Source: Catenulispora pinistramenti (GTDB taxonomy: Bacteria > Actinomycetota > Actinomycetes > Streptomycetales > Catenulisporaceae). Taken from it: 55,140 nt of DNA. A program made the position numbers and the translations under genes. Shown here piece by piece: positions 1 to 55,140 of this stretch; positions within the stretch are counted from its first letter, which is position 1; the number at the start of each line of letters is the position of its first letter. The stretch is taken from contig NZ_JAAFYZ010000051.1 in NCBI RefSeq assembly GCF_018274385.1, forward strand, positions 1-55,140, read 5' to 3'. The notes beneath the pieces were generated by a model. The model was not told the origin of the DNA. It did no database searches and worked only from the letters and a program-made list of their open reading frames with translations.

Positions 1-353
1 GGTAGGGCGGGGAGCAGAGAGTCGGGGATGCCGAGTTTCTGGGTGAACTCGAGAATCTGACGCCGATCGGCAATGCTGCGTCGCCCATTCATCAGACGGC
101 TGATCACCGACTGGTCGACGTTGAACGCGGCTGCGAGCATCGCCTGCCGGGCCCCGGTATGCATGCGGTATAGGCGCAGCACCGTACCCAGGTCCCACTT
201 CACCATAGCTTGGGCGACCTGAGCGCTGGCCCACAGCTCTGGTGAGGCCGCTAGCCGCGTGTCACGGCTACAGGCACCGCAGCGCGTTCCCCGGTTGTAC
301 TGGCTCAGGGAGGCGCGACATCCGGTGCAGCGTCTCATCTCACCATCGGCCAT
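1..353 (-). CDS. XRE-family DNA-binding protein with N-terminal zinc ribbon (3' end cut by window edge)
   Basis: I translated this minus-strand frame by hand from the ATG at 353 down to base 3 without meeting a stop, so 117 residues are visible and the C-terminus lies outside the window. Residues 9-30 hold two cysteine pairs (RCTGC and RCGAC) that look like a zinc ribbon. Residues about 55-110 form a Cro/C1-type helix-turn-helix, with the recognition region near FNVDQSVISRLMNGRRS. Proteins of this shape are common in Streptomyces and are often longer, with a C-terminal repeat region, which cannot be checked here. The gene is divergent from the small gene at 526, so the 354-525 gap may hold both promoters. 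Its regulatory target is unknown. Confidence 0.75.
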   Translation of the reverse strand, partial: MADGEMRRCTGCRASLSQYNRGTRCGACSRDTRLAASPELWASAQVAQAMVKWDLGTVLRLYRMHTGARQAMLAAAFNVDQSVISRLMNGRRSIADRRQILEFTQKLGIPDSLLPAL

Positions 354-525
354 GACTACTCCCTGTAGTCCATCCAGATGCCGTCAGTGTCCTTGCCTGG
401 ACCACCCTGTCATAAACCCACATATCCGGGTGCTGAAAACCGAGCGATGCTGGCTGTGGCGAGATCAACAGCCTGCGATATCCGACGAGATCGGAGAGTC
501 AGGTCAGACAGAGGAACGGCGCGAA

Positions 526-834
526 GTGAACGAGCAGTATTCAGGTGTCACGCCGGTCTTCCGGGGCACGGAGCACGAAGTCGGGCGCCGTCTGCGGGAG
601 CTGCACCTCGCAGGAGCGGAATCGTATGCGGTCGACCGTGCTCTGCAACAGGTTCAAGAGGGCAACCGCCACATTATCTGTGAAGGTGAAGAGTTTGAGG
701 TCCTGGACCAGGAGTGGTCGATCGTCCAGGATGTCTACGGCTGTCCGGACGGGCGGGACTGCCGGAACATCTCCAGGCGTCAGCGTCGGCGCTTCGAAGC
801 CACTATTCGGGCTCGCGTTCAATCAGGGGAATGA
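526..834 (+). CDS. small hypothetical protein upstream of an anti-sigma-like ATPase
   Basis: This 102-residue protein starts at a GTG with a GAGGA motif about 10 bases upstream; the frame is open further upstream, so the start is an inference. It is charged and soluble, with no membrane segment, and contains a central acidic strand-rich stretch (IICEGEEFEVLDQEW). I do not recognise a named domain. It ends four bases before the GTG of the HATPase gene, so the two are probably co-transcribed. Small proteins beside HATPase and XRE genes are a repeated arrangement in actinomycetes, which suggests a regulatory role, but nothing in the sequence shows it directly. Confidence 0.6.
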   Translation: MNEQYSGVTPVFRGTEHEVGRRLRELHLAGAESYAVDRALQQVQEGNRHIICEGEEFEVLDQEWSIVQDVYGCPDGRDCRNISRRQRRRFEATIRARVQSGE

Positions 835-837
835 GCC

Positions 838-1290
838 GTGCCCTACTACTCCGCCACGTTCCCGGGCAGCAGGGAATCCATACACGAAGCGCGCGCGTGG
901 ACCCAGCACGTGCTCGGAGAAGCGCTAGGCGTAGATGACGTGGTGCTCGTAGCATCAGAGCTCGTCACAAACGCCATTCGCCACACTACAAGTGGTCTGC
1001 CCGGCGGCACTTTCACCGTGCACCTGGCGGCTTTCACCAATCGGTGGCGCGTACGTGTTGATGATGCCGGCGGGCCGACTGAGCCACGAGTCCAAATAGT
1101 CGATGACGACGAGGACGAGGTTGGTCGCGGGCTCGTAATGGTCGCGAGTCTGTCGTCGGCCTGGGGAGTCCTCGGCGCCCGCCACGCTCGCGGCGTGTGG
1201 GCAGAGATCCGGGCGCCTCCTGGGAACGTCACGGATGACTGTGGCATCGGCGCTCGGGCTGTCGTGCTTTCTGAGACGGGGCGGAAATGA
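838..1290 (+). CDS. ATP-binding protein, HATPase/anti-sigma regulatory factor type
   Basis: The 150-residue protein carries the HATPase N box (residues about 40-52, LVASELVTNAIRH) and a later glycine-containing lid and G box (VGRGLVMVASLSSAWG), the pattern of the SpoIIAB/RsbW-like single-domain kinases abundant in Streptomyces. In those families the protein binds ATP and either phosphorylates an anti-anti-sigma factor or acts as a regulator without a clear kinase target. It starts at GTG 838, just after the previous gene, and is followed three bases later by a double-HTH gene, so the three probably form one transcript. No membrane segment is seen. The partner is not identifiable. Confidence 0.85.
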   Translation: MPYYSATFPGSRESIHEARAWTQHVLGEALGVDDVVLVASELVTNAIRHTTSGLPGGTFTVHLAAFTNRWRVRVDDAGGPTEPRVQIVDDDEDEVGRGLVMVASLSSAWGVLGARHARGVWAEIRAPPGNVTDDCGIGARAVVLSETGRK

Positions 1291-1293
1291 ACC

Positions 1294-1938
1294 ATGCGAC
1301 GACAACTAGCGGGCTACCGGCCCCAGGCCTTGGGGCTTTTTGCGGGACGTGGCATTTCCCATCGAGTCGGAGCCGCCAGCTCGGCCATTTACGTGAGCCG
1401 ACTGCCGGTACCTCCAGACACACAAGAGGCCTCGGCGACTCTGCGCGTTGACGATGAGGCGGAACTGGCGTTCTGGCAGATTGTCACTGGTCTGAGGACT
1501 GTGCGACAGGGAGTCGACCTCACCCAGAACGCCCTGTCGTCCCATCTGCCGGTTCGGGGTCGAGCGATCTCCGAGTGGGAGACCGGGCAGATGGAGCCGA
1601 CACTGCAGCATTTGATGCAGTGGTGCCGCGCGCTGGATCAGCGCCTGGCGATCTCGAGCCCAGTCGGCGAGTTGTGGCAAGGACCATCGCGTCCGAGAGC
1701 TGGCGAGACTTGGGAGTCCTTTGAGCGACGGCGGCTGGCTTGGCCATTGCGAAACCGCCGCACGGCGTCAGGTCTCAGCCAGGCAGGGCTCGGCCAACTC
1801 GTCGGCGTGAGTCGAGACTCGATCCAGCGCTGGGAGCTTCTCCGCGTACCTCCGCGGCCGATCACGCTTGTTGTCTGGGCACAGAAGCTCGGGTGCTCGG
1901 TCGTTCTGCGGCCAGTCTGCGATCGTGGACTGGTCTGA
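1294..1938 (+). CDS. regulator with two XRE-type helix-turn-helix domains
   Basis: This 214-residue protein contains two separated HTH_XRE-like segments. The first lies at about residues 57-115, with the recognition stretch RGRAISEWETGQMEPTLQHL. The second lies at about 145-205, with the stretch SGLSQAGLGQLVGVSRDSIQRWE. The arrangement suggests binding to two half-sites by one chain. The first 40 residues are low in structure signal, so translation may really begin later. It follows the HATPase gene by three bases and is probably its operon partner. DNA target and signal are unknown. Confidence 0.75.
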   Translation: MRRQLAGYRPQALGLFAGRGISHRVGAASSAIYVSRLPVPPDTQEASATLRVDDEAELAFWQIVTGLRTVRQGVDLTQNALSSHLPVRGRAISEWETGQMEPTLQHLMQWCRALDQRLAISSPVGELWQGPSRPRAGETWESFERRRLAWPLRNRRTASGLSQAGLGQLVGVSRDSIQRWELLRVPPRPITLVVWAQKLGCSVVLRPVCDRGLV

Positions 1939-1973
1939 TCAAGCGGTACACCGTTTGCCAGCCGAGGACAGAC

Positions 1974-2582
1974 TCAGCCGGCCGCGATGTGCTGCCTGGC
2001 GAGCATGAGCGCGCCGACGGTTTCCATGCCGTCGATGTCCGTTCCAATCCGCTTGAATGCATCCGCTACGGACACTGTCACGACACTCATGTCGAAATAG
2101 CGCTCGATCTCGTTGTCCAGAACGGGTTCGTGGTGCTTGGTCACCCGGGCGGAGTAGAAGTAGGTGTACTTGTTCGTCTCTGAAGGCAGGGAGTAGAAGC
2201 GGCCCAGCGGCGCCAGTTGCTCCCCGGCGGCTAGGCGGTAGCCTGTCTCCTCTTCCAGCTCACGAAGAGCCGCATCTGCTGGGTCTTCACCGGCCGACAC
2301 GGCGCCGGCGGGTAGCTCCAGGCAGTGAGTCTTGAGGTTGTGCCGGTACTGGCGGACGAACACCAGCTGGTTGTCGGTGGTGATCGGGACCACCATCACG
2401 CTGGCCGGCGTGTCCATGAAGTACCAGTCGATGACCTTGCCATCGGGCATGCGGAGGTCTTCGCGTACGACCCGCTTGGGCTTGGCGAGCAGGATCTCCG
2501 TATTCAAGAGTTCGGCGTCCGCCATGCTGCCGTGCTGGGCAGTGCCGGTTGCGGTGTCGTCGTTCGCTGTCACTGTGTCCAA
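1974..2582 (-). CDS. Nudix hydrolase, ADP-ribose pyrophosphatase-like
   Basis: The 202-residue protein has a complete Nudix box in its middle (GAVSAGEDPADAAL followed by RELEEETGY), giving the G-x5-E-x7-R-E-x2-E-E-x-G-x pattern that binds the catalytic metal. The preceding strands (VVPITTDNQLVFVRQYRHN) match the ADP-ribose/NDP-sugar pyrophosphatase type, which cleaves a nucleoside diphosphate linked to another moiety. The exact substrate cannot be read from the sequence. Its start overlaps the 3' end of the upstream XRE gene by 13 bases, so the pair is translationally coupled. Nudix genes often sit near specialised metabolite islands, and here the next module is a RiPP-like locus. Confidence 0.9.
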   Translation of the reverse strand: MDTVTANDDTATGTAQHGSMADAELLNTEILLAKPKRVVREDLRMPDGKVIDWYFMDTPASVMVVPITTDNQLVFVRQYRHNLKTHCLELPAGAVSAGEDPADAALRELEEETGYRLAAGEQLAPLGRFYSLPSETNKYTYFYSARVTKHHEPVLDNEIERYFDMSVVTVSVADAFKRIGTDIDGMETVGALMLARQHIAAG

Positions 2583-3382
2583 TCCCTTGCTCGGTTCCAG
2601 GCGCTGTCGAAGTGTCTGGTGTAGCGGTCGAACATGCCCCCGTCGGAGGCGCGGCGCAGCTCCAAGGTCGGCGAGCTGCGGCCAGCGAGGTACCGGACGT
2701 AGGGCGTGACGATCAGGTGGTCGTCGGCCCGGACGATGCTAGTGGTCGGGGGAGCGGCGTAGACGCGTAGCTGCATGGCTGCGCCGCAGTCCTGCTGCAT
2801 GGCGTGGAAACGCGCGAGCGACGCGGTGATCCGGGTTGCCAGGGCGCCTTCTGGGTTTCCCTCGTCTCGGTCGATGTCAAAGGTGCCAGAGAAGGTTGGG
2901 TCTAGAAGTAGAACCTTGATTTCGCAGCTGCTGCCGGCCGCCTCTTTGAGGATGACGGGGACTTCGCTGTCGAGGGCGTAGCGGTATTCGGCCATCCCGT
3001 AGAGCCACAACGTCTGATGCGCGGCTTGGATGGTGTCGTTCCACCGGTCGCGCGTGATCAGTTTGCGAGCGGCGTAGGCGATTACCGCGTCGACGTTTTC
3101 AGCGTCAGATCCGCTGGCACTCTCGGGGCCGTTGCTGGAGATAGGTGCCTGCGGGGTTCGCTGCTTGCGGGCCGCGGTCCGGAGTACCTCGACGTCGACC
3201 TGGAGCACCTGCGCCAGCGCCGGCAGCCAGTAGCGTGGCGTGACTTCGTTCTCCTGCCAGCGCCACACATCGTGTCGTGTCAGAGTGTCGCGATTCATGA
3301 TCGCCATCATCTGATCGGCGACTTCCTCAAGCGTCAGGTTCAGCACGTCGCGCTGCTGCTTTATCAGCACACCGACACTCAT
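2570..3382 (-). CDS. XRE-family regulator with DUF5919-like C-terminal domain
   Basis: The 270-residue protein has an N-terminal HTH (residues about 5-65, with LTLEEVADQMMAI and LTRHDVWRWQ) and a separate C-terminal domain from about residue 100. The latter (EIKVLLLDPTFSGTFDIDRDEGN and later TSIVRADDHLIVTPYVRYL) resembles the PLD-like DUF5919 region found behind HTH domains in Streptomyces regulators. The function of that region is not established. It is transcribed away from the radical SAM locus at 3816 and overlaps the Nudix gene. It is a plausible local regulator of the divergent RiPP-like genes, an inference from position only. Confidence 0.8.
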   Translation of the reverse strand: MSVGVLIKQQRDVLNLTLEEVADQMMAIMNRDTLTRHDVWRWQENEVTPRYWLPALAQVLQVDVEVLRTAARKQRTPQAPISSNGPESASGSDAENVDAVIAYAARKLITRDRWNDTIQAAHQTLWLYGMAEYRYALDSEVPVILKEAAGSSCEIKVLLLDPTFSGTFDIDRDEGNPEGALATRITASLARFHAMQQDCGAAMQLRVYAAPPTTSIVRADDHLIVTPYVRYLAGRSSPTLELRRASDGGMFDRYTRHFDSAWNRARDWTQ

Positions 3383-3651
3383 GAGCTCAGCGTAGCGTGA
3401 CCGTTACGCGCGAGCCCGCCTTCATCGAGGTCATCAGGCAAGCGCAGCGCGAATGGCTACAGCCATGGCTACACGCTGACCACCGGCATGGCCTCTTCCG
3501 CCGATACGGCGTTGAGGCACGCTCCGTATAGCGGGCCGGGTCGCTCCGGTGTGGGGACGCGGTCGGAGCGAGGCGAGGCCAGCCAGTGCACTCGCAGGCA
3601 ATGGCGAGCCCGGCCCGCACTCCACAGAACGATCACGTACAGGAAAGGTGG

Positions 3652-3828
3652 ATGGTGAACGCCGATCAGCACCGCCACGACCCTGATCCTGACCAGGAAG
3701 AAGGCCGCGCCCGCCAGGACCACCGAGAGGTTTACGAGGTTGGGCGAAATATCGAATGGCTATGCGACCCGCAACTTGCGGGGGACCTCATTGAGAACGT
3801 CCAAAAGGAGAGGCAGTGCACCAGCTGA
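3652..3828 (+). CDS. possible small leader protein coupled to the radical SAM gene
   Basis: An ATG at 3652 follows AGGAAAGG by four bases and opens a 58-codon frame that runs 13 bases into the radical SAM gene. The product is very hydrophilic, rich in His, Asp, Glu and Gln (NADQHRHDPDPDQEEGR), with one cysteine pair spread over its C-terminal half. I recognise no family. The good SD and coupling overlap argue for translation; the composition argues that it may be spurious. An opposite-strand frame in the same place reads as a short hydrophobic peptide without a convincing start, so a decayed membrane gene is the alternative. The rest of 3383-3651 shows no gene and probably holds the divergent promoters. 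Confidence 0.35.
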   Translation: MVNADQHRHDPDPDQEEGRARQDHREVYEVGRNIEWLCDPQLAGDLIENVQKERQCTS

Positions 3829-4931
3829 TCGCCGCGCCGTTCCTCGGCGGGCACTTCATCGTCAAACCCGGTGGCAAGCCCGGGCTCCGGCTGCCGTCCG
3901 CGTTGTTCGACGAACTAGCGGGGGCCGATCGGTGTCCGCCGGAACTGGTCGACCCGATCAAGACAGCGTTCGGCATCGACCTTGACCAGCCGCAACTTCG
4001 CGACGCGATCCTGGTCCGCGAGTCCTCACCCTTACCCAACGGAGGCTTTGGGCGCGCCTCATGGGAGATCAATCTGGGTTGCAACTGGGACTGCGAACAC
4101 TGCTATCTCGCGCTGAAGAAGTTCGAAGGCCTGCTGTGGGAGGACAAGGTCAGGCTGCTCAAGACGATGCGTGACGCCGGCGTCCTGTTCCTTCAAATCA
4201 CCGGCGGCGAGCCCACCATCGACCGGGACTTCATCCGCGCCTACGCCCTCGCGGCCGAGCTCGGGATGATGCTGCACATCTCGACCAACGCCTCCCAACT
4301 GCACCAGCCGCGCATCCTCGAACTCTTCGACCGGTACCCTCCTTGGCGGATTACCGCGTCCATCTACGGCGCATCCGAGGACGCCTACGACGCGCTGGTC
4401 CGGCGTCGCGGTGGGTGGCGGCTGTTCATGAGGGGGATGGCCGCGGCGATCGAGTCCGGCCTGCCTCTACGGCTGAACATCGTCCTCACCCGGTCCAACG
4501 CCCACGAGCGTGACGCGATGATCGGGCTGGCCGAGACGTGGGGCATCGAGCACAACGTGTACGGCAATCTGTCGCCGACGATCTATGGCGGCGCCGAGGT
4601 GCTCGACGCGCAAGACGTCGCCACGCTCACGCCGCGCTCGCCTTTCACCGGTTGCAACGCCGGCCACACCTTTTTCCACGTCGACCTGCACGGTCGTGCG
4701 ACCGTCTGCAAGGTCGAGCGCGACGTGAAGATCGACCTCCCTACCGAAGGGCTGCCGGGATTGGCCCGGCTCGGAGCCATCGCAGACAGGGCGCAGGTGC
4801 GGACCGGTGGCTGTTCCGGCTGCGCGATCTCCGGGAGCTGCACCGTGTGTCGACCGCTGGCCAAGCTCTATCAGCAAGCCAAAGCTCCGCTATCCAGCTA
4901 TTGCCAACACGGAAGGAAGGAATCGGTATGA
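3816..4931 (+). CDS. radical SAM/SPASM peptide maturase
   Basis: The 371-residue protein has the radical SAM motif C89-x3-C93-x2-C96 (GCNWDCEHCY), which ligates the SAM-cleaving 4Fe-4S cluster, followed by the SAM-binding GGEP motif (ITGGEPTIDRDF). The C-terminal quarter has a SPASM-like cysteine pattern: C-x12-G-x4-C, then C-x2-C-x5-C-x2-C and a last Cys 17 residues on, enough for auxiliary iron-sulfur clusters. Such enzymes install C-S, C-C or C-O crosslinks in ribosomal peptides. GTG 3816 has a strong AAAGGAGAGG just upstream. The gene ends four bases into a 56-residue peptide gene, whose Cys-Ser-Cys-Ser tail is the likely substrate. The first 75 residues have no clear family and could recognise the leader. 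Confidence 0.9.
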   Translation: MHQLIAAPFLGGHFIVKPGGKPGLRLPSALFDELAGADRCPPELVDPIKTAFGIDLDQPQLRDAILVRESSPLPNGGFGRASWEINLGCNWDCEHCYLALKKFEGLLWEDKVRLLKTMRDAGVLFLQITGGEPTIDRDFIRAYALAAELGMMLHISTNASQLHQPRILELFDRYPPWRITASIYGASEDAYDALVRRRGGWRLFMRGMAAAIESGLPLRLNIVLTRSNAHERDAMIGLAETWGIEHNVYGNLSPTIYGGAEVLDAQDVATLTPRSPFTGCNAGHTFFHVDLHGRATVCKVERDVKIDLPTEGLPGLARLGAIADRAQVRTGGCSGCAISGSCTVCRPLAKLYQQAKAPLSSYCQHGRKESV

Positions 4932-5098
4932 CCACAGTCATGGTGGCTCTAAGCACCCGCCCAGTCGGGGCCGAGGAGGCTGAGCAGTTGCCTCGCATCT
5001 TCGACGATGTCGACACCATCGAGATCATCGGTGACATGGGCGACTTCGGCGAGCACATGATGTGCTCCTGCTCCGACAGCGACGACCAGCCCTACTAG
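4928..5098 (+). CDS. putative RiPP precursor peptide with Cys-Ser-Cys-Ser C-terminus
   Basis: The ATG at 4928 overlaps the stop region of the radical SAM gene (ATGA), and AAGGAAGGAA lies just upstream, so translation is well supported. The 56-residue product has a leader-like acidic N-terminal two thirds (VGAEEAEQLPRIFDDVDTIEI) and a C-terminal segment, GEHMMCSCSDSDDQPY, that contains the only two cysteines. The size, position behind a SPASM maturase and Cys-rich tail match the sactipeptide/ranthipeptide style of precursor, where Cys thiols are joined to backbone or side-chain carbons. I do not recognise this core from a named RiPP family. Cleavage site and crosslink positions cannot be read from sequence. 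Confidence 0.75.
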   Translation: MTTVMVALSTRPVGAEEAEQLPRIFDDVDTIEIIGDMGDFGEHMMCSCSDSDDQPY

Positions 5099-5107
5099 AG
5101 TCCGAGC

Positions 5108-5134
5108 AGCGGGGCCTTGTAACGAGGTCCCGCT
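5108..5134 (+). terminator. hairpin between precursor gene and downstream kinase genes
   Basis: Ten bases at 5108-5117 (AGCGGGGCCT) pair with 5125-5134 (AGGTCCCGCT) across a seven-base loop, with one G-T wobble. A pyrimidine-rich run follows but there is no T tract. It begins ten bases after the precursor stop. In RiPP operons a hairpin here commonly acts as a partial terminator or 3' stabiliser that lets the precursor be made in excess over downstream enzymes. That role is an inference. Confidence 0.6.
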
Positions 5135-5167
5135 CCTCCTCCCCTCGCACCCAAGGAGACCCGTTCT

Positions 5168-5983
5168 GTGGCGATGACTCATACTGACTGGTCGGACCTG
5201 CCCCAGCCCCTCCGGGATGCTGTCGAGGCCAAGGCCGGTCGCGTGGTCTCCGCACGTACCGTGGCTGCCGGGCTCAACTCCCAGATCGCCGCGGTTCTCG
5301 ATACGGCCGACGGTCGGGTCTTCCTCAAGGGGGTCCCGTTGGAGGCGAGGACGGCTCTCGCCTCCCAGCGGCGTGAGGCCGCGATCAACCAGTTCGTGCT
5401 CGCCGTGTCGCCGCAGTTGTTGTGGTCTGCGGAAACCGAGGGCTGGAGTCTGCTGGCCTTCGAATACATCGGCGGGGGTCACGCTGACTACGCACCGGGT
5501 TCGCCGTACCTCGATGACGTGGTGAAGGTCGCGAACCGCCTGCACCGCGTAACTGCTCCCGACTTGCCTGAGCTCCGGGCCGCTGATCAGCGGTGGAGCG
5601 CGTGGGCCGGGGCCGATGACGCCGGGTTGCTGGCCGGAGACTCGCTTCTGCACACAGACTTCGCCGGCCACAACGTCCTCATTGGTGAGGAGGGCGGCGC
5701 ATGGATCATCGATTGGGCGTGGGCGACGCGAGGTGCGAGCTTCATTGACCCGGCGTGCCTGCTCATCCGGCTCATCGATGCCGGCCATTCGGCGAAGAGC
5801 GCGGAACTGTGGGCGCAGCAGTGCGACGGATGGGACGGTGCGGACGATCGGGCCGTCGATGTCTTTGCCGCAGCCTCCGCACGCATGTGGGACGACATCG
5901 CGAAGGCCGAGCCACTGCAGTGGAAGGCGTCCATGGCCCAGTCCGCACAGAAGTGGGCGTCATTCCGCAGGGGTGCATCGTGA
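5168..5983 (+). CDS. APH-like phosphotransferase (first of a pair)
   Basis: The 271-residue protein has the aminoglycoside-phosphotransferase fold signature: a catalytic loop H162-T-D164-FAGHN169 and the metal-binding D182 in IIDWAW. The N-terminal lobe includes a strand with a lysine (RVFLKGV) suited to ATP binding. The family phosphorylates hydroxyls on small molecules or peptides. Start GTG 5168 follows AAGGAGA by about nine bases; an in-frame ATG lies six bases later. Its stop overlaps the start of the next kinase by four bases (GTGA). Because both kinases sit directly behind a radical SAM/precursor pair, they may modify the peptide, confer self-protection, or be unrelated cargo; sequence alone does not decide. 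Confidence 0.85.
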   Translation: MAMTHTDWSDLPQPLRDAVEAKAGRVVSARTVAAGLNSQIAAVLDTADGRVFLKGVPLEARTALASQRREAAINQFVLAVSPQLLWSAETEGWSLLAFEYIGGGHADYAPGSPYLDDVVKVANRLHRVTAPDLPELRAADQRWSAWAGADDAGLLAGDSLLHTDFAGHNVLIGEEGGAWIIDWAWATRGASFIDPACLLIRLIDAGHSAKSAELWAQQCDGWDGADDRAVDVFAAASARMWDDIAKAEPLQWKASMAQSAQKWASFRRGAS

Positions 5984-6849
5984 CGGAGCCTGCCGCGCAG
6001 AGATACGACCTTCGACACCACGACGTCCGCGACGTGACAGATCGAGTCGAGCAGATGCTTGATGTCCGGCTGGACCCTGCGTCCGTGGTGCGAAAGCGTC
6101 GAACGATCGGGGCAGCGACCGCCACAGGCTCGTGGGTCCGGATCGAGCTGCGGGGCAGTGAGCGAATGGCCGGCCCGGTCGCTGGCCAGGGTTGGGGGTT
6201 CGAAGCGGCTCAGGCACTCACCGGTGTGGCGCGGCCACAGTGGTTCCGCGGCGCGTCCTGGCGTGGCGAACCTCTGCGTCCGGGTACGGTGTGGCGCGTC
6301 GACGAGGTCGAGCTGATCCGCGGTGCTGAGCCCATACGGACGAAGGCGGAGTGGCTAGAGGAAGCCGATGCCCTGCCGCCGCGGTGGTGGGACGATCTTG
6401 CCACGTCGCTGGAAGCTCTAGCGGCGGCCGACACGAGCAGGCTGGCCACCCCCGACTGCCAACCGATAACTACTGCGCGCGTCGAGGCCGAGATCCGCAG
6501 AGTGTTCCCTGTCCTTGAGGACTTGCACCCGGAACGCTGGCAGTGGATGACCGCGCATGCGGACCTCGGATGGTCCAACGTTACGGGACCGCAGCTGTGG
6601 ATCACCGATTGGGAGGACTGGGGAAGAGCGCCCCGCGGCCTGGATGCGGCGAACTTGTGGGCGAACTCGCTCGGAAGCGCGTCGGTGGCGGCCAAGGTCG
6701 AGCACAGGTTCAGGTCCGACCTTGAATCGGAGACCGGCAGGATCATGGCCTTGTGGCGATGCGCGCAGATCGTCGCGTGGGGGCAGACCTATGCCTCCGC
6801 CTATGTCCGGGCCAGGACTGAGGCGACACGTATCGTCGAAGAGCTTTGA
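5980..6849 (+). CDS. APH-like phosphotransferase (second of a pair)
   Basis: The frame is open from well upstream, but the GTG at 5980, overlapping the previous stop as GTGA, is the sensible start and gives 289 residues. The kinase loop reads H193-A-D195-LGWSN and the DFG-equivalent is D210 in ITDWEDWG. The N-terminal half is unlike that of the preceding kinase, so this is not a recent duplication. The segment ELIRGAEPIRTKAEWLEEADALPPRWWDDL lies where substrate-contacting helices occur in this fold. The two kinases are translationally coupled and probably act together. The target is not known. Confidence 0.8.
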   Translation: MTEPAAQRYDLRHHDVRDVTDRVEQMLDVRLDPASVVRKRRTIGAATATGSWVRIELRGSERMAGPVAGQGWGFEAAQALTGVARPQWFRGASWRGEPLRPGTVWRVDEVELIRGAEPIRTKAEWLEEADALPPRWWDDLATSLEALAAADTSRLATPDCQPITTARVEAEIRRVFPVLEDLHPERWQWMTAHADLGWSNVTGPQLWITDWEDWGRAPRGLDAANLWANSLGSASVAAKVEHRFRSDLESETGRIMALWRCAQIVAWGQTYASAYVRARTEATRIVEEL

Positions 6850-7040
6850 GAAGAAGGGCCTGCTACCTTCCACGAGCCATGGAATCAGTGCCTTTATAGT
6901 GCTGACTCGGCTGGAGCAGACCCTACTAACGCGATGACATGCGGACTCGGCCGCATGCCGAGGTGGGCCAGGTGATCGGTCAGGATGCCCAGCCGACGTG
7001 CCGCAGCATGATGTTGGCCCTGCTCGACATGGAGAGGCTG
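6850..7040. other. short intergenic stretch before a transposon end
   Basis: No gene with a credible start or family is seen. A 36-codon frame beginning at ATG 6939 runs to 7049, crossing into the transposon end, and may be the last trace of an interrupted gene. Confidence 0.4.
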
Positions 7041-7133
7041 CCATCCTGAATCGCCTGGTCGGGATACTGGTATGTCAGGGTTCGTTGGTGCTTGTGCTGG
7101 TCGTACGCGGCTGTCTGGGGTCTTGATCGTCCG

Positions 7134-7974
7134 TCACCGGTCGACTTCGAGGTTCGTCAGGACAAGCAGGGCGCGGAGCAGGCTGGTGGCGCGGGCAGGA
7201 TCGGTGCGCAGTTTCGTGAGGACGCGCCAGTTTTTGAGGTGGGCGAAGCCGTGCTCGACGGGGGCGCGTCCGGCGGCGATCACCTTGTTGGCGGCTTTTT
7301 TGACCGGTGGTGAGTTTGCGGTAGCGGGTGGCCTTGTAGCCGGTGACGATGACCAGGTCGTCAGGGTCGGCCGGCTTGTCCACGCCGTAGAAGCCGAGGT
7401 CGGCCAGGGCGCCGAGGCCGGCGGCCTTCAGGTGGGCGACGATGTGGTCGTGGCGGGCGGCGGTGGCGTCGTGGGTGCGGCCGGGTCTGGCGGCGGAGAT
7501 CCAGATGAGCCGTCCCCTCTCGTCGGTGAGTGCGAGGAAGTGCAGGGGCGTGACGGTGGTGCTTGCCCGAGTAGTTCGGTCTGTTCGCCTTCCTGGTGCG
7601 GCGGCGGGTGGGGATGAGGGTGCCGTCGATCAGCACGACCTCGCCGCCGCGTTTCGCGATCTTGGCCAGGGCGCGGTCCAGACGCGGGCTCTGGCCGCGA
7701 GCAGGCCGATCACCTCGTTGATCCAGCGGCGCATCGTGGTCGCCGAGATGCCGTTGTCGCCGGCCAGGTCGGCGGCGCGCTGGTCGTGGCGCAGCACCGC
7801 GAGTACGAGCAGCGCGATCCGGCCTGCCGGTAGGGACCGCCAGCGGGAGCCGATCGCCTTCAGATGGGCGGGCAGCCGGTCGGCGACGTGGTTCAAGGTC
7901 GTCGTGGACAGCGGCAGGCGGCAGGAGTGGACAAGGGAGACGGCGTCCCTGGGCTGTTCGTTGGTGTTCGTCAC
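7134..7974 (-). pseudogene. IS5-type DDE transposase, inactivated by frameshifts
   Basis: Reading from GTG 7974 gives VTNTNEQPRDAVSLVHSC and a helix-turn-helix region typical of the HTH plus DDE_Tnp_4-type transposases common in Streptomyces. The protein then changes frame at about 7680, where the DDE strand VVLIDGTLIPT appears. It changes again at about 7550, before ALADLGFYGVDKPADPDDL, and once more at about 7290, before NWRVLTKLRTDPARA and the end ALLVLTNLEVDR with its TGA at 7134-7136. Three separate shifts mean no full product is made. All parts remain in the expected order, so this is recent decay rather than rearrangement. Its 3' end overlaps the left inverted end of the element. Confidence 0.85.
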
Positions 7975-8204
7975 ACAACGTCGATGAGTACCGGGGACGC
8001 CCCTTACCCGCGGCTCCGATCGCCGTCCCACTTTGGGGTGAAATCAGAGGCTGCATGATCACTGCTATGCGGGACGTCATCCCGCTGGCCCCAGCACCTT
8101 CCGACGCCCGGGGCATGAATGTCTGGCGGGCCGTGTCCACGTCTTCTATCCAGGTCAGTGTGTGTTTCGCTGTCCACGGCGGACCCGATAGCGGTAAGGG
8201 ATAC

Positions 8205-8666
8205 TCAGAAGGCGGACGTGAACCGGCCGTCACCGCGTTTGCGCAGCCAGCCGCGATCGGCGAGCTTGGTCATCTTCCCGCGCAGCGGCTCCAACTTGCC
8301 GCGCACCTGAACCGGCAGACCGAGCTTGGCGCCGACCTCCTTGACCTTCACCGGCCCGACGGCATCGCGCACGATAGCCAAGATCCGCTGGTAGTCCGGC
8401 GGCAGCGCCTCGGCGTCGAGGCCGCCGACACGGGCCGGGATCAGCAGCACCGACCGGCCGCCCACCTGCGCCTCCGGCGGCGCGGGCGCCAGCGACAAGT
8501 ACTCACCGAAACCCTTCTCGCTGATCCGCTGCACGACGCGCTCAGCCACCACAAGTTCGTCACCCTCGACGCGCACGTCGGCCAGCCGCTTGGCCAGCTC
8601 CTCTTCCAGGAGATCCAGCTCGGCACGCCGAGCGGCGATCCGGCCCAGCATCACGGAATCTGTCAT
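8205..8666 (-). CDS. coiled-coil plus winged-helix-like protein, transposon passenger
   Basis: ATG 8666 opens a 153-residue protein. Residues 8-50 are a charged heptad-like coiled coil (ARRAELDLLEEELAKRL), followed by a strand (VGGRSVLLIPAR) and a C-terminal winged-helix-like domain (DYQRILAIVRDAVGPVKVKEV, then KLEPLRGKMTKLADRGWL). Proteins of this appearance occur in many copies in Streptomyces genomes, usually annotated hypothetical, and I believe often next to transposases, but I cannot confirm the linkage here. It is intact while the neighbouring transposase is broken. Its likely role is binding DNA, perhaps the element ends or its promoter, which is inference. The frame is also open 150 bases upstream, but that part is low-complexity. 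Confidence 0.65.
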   Translation of the reverse strand: MTDSVMLGRIAARRAELDLLEEELAKRLADVRVEGDELVVAERVVQRISEKGFGEYLSLAPAPPEAQVGGRSVLLIPARVGGLDAEALPPDYQRILAIVRDAVGPVKVKEVGAKLGLPVQVRGKLEPLRGKMTKLADRGWLRKRGDGRFTSAF

Positions 8667-8710
8667 AACGACCGAGCGTAGAAACAGCACCACGCCCCGC
8701 GACCCCGAAA

Positions 8711-8750
8711 CGGCGGAACGGCGGAACGGCGGAACGGCGGAACGGCGGAA
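8711..8750. repeat. five tandem copies of an 8-bp unit
   Basis: CGGCGGAA is repeated five times without interruption, just upstream of the start of the winged-helix-like gene and inside the right end region of the transposon-like unit. Eight is not a multiple of three, so copy-number change would shift any frame across it. It may alter promoter spacing for the gene at 8666. Confidence 0.9.
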
Positions 8751-8849
8751 CGATCGAGACCACGGACAGCCGCCCACGACCAGCACGAGCACCCACAAAC
8801 CACGCCATGCCAGCACTCTGAACAGCCACTTCAGGATGGTGGATCTTCA

Positions 8850-10013
8850 GTGGAGGAGTACCTGACCGAGTGGCTGGCGGCGAAGAGCAGAATTCTGCGT
8901 CCGACAACGCACCGCGGCTATACCCAGCAGGTACAGCAGTACCTGATCCCGTACCTTGGCCACTACCGACTGGAGCGGCTCGGTGCCGTCCACGTTCGCC
9001 GTGCTTTTGAAAAGATCGCACAGGAGGCCGAGGACATCGCGGAGGCCAATGCTGCCCGACACGCAGTCCTTGCCGCCTCGAAGAAGGCGTGGCGGGACCA
9101 CAACCCCGGTGCCGCTCGCGCTGCGCGGGAACTACTCGCCACCATGCCACCATTCCGGCGTCCGGCGAGCGCGGCTACTATCCAGCGCATCCGTGCGGCG
9201 CTGCGATCGGCGTTGACCGACGCGGTCAACGAGCAACTGATCACCATGAACGTTGCCAGCCTGGTGAAGCTGCCATCCGGCAAGCCGCCGAGACCCAAAG
9301 TCTGGACCGACGCCCGCGTCGAGGTGTGGCGCACGTCCGGCGTTACGCCGTATCCGGTGATGGTCTGGACCGCAGAGCAGACCGCTGCATTCCTGGAGCG
9401 CGCCTCCCGCCACCGACTCTTCGCGCTCTTCCTGCTGGCAGCACACTGCGGACTGCGCCGCGGCGAGGTGTGCGGGCTGCGCTGGCAGGACGTCGACTTC
9501 AAGGCCCGCAGCATCGAGATCAACCAACAAATCGTGCAGGTCGGCTATCACCCGACGATCGGCGCCACCAAGACCGAGGCAGGCGCGCGTGCCCTGATGC
9601 TCGCCAAGCCGGTTGTCGTCGCCGTAACCGAACATCGCGCTGCTCAACGCCGTGAAGCCGGCAAGTTCGGCGATGCCTGGCTGGACACTGGCCTGGTGTT
9701 CACCAACCGTGACGGTACGCCGCTGCAGCCGGGGCGGATCACCGACCTGTTCGCACGACTGGCTCGCGAAGCGGGCCTTCCCCCGATCCGCTTGCACGAT
9801 CTGAGACACGGAACGGCAACCCACGCGCTGAGCGCTGGCGTCGCGATCAAGGTTGTCTCAGAGATGCTAGGCCACTCCACCACCGCGATCACCGCTGACC
9901 TGTACACATCGGTTGTCGACGAGGCCAAGAGGCACGCTGCGAACGCCATCGCTGCGCAACTCGAGCGCAAGATGGATGGGTCGGGGCAGCCGTCGCGGAT
10001 GCGTGCGGCCTGA
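8850..10013 (+). CDS. tyrosine site-specific recombinase, probably N-terminally truncated
   Basis: The 387-residue protein has a core-binding domain from residue 1 and a catalytic domain with R203 (GLRRGEV), H316-x2-R319 (HDLRHG), a LGHS motif and nucleophile Y352 (DLYTSV), the full set for phage-type integrases. Members of this actinobacterial group usually carry about 60 more residues, an AP2-like arm-binding domain, before the first helix seen here. The frame is open upstream of GTG 8850 and runs into the end of the transposon-like unit, so the original N-terminus was probably removed by that insertion. Arm-site binding, and so activity, may be lost. No tRNA or attachment site is visible nearby, although such enzymes often sit beside one. 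Confidence 0.85.
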   Translation: MEEYLTEWLAAKSRILRPTTHRGYTQQVQQYLIPYLGHYRLERLGAVHVRRAFEKIAQEAEDIAEANAARHAVLAASKKAWRDHNPGAARAARELLATMPPFRRPASAATIQRIRAALRSALTDAVNEQLITMNVASLVKLPSGKPPRPKVWTDARVEVWRTSGVTPYPVMVWTAEQTAAFLERASRHRLFALFLLAAHCGLRRGEVCGLRWQDVDFKARSIEINQQIVQVGYHPTIGATKTEAGARALMLAKPVVVAVTEHRAAQRREAGKFGDAWLDTGLVFTNRDGTPLQPGRITDLFARLAREAGLPPIRLHDLRHGTATHALSAGVAIKVVSEMLGHSTTAITADLYTSVVDEAKRHAANAIAAQLERKMDGSGQPSRMRAA

Positions 10014-10436
10014 CGCTCCTCTTCGGTAGACTCCGCGGACTCTGCCGCCACGACACGCGGCGACAGATGTTCGTGGGCTGCGTACTTCCATTCGGCGATT
10101 GGCTGAGGGACGAAGTGGAAGCAGACACTCAGATCTGGGTCTTCAGCCCTGGCCGGTGGACCGCCGCAGGGCACTTCGGCGCCGGATCTGAGATGTCGTA
10201 GACCCAATACGCGGATCTTGTCCGACCTGCTGCGCCCAACGCCTATGGCGCATGCATTCGAATGCTAAGTGAAGGCACTCCACCTCGGTGAAGGGCTTCC
10301 TTTGGACCACCTCCGCCTGCGCGCAGAGAATGCGCCGTGCCCCCACGAGGTGCAGGTGGCCGGTCTCAGCACCTCTGGCTACCGGAGAGAACGTCGGCAG
10401 CTATCAGCACGTAGTTACAGCCGGCGCACCGCCTCC
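10014..10436. other. non-coding stretch left of the CRISPR array with two repeat-like relics
   Basis: No convincing gene is present. Two segments, near 10307-10336 (CCACCTCCGC then GCGCAGAGAAT) and near 10370-10392 (CACCTCTGGC then GGAGAGAAC), resemble the reverse-oriented CRISPR repeat with several changes. They may be decayed repeats of the array's far end. Confidence 0.4.
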
Positions 10437-11139
10437 TGATGAACCTCCACTTGCACGGAGAGCACTCGACCGAAGTTCCGCCGCGGCGAGGATGGGGCGA
10501 ACCACCTCCGCTCGCGCAGAGAGTCCACGAGCGGCGCGGTGCGGATGGGTCCGGTGACCGATCCACCTCCGCTCGCGCAGAGAGTCCATCCCGATAGGAG
10601 AGATCATGAGCACCGACATCGATCCACCTCCGCTCGCGCAGAGAGTCCAAAGGGACACATACAAACACGTCGAAGCTCAACGATCCACCTCCGCTCGAGC
10701 GGAGGTGGATCGCTGCACGCCGAGAACCTGCTCCCGGATGAGATGGACTCTCTGCGCGAGCGGAGGTGGATCGCACACCACCGAGGCCTGACCGTGGCGC
10801 GGGAGGGACTCTCTGCGCGAGCGGAGGTGGATCGGACGAGTTCGCCGAAATCGCTGCGGAGGTTCTGGACTCTCTGCGCGAGCGGAGGTGGATCGGTGTC
10901 CAATGACGACAGCGACCGCGCCTGATCGGACTCTCTGCGCGAGCGGAGGTGGATCGCCCACGGTGCCGGCCCCGAATCGGGCCGGGTGGGACTCTCTGCG
11001 CGAGCGGAGGTGGATCGGTAATACGGTGGGAACCTCCGGGGTCGCCCCCGGACTCTCTGCGCGAGCGGAGGTGGATCGCAGGATCACGAGACCGGCGGGA
11101 ACCTGGACACGGACTCTCTGCGCGAGCGGAGGTGGATCG
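10437..11139. CRISPR. orphan CRISPR array, 12 repeat units and 11 spacers, with internal inversion
   Basis: Repeats are 29 nt (forward form begins GGACTCTCTGCGCG and ends GAGCGGAGGTGGATCG) and every spacer is exactly 32 nt, the geometry and repeat style of type I-E systems. Starts in reverse orientation are 10437 (degenerate), 10498, 10559 and 10620. The unit at 10681-10712 is a 32-bp perfect palindrome made of two half repeats. Forward-oriented repeats start at 10745, 10806, 10867, 10928, 10989, 11050 and 11111. In the I-E sense both halves read outward from the palindrome, so the usual leader would have to be at the centre, but there is none. The degenerate unit at 10437 fits a trailer end. 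No cas gene lies in the window, so it can act only with Cas proteins encoded elsewhere. Confidence 0.97.
10681..10712. repeat. perfect 32-bp palindrome at the CRISPR inversion point
   Basis: Sixteen bases, CGATCCACCTCCGCTC, are followed immediately by their reverse complement. The left half is the start of a reverse-oriented repeat and the right half the end of a forward-oriented repeat, so the central bases of each repeat are missing. It replaces the leader-proximal end of both half-arrays. Confidence 0.97.
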
Positions 11140-12321
<1,182 letters not shown>

Positions 12322-12556
12322 CACGCATGTCGCTGTCTGCGATGCGACGTTGCTGGAACAGTGGTCGAGCCTCGCCAGTTGGGTCGCCGATCAGTGGTCT
12401 GATCTGCTCACCCGGCAGCAGATCGCCGTAGGCGCGGCGGACTGGCGGGAGCGGGGACGCACTGACTCCAAGCTGTGGCACGGTTCTCAGATGTGGAAGC
12501 CACCATTGATGGTTGCTGTTGGACTAGTAGGCGCTGAATGGGGCGGCTGTAGGTGA
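12322..12556 (+). pseudogene. gene fragment at the right edge of IS copy A
   Basis: A frame continuous with the IS end encodes about 77 residues (for example ATLLEQWSSLASWVADQWSDL) and stops at 12556. It has normal coding composition, no start of its own, and starts exactly at the IS edge, so it looks like the 3' end of a gene whose beginning was lost. I do not recognise the family and cannot link it to CRISPR genes. Confidence 0.45.
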
Positions 12557-12605
12557 GAGATGGGCTTCATCGGTGGCGTCGCCGATGGCACTGGCCGTGC
12601 TAGTC

Positions 12606-13337
12606 TCACGTGTGGGTGCACGGCGCGACCAATAGCGGCTCTGCGATGGGCTCGCGGCCCGCACTAAGGGCCGCCTCGGGTCCGGCGAAGGGTGCCATGA
12701 CGGAGTAGACGAGTGTAGGTCTCAGGTTTGGCAGCTCGGCGGTCCGTCCGGAGGCTATGAAACGGAACAACGTTGCGTGAACGCCACCGATTACGCTCTG
12801 GATCAGCTCGCGGCGATCGACGCCTGGCGGCGTGGGCGGGGCAGGCTGAAAGAACGGCAAGAACCTAGCCAGCTGCTCGGCGCGTGCCTGCCGGCCAACG
12901 GGGCCCATTGCTTCGATCTCGACCACCGCGGCAGTGGCGAACGCCGGGACCGAGGCTAGGAGGCTCAGCAGGACTTGTAGGGATGAGCAGATGGCCTTCG
13001 CCCACGTCGCCTCTGCGGTGTAGGCCTGACGGACCAGCGTGAACATCACCCCATTGCCATGCCGACAGGCAGCCAGGAACGCTCCCTCCTTGCTTTCGAA
13101 GTGCTCGTAGAAAGTTGGCCTGGTCACACCCGAGGCCCGACAGATGCTACTGACCGAGGCGTTCGCGTACCCGTTCTCTGCGACCATACGGACGAGCCCG
13201 TCGTAGACACGTTCGCGCTGGGCGGCAGCGACCTGTTCGCGTGGCAGCCGGCTAGGGCCACGCTTTATGGCCCGCTTTGGGTCGCGGGCGTCTCGCGCAC
13301 CTGGGAGTGGGGGCAGTATCGTCGGCACGGCCATCAT
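12606..13337 (-). CDS. TetR-family transcriptional regulator
   Basis: The protein is about 243 residues. The N-terminal HTH is clear at residues about 45-90 (MVAENGYANASVSSICRASG then VTRPTFYEHFESKEGAF), the TetR DNA-binding signature. The C-terminal half is helical and variable, as expected for the ligand-binding and dimer domain. GGAGGG sits just upstream; the second ATG (13334) has the better spacing. A proline and basic extension of about 35 residues precedes the HTH. The gene is alone on its strand between the IS flank and the protease gene, so no target can be proposed with support. Confidence 0.9.
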   Translation of the reverse strand: MMAVPTILPPLPGARDARDPKRAIKRGPSRLPREQVAAAQRERVYDGLVRMVAENGYANASVSSICRASGVTRPTFYEHFESKEGAFLAACRHGNGVMFTLVRQAYTAEATWAKAICSSLQVLLSLLASVPAFATAAVVEIEAMGPVGRQARAEQLARFLPFFQPAPPTPPGVDRRELIQSVIGGVHATLFRFIASGRTAELPNLRPTLVYSVMAPFAGPEAALSAGREPIAEPLLVAPCTHT

Positions 13338-13648
13338 GATCCCTCCGGGATTGGATCTGGAAACTTACCAGACTCATCACACTAGGGATCTTTGTTGCTG
13401 GCGGGGCTACTGGCTCGTTGGTCCATTAGCGGCGGCGAGGTCGCCTGCTACGGTGGTCGAGGTGCCTGACGCGCTGGGGGATAGCTCCAAGGGGGTGGGT
13501 TCCTGGCTGCATCGAACGAGTGCCGGGTGGAGCCGGATTAGCTACGTCTGCAAATGCGACCACTTACTGGCGTGCGAATCTGTCGTGGTGCGCCAGCCCC
13601 GCTTGGCCACGGTTTGGTTGAGCGAATTTCGGGTTGCTCCGAAAATCG
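13338..13648. other. intergenic stretch, no gene recognised
   Basis: No frame with a start, SD and recognisable protein is present. The left part is the upstream region of the TetR gene and the right part lies downstream of the protease gene. No strong hairpin was noticed. Confidence 0.5.
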
Positions 13649-14902
13649 TCATACCGATCCGCGTCGTTGCTTCCGCCGCTGTTGCTTGCGCTGTCGCAGG
13701 AGGATTTGGCGAAGCTCCTCTTCGCGTCTCTGTTTCTGCTTGTGCGACCACCGTCGATACGCCCACAAGCCGCCAAAAAGAGCCACGACCACCGCCAGCA
13801 CCATGCCGCTGATGACGGCAATCACGCTGTTTCGACTCGAACTTGTGGAGCCCGCGGTCCGACTCTTCGCCGTGGCAGCGTTCGGTTCGGGTGTGGGTGC
13901 GGGACGAGACAAGAGCGGGTTCGTCGTTGCAGTGGGCTCGGGTGCGGTGAGGGCTTTGGCCGGGTCAACGATGCCGCGGCCTGATGCTGCCGTCTGGTTG
14001 GTGGTACTACTGGGCGCGGTGGCTGTTGCGATCAGCCGGGTGATGATTTGAGCGGCGGACTCGTGGGGGTAGCGGGAACGCAGGAGCGCCGCCGTCGCCG
14101 CTACGAACGGTGCGGAGTAGCTCGTGCCACTGGCCGTGAAGGCGCCGCCGGAGTCGCTCAGGCTGCAGATGCCCTCGGCCGGCGCAGCCAGCGTGATATA
14201 GGAGCCTGATTCGCTCAGCGGCCAGCGGCTATTCGCGCGTGTAGTCCCCGCGACGGCGACGACGCCCGGTAGCGCCGCCGGGTACATCACAGGGTTCGCT
14301 GCCGCGCCTTCGTTGCCGGCGGCGGCGACCACGACGACGTCGTGCGAGATCGCGTACGACACAGCATCGCTGACCTCGGGATTGCTGATGTCGGTGGTTA
14401 TCGAGATGTTGATGACACCGGCGCCGTGTCTCACAGCGAAGGCGATGCCTTCGGACAGGGCCAACGGCGTTATCGCGGTGCCATTGGTCGTGGCTACCCG
14501 CACCGGCAGGATCGAGGACTGCGCGGCGAGCCCGGCGATCGCAGCAGGTCCATTTGCACTGCCATCGGCGGGGCCACCGTTCCCGGCGATGATCGCGGCC
14601 ACCGAGGTGCCATGAGAGTCGCTTGACGTGTCGACTCGGCCGTCAGCGCTCTGCCCGGTCAGATCCTCGCCCGGCAGTATCCGGCCGTGCAGGTCCGGAT
14701 CACCGGCGTCAACACCGGTGTCGATGACGGCTACGGTGACTCCATCGCCCTGGCTCAGTGCCCAGGCTTTTTGAGCATCCAGGTGGCTGGAGTCCAGAGG
14801 CCACTGGCAGGCGGCCGGGGTCGGTCCTGGCGAAGATCCTGGCGCGAGCGCCGGTGAGATCATCAGGGTGCTTACTGTCAAGGCCGTACCGATCCGATTC
14901 AT
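13649..14902 (-). CDS. secreted, membrane-anchored subtilisin-like serine protease (S8)
   Basis: The 417-residue protein begins with a signal peptide (residues about 1-22). It contains the S8 catalytic triad D61 (VIDTGVD), H97 (SHGTSVA) and S261 (GTSYSAPF), with the oxyanion Asn in AAAGNEG. A proline-rich linker follows, then a membrane helix (residues about 352-378, SVIAVISGMVLAVVVALFGGLWAY) and a strongly basic tail (KQKQRREEELRQILLRQRKQ). This is the layout of mycosin-type proteases held on the outer face of the membrane. It is divergent from the giant RHS gene, with about 117 bases between the starts. A role in processing the RHS protein is a reasonable inference from position; I see no type VII secretion genes here. 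Confidence 0.93.
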   Translation of the reverse strand: MNRIGTALTVSTLMISPALAPGSSPGPTPAACQWPLDSSHLDAQKAWALSQGDGVTVAVIDTGVDAGDPDLHGRILPGEDLTGQSADGRVDTSSDSHGTSVAAIIAGNGGPADGSANGPAAIAGLAAQSSILPVRVATTNGTAITPLALSEGIAFAVRHGAGVINISITTDISNPEVSDAVSYAISHDVVVVAAAGNEGAAANPVMYPAALPGVVAVAGTTRANSRWPLSESGSYITLAAPAEGICSLSDSGGAFTASGTSYSAPFVAATAALLRSRYPHESAAQIITRLIATATAPSSTTNQTAASGRGIVDPAKALTAPEPTATTNPLLSRPAPTPEPNAATAKSRTAGSTSSSRNSVIAVISGMVLAVVVALFGGLWAYRRWSHKQKQRREEELRQILLRQRKQQRRKQRRGSV

Positions 14903-15019
14903 GCGCCGTCTGGCTCCCCGCGATCAGCATTGCCTGGAAAAAAGGTCTACCTAGTTAACCACGAGCTCTGATATAACTTCGCTGCCGGTGATCTATTAGA
15001 ACGCTCATACGGAGTTGCC
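14903..15019. promoter_or_regulatory. divergent promoter region of protease and RHS genes
   Basis: This AT-richer gap separates two divergent starts. An ACGGAGTT ribosome site lies about five bases before the RHS ATG, and TATAAC near 14971 is a possible -10 element for the RHS gene. No operator repeat is obvious. Confidence 0.45.
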
Positions 15020-18000
15020 ATGGCCCACCATGCACCGCAGCGCGTCAGCAAACGAGCGAATCGCACAGCCCGGATGGTCAGCCTGGTGACGGCGATCTCC
15101 CTGGCCTTCGGGGCGATGGTCCTGGAGACGGTCACGGCGATGCCAGCCATAGCCGGGCAGCAGATGCCCGACACTCCGTCGCAGCAGTTCGGGACGGCCG
15201 CTGACAAGCCGCATACGGTGCCTGCGTCGCAGACCTCTGCGAAGGGGGGCGCAGTCTCCGGCAATCAGCGTCCTGGCCAGGTCAAGGGTGCTGTCTCTCC
15301 GTATACTCAGCACCCACGCGTCGCCAAGGCGCCCGTCTCCTCCGGCTCCTCTGAGCACAAGGCGGGGCCGGCGACCGCCGTCAGCAAACCGGTGGCCGGC
15401 TTCAACCCCGCTACCAGCGTCGAGCAGCCGCAAATGGGCTCGGCCACGTCAGTGGTCTACAAGAACGCCGACGGCACGTACACCGCCCAAGTGCACACCC
15501 ACCCGATAAACGCTCGCCGGCCGGACGGCAGTTGGGCCCGAATCCCCACCGCGCCTGCTGGCTTCGCCAAGGGCAAGGTGACCAAGGGTGGCGAAACAGC
15601 GAACGCACAGGCGTCCGGTGATCCTGTTGGCACACCCGGGGCCACAGCCGCGACGTACGTCGAGTCTGGTGTCAACCAGAGCTTCATCGGCAACGGTGCC
15701 CTCTACGTCGGTCAGTACCAAGGCAACGACTACAACTCGTTCCTGCTGTTTGCCAACTTCGGTACGCAGTTCGCGAACGCCTACATCGTCGGCGCGACAC
15801 TGGAGCTCGACACTGAGTACTCGGGCACGGTGGCCGATCTGTGTTCGGCGCAGCCGGTGGATGTCGCGCCCGTGACCGACACTTGGAATCCGGCCACGCT
15901 CAGCACCTACCCCGGTCCGCCCTCGGGCCCGTCGATCGGGTCATCGTCGTTCGCAGCTGGTGTGAACTGCTCCAACGGCCGGCAGTGGGAGGGGATACCC
16001 CTTCAGACCTCCACGTTGATGAACTGGGCGCACGGCTGGGCTCCGAACTACGGCTTGGCGCTGACGGCTCCGTCGACCGCCGAAGCGGCTAAGGAGTTCT
16101 ACGCCAACGATCCGTATCTGGGCATCACCTACACCCCCAACGGGGAGGGGGCGTCCTATCAGGAGCTCACCTACGCGTCGCCGTGGAACAACAAGGCGGG
16201 CTGGGGCCAGGTCACGGTCCAGAATCAGGGTTCGGCGACCTGGACACCCAGCAATGGGTTCGATCTGTCCTACGAGATCTACACCGTGAACGGTTCCACC
16301 AAGACCCTGCTGACGTCGGCCTCCGCGACCCCGGTAGCTATGCCCCAGACAGTCGCCCCCGGTCAATCGGTGACGGTGACGGCTTCGATCCCGGCGCTGA
16401 CTCCGGCTCCGAATTATCAGATCTGCTGGGACATGGTCAACGGCTCCACCACGTTCTCCTCGCTAGGCGTCAACCAACCCTGCTACTCGCTGCCTGTTGT
16501 CAACAACCCGCCGATCATCGATTCCTTCGTTCCCGGCAACAACGCCAACGAGTTCGGCCTGACTCCGACGCTCGGCGTGGCGGCGCACGACCCCGACAAC
16601 TATCCCGGCACCGGCCTGCAGTACTCGTTCAACCTGTACTCGACCACCTCGACGACCCCCATCGCCACGGCGAACGCCCTGACCACCTCGACCTGGACTG
16701 TGCCGGCCGGCAAGCTGTCGTACGCCACGACCTACTACTGGACGGCCCAGGTCAATGACGGCGTCACACCTTCACTGTGGTCCGCTCCCGTGTACTTCAC
16801 CGTGGCTGCCGCCCAGCAGCCGCTGCTGACCTCTCATCTGGGCGCGGCGCCCCTCGATTCCACCATCAAGGGCGTCGACCCCGCCGTGGGCGACTATTCG
16901 ACGACTGTGACCGACGCGGATGAGTCCTCTCCAGGCCTCGGGCCGCAGGCGAAGATCGATCGGACCTACAACAGCCTTTCCCCGGAGACCGACGGAGCGT
17001 TCGGCGCGGGTTGGTCGTCGATCCTGGACATGCGGCTCACCGCGGACTCAGACGGATCTGGCAGCATCGTCGCCACTCTGGCCGACGGCCGGCAGGAACG
17101 GTTCGGCGCCAACGGCGACGGCACCTTCTCGCCGCCCTCCGGCGTCGCGGCCCAACTCACCGCCGCACTCCCTGGCCTCGGGTCCGGATACACCCTTGTC
17201 GACCAGTCCGGAACCCGTTATGTGTTCAACGGACCCTCGACGGATCCGGTGACCGGTGAGGCCAGCTACTTCCTGGTTCGAGCCTGGGACCCCAACGGCC
17301 ACGGCTTTGACCTGGAGTACGCAAACACCACGTTGACCCTGCCGTCCGGTCAAGCGGTGACGTACGGCCTGCCCAGCATCATGCTTCGCGAGCTCGGCGG
17401 CCAGAATGGAACCAACGGCGACACCATCGGGGCCGCGGTCTCGGGCGATCTCGGCGGGCTCGTGTTCACCTGGGGACTGGCCCAGGTGCCTTCCAGCACG
17501 GGAGCGATGGTAACGGTCCCGCACGTTGTCGGAGTGGCCATCAACGGGGCGCCGTTCAGCATCGGCAATCTCACCGACCCATGGACGTATTCCTATGGCG
17601 CCGGGAACACCTTGACATCCGTGTGCCCCCCTGCATCGGACACCACGACATCCACTTCCTGCACGGCCTACAGCTACACCTCTGGCGCGGCCTCCGGTTC
17701 GCACTTCGCCTCCATGGTCCTGGACTCCAACCCCACCGCCTACTGGCGACTGGACGATCCCGCCGGCGTGACGGCGGCGGCGGACAGCGTCGCGGTCAAC
17801 GAGGGCTCGATGAACGCGGTCCCGTCGAACGTGACGTTCGGCGGATCCGGCGGCCTGGCGGGATCGCCGGCCACCTCGGCTTCCTTCAACGGGACGTCTT
17901 CGTATCTGACGCTGCCCTCGAACCTGATCGGCGCGAGCGCCAACCTGAGCGTGGGCCTATGGTTCAATACCACCCAGGCTGGCGGCACCTTGTTCTCCTA

Positions 18001-21000
18001 CCAATCCGCCCCGCCCGGTACCGCGACGTCGACGAACTTCACCCCGGCGCTGTACATCGGCACGGACGGCAAGCTGCGCGGCCAGTTCTGGGACGGCACG
18101 GCATCGCCGATGACATCGACGGTGGCGGTGAACGACGGAAAGTGGCATTTCGCCGAGTTGGTGGGCGCCCGGACGAATCAAACCCTTTACCTCGACGGCG
18201 CTCAGGCGGCGACCCGGTCCGGCGGCCCCATCTCCACCTCCGGTACGCCCTTCACCACCGTGGGCGCCGGTGAGCTCGCCGGCGGCTGGCCAGCCGCGCC
18301 GGCCGGAAACGCGCTGGGCTACTTCGCGGGCCGGATCCAGGACGTGTCATTCCTGCAGCACCCGCTCGGACTCCCACAGGTGCAACAGGAATACGCCTCC
18401 GCGACCATCGCCGCTGCGGTGTTGAAGGGGACCACACTGCCGTCCGGCAACACCCTGAACGCCCTGAACTACGACCCGCTCGCCGACCGGGCCACCAAGA
18501 TCACTGACGAGGACGGCGGCAGCTACAGCTTCAGCGTTCCCACGACCAGCGGCTCGGACGCCTATTACCGCGGCGCGGCGATGGCGACCCGACCGGCGTT
18601 CGACTACCCGATGACCGAGCCATCAGGCATTGTGGCGACCAACACTTCCGGCACGGACAGTCCGGCCGGACCCTCGACCGACGGCACCTACAACAATGTG
18701 CTGCTCGGTGAGCCCGGCATCTTCGGCCCCAATGGGGACACCGCAGCCGGTTTCGACGGCAGCACTTCGTACCTGTCGCTGCCACAAGGCGCATTCAACG
18801 ACACCACCGGTAACGCCACCGTGATCGCGTGGTTCAAGACGACCACGGCCGGCGGTGTGTTGTTCTCGTATCAGCAGGGCGCTATCGGTTCGGCTCCGAC
18901 GAAGTACACCCCGGCGCTCTACATCGGTACCGATGGCAAGTTGCGGGGCGAACTCTGGGACGGTGCGGTCTCGCCGATCGCATCCGTGAACGCGGTGAAT
19001 GACGGCAACTGGCACTTGGCCGAGCTCGCCGCGACAGGAACCGCGCAGACGCTCTATCTGGACGGCGTGCCACAGGGCAACAGAACTGGAGGCTCGATCG
19101 CCGGCCTCGCGGAGGCCAGCGGGAAGACCATCGTCACGGTTGGGGCAGGGTACGTCAGCGGCTGGCCGAGCGCGCCCGCCGATGTTCAGGGCCACTTCAA
19201 CGGGCAGCTCGCGCAGGTGGGTGTTTATCAGGTGGACATCGACGCCACCACGCCGACCGCGGCCGCCAGCCTCTATCAGGCCCGCGGGTCCTCGACCGCG
19301 CTGAGCCCGACGACGACCGAGACCGTGACCGAGCCGTCAGGAAAGGCCGACACCTACACGTTCGACGCGGCCAACGGCGAGCGGCCGACGTCCTTCACCG
19401 ACTCTATGGGCGACACCACCACCTATGCGTACGACACCCTGGGATTCCAGGACGGCATGACCGACCCCGACGGCCACACCACGAGCCGCTGGCACGACTT
19501 GTTCGGCAACGTGCTCGCTGAGACCACCTGCCAGTCGACCGCATCATGCCAGACCTCGTACTTCAGCTACTACGAGAACGCCTCGAATCCACTGGACCCG
19601 TTGAACGGCAAGGTGCAGTACGCCGCCGACGCGCGTTCCGGGCCAACGGGAACAGCGAACCCGGCGTACCGCACGTCGTACTCATACACGCCGAACGGCA
19701 GCATCGCCTCGGTGACCATGCCACCGACATCGGGCTTCCCATCGGGGCGGACCACCAAATACACGTACTACGCCGGCACTGAGACCTACACCGGATCCGG
19801 CGGTTCGACCGAGACCGAACCTTACGGCCTGGTTGCCACCGTCACCGACCCGGCCGGTGCGGTGACCAAATACACCTACTACGGTTCAAATGACTGGGGT
19901 GCCGCCGGTCAGGTGAACGAGCAGATCGATCCGTCGGGTCAGGTCACCTCATACGGCTACGACGTCACAGGCCAACGCACCAGCAAGTGCGTCACCTCTG
20001 ATACCTATCCGCTCGCCTACAGCACCGGTCTTTTCGGCAACACGATCATCAACTGCCCGGAGGAGTGGGACTACGACTTCGATCCGCAAGGCAGATTGGC
20101 CGATAGCACTGCCCCGGCGAATACCGACGCGGTCACTGGTACGACGCACACCCCTAAGGTCACGTATACCTACGATCCGGATGGGAACGTCACCCAGGAA
20201 GCGACCGCCGACACGACCGGCGGTGATGCCACTCGAACCGTGGTCACCGCCTATGGCAGCAACGATCGACCCTCCAGCGTGACTGATCCGGATGGCAACA
20301 AGACGACCTACAAGTACGACGCCTACGGCAACAAGACCACCGAGACCGGCGCCACCGGCAGTATCTACCAATACGCATACACGCCGACCGGGCTACCGCT
20401 GACCACGACACTGACCAACTACACCGGCGACCCGACCGCCCCGAGCGCGTCCGCCCCCTTGGTGCTGGACTCACGCGCCTACGACCCGGCCGGACGGCTC
20501 GGCAGCGACACCGACCCGATGGGCCGTACGACCGCATACACCTACTACGACAACGGCCTGGAAGCCACGGAGACCAGTGCTGCTGGCACGCCGAACGCTG
20601 TGGTGGACAAGGCCTATACATACGACGCGGCCGGGAACAAGCTCACCGAGTGCGACGGACAGACCTCTACCGGATGTACGCGGCTCACGACCTACTCGGT
20701 GGATGCCGATGGCCGGCCCGTGTCGTCGACGATTGATCCGAGCGGCGCGGATCTGACCACCACGGACCACTTCGACGCTGACGGCCGGGTGTTGGAGCAG
20801 ATCCTCTCCGGCGGCGGGCAGAGCCGTCAGACCTCGTACTCCTACGACGTCTCAGGCAACAAGGTCGCTGCCGCCACCACAGTCGGTACCAGCGGTCCGG
20901 CCGGGCTCTGGCCGCTAAACGATGGCGCGGCCACTTCTGCCGCAGACTCCTCCGGCGGCGGCAACTCCGCGGCTGTCACTGGGGGCGTCAGCTGGGGCGC

Positions 21001-24000
21001 TCCGGGGTCGAGTTACGCAGCCTTCGACGGACAGTCCGGGCAGGCCGCCACTTCCACCGCGGTCGTCGACACCACCGGGAACTACTCCGTCTCGGCATGG
21101 ATGTACCTGTCCAAGACCAGCACCACGTCCGACTTCACGGCCGTGAGTCAGGACGCGGGGACCAATAGCGCGTTCCAGCTCGGGTACAACCACACTGCCA
21201 ACTCATGGGCCTTCACCGTGCCCGGCAGTACGGGCACGAACACTCCCACGACAGAGGTCGCGGCGGGTACCACTCCAGCTCAGACCGGCGCCTGGACCCA
21301 GGTGGTCGGGACGTACTACTCGACCACCGGCACGCTGACCCTCTACGTCAACGGCGCTCAGATCAGCCAGGCCGGAGCCAACAACCCGAACGGGAGCTTC
21401 ACCCCTGTAGCCAGCACAGGCGGCACAGTCCTCGGACGCGGTCAATCCGCGGGTGCGCCATCCGCCTTCTTCCCCGGCCGGCTGCGCGATGTCCAGATGT
21501 TCAACCGAACTCTCAGCTCCGACGACGTGCGCACGCTCTATCTGACAGCGACCGGCCTTTCACCGTCCGACGGCGGCCTGGGGTGCACGGCCTGGTGGCA
21601 GCTGTCCGACGGCGAGACCGGGACCGCGCAGGACAGTTCCGGAAGCGGGATGCCGGCTGTCTTGTCCGGTGACAGCTATTGGAGCGCGGATCACGGCGGT
21701 GCGCTGGTAACCGACGGTACCTACGGTGGCGGCGCGGCCACGGCCGGTCCGGTGGCCCAGACCGGCGGCAGCTTCTCGGTCTCGGCGTGGGTCAAGCCCG
21801 CGGCCGGCGGGAGCGGCATCACCACGGCGGTGGCGCAGCAGGCGAGTCAGGCCTCTGGGTTTGCCCTGGACTACAGCCGGTCCGGCGGGACCTGGTCCTT
21901 CGACCGGCCTCTGACCGATGGCTCGGGGCCGACAACAGCCTCGGCCGCCTCCACCACCGCACTCGGTGCGAACTGGACGCAGCTGGTAGGGGTCTACGAT
22001 GCGACCTCCGGGTCCATGACGCTCTATGTCAACGGAGCGGCGCAGGGTACTGCCGTCGACAGCACTCCGATCGGAAGCGGCGGGCCGCTGGACATCGGGC
22101 ACGGCTTCGCCGCCGGCGCTGCGACGAACTGGTTCTCGGGCGAGATCGGCGACGTCCAGGTGTACAACCGGGCGCTGAGCGCCTCCGATGCGTCCACGCT
22201 GTATAAGAGCGCCGCGCCGGTCGGCAACAGCGCGTCCACGACCACCTGGACATACGACGAACGCGGATTCCCCACAGCCATGACGGATCCGCGGGGCAAC
22301 GTACCGGGGGCGTCGAAGGCCGCCTACACCACGACCTACCAGTACGATCCACGGGGTGAGTTGACTTCGACCATCGCGCCGACTGTGGCCGCCGAGACCG
22401 GCGGCAACCCCGCGACACAGGTCAACCCTACGAACCTGACCGGGTACAACACCTTCGGCGACGCCGTGGAGAGCAAAGACGCACTGGCACAGATCGTCTC
22501 GTCGACGTATGACGGCGACGGCAACATGCTGACGGTCGCCATGCCGACCTACACCGCTCCGGGGGCGACGGCACCGGTCACCCCGACTGCCAGTTACACG
22601 TACGACGGCATGGGCCGGACCAAGTCGGTCACGGACCCGATGCAGAACGCCACCAGCTACCTTTACGACCAACTGGGAAATCAGGTACAGGTCACCGAGC
22701 CGGGCTCAGGTGTCTGGCACAGCTCTTACGACTACGACGGCGAGCGACTCTCCGTCACCGATCCGACCGGTGCCCAGGTCCAGGCGACGTACAACATGCT
22801 GGGACAGCAAAAGACGTCGACTCAGGTGGAGCGAACGCCGACGGCGGCGGCCTACACCACCCAGTTCGGCTACGACGTTCTCGGCCGGATGACGTCGAAG
22901 AGCGACCCGATGAACGACACCGAGACCAGCGCGTACGACGCCATCGGCAACGTGACCTGGACCAAGGATCCGATCGGGAACCAGACGCAGTACCAGTACA
23001 ACCTGGCCGGGCAGCAGACGAAGGAGATCGCTGCCGACGGCACCGCCACGACAAACACCTACGACCTGGCCGGCCGGCAGACCGGTGTTGCGCAGCTGGA
23101 CGCGAATGGGAACACCATCGCCTCGAACACGTTCGGCTATGACCCGGCAGGCAACCGGACCAGCTTCCAGAACGCGATGGGCGCGGTCACCACGACTGCG
23201 TACGACGCGCTCAACCGAGTCACCGGACAGGCACAGCCAGCCTCCGCGGGGGTGACGATCACCACGTCGTTTGGTTATGACGCTGCCGGGAACGCCACCC
23301 GCTACACCGATCCCAACGGCAATGCGACCATCTACACCTTCAACGCACTGGGCTTGCGTGAGTCGCGCATCGACCCGTCGGTGACCGGGCAGTCCGCGGC
23401 CTCCGACCGCACCACGACCGTTGCCTACGATGCCGACGGCCGGCCGACGACGACCACTCAGGCTGGCGGGGTGAGCATATCCGACGGCTACGATGTCGCT
23501 GGCAATCTGACGTCGCAGACCGGTGCCGGAGCCGAAGCGGCCACGATCGCACGTGCCTTCGGCTACGATGCCGTCGGACGGCAGACGTCGGTGTCCGCGT
23601 CCGGAAGCACCGAGACCGTTCACTACGACGATCGGGGTCTGCCTGTCTCGCTGGCCGGTCCGGCCGGTAACGCCACCTACATCTACGATGGCGCGAGCCG
23701 GGTCAGCAGTCGCACGGACGCCACGGGCGTCGCCTCGTTCACGTACAACCAGGACAGCCAGGTGTCCACGCAGGGCGATCCGCTCACCGGCGACACGGTC
23801 TCGTACAACTACAACACGACATCGCAGCTGTCGAAGATCAGCTACGGGACCAACGGCGCGACCCGGAGCTATGGCTACGATCCTCGGCACCAGCTGACGT
23901 CGGACACGCTGACCAACTCGGCGGGGGCCACCGAGTCCTCGATCGGCTACGGATACAACCTGGACGGGCAGATCGCCTCCGAGACGACGACCGGTACCGC

Positions 24001-26158
24001 GGGAGCCGGTACCAGTACGTTCAGCTATGACCAAGCTGGTCGACTGCAATCGCAGACCAGCGGTGGCAACTCAACGGCGTACGGGTACGACAACGCTGGC
24101 AACCGCACTAGCGCCGGCAACCTGACGGCGTCCTACAATGCGCGCAACGAACTGATGTCGGTCACCGGCGGTGCGAACACCACCTCGTACGCCTACACCA
24201 GCCGCGGCACGACGCTCTCCAGCACAACGGGGACGCAGACGACGGCGTATACCGACGATGCCTTCGGCGAGCAGATCACGGCGGGTTCGAGCTCCTACAC
24301 CTATGACGGGCTCGGACGGCTGGCGACCGCGAAAACCGGCGGACGTAACTACACCTTCGCCTACAACGACCTGTCCGACAACGCGGTGTCCGATGGCAGC
24401 CAGCAGTACGCTCGCGGCGTCGGCGGCAGCGTGCTGTCGCAGGACTCCGTCGGCGCCGCGGCGGGCTCCGGCAGCTTCGTGGGTCAGAACCTGCACGGCG
24501 ATGTCACCTCCGTGTTCACTGGAAGCGGCAGCACTCTGACGAACTCTGCCGCCTATACCCCGTGGGGGCAGAACGCTGCCGGCACGACTGGCTCAGACCT
24601 GGGCTACCAGGGGGGCTGGACGGACCCGGGCACTGGCAACGTCGATGCGCTGAGCCGCTGGTACGATCCGGCTAACGGCGCGTTCACCAGCCGGGACTCC
24701 AGCGAGAACGCCGCGAACCCGGCAGTCAACGCCAACCAGTACGCTTACGGCAACGACGACCCGCTTGCCAAGGCCGACCCGAACGGCACCGACGCCTGCG
24801 CGGCTAACGACTTCCAGGCGATCTGGGCCAATTCTCAGGCCGCGCTGGCATCCGAGGCCGCAGCCGGGGCCAGCTACATGCACGATCTGGCCGCCCAGTC
24901 CGCCGCCATAGTCGCCGCATCGGTGGCGCGGGCCCAGGCTGAGCAGGCCGCCGCCACCGCCCAGTTGGCGGCGTGGGAGGCGAACCTGCACAACCAGATG
25001 AGCGCAGAAATGGCCAGCGATTCCGCGTACTGGGATTCCCTGAACGCATACAATGCCGCGAGGAGCCAGGCCGCCGGAACAGCGCCCGCAGCAAGCACCG
25101 GAACCGCTACTAGCCAGTCCGGCTCGATAACATACGGGCCCCCACAGGTTTCCGTCGACTGGTCCCAGCTCTATCCCACACAAAACTTCTACCAATCTGG
25201 GAGTGCCAGCAGCAGCTTCTCCGGCGTCAACATGACCGACCTCTTGGAAGGAGGGGCAGTTGTGGCCGGCGTAGCCGGTGTCGCGGCCCTCACGGTCGCT
25301 ACCGGCGGCATTGGCGACGCCATCCTGGGTACGTTGGGGCTCAGTGCGTTGGCCTCGGTGAGCAACTGCGGTGCTGGCGCGATACCCGCCCAGCCGAGCA
25401 CTTCCCTATTCCAGGACAGTGCCAACAACAAACAGGTCCAACTTGCCGGCGGCACCGTCGCCGAGGACCAGACAGCCGCGCAGCAGCATGAGGCGACCAG
25501 TTCGGATCCGGAGCAGGATCCCTCCACAGATACGCTCACCGACCCCGCACCGATCCCGATCAGCCCCCGTACCCCCCGTCAGAGTACGGACCCGACGTGC
25601 CTGTCGGAGCGTCCGGAGGGCGCGGTCGACGACGACCGGCGGCCGGGAATGGGCAACGGGTGGATCCAATATTGGGACAGCAACAACAGCAACAAACGCT
25701 CCTCCGGAGCTACCGCCTGTTTAACTGGAGATCCGAGCAGCGCGCGGGGTACCGCCGCTACGGGTAACATCACGGGATGGACAGATGCTCAAGCAATAGC
25801 CAGAGGTAATGGACAAAACCCTGATAAGACTTTGGCCCGCTGTCACCTGATTGCCCGCGAGTTTGGCGGGTCGGGCACAAATGCGCGCAACTTGGCTCCT
25901 TGCTGGCAGCAATCCACGAATACTGGATACTTCAATAGTATGCGTGAATTCGAATTGGAGGTCGGTAAGTGGCTAACGGCTGGTATGGTTGTGGAGTACA
26001 CCGTGATTCCCGAGTACAGATCAACAGGAAGCACGATCCCTGACGGGTTCACAATGGTTGCCGTAGGGTGGCTAAATGGTTCAGTTGCCGAAGTAGAAGG
26101 CGACTATGTCTTGAATTCGAAGCTGATCAATGGCAAGGTTGTCGATCTGGGTAACTGA
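15020..26158 (+). CDS. giant secreted RHS-repeat polymorphic toxin with four LamG-like domains and nuclease tip
   Basis: The 3712-residue protein starts with a signal peptide (to about residue 46, ending MPAIAG). In order I see a DNRLRE-like beta domain (about 205-365), Fn3-like strands (about 495-595), and RHS entry sequence from about 620. LamG-like segments lie at about 893-1130, 1190-1425, 1958-2180 and 2187-2400, with YD/RHS repeats between and after them. The RHS core is at about 3150-3255 (LSRWYDPANGAFTSRD), then an Ala-rich coiled coil (3260-3353) and a hydrophobic stretch (3404-3448). The last about 120 residues carry LARCHLIAREFGGSG and NLAPCW, the pattern of DNA/RNA non-specific endonuclease (His-Me finger) toxin tips. 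The tip DNA is visibly lower in GC than the body, which points to exchange of the toxin end. The following SUKH gene is its likely antidote. Confidence 0.93.
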   Translation: MAHHAPQRVSKRANRTARMVSLVTAISLAFGAMVLETVTAMPAIAGQQMPDTPSQQFGTAADKPHTVPASQTSAKGGAVSGNQRPGQVKGAVSPYTQHPRVAKAPVSSGSSEHKAGPATAVSKPVAGFNPATSVEQPQMGSATSVVYKNADGTYTAQVHTHPINARRPDGSWARIPTAPAGFAKGKVTKGGETANAQASGDPVGTPGATAATYVESGVNQSFIGNGALYVGQYQGNDYNSFLLFANFGTQFANAYIVGATLELDTEYSGTVADLCSAQPVDVAPVTDTWNPATLSTYPGPPSGPSIGSSSFAAGVNCSNGRQWEGIPLQTSTLMNWAHGWAPNYGLALTAPSTAEAAKEFYANDPYLGITYTPNGEGASYQELTYASPWNNKAGWGQVTVQNQGSATWTPSNGFDLSYEIYTVNGSTKTLLTSASATPVAMPQTVAPGQSVTVTASIPALTPAPNYQICWDMVNGSTTFSSLGVNQPCYSLPVVNNPPIIDSFVPGNNANEFGLTPTLGVAAHDPDNYPGTGLQYSFNLYSTTSTTPIATANALTTSTWTVPAGKLSYATTYYWTAQVNDGVTPSLWSAPVYFTVAAAQQPLLTSHLGAAPLDSTIKGVDPAVGDYSTTVTDADESSPGLGPQAKIDRTYNSLSPETDGAFGAGWSSILDMRLTADSDGSGSIVATLADGRQERFGANGDGTFSPPSGVAAQLTAALPGLGSGYTLVDQSGTRYVFNGPSTDPVTGEASYFLVRAWDPNGHGFDLEYANTTLTLPSGQAVTYGLPSIMLRELGGQNGTNGDTIGAAVSGDLGGLVFTWGLAQVPSSTGAMVTVPHVVGVAINGAPFSIGNLTDPWTYSYGAGNTLTSVCPPASDTTTSTSCTAYSYTSGAASGSHFASMVLDSNPTAYWRLDDPAGVTAAADSVAVNEGSMNAVPSNVTFGGSGGLAGSPATSASFNGTSSYLTLPSNLIGASANLSVGLWFNTTQAGGTLFSYQSAPPGTATSTNFTPALYIGTDGKLRGQFWDGTASPMTSTVAVNDGKWHFAELVGARTNQTLYLDGAQAATRSGGPISTSGTPFTTVGAGELAGGWPAAPAGNALGYFAGRIQDVSFLQHPLGLPQVQQEYASATIAAAVLKGTTLPSGNTLNALNYDPLADRATKITDEDGGSYSFSVPTTSGSDAYYRGAAMATRPAFDYPMTEPSGIVATNTSGTDSPAGPSTDGTYNNVLLGEPGIFGPNGDTAAGFDGSTSYLSLPQGAFNDTTGNATVIAWFKTTTAGGVLFSYQQGAIGSAPTKYTPALYIGTDGKLRGELWDGAVSPIASVNAVNDGNWHLAELAATGTAQTLYLDGVPQGNRTGGSIAGLAEASGKTIVTVGAGYVSGWPSAPADVQGHFNGQLAQVGVYQVDIDATTPTAAASLYQARGSSTALSPTTTETVTEPSGKADTYTFDAANGERPTSFTDSMGDTTTYAYDTLGFQDGMTDPDGHTTSRWHDLFGNVLAETTCQSTASCQTSYFSYYENASNPLDPLNGKVQYAADARSGPTGTANPAYRTSYSYTPNGSIASVTMPPTSGFPSGRTTKYTYYAGTETYTGSGGSTETEPYGLVATVTDPAGAVTKYTYYGSNDWGAAGQVNEQIDPSGQVTSYGYDVTGQRTSKCVTSDTYPLAYSTGLFGNTIINCPEEWDYDFDPQGRLADSTAPANTDAVTGTTHTPKVTYTYDPDGNVTQEATADTTGGDATRTVVTAYGSNDRPSSVTDPDGNKTTYKYDAYGNKTTETGATGSIYQYAYTPTGLPLTTTLTNYTGDPTAPSASAPLVLDSRAYDPAGRLGSDTDPMGRTTAYTYYDNGLEATETSAAGTPNAVVDKAYTYDAAGNKLTECDGQTSTGCTRLTTYSVDADGRPVSSTIDPSGADLTTTDHFDADGRVLEQILSGGGQSRQTSYSYDVSGNKVAAATTVGTSGPAGLWPLNDGAATSAADSSGGGNSAAVTGGVSWGAPGSSYAAFDGQSGQAATSTAVVDTTGNYSVSAWMYLSKTSTTSDFTAVSQDAGTNSAFQLGYNHTANSWAFTVPGSTGTNTPTTEVAAGTTPAQTGAWTQVVGTYYSTTGTLTLYVNGAQISQAGANNPNGSFTPVASTGGTVLGRGQSAGAPSAFFPGRLRDVQMFNRTLSSDDVRTLYLTATGLSPSDGGLGCTAWWQLSDGETGTAQDSSGSGMPAVLSGDSYWSADHGGALVTDGTYGGGAATAGPVAQTGGSFSVSAWVKPAAGGSGITTAVAQQASQASGFALDYSRSGGTWSFDRPLTDGSGPTTASAASTTALGANWTQLVGVYDATSGSMTLYVNGAAQGTAVDSTPIGSGGPLDIGHGFAAGAATNWFSGEIGDVQVYNRALSASDASTLYKSAAPVGNSASTTTWTYDERGFPTAMTDPRGNVPGASKAAYTTTYQYDPRGELTSTIAPTVAAETGGNPATQVNPTNLTGYNTFGDAVESKDALAQIVSSTYDGDGNMLTVAMPTYTAPGATAPVTPTASYTYDGMGRTKSVTDPMQNATSYLYDQLGNQVQVTEPGSGVWHSSYDYDGERLSVTDPTGAQVQATYNMLGQQKTSTQVERTPTAAAYTTQFGYDVLGRMTSKSDPMNDTETSAYDAIGNVTWTKDPIGNQTQYQYNLAGQQTKEIAADGTATTNTYDLAGRQTGVAQLDANGNTIASNTFGYDPAGNRTSFQNAMGAVTTTAYDALNRVTGQAQPASAGVTITTSFGYDAAGNATRYTDPNGNATIYTFNALGLRESRIDPSVTGQSAASDRTTTVAYDADGRPTTTTQAGGVSISDGYDVAGNLTSQTGAGAEAATIARAFGYDAVGRQTSVSASGSTETVHYDDRGLPVSLAGPAGNATYIYDGASRVSSRTDATGVASFTYNQDSQVSTQGDPLTGDTVSYNYNTTSQLSKISYGTNGATRSYGYDPRHQLTSDTLTNSAGATESSIGYGYNLDGQIASETTTGTAGAGTSTFSYDQAGRLQSQTSGGNSTAYGYDNAGNRTSAGNLTASYNARNELMSVTGGANTTSYAYTSRGTTLSSTTGTQTTAYTDDAFGEQITAGSSSYTYDGLGRLATAKTGGRNYTFAYNDLSDNAVSDGSQQYARGVGGSVLSQDSVGAAAGSGSFVGQNLHGDVTSVFTGSGSTLTNSAAYTPWGQNAAGTTGSDLGYQGGWTDPGTGNVDALSRWYDPANGAFTSRDSSENAANPAVNANQYAYGNDDPLAKADPNGTDACAANDFQAIWANSQAALASEAAAGASYMHDLAAQSAAIVAASVARAQAEQAAATAQLAAWEANLHNQMSAEMASDSAYWDSLNAYNAARSQAAGTAPAASTGTATSQSGSITYGPPQVSVDWSQLYPTQNFYQSGSASSSFSGVNMTDLLEGGAVVAGVAGVAALTVATGGIGDAILGTLGLSALASVSNCGAGAIPAQPSTSLFQDSANNKQVQLAGGTVAEDQTAAQQHEATSSDPEQDPSTDTLTDPAPIPISPRTPRQSTDPTCLSERPEGAVDDDRRPGMGNGWIQYWDSNNSNKRSSGATACLTGDPSSARGTAATGNITGWTDAQAIARGNGQNPDKTLARCHLIAREFGGSGTNARNLAPCWQQSTNTGYFNSMREFELEVGKWLTAGMVVEYTVIPEYRSTGSTIPDGFTMVAVGWLNGSVAEVEGDYVLNSKLINGKVVDLGN

Positions 26159-26170
26159 TGGGAGGCGTGC

Positions 26171-26788
26171 ATGCACGAGACGGTGGCTGAGCTGGCCGGT
26201 CTTTTCGGCCAGCCCGGAAGGTCCGTAACCCCAGTACCATGGAACAATTCAATTTCGGAGGTTGGATTCGCTTTTCCGGCCGACTACCGAGACTTCGTCG
26301 ACCTGTTTGGCGGTGGTCAGATACGTCACGAGCTTGCGGTCCACGTGCCGTCGGCTTGGCCTCAGGAACCAGGTGCACCGACTGGGTTTCGGGGTTTCGT
26401 TTGGGATACCGTCCAGGATGGTGGAATTGGTGACTACCTGGCGGGCCAGTACGAGGAGGGAAACCTTAAAGAATGCCCGTATCCGGTATACCCGGAACCA
26501 GGTGGACTCCTGATCTGGGGGAACACCTGGAACGCCGATCAGTTGTTCTGGCTGACTGACGGTGAGCCGGACGAATGGTCGGTTGTGGTGTGGTATCGGC
26601 AGTTGGCCGAGTGGGACCGCTTTGACGGAGGCTTTGGAGCCTTCGCGCTGGCGTTGGTCACTGGCGCGTATCCAATGGTCGACGAACTGTTGCCGCCGCG
26701 CAGCCCGGAGGTTCCGGACTGGGAGACAAGGTATGACTGGGATCATCCACTCGAGGGCATGGTCATCGAGGGATGGGAGCCCTCTTGA
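26171..26788 (+). CDS. SUKH (SMI1/KNR4) family immunity protein
   Basis: The 205-residue protein starts 12 bases after the RHS stop, with GGGAGG ahead of the ATG. It has the SUKH pattern: an early FAFPADYRDFVDLFGGG segment, a central GGLLIWGNTWNADQLFWLTDG, then WSVVVWYR and a late FGAFALALVTG. SUKH proteins are the most common antidotes to nuclease tips of polymorphic toxins, binding the toxin domain in the producing cell. It shares the lower GC of the toxin tip, so the two were probably acquired together. It is cytosolic, with no signal peptide. The pairing with this tip is inferred from position and family. Confidence 0.9.
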   Translation: MHETVAELAGLFGQPGRSVTPVPWNNSISEVGFAFPADYRDFVDLFGGGQIRHELAVHVPSAWPQEPGAPTGFRGFVWDTVQDGGIGDYLAGQYEEGNLKECPYPVYPEPGGLLIWGNTWNADQLFWLTDGEPDEWSVVVWYRQLAEWDRFDGGFGAFALALVTGAYPMVDELLPPRSPEVPDWETRYDWDHPLEGMVIEGWEPS

Positions 26789-27084
26789 CCTGGCGGTCGT
26801 AGGTTCGAAGTTGGCGGGATATTCCTGAGGATCCGCGCCGTTCGGCCGTTCGTGTGAACGATGCGAGCCCGCCGTGAGTGCAGAGCCTGGTCAAGGCTGA
26901 CCATAAAGATCGGAGGTGTTCTCCGTGCGAGTTCCAACGCGACCATGCCAAGGACGCCGCCGCCTAGGAGCGTTCTGAAAATCTTGAAAACGCGCCCCAC
27001 TTGCTCCGGTTTGCCCAGATCGGCTTTTCGGGGTAAAAGGTGGCGAAACCGGCGCGCCGAGCAAGATCTTCAGCAGTCTCCTAG
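26789..27084. other. intergenic stretch before IS copy C, no gene recognised
   Basis: Only short overlapping frames with no family signal occur here. It probably carries the 3' end of the immunity transcript and the flank into which the IS inserted. Confidence 0.5.
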
Positions 27085-28272
<1,188 letters not shown>

Positions 28273-28288
28273 ATTAGAGAGGGATGGG

Positions 28289-28855
28289 ATGGGTACAATT
28301 CCGCGCCTGGAGCTCATTGATGAACCGTGGAAGTTCAGGGCTTACAGTGCCCTGTGTGGAGCTCGGTTGTCGCGAGTCGGGCTATTGGGTCAGTTTCCAG
28401 TAGCCCTTGAGCTGGATCGCTACCTTGAGACAGTGATGTCGCGGCTGGATTCAGATTTATCCGTTCCGGAGGAGTTGAAGCGGTTTCTCTACGGCTATCA
28501 CGTCGACGATGTTGGGCGGGTGGAGTATTTCCAAGGTGCGTCCGTAGCGCTCTCAACGTGGTCGATTTCCAGCGTCGATGATATTCCTAGCGAGGCGCGG
28601 CTCGTCATGTTTAACTCGTTCAACGCATGGACGAGTCTTGATGCGTTCTGTGACGGTCCAAATCCACCGGGCATCAGGGGGGCGCGATTGTCGCGGGAGA
28701 TTGATTTCCAGCAGAGAGATATCGAGGTCATTGCAATTGTGAATCCCAGTGAGGCGGAAATTTGGGGTAGCCTCCTTCGCGGTGCCTGGGAGAATGGTGG
28801 GGTCGTAGCCGATGATCTGCGCGGGTTTGCTCATGATAGAGGTTGGCATGTGTGA
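28289..28855 (+). CDS. unknown 188-residue protein, possible second immunity protein
   Basis: ATG 28289 follows GAGAGGG by about five bases. The protein has no signal peptide or membrane helix and has a mixed alpha/beta appearance, with segments such as RLVMFNSFNAWTSLDAFCDG and DIEVIAIVNPSEAEIWGSLL. I do not recognise the family. Its DNA is low in GC compared with the genome, like the toxin tip and the SUKH gene, and it lies downstream in the same direction, so an antidote or orphan immunity role is plausible but unproved. The right end of the IS lies only 16 bases before its start, so its native promoter, or an original N-terminus, may have been lost. Confidence 0.65.
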   Translation: MGTIPRLELIDEPWKFRAYSALCGARLSRVGLLGQFPVALELDRYLETVMSRLDSDLSVPEELKRFLYGYHVDDVGRVEYFQGASVALSTWSISSVDDIPSEARLVMFNSFNAWTSLDAFCDGPNPPGIRGARLSREIDFQQRDIEVIAIVNPSEAEIWGSLLRGAWENGGVVADDLRGFAHDRGWHV

Positions 28856-29074
28856 CGCCCCGTAACTGCTTAGGAAGTTACACGGCTGTGGGCCGTGGGT
28901 GCCGAGTAAGTCTTGACCAGCTTGATCTTGGTAAAGGTGCCCTCCACGACCTGGCGCACAAGTGAGACGTCTGGCACACCCGGCGGCCCGCACTAGCGCC
29001 TCGCTTTTCTTTACCGACACACGTGTATTGAGTCATTCGAGGACATCACGTGATCGCCGACTGGCCCGAAATTC
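28856..29074. other. intergenic stretch, no gene recognised
   Basis: No frame with start and SD is convincing. Nothing structural was noticed beyond ordinary composition. Confidence 0.4.
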
Positions 29075-29435
29075 GTGACAGTTACGGGGCGGTGCCGGAG
29101 GGTGCGGCGTGCGGGCCGGACGGCACATCTCCCGGAGCCGTCGGGCCCGTTGAACGCCTGGCCAGAGTCCGGCGTCATCCTCCCGCTCGCGAACTCCATC
29201 GACGGTGACAACCTGCGCTGGCCAAATGAGGGCGACGACCCGGCACGTGGCCGCTGATCGTGTGGCCCCGCCATTCCGACCAGAGTCCGGCCCTGGAGAA
29301 CGGCCTGATCGATACGCTCCTAGCCTGGCAGCGCGGAAAACTGCGGGACGCTGGCCTAGCCGGATTCGACGTGGACGACGACCCCTTCGACTTCGTCCGC
29401 TTCGAGGCGTGGGGCGAAGACGCCTTCGCCCTTTA
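29075..29435 (+). pseudogene. broken SUKH-like immunity gene
   Basis: Two adjacent frames join into a SUKH-like C-terminal half. The first reads WPESGVILPLANSIDGDNLR and continues to EGDDPAR, up to about 29245. After a one-base shift the second reads WPLIVWPRHSDQSPALENGL and continues to FVRFEAWGEDAFAL, stopping at 29435. The order of strands (title segment, D-G-D, W, then WP-IVWPR) fits SMI1/KNR4 proteins. The N-terminal half is also out of frame or missing. It is a second immunity relic near the RHS locus, as expected when toxin tips are replaced and old antidotes are left behind. Confidence 0.5.
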
Positions 29436-29488
29436 GGCTCCTCGGTAGGAATACCTCAACAACCTGATGCATCGATCGTGCTCGATGG

Positions 29489-30256
29489 GTGGCTGTTCGT
29501 CAGTGCCCTTACTCCGCGTTGCATGCGGCGTTGCGGTATATCAAGATTCTTACGCACTGGAGTGACGTCGCCTGCCCCTGGTGCTACATCGGCAAGGCGC
29601 GTTTCGAGCAGGGCCTGCAGGCCTTCGCCCACAAGGACGACGTCGAGGTGGTCTTCCGCTCCTTCGAACTGGACCCGCAGCGGGCCAAGGGCGACACCGT
29701 CCAGGTCCTGCCGATGCTGGCGAGCAAGCACGGCATGAGCTTGGAGCAGGCCAAGCAGGCTGAGGCGCGGGTGGCGGCGAACGCTGCCGACGCCGGCCTG
29801 GGCTACCTGGCCGAGGGCCGGCACCACGGCAACACCTTCGACATCCACCGGGTGCTGCACTTCGCGAAGACGCGCGGGAAGCAGAACGAGCTGCTGGACC
29901 TGGCGTATACGGCGAACTTCGCTGAGGAGCGCTCGGTCTTCGACGACGACCGCCTGGTCGAGTTGGCGGTGAAGGCGGGCCTGGACGAGACCGAGGTGCG
30001 CGCGGTGCTCGCCGACGCGACGGCCTTCGCTGCTGATGTTCGTGCCGACGAGCAGGAGGCGCAGATGCTGGGTGCGAACGGGGTGCCGTTCTTCGTGTTG
30101 GACCGGAAGTTCGGCGTGTCCGGCGGGCAGCCGGCCGAGGTGTTCACGCAGGCGCTTCAGGAAGCCTGGGCCGCACAGGCGCCGGCGCTGAAGGTGGTCG
30201 GCGAGGCTGCGCCGGACGGTGCGGTCTGCGGGCCGGACGGATGCGAGATTCCGTAG
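29489..30256 (+). CDS. DsbA-family (FrnE-like) thiol-disulfide oxidoreductase
   Basis: The protein has a thioredoxin-like fold with the active-site CPWC in THWSDVACPWCYIGKARFEQ, an inserted helical domain (AKGDTVQVLPMLASKHGM), and the cis-Pro loop GVPFFVLDRKFGVSGGQ, the hallmark of DsbA/FrnE and HCCA-isomerase relatives. Such proteins exchange or isomerise disulfides; this one has no signal peptide and is probably cytosolic. Homologues begin a few residues before the first strand, so TTG 29531 (LRYIKILTHW) is a likelier start than GTG 29489, giving about 241 residues. A short Cys pair near the C-terminus (VCGPDGCEIP) is typical of the actinobacterial group. It seems an ordinary chromosomal gene. 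Confidence 0.9.
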   Translation: MAVRQCPYSALHAALRYIKILTHWSDVACPWCYIGKARFEQGLQAFAHKDDVEVVFRSFELDPQRAKGDTVQVLPMLASKHGMSLEQAKQAEARVAANAADAGLGYLAEGRHHGNTFDIHRVLHFAKTRGKQNELLDLAYTANFAEERSVFDDDRLVELAVKAGLDETEVRAVLADATAFAADVRADEQEAQMLGANGVPFFVLDRKFGVSGGQPAEVFTQALQEAWAAQAPALKVVGEAAPDGAVCGPDGCEIP

Positions 30257-30435
30257 CTGCAACCTCCTTGGCGGGGGTTGAGTGGGACCTCTGAGTGTGG
30301 TTGTTACAACCCTCACCGCGGCCTCGCCCTTCACCTGCCAGTGGTTGGATCAACGCTCACGCGTGGCGTGCCGGACCCTTTCTGTCAGTCTGATGTGAGA
30401 TGCCCTGTTTGCCGGACTGGAACCTGAGCTCGGCG

Positions 30436-31617
<1,182 letters not shown>

Positions 31618-32757
31618 TCGTTCGGCGGATTCGGTAGTTGGCAAGGTTGGTCGGTGTTGGCGGGCCGGTCTCGGTTTGGGCCGGGGTCAGCTGGCCGAGC
31701 CTGCGGTGCGGCCTAGCTTCGTTCCGGTGGGCGAGATAGGTCGTCAAGGTGCGGTGCAGGTGGTCTTTGTTGATGATCAGCATCCGGTCGAGTAGCTCGC
31801 GTCGTAGTTCCCCGATGGCCCTTTCGCAGATCGCGTTCGATCGAGGGGCTCGGGGGGACTCTTCAGGATGCCGATTCCCTCGTCGGCGAACACGGCGTCG
31901 AAGCTGTCGGTGAACTTGGTGTCGCGATCCCGGATCAGAAGCTTGAACTTCCTGCCCCGCTCGGCCAGGTCGATCAGGACATTGCGGGCGGCCTGGGTGG
32001 TCCACTCTCCGGTTGGATGGGCGGTCACGCCGGCCAGGTGCGCCCGACGGGTCCTGTGTTCGGTGAGGATCAGGGTGTACAGGCGTTTCAATCCGATCGT
32101 GTCCGCATGCACGAAGTCGATGGCGAGAATGTCGTGGGCTTGAGCGGTGAGGAACTGCTTCCCCGTTGGGCTCGAACGCCGCGGTGCCGGATCCAACCCG
32201 GCCGCGTGCAGGATCTTCCACACCGTTGAGGAAGCGATCTGGTGGCCGAGCTTGATCAACTCGCCGGAGGATTCGGCGATGGGCCTACAGCGGATTGTCC
32301 TTTGCCATGGTCAGCAGGAGCTTCTTTTGACTGCCGCGGCAGTCGGCGGCCTGCCGGGTTTCCGCCGAGCGCTGTAGTCCCACTTGCGGGCAACCAGTCG
32401 GCGGTGTCAGGCCAACCCCGTTGCCGGGCTGACCGGGAACACCTGGGCCCAACGCCGACGCGGAATCAACGTCGAGAGTGCCGCGAACCAGAACCGGTCG
32501 ACCGACTCGTAGTGGACCCTGAGGACCTGACGGCGCAGGACCGCATTCTCGTGGCGCAACACCAGCAGCTCAGCGTCCTTGGACACGTCACGACGGGACA
32601 AGACCGCCACGGAACCGAGAACACGGCGGGTTGCACGATACGCAAGCGCCAAGAACATCAGGCCAGGGCCGCAGCTCGACAACAACAGGCCAGCCGCGAC
32701 CAGGTCACAGGCCCGATCGTATTTCCGAGCCCTACAAGGTCCGACGCAGCAGCACAA
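31618..32757 (-). pseudogene. older integrase-core IS, frameshifted and cut by IS copy B
   Basis: The N-terminal part (32407-32757 frame) reads [39 protein letters not shown] and IPRRRWAQVFPV, a typical rve-transposase beginning. After disrupted sequence, the core continues in 31777-32259 with IKLGHQIASSTVWKILHAAG, AIDFVHAD and LIRDRDTKF. It then changes frame again to AICERAIGELRRELLDRMLI and TYLAHRNEARPHRRL. The very end is replaced by IS copy B at 31617. At least two frameshifts plus the insertion make it dead. It borders the distal end of the biosynthetic operon. Confidence 0.85.
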
Positions 32758-32879
32758 ACGGCCGTCATGCCCGAGGCCCTGCCGAGATCACAGCAGGAGA
32801 GCCGATGCCGGGCCCATCACCCCGCACGACCAGCCCGTACGTTGATGACCTGCGCAGAGGAGGTTTTCGGCAGGCGCAG

Positions 32880-33830
32880 CTACGGCGCTGAAGACGGCCA
32901 GGCCTGTGTAAGTACCCTCATATCCCCGGGGCTCAGGGGTAGGCAGCCCGCGGCGAGGAGTGGGCCGACCTGGTCGGCGCGGCTGGCGCTGGCGATGGCG
33001 GCTGTCACGCCGGGCTGGGCGGCCAGCCAGGCCAGGGCGACCGTGCTCGGCTGCGCGTCGTGGGTCTCCGCCACCTTGATCAGTGCTTCGAGTGTCGGTC
33101 GGCTACGCGGGTCCGCCAGGTAGGCGCTCACCCGAGTAGAGCGCGCCCCGGGCGCGGGCGTGGTGTCCATCGGGTACTTGCCGGTCAGCAGGCCTGAGGC
33201 GAGTGCCGCGTACGGGGTGACGGCGAGATTGTACGCGGCGGCCACGGCTGCCGACTCGCTCTCGTAGGGGTCGCGGTGGATGAGGTTGTAGTGCGGTTGG
33301 AGGACTTCGTAGGCGGCCAAGTTCTCTCGGTGGGCGAAGTCGAGGCAGGCGGTGAGCCGGGCCGGGGTGATGTTGGAGGCGCCGAGGTGGCGTGCCTTGC
33401 CCGCGCGGACCAGTGCATCCAGTGCCGTCACTATTTCCTCGACGGGGCGGGTCGGGTCGTCGCGATGGCTGAAGAAGACGTCGACGTGGTCGACGCGTAG
33501 CCGCTTGAGGGAGCGGTCCAGTGCTGTTCTCACAGTCGTCGGGGCCAGGCCGGTCAGTGGCGGGTTCGCGCCGGCCTTGGTGGCGAGCAGGATCCGGTCG
33601 CGGTTGGCTCGGCGGTGCAGCCAGGTGCCGATGATGGTTTCCGATTCGCCGCCGTTGTTGCCCTCGGCCCAGGCGGAGTAGCCGTCGGCGGTGTCCACGA
33701 AGGTGCCGCCGGCTTCCGTGAAGGCGTCGAGGATGGCGAACGACTCGGTCTCGTCCGCGGTCCAGCCGAAGACGTTGCCGCCTAGGGCGACTGGCAGGAG
33801 ACCGGTGAAGATGTCAGGGGTTGTGTTCAT
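32880..33830 (-). CDS. aldo-keto reductase
   Basis: ATG 33830, with GGGAGCC just upstream, gives 316 residues; a longer frame exists but its extra N-terminus has no family signal. The AKR tetrad is present: D46, Y51 (DTADGYSAW), K85 (LATKAG) and H122 (FFSHRDD). NADPH-binding sequence lies near the C-terminus (AAIASASRADQVG). These enzymes reduce aldehydes and ketones, often sugars. It is the last gene of the long operon and overlaps the LigA-like gene by 17 bases, so it belongs to the pathway, perhaps as a ketosugar or polyketide ketone reductase. The substrate cannot be told. Confidence 0.9.
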   Translation of the reverse strand: MNTTPDIFTGLLPVALGGNVFGWTADETESFAILDAFTEAGGTFVDTADGYSAWAEGNNGGESETIIGTWLHRRANRDRILLATKAGANPPLTGLAPTTVRTALDRSLKRLRVDHVDVFFSHRDDPTRPVEEIVTALDALVRAGKARHLGASNITPARLTACLDFAHRENLAAYEVLQPHYNLIHRDPYESESAAVAAAYNLAVTPYAALASGLLTGKYPMDTTPAPGARSTRVSAYLADPRSRPTLEALIKVAETHDAQPSTVALAWLAAQPGVTAAIASASRADQVGPLLAAGCLPLSPGDMRVLTQAWPSSAP

Positions 33831-34140
33831 GGCCGGCTCCCATGCGGTGGCTGTAGACGTCTGGGTCGAGGCCGAACAGACGGAATGTGGCCAGCCGGAC
33901 CAGCAGGAGCGGGTGCACGCCGGCATCGAGCAGCGCCGGGACGTCGCCGTCGAGCAGCAGCCTCTGGTCGGCGTCGGACAGCGGCGGCAGCGGCGCCGGA
34001 AGCGAGCGCAGCGTGGCGGCCGGGTTGGTGTGCAGGCCGGTGCGCAGCTGCTCGTCCTGGGAGGCGCGATAGCACAGCCAGTTGAGCGGGTAGGCGCCGG
34101 TCAGTCGGGTGATGTCAGCGTGCCCAGGCAGCGAAGGCAT
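33814..34140 (-). CDS. LigA-like small subunit of an extradiol dioxygenase
   Basis: The 108-residue helical protein resembles the LigA alpha subunit or cap of class III (LigAB) extradiol dioxygenases: a basic N-terminal helix, LPPLSDADQRLLLDGDVPALLDAG and LLLVRLATFRLFGLD, matching the helical pattern that covers the LigB active site. The similarity is by shape and by its position next to a LigB-type gene, so the call is moderate. It overlaps the LigB gene by 26 bases and the AKR gene by 17, so all three are coupled. Confidence 0.65.
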   Translation of the reverse strand: MPSLPGHADITRLTGAYPLNWLCYRASQDEQLRTGLHTNPAATLRSLPAPLPPLSDADQRLLLDGDVPALLDAGVHPLLLVRLATFRLFGLDPDVYSHRMGAGHEHNP

Positions 34141-34936
34141 GGCCTTCTCCGTCCTCGTAGTCGAGATGGGCGAGGGTCAGGCCGGCGGCGGTCACCGCGC
34201 CGAGGGCGGCGAGCCAGCTGAGCAGTTCGCCGGCCACGGTGCCGGCGTCGTCCAGGATGGCCGGCGTGGACTTGTGAACCAGGTCCTCGACGCTGCCGGC
34301 GCGCAGCATGGCGGCGACTTCGCCGGCCCAGTCGGGGCGCGGGATCGCGTAGGAGTGCCCGGGAGGCACCCGTCTGCTGCCAACGTCAAGGGAGAAGCTG
34401 CCGCTGGCGATCACGCCCACGCGCAGGTCCGGCGGCCAGGCCGCGACGGCGTCGGCGACGGCCCGGCCCAGGGCGAAGCACCGGGCCGCGGAGGGGAAGG
34501 GCGCGACCATGTCGTTGATGTGGATCGGCGCGATCGGTCGCCGTGCCGAGGAGTCCAGGAAGTGCAGCGGGACGGCGACCCCGTGATCGGCGACCCCGTT
34601 CACCACGAGTGAGGGGTCGAAGTCCCTCGGCACGAGGTACTGGTACAGGTGCGTGGCCAGGCCCGAGTGTACGTGCACGGCGGTCTGGGGCACGCCCGGT
34701 ACGTCGTCGATCGGGCAGATCAGCGTGGGTCCGGTGGTGATCGCGAAGGTCGGCCAGTGGTCGAGGAAGAACGCGTTGATGTGGTCGCAGTGGAAAACGC
34801 ACAGGACGTCTGGGCGCTCGTCGTCCAGGACGCGCCGGACCGCGGCATAGCGGGCCGCGATGCCGGTGCCCTCGGGACGCGCCGCCAGCTGAGGGAAGAC
34901 GGGAGTGTGCGGCACACCGGCGGCGGCAACGATCAT
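34115..34936 (-). CDS. LigB-type (class III) ring-cleaving or related dioxygenase, catalytic subunit
   Basis: From ATG 34936 (a GTG lies six bases earlier) the product has 273 residues. The LigB fold begins with MIVAAAGVPHTPVF, whose H10 is the first iron ligand position, and continues with CVFHCDHINAFF, where H52 fits the second. A late acidic residue in HLDYEDGEGHAFAAW could be the third. In the family the non-haem iron enzyme opens catechol-type rings with oxygen. In this cluster the substrate could be an aromatic starter or tailoring intermediate; no aromatic biosynthesis gene is visible. The frame is open upstream across the neighbouring gene but that portion is not coding. Confidence 0.8.
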   Translation of the reverse strand: MIVAAAGVPHTPVFPQLAARPEGTGIAARYAAVRRVLDDERPDVLCVFHCDHINAFFLDHWPTFAITTGPTLICPIDDVPGVPQTAVHVHSGLATHLYQYLVPRDFDPSLVVNGVADHGVAVPLHFLDSSARRPIAPIHINDMVAPFPSAARCFALGRAVADAVAAWPPDLRVGVIASGSFSLDVGSRRVPPGHSYAIPRPDWAGEVAAMLRAGSVEDLVHKSTPAILDDAGTVAGELLSWLAALGAVTAAGLTLAHLDYEDGEGHAFAAWAR

Positions 34937-34944
34937 CGCCACGG

Positions 34945-36003
34945 TCAGGAGGCCGGGATCTGGCCGGGGCCGGGCAGTCCGGCGGCGGCGTAGAGGGACC
35001 CGAGCAGGCGGACCATGGCGACCCCGGCCTCGGGGCGCACGTCCATGGCGCCGCCGGTGGCGACCGCGGCGGCGAAGTCTGCGATCTGCCGGCGGTGTGA
35101 GATCCCGTAGTAGTCGATGCCGGGCGCTTCGGCGGCGACGGCCGATTGGTCGCACTCCGCAGCCCGACGTTCCAGCTCGGGGTTGCCGGTCGCGCGGTGC
35201 AGGCGCGCGGGGTGGTCGATGTCGAGTTCGACGGTGCCTTCGGTACCGACGAACTCCAGGCGGGTGCGCCAGGTGACGGTGCTGCCGATGGTGACGGTCA
35301 GCGTCACCGGGACCGGTCCGGCGGTGAGCAGGGCGCCGATTGTGTCCTCGGTCTCCAGGGCGCTGTACAGATCCCCGGCGCTGGCCGCGGCTGCGCGGAC
35401 GGTGAGGTCGCCGCAGACGGCCTGCGTCACGTCGAGGCAGTGGTAGCCCTGGTTGATCAGGGCCGAGCCGCCCTCGCCGCGCCAAGTGCCGCGCCAGTAG
35501 CTGTCGGAGTAGTACACCTCCTCACGGCTGGCTTCCAGCGACGCGCGCACGAACCGCAGCCGGCCCAGAAGCCCGGCCTTGAGCCACTCTCGCACGCCGA
35601 CGACCAGCGGGTCGTAGCGATGCTGGGAGACTGTCGTGAGGATGCGCCCCCGCGATCGTGCCGTTTCCAGGAGGTCTTCGGCGTCCGCGGCGGACAGGGC
35701 AAGGGGTTTCTCGACGATCACGTGCTTGCCAGCCAGCAGGGCACGGCGCGCCAGCGCGGCGTGCTGCGCGTGGTCGACGGCGATCGACACACTGGTCACG
35801 GCCGGATCGGCGAGGACGAGTCCGTAGTCCGCTGTGGCCTCGGCGATGCCGTGGACCGCGGCGAAGCCGGCGGCGACGGCCGGGTCGCGGTCGCAGGCCC
35901 AGGCCAGGGTCCAGCCTTCGCCGAGCGCCCGGAAGGCGTCGACGTGATTGGGGGCGACCCGGCCGCAGCCGACGATGGCGTGCGACAGCGGCGGACTGTG
36001 CAT
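34945..36003 (-). CDS. Gfo/Idh/MocA-family oxidoreductase
   Basis: ATG 36003 has GGAGGAACG directly upstream and gives 352 residues. The Rossmann start (HAIVGCGRVAPNHVDAFRAL) and the EKPLAL motif (HVIVEKPLALSAADAEDLL) identify the family, with the second domain holding the substrate-side ALINQGYHCLDV. Members oxidise or reduce sugars, inositols and sugar nucleotides with NAD(P). In antibiotic clusters they often make keto sugars. It lies between an SDR and the LigB gene, and with the split transketolase and the glycosyltransferases it suggests carbohydrate-derived parts. The exact substrate is unknown. Confidence 0.9.
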   Translation of the reverse strand: MHSPPLSHAIVGCGRVAPNHVDAFRALGEGWTLAWACDRDPAVAAGFAAVHGIAEATADYGLVLADPAVTSVSIAVDHAQHAALARRALLAGKHVIVEKPLALSAADAEDLLETARSRGRILTTVSQHRYDPLVVGVREWLKAGLLGRLRFVRASLEASREEVYYSDSYWRGTWRGEGGSALINQGYHCLDVTQAVCGDLTVRAAAASAGDLYSALETEDTIGALLTAGPVPVTLTVTIGSTVTWRTRLEFVGTEGTVELDIDHPARLHRATGNPELERRAAECDQSAVAAEAPGIDYYGISHRRQIADFAAAVATGGAMDVRPEAGVAMVRLLGSLYAAAGLPGPGQIPAS

Positions 36004-36025
36004 CGTTCCTCCGAGGTGTGCGGGT

Positions 36026-36805
36026 TCAGACATAACCGTTGACCAGCCATCCGCCGTCGACGGCGAGCGTGTGGCCGTGGATGTAGGCGGCATCCTCAGA
36101 GCACAGGAAGAGCACCGGTCCGGCGACGTCGGCCGGGCGGCCGCGGCGCGCGGCCGGAATCCTACCGACAATCCGGTCCTCGCTCAGGGTGCCCGCGGCC
36201 ACCGCCGGGTGCGGGGTCTCGATCTGGATCATGCCGGGGGCGACGGCGTTGACGTTGATCCCGTGCCGCGCCCACTCCAGGGCGAACGCGCGAGTCAGTT
36301 GCAGCACGCCGCCCTTGCTCGCGGCGTAGGCGGCCCGTTGCGGGAACGCGGTGAACGACAGCAGCGAGGCGAAGTTCACAACCTTGCCGTATCCGCGTTC
36401 GATCATGCCGGGCGCCACGCCCCTGGTGACCAGGAACGTGCCGAGGACGTTGGTATCCAGCAGCTCGCGGACCTGCGCGGTGGCGAAGGACGTACTCGGT
36501 CCGAGCGAGAACGTGCCGGCACAGTTGACCAGGATCTCGACCGGCCCGCGGGCCTGCTGTGCGGTATCGATCAGCCGCGTGACGTCCGTCTCCACACCGA
36601 CGTCGCAGGTCACCGCGAGCGCCTTGGCACCGGTGCCGGCCAGCTCCGCGGCGACCGCCGCGATCTGGTCGGCGGTGCGGCTGGCGACCGTGACGGTCGC
36701 GCCCTCGGCCGCGAACGCGAGCGCGATCACCCGGCCGATGCCGCGGCCGCCGCCGGTGACCAGCACGTGGCGGCCCTCGAACCGCCGGAGTCGGCCGTCG
36801 GTCAC
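36026..36805 (-). CDS. short-chain dehydrogenase/reductase (SDR)
   Basis: GTG 36805 overlaps the upstream methyltransferase stop as GTGA and gives 259 residues. The classical SDR motifs are complete: TGGGRGIG for NAD(P), VNCAGTF, catalytic Ser in NFASLLSF, and YAASK. The C-terminal NVNAVAPGMIQIETP and LAVDGGWLVNG match the FabG-like group. It can reduce a beta-keto group, which would suit a PKS that lacks its own ketoreductase domain, or oxidise a sugar alcohol. The choice between these is open. Confidence 0.92.
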   Translation of the reverse strand: MTDGRLRRFEGRHVLVTGGGRGIGRVIALAFAAEGATVTVASRTADQIAAVAAELAGTGAKALAVTCDVGVETDVTRLIDTAQQARGPVEILVNCAGTFSLGPSTSFATAQVRELLDTNVLGTFLVTRGVAPGMIERGYGKVVNFASLLSFTAFPQRAAYAASKGGVLQLTRAFALEWARHGINVNAVAPGMIQIETPHPAVAAGTLSEDRIVGRIPAARRGRPADVAGPVLFLCSEDAAYIHGHTLAVDGGWLVNGYV

Positions 36806-37440
36806 GCTCCCGCCGCCTGTCCGCGCTTGCGGAACAGGCCGAGCCAGTGCCACTGGTCGGGACGGGCCTGGGTCGGCAGGTTGCGGAACCGGCGCAGTTC
36901 CTCGACTTCGAAACCGGGCAGGAACGCGCCCAGGACGTCGTCGGAGGTCAGGCGGATCGGGCCGCTGCCGGGGGTCATCCGGTCAGAGAAGCCGACCATC
37001 ACGAACAGCCCGCCGGGCTTGAGGATCCGGGCTACCTCGGCCGCATAGAGGGTCCGCGCCTCGGGGCGGACGTTGTGGTAGATGAACGAGTCGTTGACCA
37101 CGTCCACGGATTCGGCGGGCAGGGTCGTGGCGAGGATGTCGGCCTCGATCAGCTCCAGCTCGACGCCGTACAGCTCGGACAGGTGGCGTGCGGCGCCGAG
37201 CGCGGTGGCCGAGTTGTCGACGCCGGTGACGGTCATCCCGTGGCGGGCCAGGAAGGCCGCCGCGACTCCGGCGCCGCAGCCGAGGTCGACGACGCGCTGG
37301 CCCCGGGCGATCGTCCCGTCGATCACCAGCTCGGCCAGGACCGGGCTGACCGTGCCGGTGAACCACGAGATCTGGCCCAGCGGGTTCTCCTCGTAGAGCT
37401 TGGCGAATCCGTTCACCCAGCGGTCGGTGAATGCCTGCAT
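36802..37440 (-). CDS. class I SAM-dependent methyltransferase
   Basis: The 212-residue protein has motif I VVDLGCGAGVAAAFLARHG, an acidic motif II end (VTGVDNS), and LKPGGLFVMVGF. It belongs to the Methyltransf_11/25 type. It sits directly downstream of the FkbH/FkbI/ACP/FkbK genes, the position held by the O-methyltransferase FkbG in methoxymalonyl-ACP operons, so it may methylate the hydroxyl of hydroxymalonyl-ACP. Classical FkbG belongs to a different methyltransferase group, so it may instead act on the scaffold or a sugar. There is a 13-base gap to the FkbH stop and a GTGA overlap with the SDR. Confidence 0.9.
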   Translation of the reverse strand: MQAFTDRWVNGFAKLYEENPLGQISWFTGTVSPVLAELVIDGTIARGQRVVDLGCGAGVAAAFLARHGMTVTGVDNSATALGAARHLSELYGVELELIEADILATTLPAESVDVVNDSFIYHNVRPEARTLYAAEVARILKPGGLFVMVGFSDRMTPGSGPIRLTSDDVLGAFLPGFEVEELRRFRNLPTQARPDQWHWLGLFRKRGQAAGA

Positions 37441-37453
37441 GGTTCGTATCTCC

Positions 37454-38515
37454 TCAGTCGGTCGTCAGGGTCAGGAACGCCGGGCGGGTACGGGGCGCGT
37501 CGGCGGCCAGTTCCAGAAGCAGGGTCTGGCCGGCGACCGTCTCAGCTGCCTTGTCAGTGCTCTGTCCGGCGCTGAACCCGGCCAGGCGGTAGACCGTGTA
37601 CATGGGCCGGTTGACGTCGGTGTGCCGGAAGTCGGCGGTCAGGCGCAGCCCGCGCTGGTCGGCCTGCGCCGCGAGGTGGCTGATGACCGCGCCACCGACG
37701 TTGCGGCCCATCACGCGGCAGGACATCAGCAGCAGGCGGATCCGCCACTGGTCGTCGGAGGCGGTCAGCATCACCAGACCGACGGTGCCGTACTCGCCGA
37801 AGACGTCGCGCAGGGAGACGACCAGCAGCGTGTTCTCGGGCCGGGCCATCAGGTTCAGCAACTGCTCCCGCGAGAAGGTCAGCCCGGTGGTGTTGAGCTG
37901 GTTGGTACGTACCGTCAGTTCGGCGGCGCGCGCGAGATCGTCCGGGGTCGCCGCCCGGACCGACAGACGTATGTCGAGCGAGCGCAGGAATTCGTTGCGC
38001 GGGCCGGTGAATCCGTCCTCGTATTCGCGGCGCCTGGCGTCCTGCCGGTAGCGGACACGCCGCTGGGCACCGTCGGCGGTGACGATCGCCGGGGTCAGGT
38101 CCGGCCGGTCCAGCAGGATGGCGACGTCGGCGGCGTCCACGCAGCGCACCGGCAGCGCCGAAGCCACCTCGGCCCGCTCGAACGGCGAGTCGTCGATGAA
38201 CAGCAGCGTGTCGACGCCGATGTTGATCTCTTTGGCAATCCGTCGCAGCAGCACGGATTTCGCGTCCCACGACGCCTGCGGAAACAGGAAGTAGTCGGTC
38301 AGCGCGAAGTGATCCAGCTGCTCTCGGACGGCGCGGGGGTCGTTCTTGCTGGCGATTGACTGCAGGATGCCGCGCTCGTCGAGGGCGCGCACAGCGTGTA
38401 CGGCGGCGGCCCGCAGCACGACCCGTCCGTCCTCGGCCAGGACGCCGTCCCACAGCGTGTCGTCCAGGTCCCAGACCACGCATTTGACCATCGGCCGGTC
38501 CACGGTCCCGGTCAT
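37454..38515 (-). CDS. fkbH: FkbH-like HAD protein, 1,3-bisphosphoglycerate to glyceryl-ACP
   Basis: ATG 38515 overlaps the previous stop (ATGA) and gives 353 residues. The HAD motif is intact: D16 and D18 in VVWDLDDTLWDG, with further motif IIASKND and DDSPFERAEV. The C-terminal GNAT-like half (VGLVMLTASDDQWRIRLLLMSCRVMGRNVG) completes the FkbH family. In known pathways FkbH dephosphorylates 1,3-bisphosphoglycerate and loads the glyceryl group on an ACP. The adjacent ACP, acyl-CoA dehydrogenase and 3-hydroxyacyl-CoA dehydrogenase make the full glyceryl-to-hydroxymalonyl set. Alone it could also mean a tetronate, but FkbI and FkbK argue for the hydroxy/methoxymalonyl route. Confidence 0.93.
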   Translation of the reverse strand: MTGTVDRPMVKCVVWDLDDTLWDGVLAEDGRVVLRAAAVHAVRALDERGILQSIASKNDPRAVREQLDHFALTDYFLFPQASWDAKSVLLRRIAKEINIGVDTLLFIDDSPFERAEVASALPVRCVDAADVAILLDRPDLTPAIVTADGAQRRVRYRQDARRREYEDGFTGPRNEFLRSLDIRLSVRAATPDDLARAAELTVRTNQLNTTGLTFSREQLLNLMARPENTLLVVSLRDVFGEYGTVGLVMLTASDDQWRIRLLLMSCRVMGRNVGGAVISHLAAQADQRGLRLTADFRHTDVNRPMYTVYRLAGFSAGQSTDKAAETVAGQTLLLELAADAPRTRPAFLTLTTD

Positions 38516-39651
38516 CGCGACCGCCGGTCCCCGGGCCTGGACTCCGCCCGCCACCGGGCGAGCACCTGGTCGGCCAGCAGGTCCTGAACCAGCTGGGTGT
38601 TGCCTTCGATGACCTCCATGACCCGGGCGTCGCACACCCGGCGGTGCACCGGGCCGTCCTCGACCAGACCCTCGGCGCCGTGGATCTGGGCCGAGACGCC
38701 GGCGGCCACAGTGGCGGCGCGGCTCGCGGCGAGCTTCGCGGCCAGCGTTTCGGACACCGCCCATTCGGCGCGGGCGTCCAGGGCGTCAGCGGCGCTCTCG
38801 GCGAGCAGCCGGGCACCGCGGGCGGCGACGACGGCGTCGGCGACCAGGCCGCGCAGCAGCTGGTGGTCGCGTAGCCGACGGCCGGTGGGGCCGGGTTGGT
38901 CGAGCCGGGCCAGCGCGGCGTTCAGCGCGGTCTCGGCCAGGCCGACGGACCCGAACGCCACGCACATCCGGCCCAGGACCAGCGCGCGCCCGCCGACCTG
39001 GGTCAGGCCGAAGCCGGGCCGTCCGACCAGGCGTTCGGGGCCCACTTCGCAGCCGTCCAGGTCCAGGATCGCCAGGCGCGAGGCGCGGAACCCGGCGGTG
39101 ACCGCTTCGGGGGTGATCCGCACGCCGGGGTCGTCGCGGCGGACGGCGAACGCGGCGTCGCCATCGGGGGTGTTCGCGAAGACCAGGAACAGGCCGGCGA
39201 TCTGCCCAAAGCTGACCCAGCGCTTGGTGCCGGTCAGGCGCCAGCCGTCCGGCGCCGGCTCGGCGGCGGCCCGCAGTGCGCGCACGTCGCTGCCCGCGGC
39301 GGCCTCGGTCAGGGCGAAGGCCGCGACCGTGCCCGCCGCGGCCAGTTCGGCGAGTTCGGCGCGCATGGGGACCGAACCTGAGCGGTTCAGGGCACTGGTG
39401 ACCATACCGTGCACGGTCAGCAGGCTCTGTAACCCGCAGGAGTGCTGGGCGACCAGCCGATTCGCCTCGCCGTACGCCCGATGGCTCCACGCGGTGCCAC
39501 CGTGTTCGGCCGGCACCATGGCGCCGAGCACTCCGGTGTCGGCCAGCCCGGATGCCACGTCGTCGGGAAAGGCTCCGGCCCGCTCCCACTCGGCGATCCG
39601 GTCGGCGTACTTGTCCTGGAGCAGGTCGCGCAGCCGGTCGGTCGCGGTCAC
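38512..39651 (-). CDS. fkbI: FkbI-like acyl-ACP dehydrogenase
   Basis: The 379-residue protein has acyl-CoA dehydrogenase features: the flavin segment FALTEAAAGSDVRALR, WVSFGQIAGLFLV, and the C-terminal QIHGAEGLVEDGPVHRR and VMEVIEGNTQL. Start GTG 39651 overlaps the ACP gene by four bases. In methoxymalonyl-ACP pathways FkbI oxidises the hydroxyacyl-ACP carbon in step with FkbK to give hydroxymalonyl-ACP. The context, ACP upstream and FkbH downstream, supports that role strongly. It is cytosolic and binds FAD. Confidence 0.92.
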   Translation of the reverse strand: MTATDRLRDLLQDKYADRIAEWERAGAFPDDVASGLADTGVLGAMVPAEHGGTAWSHRAYGEANRLVAQHSCGLQSLLTVHGMVTSALNRSGSVPMRAELAELAAAGTVAAFALTEAAAGSDVRALRAAAEPAPDGWRLTGTKRWVSFGQIAGLFLVFANTPDGDAAFAVRRDDPGVRITPEAVTAGFRASRLAILDLDGCEVGPERLVGRPGFGLTQVGGRALVLGRMCVAFGSVGLAETALNAALARLDQPGPTGRRLRDHQLLRGLVADAVVAARGARLLAESAADALDARAEWAVSETLAAKLAASRAATVAAGVSAQIHGAEGLVEDGPVHRRVCDARVMEVIEGNTQLVQDLLADQVLARWRAESRPGDRRSR

Positions 39652-39908
39652 GAGCCGCCGGTCTTCCGGGCGACGAGGCCGACGATGGCGTTGACGCTGT
39701 CGAAGTTGCTCAGCTCCAGGTCTTCGTCAGCTACGGCGATGTCGAAGCTTTGCTGGAGATGGTCGATCAGTTGGACCACGACCAGGGAGTCGAGCAGGCC
39801 GCCGGTGATCAGCGGTGTGTCGTCGATTCCCTCGACGTCATCTAGGAATCGTTCGAGGTAGTCCAGGACCACCGAACGCGCCTCGTCGGCGGTGACCCGC
39901 ACGGGCAT
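39648..39908 (-). CDS. fkbJ: discrete acyl carrier protein (FkbJ-like)
   Basis: The 86-residue protein has the phosphopantetheine site S41 in GGLLDSLVVVQLIDHL and the normal four-helix size, with an acidic helix II/III region. It lies between FkbK-like and FkbI-like genes, so it carries the glyceryl, then hydroxymalonyl or methoxymalonyl, unit for the PKS. Its stop overlaps the FkbI start, and its start is one base from the FkbK stop. Confidence 0.93.
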   Translation of the reverse strand: MPVRVTADEARSVVLDYLERFLDDVEGIDDTPLITGGLLDSLVVVQLIDHLQQSFDIAVADEDLELSNFDSVNAIVGLVARKTGGS

Positions 39909-39909
39909 G

Positions 39910-40764
39910 TCAGTGCTCTCCCTTTGTCTGGTAGGTGTAGAAGCCGTGGCCGCTTTTGCGGCCGAGGCGGCCCTGGCCGACCATCTCCAGCAGGACCGGC
40001 GCCGGAGTGAACCGGTCCTTACCGTGGTATCCGGCGAGCACGTCGAGCGTCCGCACGACGGTGTCGACGCCGATCAGATCGGCGGTGCGCAGCGGCCCGG
40101 ACTTGTGTCCGAGACAGCCGCTGAACAGCCGGTCGATCTGCGCCGGGGTGGCGACGCCTTGCGCGCACAGCGCGGCGGCCTCGTTGACGAACATCATCAG
40201 GCAGCGGTTGATGACGAACCCCGCCTCGTCGCGCACCACGACGCCGTGTTTGCCCATCCGGCCGAGCAGCGCCCGCAGCCGGTCCATCGCCGCGGCGTCG
40301 ACGAAGTCGGTCCGCACGACCTCGACGGTGTCGATCAGCGCGACCGGGTTCATGAAGTGCGCGCCGACTACGCGGGCCGGGTGCTCCGTGGCCAAGGCCA
40401 GCCTGCTGATCGGCACTCCGGAGGTGTTGACCGCGACGACGCAGTCCGGGGCGACGACCGCGTCGATCGCGCGGTGCACTTCCTCCTTGAGCGCGATGTC
40501 CTCGGTGACGTTCTCCACCACGACTTCGCAGAGCCCGAGGTCGGCCAGGTTGCCCGTGAAGGTGATCGGGGCCTGCTCGGCCGGGCCGCGTCGGAGCCGG
40601 GTCAGCCGGTCCGCGGCGTCGATCGCCCGGCGGGCGTCGGCCAGGGCCTCAGGCGAGGTGTCGTGCAAGACCACGGGGATGCCCGCGCGGGCGACGGCGT
40701 GTGCGACGCTGCTGCCGATCACCCCGGCGCCGACCACGCCGACGGGATTCACCGGTCCGCTCAT
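39910..40764 (-). CDS. fkbK: FkbK-like 3-hydroxyacyl-CoA dehydrogenase family protein
   Basis: ATG 40764 overlaps the PKS stop as ATGA and gives 284 residues. The N-terminal GVVGAGVIGSSVAHAVARAG is the NAD-binding fold; VAVNTSGVPISRL and HFMNPVALIDTVEVV, with the C-terminal helical KSGHGFY, complete the family pattern. In the FK520-type pathway FkbK oxidises the alpha-hydroxyl/aldehyde intermediates on the ACP. Frame extension upstream of 40764 lies inside the PKS gene and is not coding. Confidence 0.93.
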   Translation of the reverse strand: MSGPVNPVGVVGAGVIGSSVAHAVARAGIPVVLHDTSPEALADARRAIDAADRLTRLRRGPAEQAPITFTGNLADLGLCEVVVENVTEDIALKEEVHRAIDAVVAPDCVVAVNTSGVPISRLALATEHPARVVGAHFMNPVALIDTVEVVRTDFVDAAAMDRLRALLGRMGKHGVVVRDEAGFVINRCLMMFVNEAAALCAQGVATPAQIDRLFSGCLGHKSGPLRTADLIGVDTVVRTLDVLAGYHGKDRFTPAPVLLEMVGQGRLGRKSGHGFYTYQTKGEH

Positions 40765-43727
40765 GGTGTCCTCTCTTCCGTGTTCAGGTAGGTATCGACG
40801 ATGCGGGCCATCCGGGAGAGCACCGCGGACTCGAACACCACCGCGCTGGGGACGTGGACGCCGGTCGCCGCCTCCAGCAGGGCGATCAGACGAACGCCCA
40901 TCAGGGAGTCGCCGCCGAGGTCGAAGAAGTGGTCGCGCGGACGGACCTGGTCCACACCGAGCACCGTGCACCAGATACGTGCCAGCCGGTCATGGAAAGC
41001 GATTTCCGGTGCCGCCGCCGCTGTGGTCGCCACGGTTCCGCCGGCTGCCGCCCTCGCCGCGGTTACGGCGGTGGCGGCGGCACGTGCCACGTCGGTGGTC
41101 GGCTGCCACCAGGAGACTTCCGTCGCCATGGACGCCCGATGCGTGCGTCGGTCCGCGGCACGCGCCGGCATCGGCGCCGCTGTGACGCGTCGGCCTGCGC
41201 GAAGGGCCGACCAGTCGACATCGACGCCGGCCTGCCATACCCGGCCGAGTGCTCGCGTCAGCATGCGGGCGTCTGTGGTCTCCTCATAGCTGCGCCGGAC
41301 GGTCGGCACCGTGACCACCCCCCTGGCTGCGAGTCCCGTCTGGCCGGCCACACTGCGCAGTTGCCCAGGGCCGATCTCGACCAGGACCGTGCACCGATCG
41401 GCCAGGCGTTCCACGGCCTGGCCGAAGCGGACCGTCGAGGACAGGTGCGCCGCCCAGTGTTCTGGGCGCGTGATCTCGGGTCCGGCCCAGTCGGCGGTCA
41501 GGCCGGAGACCAGGGGAATCCGTGGCGGCTCGGCGGGCATCGTGCTGAGCAGGGCGCGCAGGCCCTCTGCGGCCTCGGCGAGCATCGGCGTGTGGAAGGC
41601 GTGCGTGACGTCGAGCATCCGCGCCTGAATTCCCCGCTCGCGCAGACCCGCCGCGAGGTCGGTCAGGGCTGGTCGCTTGCCGGCCAGCGCGCTGCTGCTC
41701 GGGGTGTTGACGGTCGCCAGCCAGATCCCGGGACCGGTGAGTTCGGCGGCCTCGGCTCCCGGCAGCGCCACCGCGAGCATGCCGCCCTCGGGCTGGCCCG
41801 CGACCAGCCGCGCGCGCTGGACGACGATATCGAGCGCGTGTTCGGGGGCGAAGACGCCGCCGACGGTCGCGGCGGCGAGTTCGCCGATGCTGTGGCCCAT
41901 CACCGCCGCCGGCGTGACGCCGACCCCGGCGAGCGCGCCGGCCAGTGCCTGCTGCAGACAGAACATGACGACGTGGGCGCTGACCGTGTCCTGGAGCCCG
42001 TCCTCGCCGGTTCGGCCGCGCAGCATCGCGCGCAGGTCGATGCCGCCGGCTGGCCGGGCGGGAGCGGTCTGGATCAGGGATCGAAGATCCCGGCCGACCA
42101 TTGGCCCGGCCTTGCTGAGGGCGTCGAACAGCAGATCCCGGTAGCCGGGCAGCTGATCCAGCAGGCCCGCCGCCATCCCGGGATAGTGGTCGCCGATGCC
42201 GGAGAAGACGAAGCCGACCGCCGGGTCGTCCTGCACCGGTTCGGTGGGGGCGGCCTCGGATTCGGTGAGTTCTTCCAGGTCGGTCACTGCCCAGCGGTAG
42301 CGTAGATGAGCTCGGCGCTCTTGCAAGGTCCGGGCCGCCCCGGCGAGCGGAACGTCTTCGTGTTCCAGGGCTGAGGCGATCTGCCTGGCGGTGGCCGCGA
42401 GTGGGGCGGCAGCGTGGGCGGTGATCGTCAAGACCTCGGCCGCCGAGATCTGCGCTGCCGGTGTCGGGCGCTCGTATTGTTCGAGCAGCAGGTGAACGTT
42501 GGTGCCGCCGAGGCCGAAGGAGCTGACCGCGGCGCGGCGCGGGTCGTTCGGCGAGGCCCAGGCGGTGGTCTCCCGCGCCGGCGTCGAGCGCGCGTTCTGC
42601 TCCCGGGTGAACGCGGCGGGTCGGCCCTCGTACGGCGCGCCGGGGACGACTCCGGTATCCACGACCTGGATCGTCTTGATCAGCCCGGCGAGTCCGGAGG
42701 CTTCCCGCAGATGGCCGACGTTCCCCTTGACCGCGCCGACGGTGAGGCCGTGGCGGTAGACGCGTTCGATCGCCGTCCACTCGGTGGCGTCGCCGAGAGC
42801 GGTCGCGGAACCGTGGGCCTCCAGGTACCCGACTTGTGCCGGGTCGAGCCCGGAGAAGCGGAGCGCGGACTCCATCACCCGCGTCTGGCCCGCGGCGCTG
42901 ACCGCCGCGAAGCCCGGCTTCGCACCGTCGTTGTTGGCCGCCGATCCGAGCAGTACCGCGTGGATGTGGTCGCCGTCGGCCTCGGCGTCCTCGAGCCGTT
43001 TCAGAACCAGGCAGGCGAGGCCATCCCCGGCCACGGTTCCGTCGGCGTCGGCGGAGAACGGCAGACAGCGCCCGGTCTCCGAGCCGATGCCGCCGTGCCG
43101 GAACACATACCCATACTCCAGCGGGACACGGATCGCGGCGGCGCCGGCCAGTGCGACGTCACATTCGTAGCCGGTCAGAGCCAGACAGGCCTGGTGCACC
43201 GCCAGGAGTCCGGTCGAACACGCCGACTGCACGACGACGCTCGGGCCGGTCAGTCCGAGCCGGTAGCAGACCCGGCCCGCGAAGTAGTCCTTCTCGTTGC
43301 CCGTCTCCAGCAGCACGTCGTCGACGTCCGCGGTCCCCAGCGCGGCGCGCGCCATCGCCTCGTGCCGGGACCGGCCGACGCCCGCGTAGACGCCGATGTC
43401 CTTCGTCGCCCCCGGAACGATGCCCGCGACCTCCAGGGCCTGCCTGGCGAAGTCGAGGAAGAGCCGGTGCTGCGGGTCGGTGCTGACGGCCTCGCCTGGT
43501 GCCATCGCGTACATACCGGCGTCGAACTCGAAGACGCCGTCGATCACGCCGGACGCGGCGACGAACCGCGGATGGTCCAGGCGTGCGGTGGGCACGAGTC
43601 CGGCCAGGTCGTCCTTCGACAGCCGGGTGAGGCAGTCGCGCCGATCCACCAGGTTGTTCCAGAAGGCGCGCACGTCGTCTGCTTGGGGAAAACGGCCGGC
43701 GATGCCGATCACGGCGATCCGGGTCAT
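40761..43727 (-). CDS. single-module type I PKS, KS-AT-ACP
   Basis: ATG 43727 overlaps the NRPS stop (ATGA) and gives 988 residues. The KS domain (about 1-430) has C170 in SACSTG and the His residues in EAHGSAT and GNVGHL, so it is active. The AT (about 510-810) has S613 in GHSIGE and the H709-A-F-H712 motif that in ordinary ATs signals malonyl-CoA. The ACP carries S941 (GGDSLMG). There is no KR, DH, ER or TE. It would add one two-carbon or substituted unit to an acid delivered by the upstream A-PCP protein and leave a beta-keto group. The neighbouring FkbHIJK set suggests a methoxymalonyl-ACP extender, while the HAFH motif fits malonyl; this tension is not resolved by sequence. Confidence 0.93.
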   Translation of the reverse strand: MTRIAVIGIAGRFPQADDVRAFWNNLVDRRDCLTRLSKDDLAGLVPTARLDHPRFVAASGVIDGVFEFDAGMYAMAPGEAVSTDPQHRLFLDFARQALEVAGIVPGATKDIGVYAGVGRSRHEAMARAALGTADVDDVLLETGNEKDYFAGRVCYRLGLTGPSVVVQSACSTGLLAVHQACLALTGYECDVALAGAAAIRVPLEYGYVFRHGGIGSETGRCLPFSADADGTVAGDGLACLVLKRLEDAEADGDHIHAVLLGSAANNDGAKPGFAAVSAAGQTRVMESALRFSGLDPAQVGYLEAHGSATALGDATEWTAIERVYRHGLTVGAVKGNVGHLREASGLAGLIKTIQVVDTGVVPGAPYEGRPAAFTREQNARSTPARETTAWASPNDPRRAAVSSFGLGGTNVHLLLEQYERPTPAAQISAAEVLTITAHAAAPLAATARQIASALEHEDVPLAGAARTLQERRAHLRYRWAVTDLEELTESEAAPTEPVQDDPAVGFVFSGIGDHYPGMAAGLLDQLPGYRDLLFDALSKAGPMVGRDLRSLIQTAPARPAGGIDLRAMLRGRTGEDGLQDTVSAHVVMFCLQQALAGALAGVGVTPAAVMGHSIGELAAATVGGVFAPEHALDIVVQRARLVAGQPEGGMLAVALPGAEAAELTGPGIWLATVNTPSSSALAGKRPALTDLAAGLRERGIQARMLDVTHAFHTPMLAEAAEGLRALLSTMPAEPPRIPLVSGLTADWAGPEITRPEHWAAHLSSTVRFGQAVERLADRCTVLVEIGPGQLRSVAGQTGLAARGVVTVPTVRRSYEETTDARMLTRALGRVWQAGVDVDWSALRAGRRVTAAPMPARAADRRTHRASMATEVSWWQPTTDVARAAATAVTAARAAAGGTVATTAAAAPEIAFHDRLARIWCTVLGVDQVRPRDHFFDLGGDSLMGVRLIALLEAATGVHVPSAVVFESAVLSRMARIVDTYLNTEERTP

Positions 43728-45664
43728 GACGGTTCCACCGCCGCGACGCTCCCCGATGCAGCGCGCTGGCGCCTTTGGTCGAGCGCGGCTTCGCGTGCCG
43801 CCAGGGCCGCGGCCCTCGGATCGGGAGCGCTCGGTGCGGCGGTGCCCGGGTCGGGAGCGCTTGGCGGCTCTTGCGCGGACAGCAACATGGCCTGGGTCCG
43901 GATCGTGGCGTTGTCCAGCAGATCGGCGATCTGCACCGGGCCGCCGAATTCCTGCTCGATGATCGACCGCAGGATCAGCAGCCGCAGCGAGTCGCCACCG
44001 ATCTCCAGAAAGCGGTCGTCGACACCGATGTCCGCGATCCCGAGCACCTGCCGCCATACCGCGGCCAGCCGCGTTTCGTGCCGCGTCCGTGGCGCGATGT
44101 ACCGGGTCTGTAGATCCGGTCGCACGCCCGGCTCGGGCACCAGGGCGGCCCGGTCGACCTTACCGCTGAGCAGCAGCGGTAGCCTCTCCAACCAGATCAG
44201 AGACGCCGGCACCATGAAGTCCGGCAGCCGTGCCCGCAGGAACGCGGCGATCTCCTCGACCGGGACCGGCGCGTCCCGCGGGGTGGCGAAGGCGACCAGC
44301 CTCGCGCCCTGGTCCGCGTCCGGGAAGCCGACCGCCACGGCGTCGCGCACGGCGGGATGCTCGCGGATGACCGACTCGACGGCGGTCGGCTCCACGCGCT
44401 GGCCGCGAACCTTGATTTGCAGGTCGGCGCGTCCGATGTAGTCGATCTGGCCGTCCGGCAGGAAACGCGCGAGATCGCCGGTGCGGAACACGACGGGCAC
44501 TGTCGGGTCGAAGGGGTTCGCCACGAACCGCTCGGCGGTGAGATCCGGGCGGTTGAGGTAACCGGTCGCCAGGCCCGGACCGCCGGTCAGGATCTCGCCG
44601 ACCTCGCCGGGCCGGACCCGCTGCCCAGCCTCGTCGACCAGATAGACCCGCATGTCCAGGGGCGTGCCGACGACGCTGCCCCGCCCTCGTGCCTGGGTGG
44701 CGTCCTTGCGGTGTACGACGTAGTCGGCCTCGGTGAGGGTGTAGGTGTTGTGCACCTGGAATCCGTGGCCGCGCAGCTGCTCCTCCAGGTCGGCGGGCAG
44801 CCGTTCGCCGCCGGCGAAGATGTGCCGCAGCGAGCCGGCCAAGGCCGGGAAGTCCGGGTTCGCCACGAGCACCCGCAGCATCGACGGCACGAAGCTGACC
44901 ACGCTGATCCGCTGATCCCGCAGGAACGGGAGCAGATACCGGTCGTCGCGTTCGCCGCCGTCGCGGGCGATGACGGCGGTCGCGCCGACTGCCAGCGGCC
45001 ATAGGAACTCGCGGAACGAGATGGGCGACTTGAGCAGGACGCGGTCGTCGGCGCCGAGGTGGTACATGCCCTGTTCCAGGGCGATCCGGGTGACGTGCAT
45101 TCGGTGCGGGCGCACCACGCCCTTGGGCGTTCCGGTCGTACCGGAGGTGAAGATGATGTAGGCCGGATCCTCGTATCCCGCGCCGTCCGCCACGGGTTCG
45201 TGGTCCCGGTCGGCCTCGTCGAGAACGTCGTCCAGCGGTACGATCGCCAGGTCGCGGTCGGGCGCGTGGATCGTGCTTCCCGGGGCGAGCACCAGAATCC
45301 GGGCTTCGGCGGTCTTCAGGACCGCCTGCTGGTAGTCGGCCGGGTAGTAAGGGTCCAGGTACAGGATCGCGCTGCCGGCCTTGAGGACGGCGAGCAGTCC
45401 GGTGAACAGCTGTGGGCTGCGCTCGCCGCTGACGGCGACCGGGCGGCCGGGTCCGGCGCCGAGGCCGGCCAAGGTGCGGGCCACAGCGTTGGCAGCGTTC
45501 TCCAACTGCCGATATGTCAGGGATCTGTCGTCGGCGCGCAGTGCCTCGGCGTCGGGGGTGCGGGCGGCCTGGGCACGAAACAGCGCGTGCAAAGTGGTCG
45601 GCTCGTAGTGCGGCACCGAGCCGGAGTGGCGGTCCAGGAAGGAGATCTCGTCAGGTGTCAGCAT
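43724..45664 (-). CDS. NRPS loading protein, adenylation-PCP with C-terminal tail
   Basis: The 646-residue protein has A-domain motifs in order: FTSGTTGTPKGV, the substrate-pocket segment KSPISFREFLWPL, NTYTLTEADY, FRTGDLARFLPDGQ, GRADLQIKVRGQRVE and LLSGKVDRA. A PCP with S559 (GGDSLRL) follows. In ordinary amino-acid A domains the pocket motif is F-D-x-x-x-W, where the Asp holds the alpha-amino group. Here that position is Arg in FREFLW, so a standard alpha-amino acid is unlikely. It might select a hydroxy, keto or aryl acid, or an unusual amine. No condensation domain is present; the charged Ala-rich tail may dock with the PKS. It overlaps the flavoprotein gene by seven bases. Confidence 0.92.
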   Translation of the reverse strand: MLTPDEISFLDRHSGSVPHYEPTTLHALFRAQAARTPDAEALRADDRSLTYRQLENAANAVARTLAGLGAGPGRPVAVSGERSPQLFTGLLAVLKAGSAILYLDPYYPADYQQAVLKTAEARILVLAPGSTIHAPDRDLAIVPLDDVLDEADRDHEPVADGAGYEDPAYIIFTSGTTGTPKGVVRPHRMHVTRIALEQGMYHLGADDRVLLKSPISFREFLWPLAVGATAVIARDGGERDDRYLLPFLRDQRISVVSFVPSMLRVLVANPDFPALAGSLRHIFAGGERLPADLEEQLRGHGFQVHNTYTLTEADYVVHRKDATQARGRGSVVGTPLDMRVYLVDEAGQRVRPGEVGEILTGGPGLATGYLNRPDLTAERFVANPFDPTVPVVFRTGDLARFLPDGQIDYIGRADLQIKVRGQRVEPTAVESVIREHPAVRDAVAVGFPDADQGARLVAFATPRDAPVPVEEIAAFLRARLPDFMVPASLIWLERLPLLLSGKVDRAALVPEPGVRPDLQTRYIAPRTRHETRLAAVWRQVLGIADIGVDDRFLEIGGDSLRLLILRSIIEQEFGGPVQIADLLDNATIRTQAMLLSAQEPPSAPDPGTAAPSAPDPRAAALAAREAALDQRRQRAASGSVAAVEPS

Positions 45665-47154
45665 GCTCCGCTCCTGCCCATCGCCGAGCGGGCCGCCCGG
45701 ATGCCGGTGACGGCGCCGTACGTCACGCCGATGATCTTCGATGAGGAGTCGCCCACGAAATACAGGCCGGGAACGCTGGACTCCATGTCCTCGCTCAGTT
45801 CCAGGGCCGGATAGATCCGTTCCACCACCGGTGCGGCCAGCAGCGCGTACGGTCCGACGAGCCCGGGCGAGGCGTCGTTGAGCCGCTCGATCATCCCGGC
45901 GACGTCCGCGGTGCGCGCCGGTCCCAGGGCTCCGGCGAGGTCGCCGCGGGCGGCTTCGAGCAGGCTGCTGGTGACGGTCGGTCCGCTCCCCGACGGTGGC
46001 CGGCCCAGGAACTCACCCACACTCTGTACAACGGACCCCCCGGTACCGGCCTTGTTTACCCGGCGGGCGAAGTCGAGGGCGAAGTCGGTGCCGTCGCGGC
46101 CGCGCGGGACGTCGACTGTGGTGATGATGCCGAGGTTGGTACGGGCGGTCGGTGTGGTCAGACAGTGCTGGCCGTCCAGGACGACCGTGTCGAGGAACTG
46201 GTACTGCATGATGCGCCCGCGCTCGCACACGCAGAACGTGCGTACCGGCTCGCCAGCGTCGTTGAGGTAGGTGAACTTGGGATTGTGGCAGGCGGCGGTC
46301 AGCGGCGCGGCGTCCTCAGCCGAGGTCTCCAGGCGGACGCCCAGATCTACCCGGCGCGGCGAGTCGTAGCGCACAGCCAGGTCATCAAGGTGACCGCGGA
46401 CCCAGGGCAATCCGAGCTTGCCCACGGCGACGATCACCGACCGGGCGTGGAACTCCCCGCCGCTCGGCCCCGCCACCGTCGCCGCGAACCCTCTTCCGGT
46501 GCGCCGGATCCCTGACGCGCGGTGGCCGGTCAGGACCAAGCCGCGTTCGGCGCGGATCTCCGCGAGCATCGCCTCGACAACGCCCAGGGCCTCGTCGACC
46601 GTGATCGGCTGCGAGGGCGCGGTGTCCGCGAGGGCGAACGCGGCGCCGACGGCATCGACCGCACCGGTATCGGCCTGATGGTCCCCGATCGTCTCGGTGT
46701 CAGCGGGCTGATCCCCCCCGGCCCTCGGCAGACCCAGCCGATAGAAGGTCTCATAGACTTCCTCGATGCCGCTTTGCGCCGCCGCGAAGCTGCCGAGCGC
46801 CCGTTCCAGGCCGCTGTATGTGCGCGTCCCGCCGCCGCCGTCACTCTCGACTTTCGATCTAGTCAGACCCCTGATATAGCCGAGGTTGGTGTCGAAATGG
46901 AAGGCCGCGCCGCCGATGCCGACCAGACAGGTGCAGTGCGTGCACTGTAGGCGGAACTTCTCCACGTCGCGCACGCGCTGCCCGCGCAGCACCGCCCGCA
47001 CTCGTGGACACAGACTGCCGCGCATATCGTCGCCGGCTTCGACCAACAACACCCGCTGCCCGGCCCGGGCCGACTCGTGGGCGGCGAACAGACCGGCCGG
47101 ACCGCCGCCGATCACCAGGACGTCCCAAGCACTCTCCGCCAACGGCTCAGTCAT
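45658..47154 (-). CDS. FAD-dependent oxidoreductase with a cysteine cluster
   Basis: ATG 47154 overlaps the kinase stop by eight bases and gives 498 residues. The dinucleotide fold is clear (VIGGGPAGLFAAHESARAG and LLVEAG). A Cys-rich stretch follows at about residues 50-80: LCPRVRAVL and then QCTHCTCLVGIGGAAFHFD. This recalls the uncharacterised FAD-dependent dehydrogenases (COG2509 type), which have CxxC sequences next to a GGAG motif. The C-terminal GLYFVGDSSSKIIGVTYGA closes the FAD site. It probably oxidises a pathway intermediate; the Cys set may hold a metal or act in redox. It is placed directly before the NRPS gene. Confidence 0.85.
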   Translation of the reverse strand: MTEPLAESAWDVLVIGGGPAGLFAAHESARAGQRVLLVEAGDDMRGSLCPRVRAVLRGQRVRDVEKFRLQCTHCTCLVGIGGAAFHFDTNLGYIRGLTRSKVESDGGGGTRTYSGLERALGSFAAAQSGIEEVYETFYRLGLPRAGGDQPADTETIGDHQADTGAVDAVGAAFALADTAPSQPITVDEALGVVEAMLAEIRAERGLVLTGHRASGIRRTGRGFAATVAGPSGGEFHARSVIVAVGKLGLPWVRGHLDDLAVRYDSPRRVDLGVRLETSAEDAAPLTAACHNPKFTYLNDAGEPVRTFCVCERGRIMQYQFLDTVVLDGQHCLTTPTARTNLGIITTVDVPRGRDGTDFALDFARRVNKAGTGGSVVQSVGEFLGRPPSGSGPTVTSSLLEAARGDLAGALGPARTADVAGMIERLNDASPGLVGPYALLAAPVVERIYPALELSEDMESSVPGLYFVGDSSSKIIGVTYGAVTGIRAARSAMGRSGAC

Positions 47155-48121
47155 CGAGCTCTCCGATCCATCGGGGTTCCGCGCGTTGGAAGGCGCGCAT
47201 GAGCGGCAGGTAGAACAGGTGGCCGGTGAGCCTGCCCTGCTTCTCCACCCGGCGGTGCAGCCACAGACAGGCGATCGGTAACAGCCGGGCCGCGCTGACC
47301 GCGGACTGACCCGTGGCATGCGCATAGCGGCGCAGCGCCGACCGTGCGGCGGACCGGAACGGACCGTCGCTGTGCAGTATCTGCTCGCCGAGCCAGTCGT
47401 GGCCGCGGGTGCGGTAGTCCGGGTAGATGAGCAGGGCGCTGGTCAGCACGGTGTTGAGCAAGTCCACGACCGGCAGTCCGGTCTGCTGGTAGTCCTCCCA
47501 GTCGATCAGTGAAAGCCGGCCGTCGGCGGAGTTCCAGCGGATGTTCCATGGTCCGAGGTCGCCGTGCATCGGGCCGATCCAGGTTGGGGTCAATGCTTCG
47601 AGCGCCGCGTCACCGGCGGTTTCGATGAGGTCACCGAGATATCCGTGGGCCACCGCCCTGCCGTCGCCCAGTCCTGCCGCGCCGCCGGTGTGCAGCGGCA
47701 GCATCGCGTCCACAGCCTGTTCCAGCAGCTTGCGAAGATCGTCCGCGCTTTCCACGGCCGTCAGCGCCTCGGGGAAGTCGCGGTCCGGCACCCAGGTCAT
47801 GACGAACCCGCGCTCCAGGTCGTGCACCAAGGTCGGGCGCCGCACGCCTGCCGGAGCCGGACCGCGCAGGATCTCCCGTTCCCGGTCCACCATGGTGTCG
47901 GCGGCGTCCAGGGGAACCTTGGCCACCAGGGCGGCGCCGTCCGATGCCAGGCAGGAGACGAACAACCGCTGCCGTTGCCTGCGGGCGCTGTCGGGGATCC
48001 ACCAGGCCAGGTCTCGGGCGTTCGGCGGCCAGCCGGAGTCGGCCCGCAGTCGCACCAAGGCCTGTTCGACCGTCGGGATCATGTTCCGGTCCGTGCCCGG
48101 GGCGGTGGCCGGCATGCTCAT
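47147..48121 (-). CDS. APH-like small-molecule kinase
   Basis: The 324-residue protein starts at ATG 48121, overlapping the glycosyltransferase stop (ATGA). The kinase core reads MHGDLGPWNIRW (catalytic HGD) and LIDWEDYQQTG (metal Asp). The N-lobe has the lysine strand ALVAKVPLDAADTMVDREREI. Members phosphorylate hydroxyls of antibiotics, sugars or choline-like compounds. In this operon it could activate a sugar, phosphorylate the product, or protect the producer. It is distinct from the two kinases at 5168 and 5980. Confidence 0.88.
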   Translation of the reverse strand: MSMPATAPGTDRNMIPTVEQALVRLRADSGWPPNARDLAWWIPDSARRQRQRLFVSCLASDGAALVAKVPLDAADTMVDREREILRGPAPAGVRRPTLVHDLERGFVMTWVPDRDFPEALTAVESADDLRKLLEQAVDAMLPLHTGGAAGLGDGRAVAHGYLGDLIETAGDAALEALTPTWIGPMHGDLGPWNIRWNSADGRLSLIDWEDYQQTGLPVVDLLNTVLTSALLIYPDYRTRGHDWLGEQILHSDGPFRSAARSALRRYAHATGQSAVSAARLLPIACLWLHRRVEKQGRLTGHLFYLPLMRAFQRAEPRWIGELDD

Positions 48122-49365
48122 CGAGCCGCCGTCTGGAACAGCTCGTCCACCACATCGGGCAGCGGTCGGCCACCGAGCCGCGCGCCCAGCTCGTCGATCC
48201 CGGCCGCGCGCTGCCGGGAGTCAAGGGCGACGAAGGTCTCGATCCATTCGTTCATCATGTTCCGGAACCGCTTGTACAGCCACGGATCCGCACTGATCCG
48301 CTCGGCTATCTCGTTGATCGCCGCGGTGCCCTCGAAGTCGTCCGGCGGCACCGGGTGTTCCGGCATGACCGCGGACAGCCGGGCGCCGATCCGGTGGAAC
48401 AGCGTGCCTCCTAGGCTGTCGAGATTGAAGACGTGCCCGAAATGTTGCTCCGGCAGCGCCATCGGGAACTGGCGCAGCGCCACCGACTCGTGGATCGCTG
48501 TCAGGCCTGGCGTGATCATGTAGTGCGAGGCCGTCGCGACGGTCCGCAGGAACTCGCGGTGCGAGAGCATTCGCAGCCGGGCGCGGCTCGAACCGACGCT
48601 CACCTGCCGCTCGCGTCCGTCGCCGAACGCGCCGCAGCACACCGTCACCTCGGCGAAGCGCTTGCAGTCGGACAGCAGATCCGGGATCCAGCGGTCGAAG
48701 AGTTTCAGGTACGCGTTGTTGACGTCGAAGTCGAGCAGGAAGTTTTTGAACCCGCCGATGTTGATCAGCAGGTCGCAGTCCGGTCCGGTGCCCTTGGCGG
48801 CCTGGGCCAGGGCGTCGGCGTCGACGATCGACCCGGTCAGGTGCAGGCGCCCGACACCGAGGTCGGCGAACTGCCCGATCCGCTCGCGCACGCCCTGGAA
48901 GTTCTGGACGACGCTGTGGGTGGCGAGCATGTGCGCGGCGAGGATCTGCTCGTGCGGCCGCAGCGACTGGAAGTGGGACAGCACCCGGTCCACCGGGCCA
49001 CGTGGCGCCCGCCGGCACAGCTCGGCCAGGTCTGCCAGCGGGCGATCGTGCTGCCAGAAGCTGAACAGGCTGTCGACCATGACTACCGGGCGGTTGGCGG
49101 CGAAGGCCCGCATCACCAGGTCGGCGTCCATCACCGACACCACCCAGTCGCTGGCCTCCAGCAGGTCCGAACGTGGTCCGCCGCCGGGCTCGCCGGTGTC
49201 GTAGAGCTCGTCGAAGGCCTCAGCGTTGCGCCTGGCGTACAGCGAGGCGACGGTGTCGCCGCAGAACACCCGGTGGTGCTGCGGGATCAGCAGGGAGAGC
49301 GCGGTGAGCTTGGAGATCGGGCCGAAGCCGCAGCTCTGGGCGCCCATCAGGATCTTCATGGTCAT
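48118..49365 (-). CDS. glycosyltransferase-like protein (GT-B appearance)
   Basis: ATG 49365 overlaps the transketolase stop as ATGA and gives 415 residues. The N-terminus MKILMGAQSCGFGPISKLTALS resembles the glycine-rich start of GT-B enzymes, and the C-terminal half has ASHYMITPGLTAIHESVALRQFPMALPEQHFGHVFNL, where the conserved acceptor/donor helix of UDP-sugar transferases lies (glycine, then Glu and Pro). I do not recognise a named subfamily. There is no membrane segment. It follows the transketolase pair and is likely to place a sugar on the scaffold. The donor is unknown. Confidence 0.7.
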   Translation of the reverse strand: MTMKILMGAQSCGFGPISKLTALSLLIPQHHRVFCGDTVASLYARRNAEAFDELYDTGEPGGGPRSDLLEASDWVVSVMDADLVMRAFAANRPVVMVDSLFSFWQHDRPLADLAELCRRAPRGPVDRVLSHFQSLRPHEQILAAHMLATHSVVQNFQGVRERIGQFADLGVGRLHLTGSIVDADALAQAAKGTGPDCDLLINIGGFKNFLLDFDVNNAYLKLFDRWIPDLLSDCKRFAEVTVCCGAFGDGRERQVSVGSSRARLRMLSHREFLRTVATASHYMITPGLTAIHESVALRQFPMALPEQHFGHVFNLDSLGGTLFHRIGARLSAVMPEHPVPPDDFEGTAAINEIAERISADPWLYKRFRNMMNEWIETFVALDSRQRAAGIDELGARLGGRPLPDVVDELFQTAAR

Positions 49366-50321
49366 CCCCGCGTGCGATCGGTGTCGGACAAGGACGAGAT
49401 CACGTGGTCCGCCGTGATCCGGTAATGCGCGAGCAGTTCGCCGCGATCGCCGAGCGGCGGGTAGTCGTCGCCGACCGCGTGCGTGGCGAACCGTCCGGTC
49501 CAGCCGCCGGCCAGGGCGCGGGCGGCGCTGGCGCCGATCCCGCCGGTCTCGAGGTGTTCCTCGACGGTCAGCACGGTGCCGACACCGGCGGCCAGGGCCA
49601 CCAGCCGCTCCCGTGGGAAGGGCTTGACGGCGGTCAGGGCCAGCACGCCCAGCTGGCGACCGGTGTCCGCGAGCCGGTCGGCGGCGTCCAGCGCGATGCC
49701 CACACCGATCCCGGTGGCCACGGCCAGCGCGTCGCCAGGCGGGCGCAGCAGCAGGCCGCCGGCAGCGTCGAACGGCTTGTCCGGGTCGTGCACGATCCGG
49801 TCCTCGCGGGCGCCGAGACGCACGTAGGCCGGCCCCGGCCCGGCCAGGGCGGAACGCACCGCCCAACAGGCGTCGATCGCGTCGGCCGGGCAGTACACGC
49901 GGGTGTACGGCAGGGCGGCGAAGAAGCCGAGGTCCTCCGGACAGTGGTGGGTCGGGCCCAGAGTGCCGTAGCCCAGGCCGCCGCCGACGCCCACGAACGT
50001 GACATTGAGCCCCGCGTTGCACACGTCGTTGCGGATCTGTTCGGCGGCCCGGCGCACCAGGAACGGCGCCATGGCGCAGACCACCACCCGACGCCCGGCG
50101 CGGGCCAGACCGGAGGCGACGCCGACCAGGTTGGCCTCGGCGATGCCCACATCCACATACCGCTCCGGGTGGTGTTCGCGCACTCCGGCGGCCAGGGCGT
50201 GGCCGTCCGCGCCGAGGACCACCAGCCGCGGGTCGGTGTCGGCGGCCTCGAGCAGAACGTTCGCCACGGCCGGGCGCATCGGCGCGTAGCTTGGCTGTCC
50301 GGCCGCGATGACAGTGTTCAT
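49362..50321 (-). CDS. transketolase-like protein, C-terminal (pyrimidine and C) subunit
   Basis: The 319-residue protein corresponds to the second half of transketolase: APMRPAVANVLLEAADTDPRL, the conserved DVGIAEANLVGVASGLARAGRR that contributes the catalytic Glu near the thiamine, and VGGGLGYGTLGPTHH. It overlaps the N-terminal subunit gene by four bases, so the two are made in equal amounts and form the enzyme together. Transketolases move a two-carbon ketol unit from a ketose phosphate. A split pair inside a cluster is known from rifamycin (Rif15A/B), where a C2 fragment is attached to the antibiotic, which is a useful parallel here. Confidence 0.93.
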   Translation of the reverse strand: MNTVIAAGQPSYAPMRPAVANVLLEAADTDPRLVVLGADGHALAAGVREHHPERYVDVGIAEANLVGVASGLARAGRRVVVCAMAPFLVRRAAEQIRNDVCNAGLNVTFVGVGGGLGYGTLGPTHHCPEDLGFFAALPYTRVYCPADAIDACWAVRSALAGPGPAYVRLGAREDRIVHDPDKPFDAAGGLLLRPPGDALAVATGIGVGIALDAADRLADTGRQLGVLALTAVKPFPRERLVALAAGVGTVLTVEEHLETGGIGASAARALAGGWTGRFATHAVGDDYPPLGDRGELLAHYRITADHVISSLSDTDRTRG

Positions 50322-51148
50322 GCCGGTTCCTGTTCCGGTCCGGCGGCCAGCGCCGTGAGTGCGGCCGCGTGCTGGTGCGAGGTCAGGTGGGCGTGGTGGA
50401 AGGCCGGATCGTGTTCCATGAACGGCACGCCGCGTCCCTTGACCGTGTGCGCGATGACCACGGTCGGCAGGTCTTCGCTGGCGAACGCCTCTTCCAGCGT
50501 GCGGCGTAAGGCGGCACCGTCATGGCCGTCGGCCTCGATCACCTGCCAGCCGAAGGCCCGCCATTTCGCAGCCAGCGGTTCCAGAGCGAGCACTGATTCG
50601 GTGGGCCCCTCCTGCTGCAGACCGTTGCGGTCGACGACGGCCACCAGGTTCGCCAGCGCGTGGTGTGCGGCGAACATCGCCGCCTCCCAGACCGAGCCCT
50701 CGTCCAGTTCCCCGTCGCCGAGCACGACCACGGCCTTGCGGTCGCCGCCGTCCAGGCGCGCGGCCAGGGCTAGGCCGGCGCCGATGGACAGGCCGTGGCC
50801 GAGGGCGCCGGTACCGGCCGCGACACCCGGGGTGGTGTCGAGCGGGTGCCCGGCGCGCGGATCATCGAGCCCCTCGACGCCGAATCCGGCCAGCACGGAG
50901 TACAGACCCCAGACCGCGTGCCCCTTGCTCAGGATCACGTCACCGCGCTCCGGCCGCCGCGGCCGGGCCGGGTCCAGGCCGAGCGCGTCGTACACGGCGA
51001 CCAGGATGTCGATCACCGACAGCGACGCGCCGAGGTGCACGGGCCGAGTGGCGGACAGGTCCACCAGGCGCCTGCGAGCCCCGGCGGCGATGTCCGCCAG
51101 GCTCTGTTCGGACCGGGTGCCGGGCGGTGACGTCAGGCTCTCGACCAT
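50318..51148 (-). CDS. transketolase-like protein, N-terminal (thiamine diphosphate) subunit
   Basis: The 276-residue protein has the TPP-binding GDGELDEGSVWEAAMFAAHH...N motif (GDG to VVDRNGLQQEG), the substrate-side SKGHAVWGLYSVLAGFG, and TGALGHGLSIGAGLALAARLDG. With the next gene it makes a two-subunit transketolase rather than the single 650-700 residue form of central metabolism. A GGATG(A) start region follows a 340-base gap that may hold a second promoter. The donor is probably a pentose or hexose phosphate, and the acceptor a pathway compound; the acceptor is inference. Confidence 0.93.
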   Translation of the reverse strand: MVESLTSPPGTRSEQSLADIAAGARRRLVDLSATRPVHLGASLSVIDILVAVYDALGLDPARPRRPERGDVILSKGHAVWGLYSVLAGFGVEGLDDPRAGHPLDTTPGVAAGTGALGHGLSIGAGLALAARLDGGDRKAVVVLGDGELDEGSVWEAAMFAAHHALANLVAVVDRNGLQQEGPTESVLALEPLAAKWRAFGWQVIEADGHDGAALRRTLEEAFASEDLPTVVIAHTVKGRGVPFMEHDPAFHHAHLTSHQHAAALTALAAGPEQEPA

Positions 51149-51488
51149 GACTGATCATCCTTACGATCGCGGGCGGCCTGGACCGCCCGGCTGCGGAGGG
51201 GAAACGCCACGATCGCGCCTCCAGAGCACGGCGATCGTCCGGATGCCGCCATCGGCGGCGGCAACGCCAAACGTGGATCCCGGCCGACGACCGGGGCCGG
51301 CCCGGGGTGAAGAAGGTCGGTGCCGTAGGTCCTGAGATCCGCTGCCCTCGCCGGTTGAGCCGGCGGTCAGTGACAGTGCTTTGTGCTACTCATGACAAAT
51401 GTCTCGTCTGTCGGTGACTACAGTGTCTCAGAACACTGAGATAGTCGCAACACCTCCTGAGCAGGGAGTTAGCCGCGATACTGGGTTC
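51149..51488. promoter_or_regulatory. 340-base gap with an operator-like inverted repeat
   Basis: This is the only long non-coding break in the operon. At 51425-51440 TCTCAGAACACTGAGA is a 6-bp inverted repeat around a 4-bp centre, a plausible operator. On the minus strand TTGCGA lies just before it and GACACT 17 bases further on, a weak candidate promoter for the transketolase genes. Confidence 0.45.
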
Positions 51489-52688
51489 TCAGTCGCGCTT
51501 CGTCAGTGGCTGCGGGCCCAGCAGGTCGGCAGCGAATCCGGCGATGACGCCGGGCGGGATGTCGGACACGGCGCTGACCCCCCAGACCTCGTCGTCGATT
51601 GCGCGGCCGTAGGCGTTGATGTAAAGGCCCACGTCGGTCAGCGCCATCATCTGCGCCGCGGGAGTCGCCACGCTGTGGTGCCGGGCCGAGCCGGTCAGCC
51701 ACTTCAGATGGCTGAATCGTCCGTGCAAGGCGATCACCTGCGGGCCGGTGCCGTCCGGGCGAACCGCGAGCGCCGCGAGATGGGTCAGCCCGGTGTCATG
51801 GCCGATGACCAGTTCGCCGGCGGCGAAGATGTCGACGCAGTCCGCGGCTTCCGCGTCCAGCACGAGATCCACGGGAAACGGCGCGGATCTCGCCGCCGCT
51901 TCGTGCTCCTTCTTGTTCGTCACGAGCGTGAAACGCCAGTCAGACCGGTGATCGAGGTCCGCGAGCGCCTGCGCCACCCTGATCAGACCCTGGGCGCCGT
52001 AGTCCTGCCTGCTGCCGTAGGCACTCGTCGTCGCCACGAGAACGGCCCGTCGGGGCTCCGCCTCAGTGACGCTCGAGTGATAGCGCGGCGCCGGGGCGGT
52101 GCCCTCGGTGAGACGCACCCCCAGCCGCTGCTCGATGTCCAGGTAGTACCTCATCGGCAGTGTCGAATGCACCTCGACGTCGTCGCCGAGCAGGTCGAGC
52201 CACGGCGGGACCAGGCTTGCGGACCCGGGTCCCCCTTCGTCGCGGTCGTCATCCCAGACCGGTGTCCTGGTGGGACCGACCTTGATGCGCACCGGGGACG
52301 GGCCCGGGCTGACCACGCGGCTCACGGCGGCCGGCTCGCACTCGGCGAATGACAGTTCACTGCGTTCCATGAGCTTGTGGCGTGGGCCGGAATACAGAAG
52401 GGGCGACACGTTCCGGCCGATCGCCGTCACCGCGTCTGAGACCGCGCGGGCAGCCGCCATCTGCAGCAACAGATCGCCCAGCTTGAACGAGGTGGCGTCG
52501 CTGTGCGGATCGTTGACGAACTCCATCGACCAGCCGCTGTCCGCGATGCGCTCGAGCAGACGTGAGGGGCTGGCCGGCCCTTCACCGGCGGCCCGCCGAT
52601 AGGGGAGGCGGACGCCAAGCGGAGCGGTTTGCCTGGGAACGATGAGTCTGCCTCCCCGATGGCATTTCACTCCGTCGATTCTCCACAT
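51489..52688 (-). CDS. glycosyltransferase family 9-like protein
   Basis: ATG 52688 with AAGGG about seven bases upstream gives 399 residues; a longer frame has no support. The C-terminal half holds ELVIGHDTGLTHLAALAV, the heptosyltransferase-like nucleotide-sugar motif of GT9 proteins, followed by VIALHGRFSHLKWL. The N-terminal half (SATSFKLGDLLLQMAAARAVSDA) is the acceptor side. GT9 enzymes use ADP-heptose or similar donors. Its neighbour encodes a DUF4254 protein, a family I associate with glycosyltransferase clusters. It probably works in attaching a sugar to the product or carrier. Confidence 0.75.
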   Translation of the reverse strand: MWRIDGVKCHRGGRLIVPRQTAPLGVRLPYRRAAGEGPASPSRLLERIADSGWSMEFVNDPHSDATSFKLGDLLLQMAAARAVSDAVTAIGRNVSPLLYSGPRHKLMERSELSFAECEPAAVSRVVSPGPSPVRIKVGPTRTPVWDDDRDEGGPGSASLVPPWLDLLGDDVEVHSTLPMRYYLDIEQRLGVRLTEGTAPAPRYHSSVTEAEPRRAVLVATTSAYGSRQDYGAQGLIRVAQALADLDHRSDWRFTLVTNKKEHEAAARSAPFPVDLVLDAEAADCVDIFAAGELVIGHDTGLTHLAALAVRPDGTGPQVIALHGRFSHLKWLTGSARHHSVATPAAQMMALTDVGLYINAYGRAIDDEVWGVSAVSDIPPGVIAGFAADLLGPQPLTKRD

Positions 52689-52736
52689 TCTGATGCCCTT
52701 CCGACGGTCCGGCGAAGGTCTTCCCGCCGCCACGTG

Positions 52737-53294
52737 TCATCCGTACGATTTGAGGATCCGCCAGTCGGGAATCCGGCGCCGGCGTGAGCCGACGTCGCCG
52801 AGGAGCACGTCGTATGCCTCTCCCAGCTCGGCGAGCTGCCGTGTGGCCAGCCGGCTTCGGCGGGTCTGGACGGAGTCTTCGAAAGCTGATTCCTTGGCGC
52901 CCAGCTTCTGGCACCGGACCCAGGCGATGGCCAGCCGGTCGACGATGCTTCCGAGGGTTTCGGTGTGCAAGGGGGCGTCATCGGCTTGGCGGACATGCTC
53001 GGCCACCCAGTCGTCGACCTCGTCGATGAAGCCGCTGCGCCGCATGTTCATGTCGTCGATGACGCGCTTGAGGCCGGCCAGTGCCGCCGCGTCGTTCCTG
53101 GATATCCGGGACAGGTCCTCGGCCTCCCACTGCCGCAGGTGATGGCCGCCGAGCTCCCGGGCCACCTTCAGCAGGGGGCAGCCGTCCGCGGTCTGCGCCG
53201 AGTCCCACGGCGCGCCGAAGCCTTCGATGATCGCCTTGCCGCCGGGAAGCACATCGACGCCCGACTCCGAAACGGGCCAGCCGCGTTCACCCAT
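52737..53294 (-). CDS. DUF4254-family protein
   Basis: Several ATGs are available; 53294 has the best distance from GGAGG, giving 185 residues, while 53306 gives 189. The segment LAGLKRVIDDMNMRRSGFID and HTETLGSIVDRLAIAWVRCQ matches the DUF4254 pattern (helical, two short charged helices, then an IxDRLxI helix). Function of the family is not established. It overlaps the MFS gene by eight bases and precedes the GT9-like gene, so it belongs to the same transcript and probably supports glycosylation. Confidence 0.8.
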   Translation of the reverse strand: MGERGWPVSESGVDVLPGGKAIIEGFGAPWDSAQTADGCPLLKVARELGGHHLRQWEAEDLSRISRNDAAALAGLKRVIDDMNMRRSGFIDEVDDWVAEHVRQADDAPLHTETLGSIVDRLAIAWVRCQKLGAKESAFEDSVQTRRSRLATRQLAELGEAYDVLLGDVGSRRRRIPDWRILKSYG

Positions 53295-54582
53295 CATCGC
53301 CTCCATCCATCAGCATGTTGGTACCGGTGCGAGCGCCGGCCACGACCGCCGTCGGGCTGTCGCGCCCGGCCGGGCCGGCCCGCCGGGCGTGCCGACGGGT
53401 GAGCAGCAGGGTCAGGACCGTGGCGCAGCCGCTGAAGCCGGCCAGCAGAAACAGGACCTCGGAGATCGGGAAGTAATGGGCCAGTGGGATCATCGCGGCG
53501 CCGGACAGCGGGATGCCGCCGTAGTCGACCAGCGTCGTGTAGGAGGTGATCCGTGACAGAACACTCATATCGATGCGCAGCTGGACCGCGGTCAGCATGA
53601 TCACTTGGAAGTACTCGGCCGCCGCGCCGTCCAGCGCGATCACCGCGAACAGCAGCGGATAGGGGGCGGACATCCCGAGTGTCGTGAGCACGGCGATCTG
53701 CATCAGCAGGCTGATCTGGCCGACCCGCAGCGGGCTGCGCGGTCCGGCCCGCGCCGCGAGCAGCGCCCCGCCGAGCCCGCCCAGCGCCCGTGCCGCCAGG
53801 AGCAGTCCCAGACCGGCCGGCCCGCCGAGCTGTTTTGGGGCGATGACCGGCGCGATGATCTGGTAGGCCGCGACCATGCAGACGACATAGACCAGGTTCT
53901 GGGCCAAGGTGCCGACCAGCCACCCCCGGCTCCGGAACTCGGTCCAGCCTTCGCGCAGCGCCTTGGCCAGCGAGGTGTACACCACACGGCGGGATCGCGC
54001 GACGGTGATCCGCAGTAGCGGAACGATGCTGACCAGATACAGCACCCCGTTCACCGCGATCGTCACCGCCGGGCCGGCCAGGCCGACCAACCCGCCGCCG
54101 ACCGCCGCCCCGACGACCATCAGGCTGGTCCGGCTGATCGTCAGAAGCGCCTGCGCGCTTGCGACCTGTCCGGTCTCGACGATCTGCACCACGAATCCGC
54201 CACCGGCAGGCAGCGCCACCGCGTTGGCGAGTCCGGAGACGACCGCCAGCAGCAGGAAGGATCCAAGGGTCGCCGAATGTGTCACCAGCGTGACGGCCAT
54301 GGCGATCTGTGCCAGGGCGGATACGACGTTCGCCACGGCCAGCATGAACATCCGTTGGTATCGGTCGCCCAACACCCCGCCGACGAGCACGAAGAGGATC
54401 ACCGGGATGTTCGTCGCGGTCACCACGCTCGCCACCGCCCCGGCCGACTTGTCCACCCTCAGCACCGCGAAGGGTACGGCGGTCGGACCGATCGCCAGGG
54501 TGAGCGCGGTGATGCTGCGGGCGGTGAAGTAGAGCCGGTAGTTCCGGTTCCGCCGCAGGAGCTCGGGCGGCCGGATCAACAA
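53287..54582 (-). CDS. MFS exporter
   Basis: The 431-residue protein has about 12 hydrophobic segments, among them GPTAVPFAVLRVDKSAGAVA, NIPVILFVLVGGVLGDRYQR (the MFS loop GDRxxR) and GSFLLLAVVSGLANAVALPA. It belongs to the MFS_3/enterobactin-exporter-like group. The start appears to be TTG at 54582 or 54579, overlapping the stop of a short upstream frame. It is first in the long operon and is the likely exporter and self-protection gene for the product. The final 35 residues are hydrophilic and cytosolic. Confidence 0.9.
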   Translation of the reverse strand: MLIRPPELLRRNRNYRLYFTARSITALTLAIGPTAVPFAVLRVDKSAGAVASVVTATNIPVILFVLVGGVLGDRYQRMFMLAVANVVSALAQIAMAVTLVTHSATLGSFLLLAVVSGLANAVALPAGGGFVVQIVETGQVASAQALLTISRTSLMVVGAAVGGGLVGLAGPAVTIAVNGVLYLVSIVPLLRITVARSRRVVYTSLAKALREGWTEFRSRGWLVGTLAQNLVYVVCMVAAYQIIAPVIAPKQLGGPAGLGLLLAARALGGLGGALLAARAGPRSPLRVGQISLLMQIAVLTTLGMSAPYPLLFAVIALDGAAAEYFQVIMLTAVQLRIDMSVLSRITSYTTLVDYGGIPLSGAAMIPLAHYFPISEVLFLLAGFSGCATVLTLLLTRRHARRAGPAGRDSPTAVVAGARTGTNMLMDGGDDG

Positions 54583-54719
54583 GACCCGGCCGACAGCGTT
54601 CGAGGCCGGACGGTGACCGGCGGCCGACGCGGTTCGGGACGATGACGTCGATGCTCCGGGCCCGCTCCGACCACGCGGGCACGACCGGGCCCGAGCGTCA
54701 GCCAGTGATCAATGGGCAT
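54576..54719 (-). CDS. possible 47-residue leader frame coupled to the exporter
   Basis: ATG 54719 follows AAGGAAG by about five bases, a better ribosome site than any at the exporter start. The frame ends in TGA overlapping the TTGTTG start region of the exporter. The product is rich in Pro and Arg (GPEHRRHRPEPRRPPVTVRP) and resembles no family. It could be a regulatory leader whose translation feeds the exporter, or a frameshift could hide the true exporter N-terminus. Confidence 0.35.
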   Translation of the reverse strand: MPIDHWLTLGPGRARVVGAGPEHRRHRPEPRRPPVTVRPRTLSAGSC

Positions 54720-55140
54720 GCGCTTCCTTACTTGATTTGCTGGATGTGCTCTCACACTTCGAGGCTTTCGACGTCGGTGAGGAGCCGTTCATGAGTTCGC
54801 CGGACGCGACACACACCCTTCGACGGGGTTCGCGGTCCTGTTTGAATGGCCAGCCCGGATCTCGCGGCTGTCCGAGAGGCCTGGCGTGTCACGACTTCGG
54901 CATGTAAGGGAATTGAGCGATGGTTTCCACCGATATGACAATGTCCAGAGCCTAACACGGTCCTCGCAGCCCGACAAGTGAATCAGATGCCTTATTTACC
55001 AGGGAGCGCAGCACCTTGATTCCCTGGTGCTGTCACGCCGCGAAGACGGCCTGGTCAACGCCGAGAACCAGGTCGCCGACTTGCAATCCGGCGTGCTTGC
55101 GTCTCCGAAGTGTCCGTGCTGGATCGATGCTGGGCAGGGA
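54720..55140. promoter_or_regulatory. upstream region of the biosynthetic operon
   Basis: No confident gene lies here; a few short frames have no family signal. Its left part should hold the promoter of the long minus-strand operon. The last 130 bases have coding-like composition and may belong to a gene beyond the window. Confidence 0.4.

Follow-up and report, generated by a model that had tools for sequence, protein, structure and literature searches.

The closest described systems are the biosynthetic pathways of amipurimycin and miharamycin. For antibiotics of this type, PMC11188666 describes a PKS-built C9 pyranosyl core and the formation by MihI of guanylglucuronic acid from GMP and UDP-GlcA. 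The deposited amipurimycin (amc) record bears the accession LC389220 (PMC10698177). A split transketolase, following an oxidoreductase step, has been proposed to move a hydroxyacetyl group onto a keto sugar; the same account presents the transketolase step as still unproven in both miharamycin and amipurimycin, and gives 13 further candidate sequences, all of them from Streptomycetes (PMC12247030).

To this background we compared an entire contig of Catenulispora pinistramenti (the window; 55,140 nucleotides, ending at 55140). Domain support came from Pfam and NCBIfam profile searches; the gene caller was crude, and conclusions were drawn from homology searches. ORF calls identified 20 minus-strand ORFs filling positions 54582 to 32880 (all genes below lie on this strand), and this operon is a genuine gene cluster of antibiotic type, of a kind already known. 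Its core corresponds gene by gene to the machinery linked to the unusual long sugar of amipurimycin. The original prediction had matched it to no known product and would fall if a known cluster shared its gene order; for a core of 13 genes, such an order was found beside genes that score as amc genes. Because this order is shared in genome G498 beside the amc-scoring genes, the locus is best read as a high-carbon-sugar nucleoside pathway, and an orphan-looking hybrid operon thus becomes a predicted nucleoside pathway. Its product is probably a high-carbon-sugar nucleoside made along an amipurimycin/miharamycin-like route, in a branch that lacks the peptidyl part.

Homologous clusters were found in Streptomyces tailanensis and Streptantibioticus silvisoli through a contig scan with six peptide patterns, a design that may overlook clusters of more distant kinship. 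Five of 392 genomes of one genus, presumably Streptomyces, also have such a cluster (G498, G534, G550, G626, and G628), with three to four candidates scored per genome. In these five, gene matches were kept at E up to 1e-8, one per gene. The S. tailanensis region matched 16 of the 20 genes with order kept and 56-89% identity, which makes the likeness more than chance, and S. silvisoli matched 19 of the 20, but rearranged. Thirteen consecutive genes stand in the window's order in both G498 and G534; in G550 the order is kept from gfo to pks up to the contig end, which falls inside pks, so that counts for hcdh to sdr have n=7.

Within about 15 kb of the core, G498 encodes proteins scoring above all four cut-offs applied, for AmcH (655.5 bits; cut-off 370), AmcF (560.6; 325), AmcE (278.9; 140), and AmcC (780; 600), and AmcF was also found in G550. 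These two amipurimycin-type clusters carry cispentacin genes, an aminotransferase IV gene, an ATP-grasp gene, DUF3500, and SDR2, which the window lacks, and G498, unlike the window, has no gt9. The G534 cluster, assigned to the miharamycin type by inference, shares gfo, lig, and x108 with the window in addition to the 13-gene order, but carries YqcI/YcgG, ATP-grasp, PheS-like, and aminotransferase IV genes that the window lacks. The S. tailanensis region differs in having no mfs, DUF4254, or gt9 gene and in encoding an AMP-ligase/condensation-like protein, a LOG gene, and a PPTase-like gene that are missing from the window.

In the tree, the window groups with S. tailanensis and S. silvisoli in a separate branch, 64-70% identical over 11 proteins, whereas amc-type cores are about 46-48% identical to the window core. 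The window genome belongs to a different family from that of the five G-numbered relatives and offers an independent transketolase pair. Literature searches returned only a genome announcement for S. tailanensis and S. silvisoli, with no published description of their clusters; nothing for clusters combining transketolase, FkbH, nucleoside, PKS, and glycosyltransferase; and, under hydroxymalonyl, methoxymalonyl, and transketolase, no paper on the window's cluster by title or abstract start. The azinomycin, ficellomycin, anisomycin, and vazabitide transketolase clusters were considered as candidates and dropped once gene order pointed to amc.

The two megasynthase proteins are an A-PCP protein (43724..45664; PF00501, PF13193, and PF00550) and a KS-AT-ACP module (pks, 40761..43727; PF00109, PF02801, PF00698, and PF00550, with active-site motifs; start set by eye). 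These profiles bear out the predicted NRPS-PKS hybrid with one extension module, and, also as predicted, searches of both proteins detected no domain of the condensation, reductive, or thioesterase kinds. The A domain is of NRPS type (AA-adenyl-dom 344 bits; cut-off 317.4). In all eight clusters it has a four-residue gap in motif A4, with the usual Asp among the lost residues, and the residue lost in this gap normally holds the alpha-amino group. The gap was present in none of 10 canonical A domains, a comparison that drew on few genomes (seven domains from the window genome), used A4 patterns written after the gap was seen, and serves as an illustration and not as a survey. A structure model of A-PCP was set aside for its poor quality (mean pLDDT 66.5, pTM 0.52). 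In miharamycin biosynthesis, an A domain that accepts a complex nucleoside is reportedly described in a JACS paper of 2020.

These features bear on the product class originally proposed, namely a small NRPS-PKS product, glycosylated and perhaps phosphorylated, that contains a methoxymalonate-derived unit; in this view the A domain takes an amino acid and the glycosyltransferases decorate. The domain calls, the NRPS-type A-domain score, and the conservation of the methyltransferase fit such a product, but we regard it as quite unlikely, given that the A domain has lost its alpha-amino-holding residue in all eight clusters and that clusters with amipurimycin genes have a core collinear with that of the window. 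Most likely, a single high-carbon sugar nucleoside, and not a small decorated polyketide, is what the glycosyltransferase, transketolase, GFO, and PKS genes build.

Four genes side by side make up the expected FkbHIJK-type set, each backed by a profile: fkbh, encoding an FkbH-type glyceryl transferase (37454..38515; TIGR01686 266.5 bits, above the FkbH-family cut-off of 146.65; start by eye); acad, an FkbI-like member of the acyl-CoA dehydrogenase family (38512..39651; PF00441, PF02770, and PF02771); acp, an FkbJ-like stand-alone carrier protein (39648..39908; PF00550 27.3 bits); and hcdh, an FkbK-like member of the 3-hydroxyacyl-CoA dehydrogenase family (39910..40764; PF02737 and PF00725; start by eye). 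This grouping is that of hydroxymalonyl- and methoxymalonyl-ACP sets but, unlike typical sets, it adjoins nucleoside-type genes and a PKS of one module. Many PKS ATs matched the AT domain, ZmaA (hydroxymalonyl) being sixth in the list, and no extender was assigned from it. The methoxy unit of the original prediction is unproven, although the methyltransferase gene mt (36802..37440; PF13649 and PF08241; 89% identity in S. tailanensis) is conserved in 7/7 testable clusters. We know of no methyl group in amipurimycin/miharamycin-type antibiotics, and with mt conserved nonetheless, at least one step is missing from our model.

The putative nucleoside uronate synthase is encoded by cga (48118..49365), one of two genes predicted to encode glycosyltransferase-like proteins. 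For cga this description is sustained by a predicted structure (pLDDT 87.6) with a GT-B fold whose best structure matches are UDP-sugar glycosyltransferases; profiles gave no Pfam match for the pair at 0.001 and weak NCBIfam scores, cga reaching 42.9 bits against the CGA synthase equivalog cut-off of 300 (TIGR04467). The second, gt9 (51489..52733), is weakly like heptosyltransferase I (TIGR02193 17.7 bits, below the cut-off of 185.3) and was matched in two of the seven genomes searched, the window genome and S. silvisoli. The cga product is predicted from sequence to make a nucleoside uronic acid from UDP-GlcA. It is 36-41% identical to the glycosyltransferases of G498, G550, G534, and G626, but closer (51-53%) to two from other kinds of loci with an ACP-AMP-ligase gene, so that the base or the donor may differ.

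The kinship with these two loci and the score far below the CGA synthase cut-off would also suit an enzyme acting on an acceptor other than a purine or pyrimidine base, which would give a high-carbon glycoside and not a nucleoside. We consider this unlikely, as the amipurimycin-linked clusters share the remainder of the core, A-domain gap included. For a nucleoside product, base supply by a dedicated nucleotide hydrolase may not be conserved: S. tailanensis and G498 alone have a gene for a LOG-type phosphoribohydrolase next to the cluster, G534 has no match, and the best match of the window genome (48%) is on another contig.

The predicted absence of the peptidyl part follows from gene content. 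An aminotransferase IV gene, which in peptidyl nucleoside antibiotics would serve the sugar amino acid, is present in all five other clusters and in none of the three of the window's branch; elsewhere in these genomes, a 33% match lies on another contig of S. silvisoli, while S. tailanensis and the window genome gave none. Close copies of the ATP-grasp ligase expected for the amino-acid tail are likewise found in 5/5 of the other clusters and in 0/3 of the branch (sequence upstream of 55140 lies beyond the window's contig), with relatives of up to 36% identity elsewhere in all three branch genomes. With neither an aminotransferase nor a close ATP-grasp, the product is predicted to have no amine and to lack an amino-acid tail. 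A peptidyl nucleoside cluster that is decayed or silent, its two genes lost by the contig end or by deletion, would be compatible with a contig ending at 55140, with the insertion-sequence genes beside the cluster, and with the presence of both genes in relatives elsewhere. Such a cluster seems highly improbable, because the same genes are absent from the longer regions of the other two branch members, neither S. tailanensis nor the window genome has an aminotransferase match, and the window's ORFs are intact with small gaps.

Several further assignments of the original prediction were supported by profiles: a split transketolase with N-terminal (tkN, 50318..51148; PF00456 112.7 bits; ThDP-type GDG...N motif) and C-terminal halves (tkC, 49362..50321; PF02779 and PF02780), an APH-family kinase (aph, 47147..48121; PF01636 30.6 bits), a LigB protein (lig, 34115..34942; PF02900 91.1 bits), and reductases of the SDR (sdr, 36026..36805; PF13561 and PF00106), GFO/IDH/MocA (gfo, 34945..36033; PF01408 82.5 bits; start by eye), and AKR families. 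The proposed LigAB-like pair holds for its LigB member; the LigA-like name of the small partner x108 (33814..34140), which has no Pfam match, reflects its position beside lig and its conservation there. A catalytic His after the GxxS motif is a feature of Type III extradiol dioxygenases, and in the alignment of LigB proteins (5/5; the fragmentary G498 copy left out) this position is occupied by Leu or Gln.

The comparison of eight clusters links GFO to the transketolase, since the two occur together in seven and are both missing from the G628 region, and it sets LigAB against DUF3500/SDR2, which makes these unassigned steps testable. LigAB and DUF3500 with SDR2 alternate among the clusters, a pattern that would take two or more changes along the tree and comes from eight related clusters, which are few. 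A literature search on DUF3500 gave no match to this step by title.

From the observed homology, gene order, A-domain gap, and presence or absence of genes, we infer the following scheme, with all its substrates, its base, and its carbon positions. From UDP-glucuronate and a nucleobase, the cga product would form a nucleoside uronic acid, whose C6' carboxylate would be activated by the atypical A domain and loaded onto the PCP. The products of fkbh, acp, hcdh, and acad would make hydroxymalonyl-ACP, which the KS-AT-ACP module would condense once to give an alpha-hydroxy-beta-keto thioester, with LigAB and the SDR processing the thioester end. If the sugar is C9 (six uronate carbons, one net extender carbon, and two branch carbons), one extender carbon would have to be lost. 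GFO is proposed to oxidise C3', after which the split transketolase would add a two-carbon hydroxyacetyl branch. The fad, aph, and mt products would have their place at further steps. More tentatively, the window's branch may be a non-peptidyl line of PKS-extended nucleosides spread over three genera, the window lying outside the presumed Streptomyces group. In this line a LigAB-type pair with an altered catalytic site would cleave the hydroxymalonyl-extended chain in its acyclic enediol form, trimming one carbon to leave an unaminated alpha-keto acid; in amc-like clusters DUF3500 and SDR2 would replace LigAB, of which one cluster would keep remains.

The original prediction placed all these genes on one 22-kb transcript from 54719. 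Among the 17 genes from tkN to akr, neighbours overlap or are separated by no more than 13 nt; a single transcript is doubtful, since 340 bp separate gt9 from tkN and, in S. silvisoli, duf4254-gt9 lie on the strand opposite to tkN. The predicted bound at 54719 marks the ATG of a short frame, some 47 codons long; read by eye, its stop codon overlaps the beginning of the MFS frame (54582). Between aph and the A-PCP gene lies fad, encoding an FAD-dependent oxidoreductase (45658..47154; Rossmann FAD families; profile match 3nlc, 1.2e-7; start by eye). A genome scan, again with three to four candidates scored per genome, gave some match in 337 of 394 genomes, nearly all of those listed being short FAD-binding-motif stretches, together with two longer matches of 30-31% identity; the fad protein had no plasmid match at E 1e-40. 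The aldo/keto reductase gene akr (32880..33830; PF00248 196 bits) may be a passenger, as neither the S. tailanensis region nor that of S. silvisoli gave a match to it (E up to 1e-5). Insertion-sequence genes adjoin the cluster. At its other end, 0.5 kb from the contig end, mfs encodes an MFS exporter (53287..54582; PF05977/PF07690) with a 56% match in S. silvisoli and none in the S. tailanensis region, followed by the DUF4254 gene (52737..53306; PF14063 89.9 bits), with a 53% match in S. silvisoli only; gt9 and the DUF4254 protein may decorate the product, and the MFS protein may export it.

The operon comprises 20 ORFs on the minus strand (54582 to 32880), and the window forms one entire contig (C456) of an 11.46 Mb genome assembled in 671 contigs. 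The 17 genes from tkN (a transketolase half) to akr (aldo/keto reductase) overlap or are spaced by at most 13 nt (after this count, the start codons of fad, pks, hcdh, fkbh, and gfo were reassigned by eye to positions one or two codons away, with no effect on the conclusions), and 340 bp separate gt9, which encodes a second glycosyltransferase-like protein, from tkN. Most domain calls of the original prediction were borne out by Pfam and NCBIfam. The G+C content is 69-72% from 34 kb onward, compared with 62-67% over the first 32 kb, with a step near 33 kb. One phage-type integrase gene and two integrase-core (transposase-like) genes (8850-10013, 27131-27931, and 30479-31519) separate the cluster from the part of lower G+C, the integrase-core gene at 30479-31519 lying just past the 3' end of the operon. 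Together with the G+C step, these integrase genes suggest that the cluster belongs to a mobile island. The plus strand also encodes a 3712 amino acid protein (15020-26158) that combines RHS repeats, DUF6531, and laminin-G-like domains and carries a DNA/RNA non-specific endonuclease domain at its C-terminus; it resembles a polymorphic toxin.

A pattern scan with the FAD oxidoreductase (fad) across the species-genome collection returned two loci, in Streptomyces tailanensis (78%) and Streptantibioticus silvisoli (65%). The former has 16 of the 20 genes, x108 (small LigA-like partner) to tkN, ordered as in the window and with 56-89% identity; the latter has 19 in a rearranged order, and neither region contains a counterpart of akr. 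A profile built from these FAD proteins of the window, S. tailanensis, and S. silvisoli detected clusters in five of 392 genomes of genus g4, presumably Streptomyces (G534, G626, G498, G550, and G628), and a search with the single protein against 394 genomes of the class gave no further long match above 31% identity among the matches listed. G498 and G534 share with the window the order of tkN, tkC, cga, aph, fad, a_pcp, pks, hcdh, acp, acad, fkbh, mt, and sdr, and G626 carries 12 of these 13 core genes, from tkN to mt. Within the window's own family, the glycosyltransferase was found in two of 14 genomes, namely the window's own and one with a 33% match over ~117 residues; this sparseness, together with the base-composition step, suggests that the cluster was gained horizontally.

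Within ~15 kb of tkN, G498 encodes four proteins with best NCBIfam matches to AmcH (655.5 bits; cut-off 370), AmcF (560.6; 325), AmcE (278.9; 140), and AmcC (780; 600). G550 encodes an AmcF match (561 bits) and an AmcC homologue 95% identical to that of G498. The original prediction could not match the operon to a known product and would be refuted by a characterised cluster with the same gene order; for the core, this refutation holds. G534 carries a YqcI/YcgG gene (PF08892, 3.3e-54) and an ATP-grasp gene, which fit the hydroxyarginine of miharamycin, and from this match we infer that G534 is miharamycin-type. The amipurimycin (amc) cluster has been described from Streptomyces sp. SN-C1, with amcB-amcH forming cispentacin (PMC10698177). 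In miharamycin and amipurimycin, transketolases have been proposed to move a hydroxyacetyl group onto a keto sugar; the same source describes the split-gene transketolase and its preceding oxidoreductase as not yet studied in vitro, and mentions 13 more candidates, all from Streptomycetes (PMC12247030). MihI is described as converting GMP and UDP-GlcA to guanylglucuronic acid, and a PKS as acting early in formation of the C9 pyranosyl core (PMC11188666).

In a tree built from 11 concatenated proteins, the window groups with S. tailanensis and S. silvisoli at 64-70% identity. G534, G626, G498, and G550 fall outside this branch (45-48% identity to the window), and G628 lies further off still (42%). 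All five of these other clusters carry aminotransferase IV and ATP-grasp genes, which none of the three members of the window branch has. In whole-genome searches, no aminotransferase match was obtained in the window genome or S. tailanensis, and S. silvisoli had one (33%) located elsewhere; ATP-grasp relatives (at most 36% identity) lie elsewhere in all three genomes, and a 39-residue ATP-grasp match is found elsewhere in the S. tailanensis region. The absence of both genes from this branch predicts a product without an amine and without an amino-acid tail. In S. tailanensis, a 1154 amino acid protein adjoins tkN (L038, 2087-5551); it begins like an AMP ligase, and toward its C-terminus it is similar to a condensation-type segment of S. 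silvisoli. It may acylate the product in S. tailanensis.

In all eight clusters, motif A4 of the adenylation domain lacks four residues that ordinary A domains have (F-RE, not FDxSVWE), and YTL[TSA]E takes the place of the usual YGPTE. The loci examined contain 21 distinct A-like segments, of which eight are gapped (all from these clusters), 10 canonical, and three neither (AMP-ligase-like). The Asp missing from the gapped A4 normally holds the alpha-amino group, and its absence would fit a uronic acid substrate. Wang and colleagues reportedly described, in 2020, an adenylation domain whose substrate is a complex nucleoside, together with a hybrid NRPS-PKS pathway leading to the high-carbon sugar. 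In each of the seven other clusters, the A-PCP open frame starts further upstream. The frames of S. tailanensis and S. silvisoli have ~160-170 residues before the segment that aligns with the start of the window protein; we read this extension as the remnant of a condensation-domain end, although Pfam found nothing in this stretch of S. tailanensis.

The oxidoreductase gene gfo and the split transketolase occur together in seven of the eight clusters, and both are missing from the G628 region, which contains an unrelated GFO-family gene. This most distant cluster (L059-L060, C30) also contains aminotransferase IV, ATP-grasp, a separate A-PCP-TE protein, and an O-methyltransferase, and is perhaps an unbranched relative. 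Intact lig (LigB) and x108 are found in the window, S. tailanensis, S. silvisoli, G534, and G628, and DUF3500 with a close SDR2 only in G626, G498, and G550. This alternation suggests that the two systems are two solutions for a single step. G498 retains lig and x108 fragments next to DUF3500 and SDR2 (L054, 18515-18977), a pattern suggestive of replacement of one system by the other; no remains of either gene were found in G550 or G626. LigB conserves its first His, a DH motif, and a C-terminal Glu, but in all five proteins Leu or Gln occupies the position of the catalytic His. A C9 sugar would require the loss of one extender carbon, and we hypothesize that LigAB would cleave the enediol form of the chain, thereby accounting for this loss.

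The model of cga (mean pLDDT 87.6) has a GT-B fold; its best Foldseek matches are UDP-sugar glycosyltransferases, and VIA-align superposed it on YojK with UDP (Z 23.8, rmsd 4.6, 328 residues). The second glycosyltransferase-like gene, gt9, was matched in two of seven genomes searched, the window's and that of S. silvisoli. The window cga is 51-53% identical to glycosyltransferases of two further loci, in G136 (C40, L012) and G290 (C1, L013), compared with 36-40% to those of G498, G550, G534, and G626. At these two loci the cga relatives adjoin an ACP-AMP-ligase-like gene without the rest of the cluster, which would represent a different, undescribed setting for this glycosyltransferase family.
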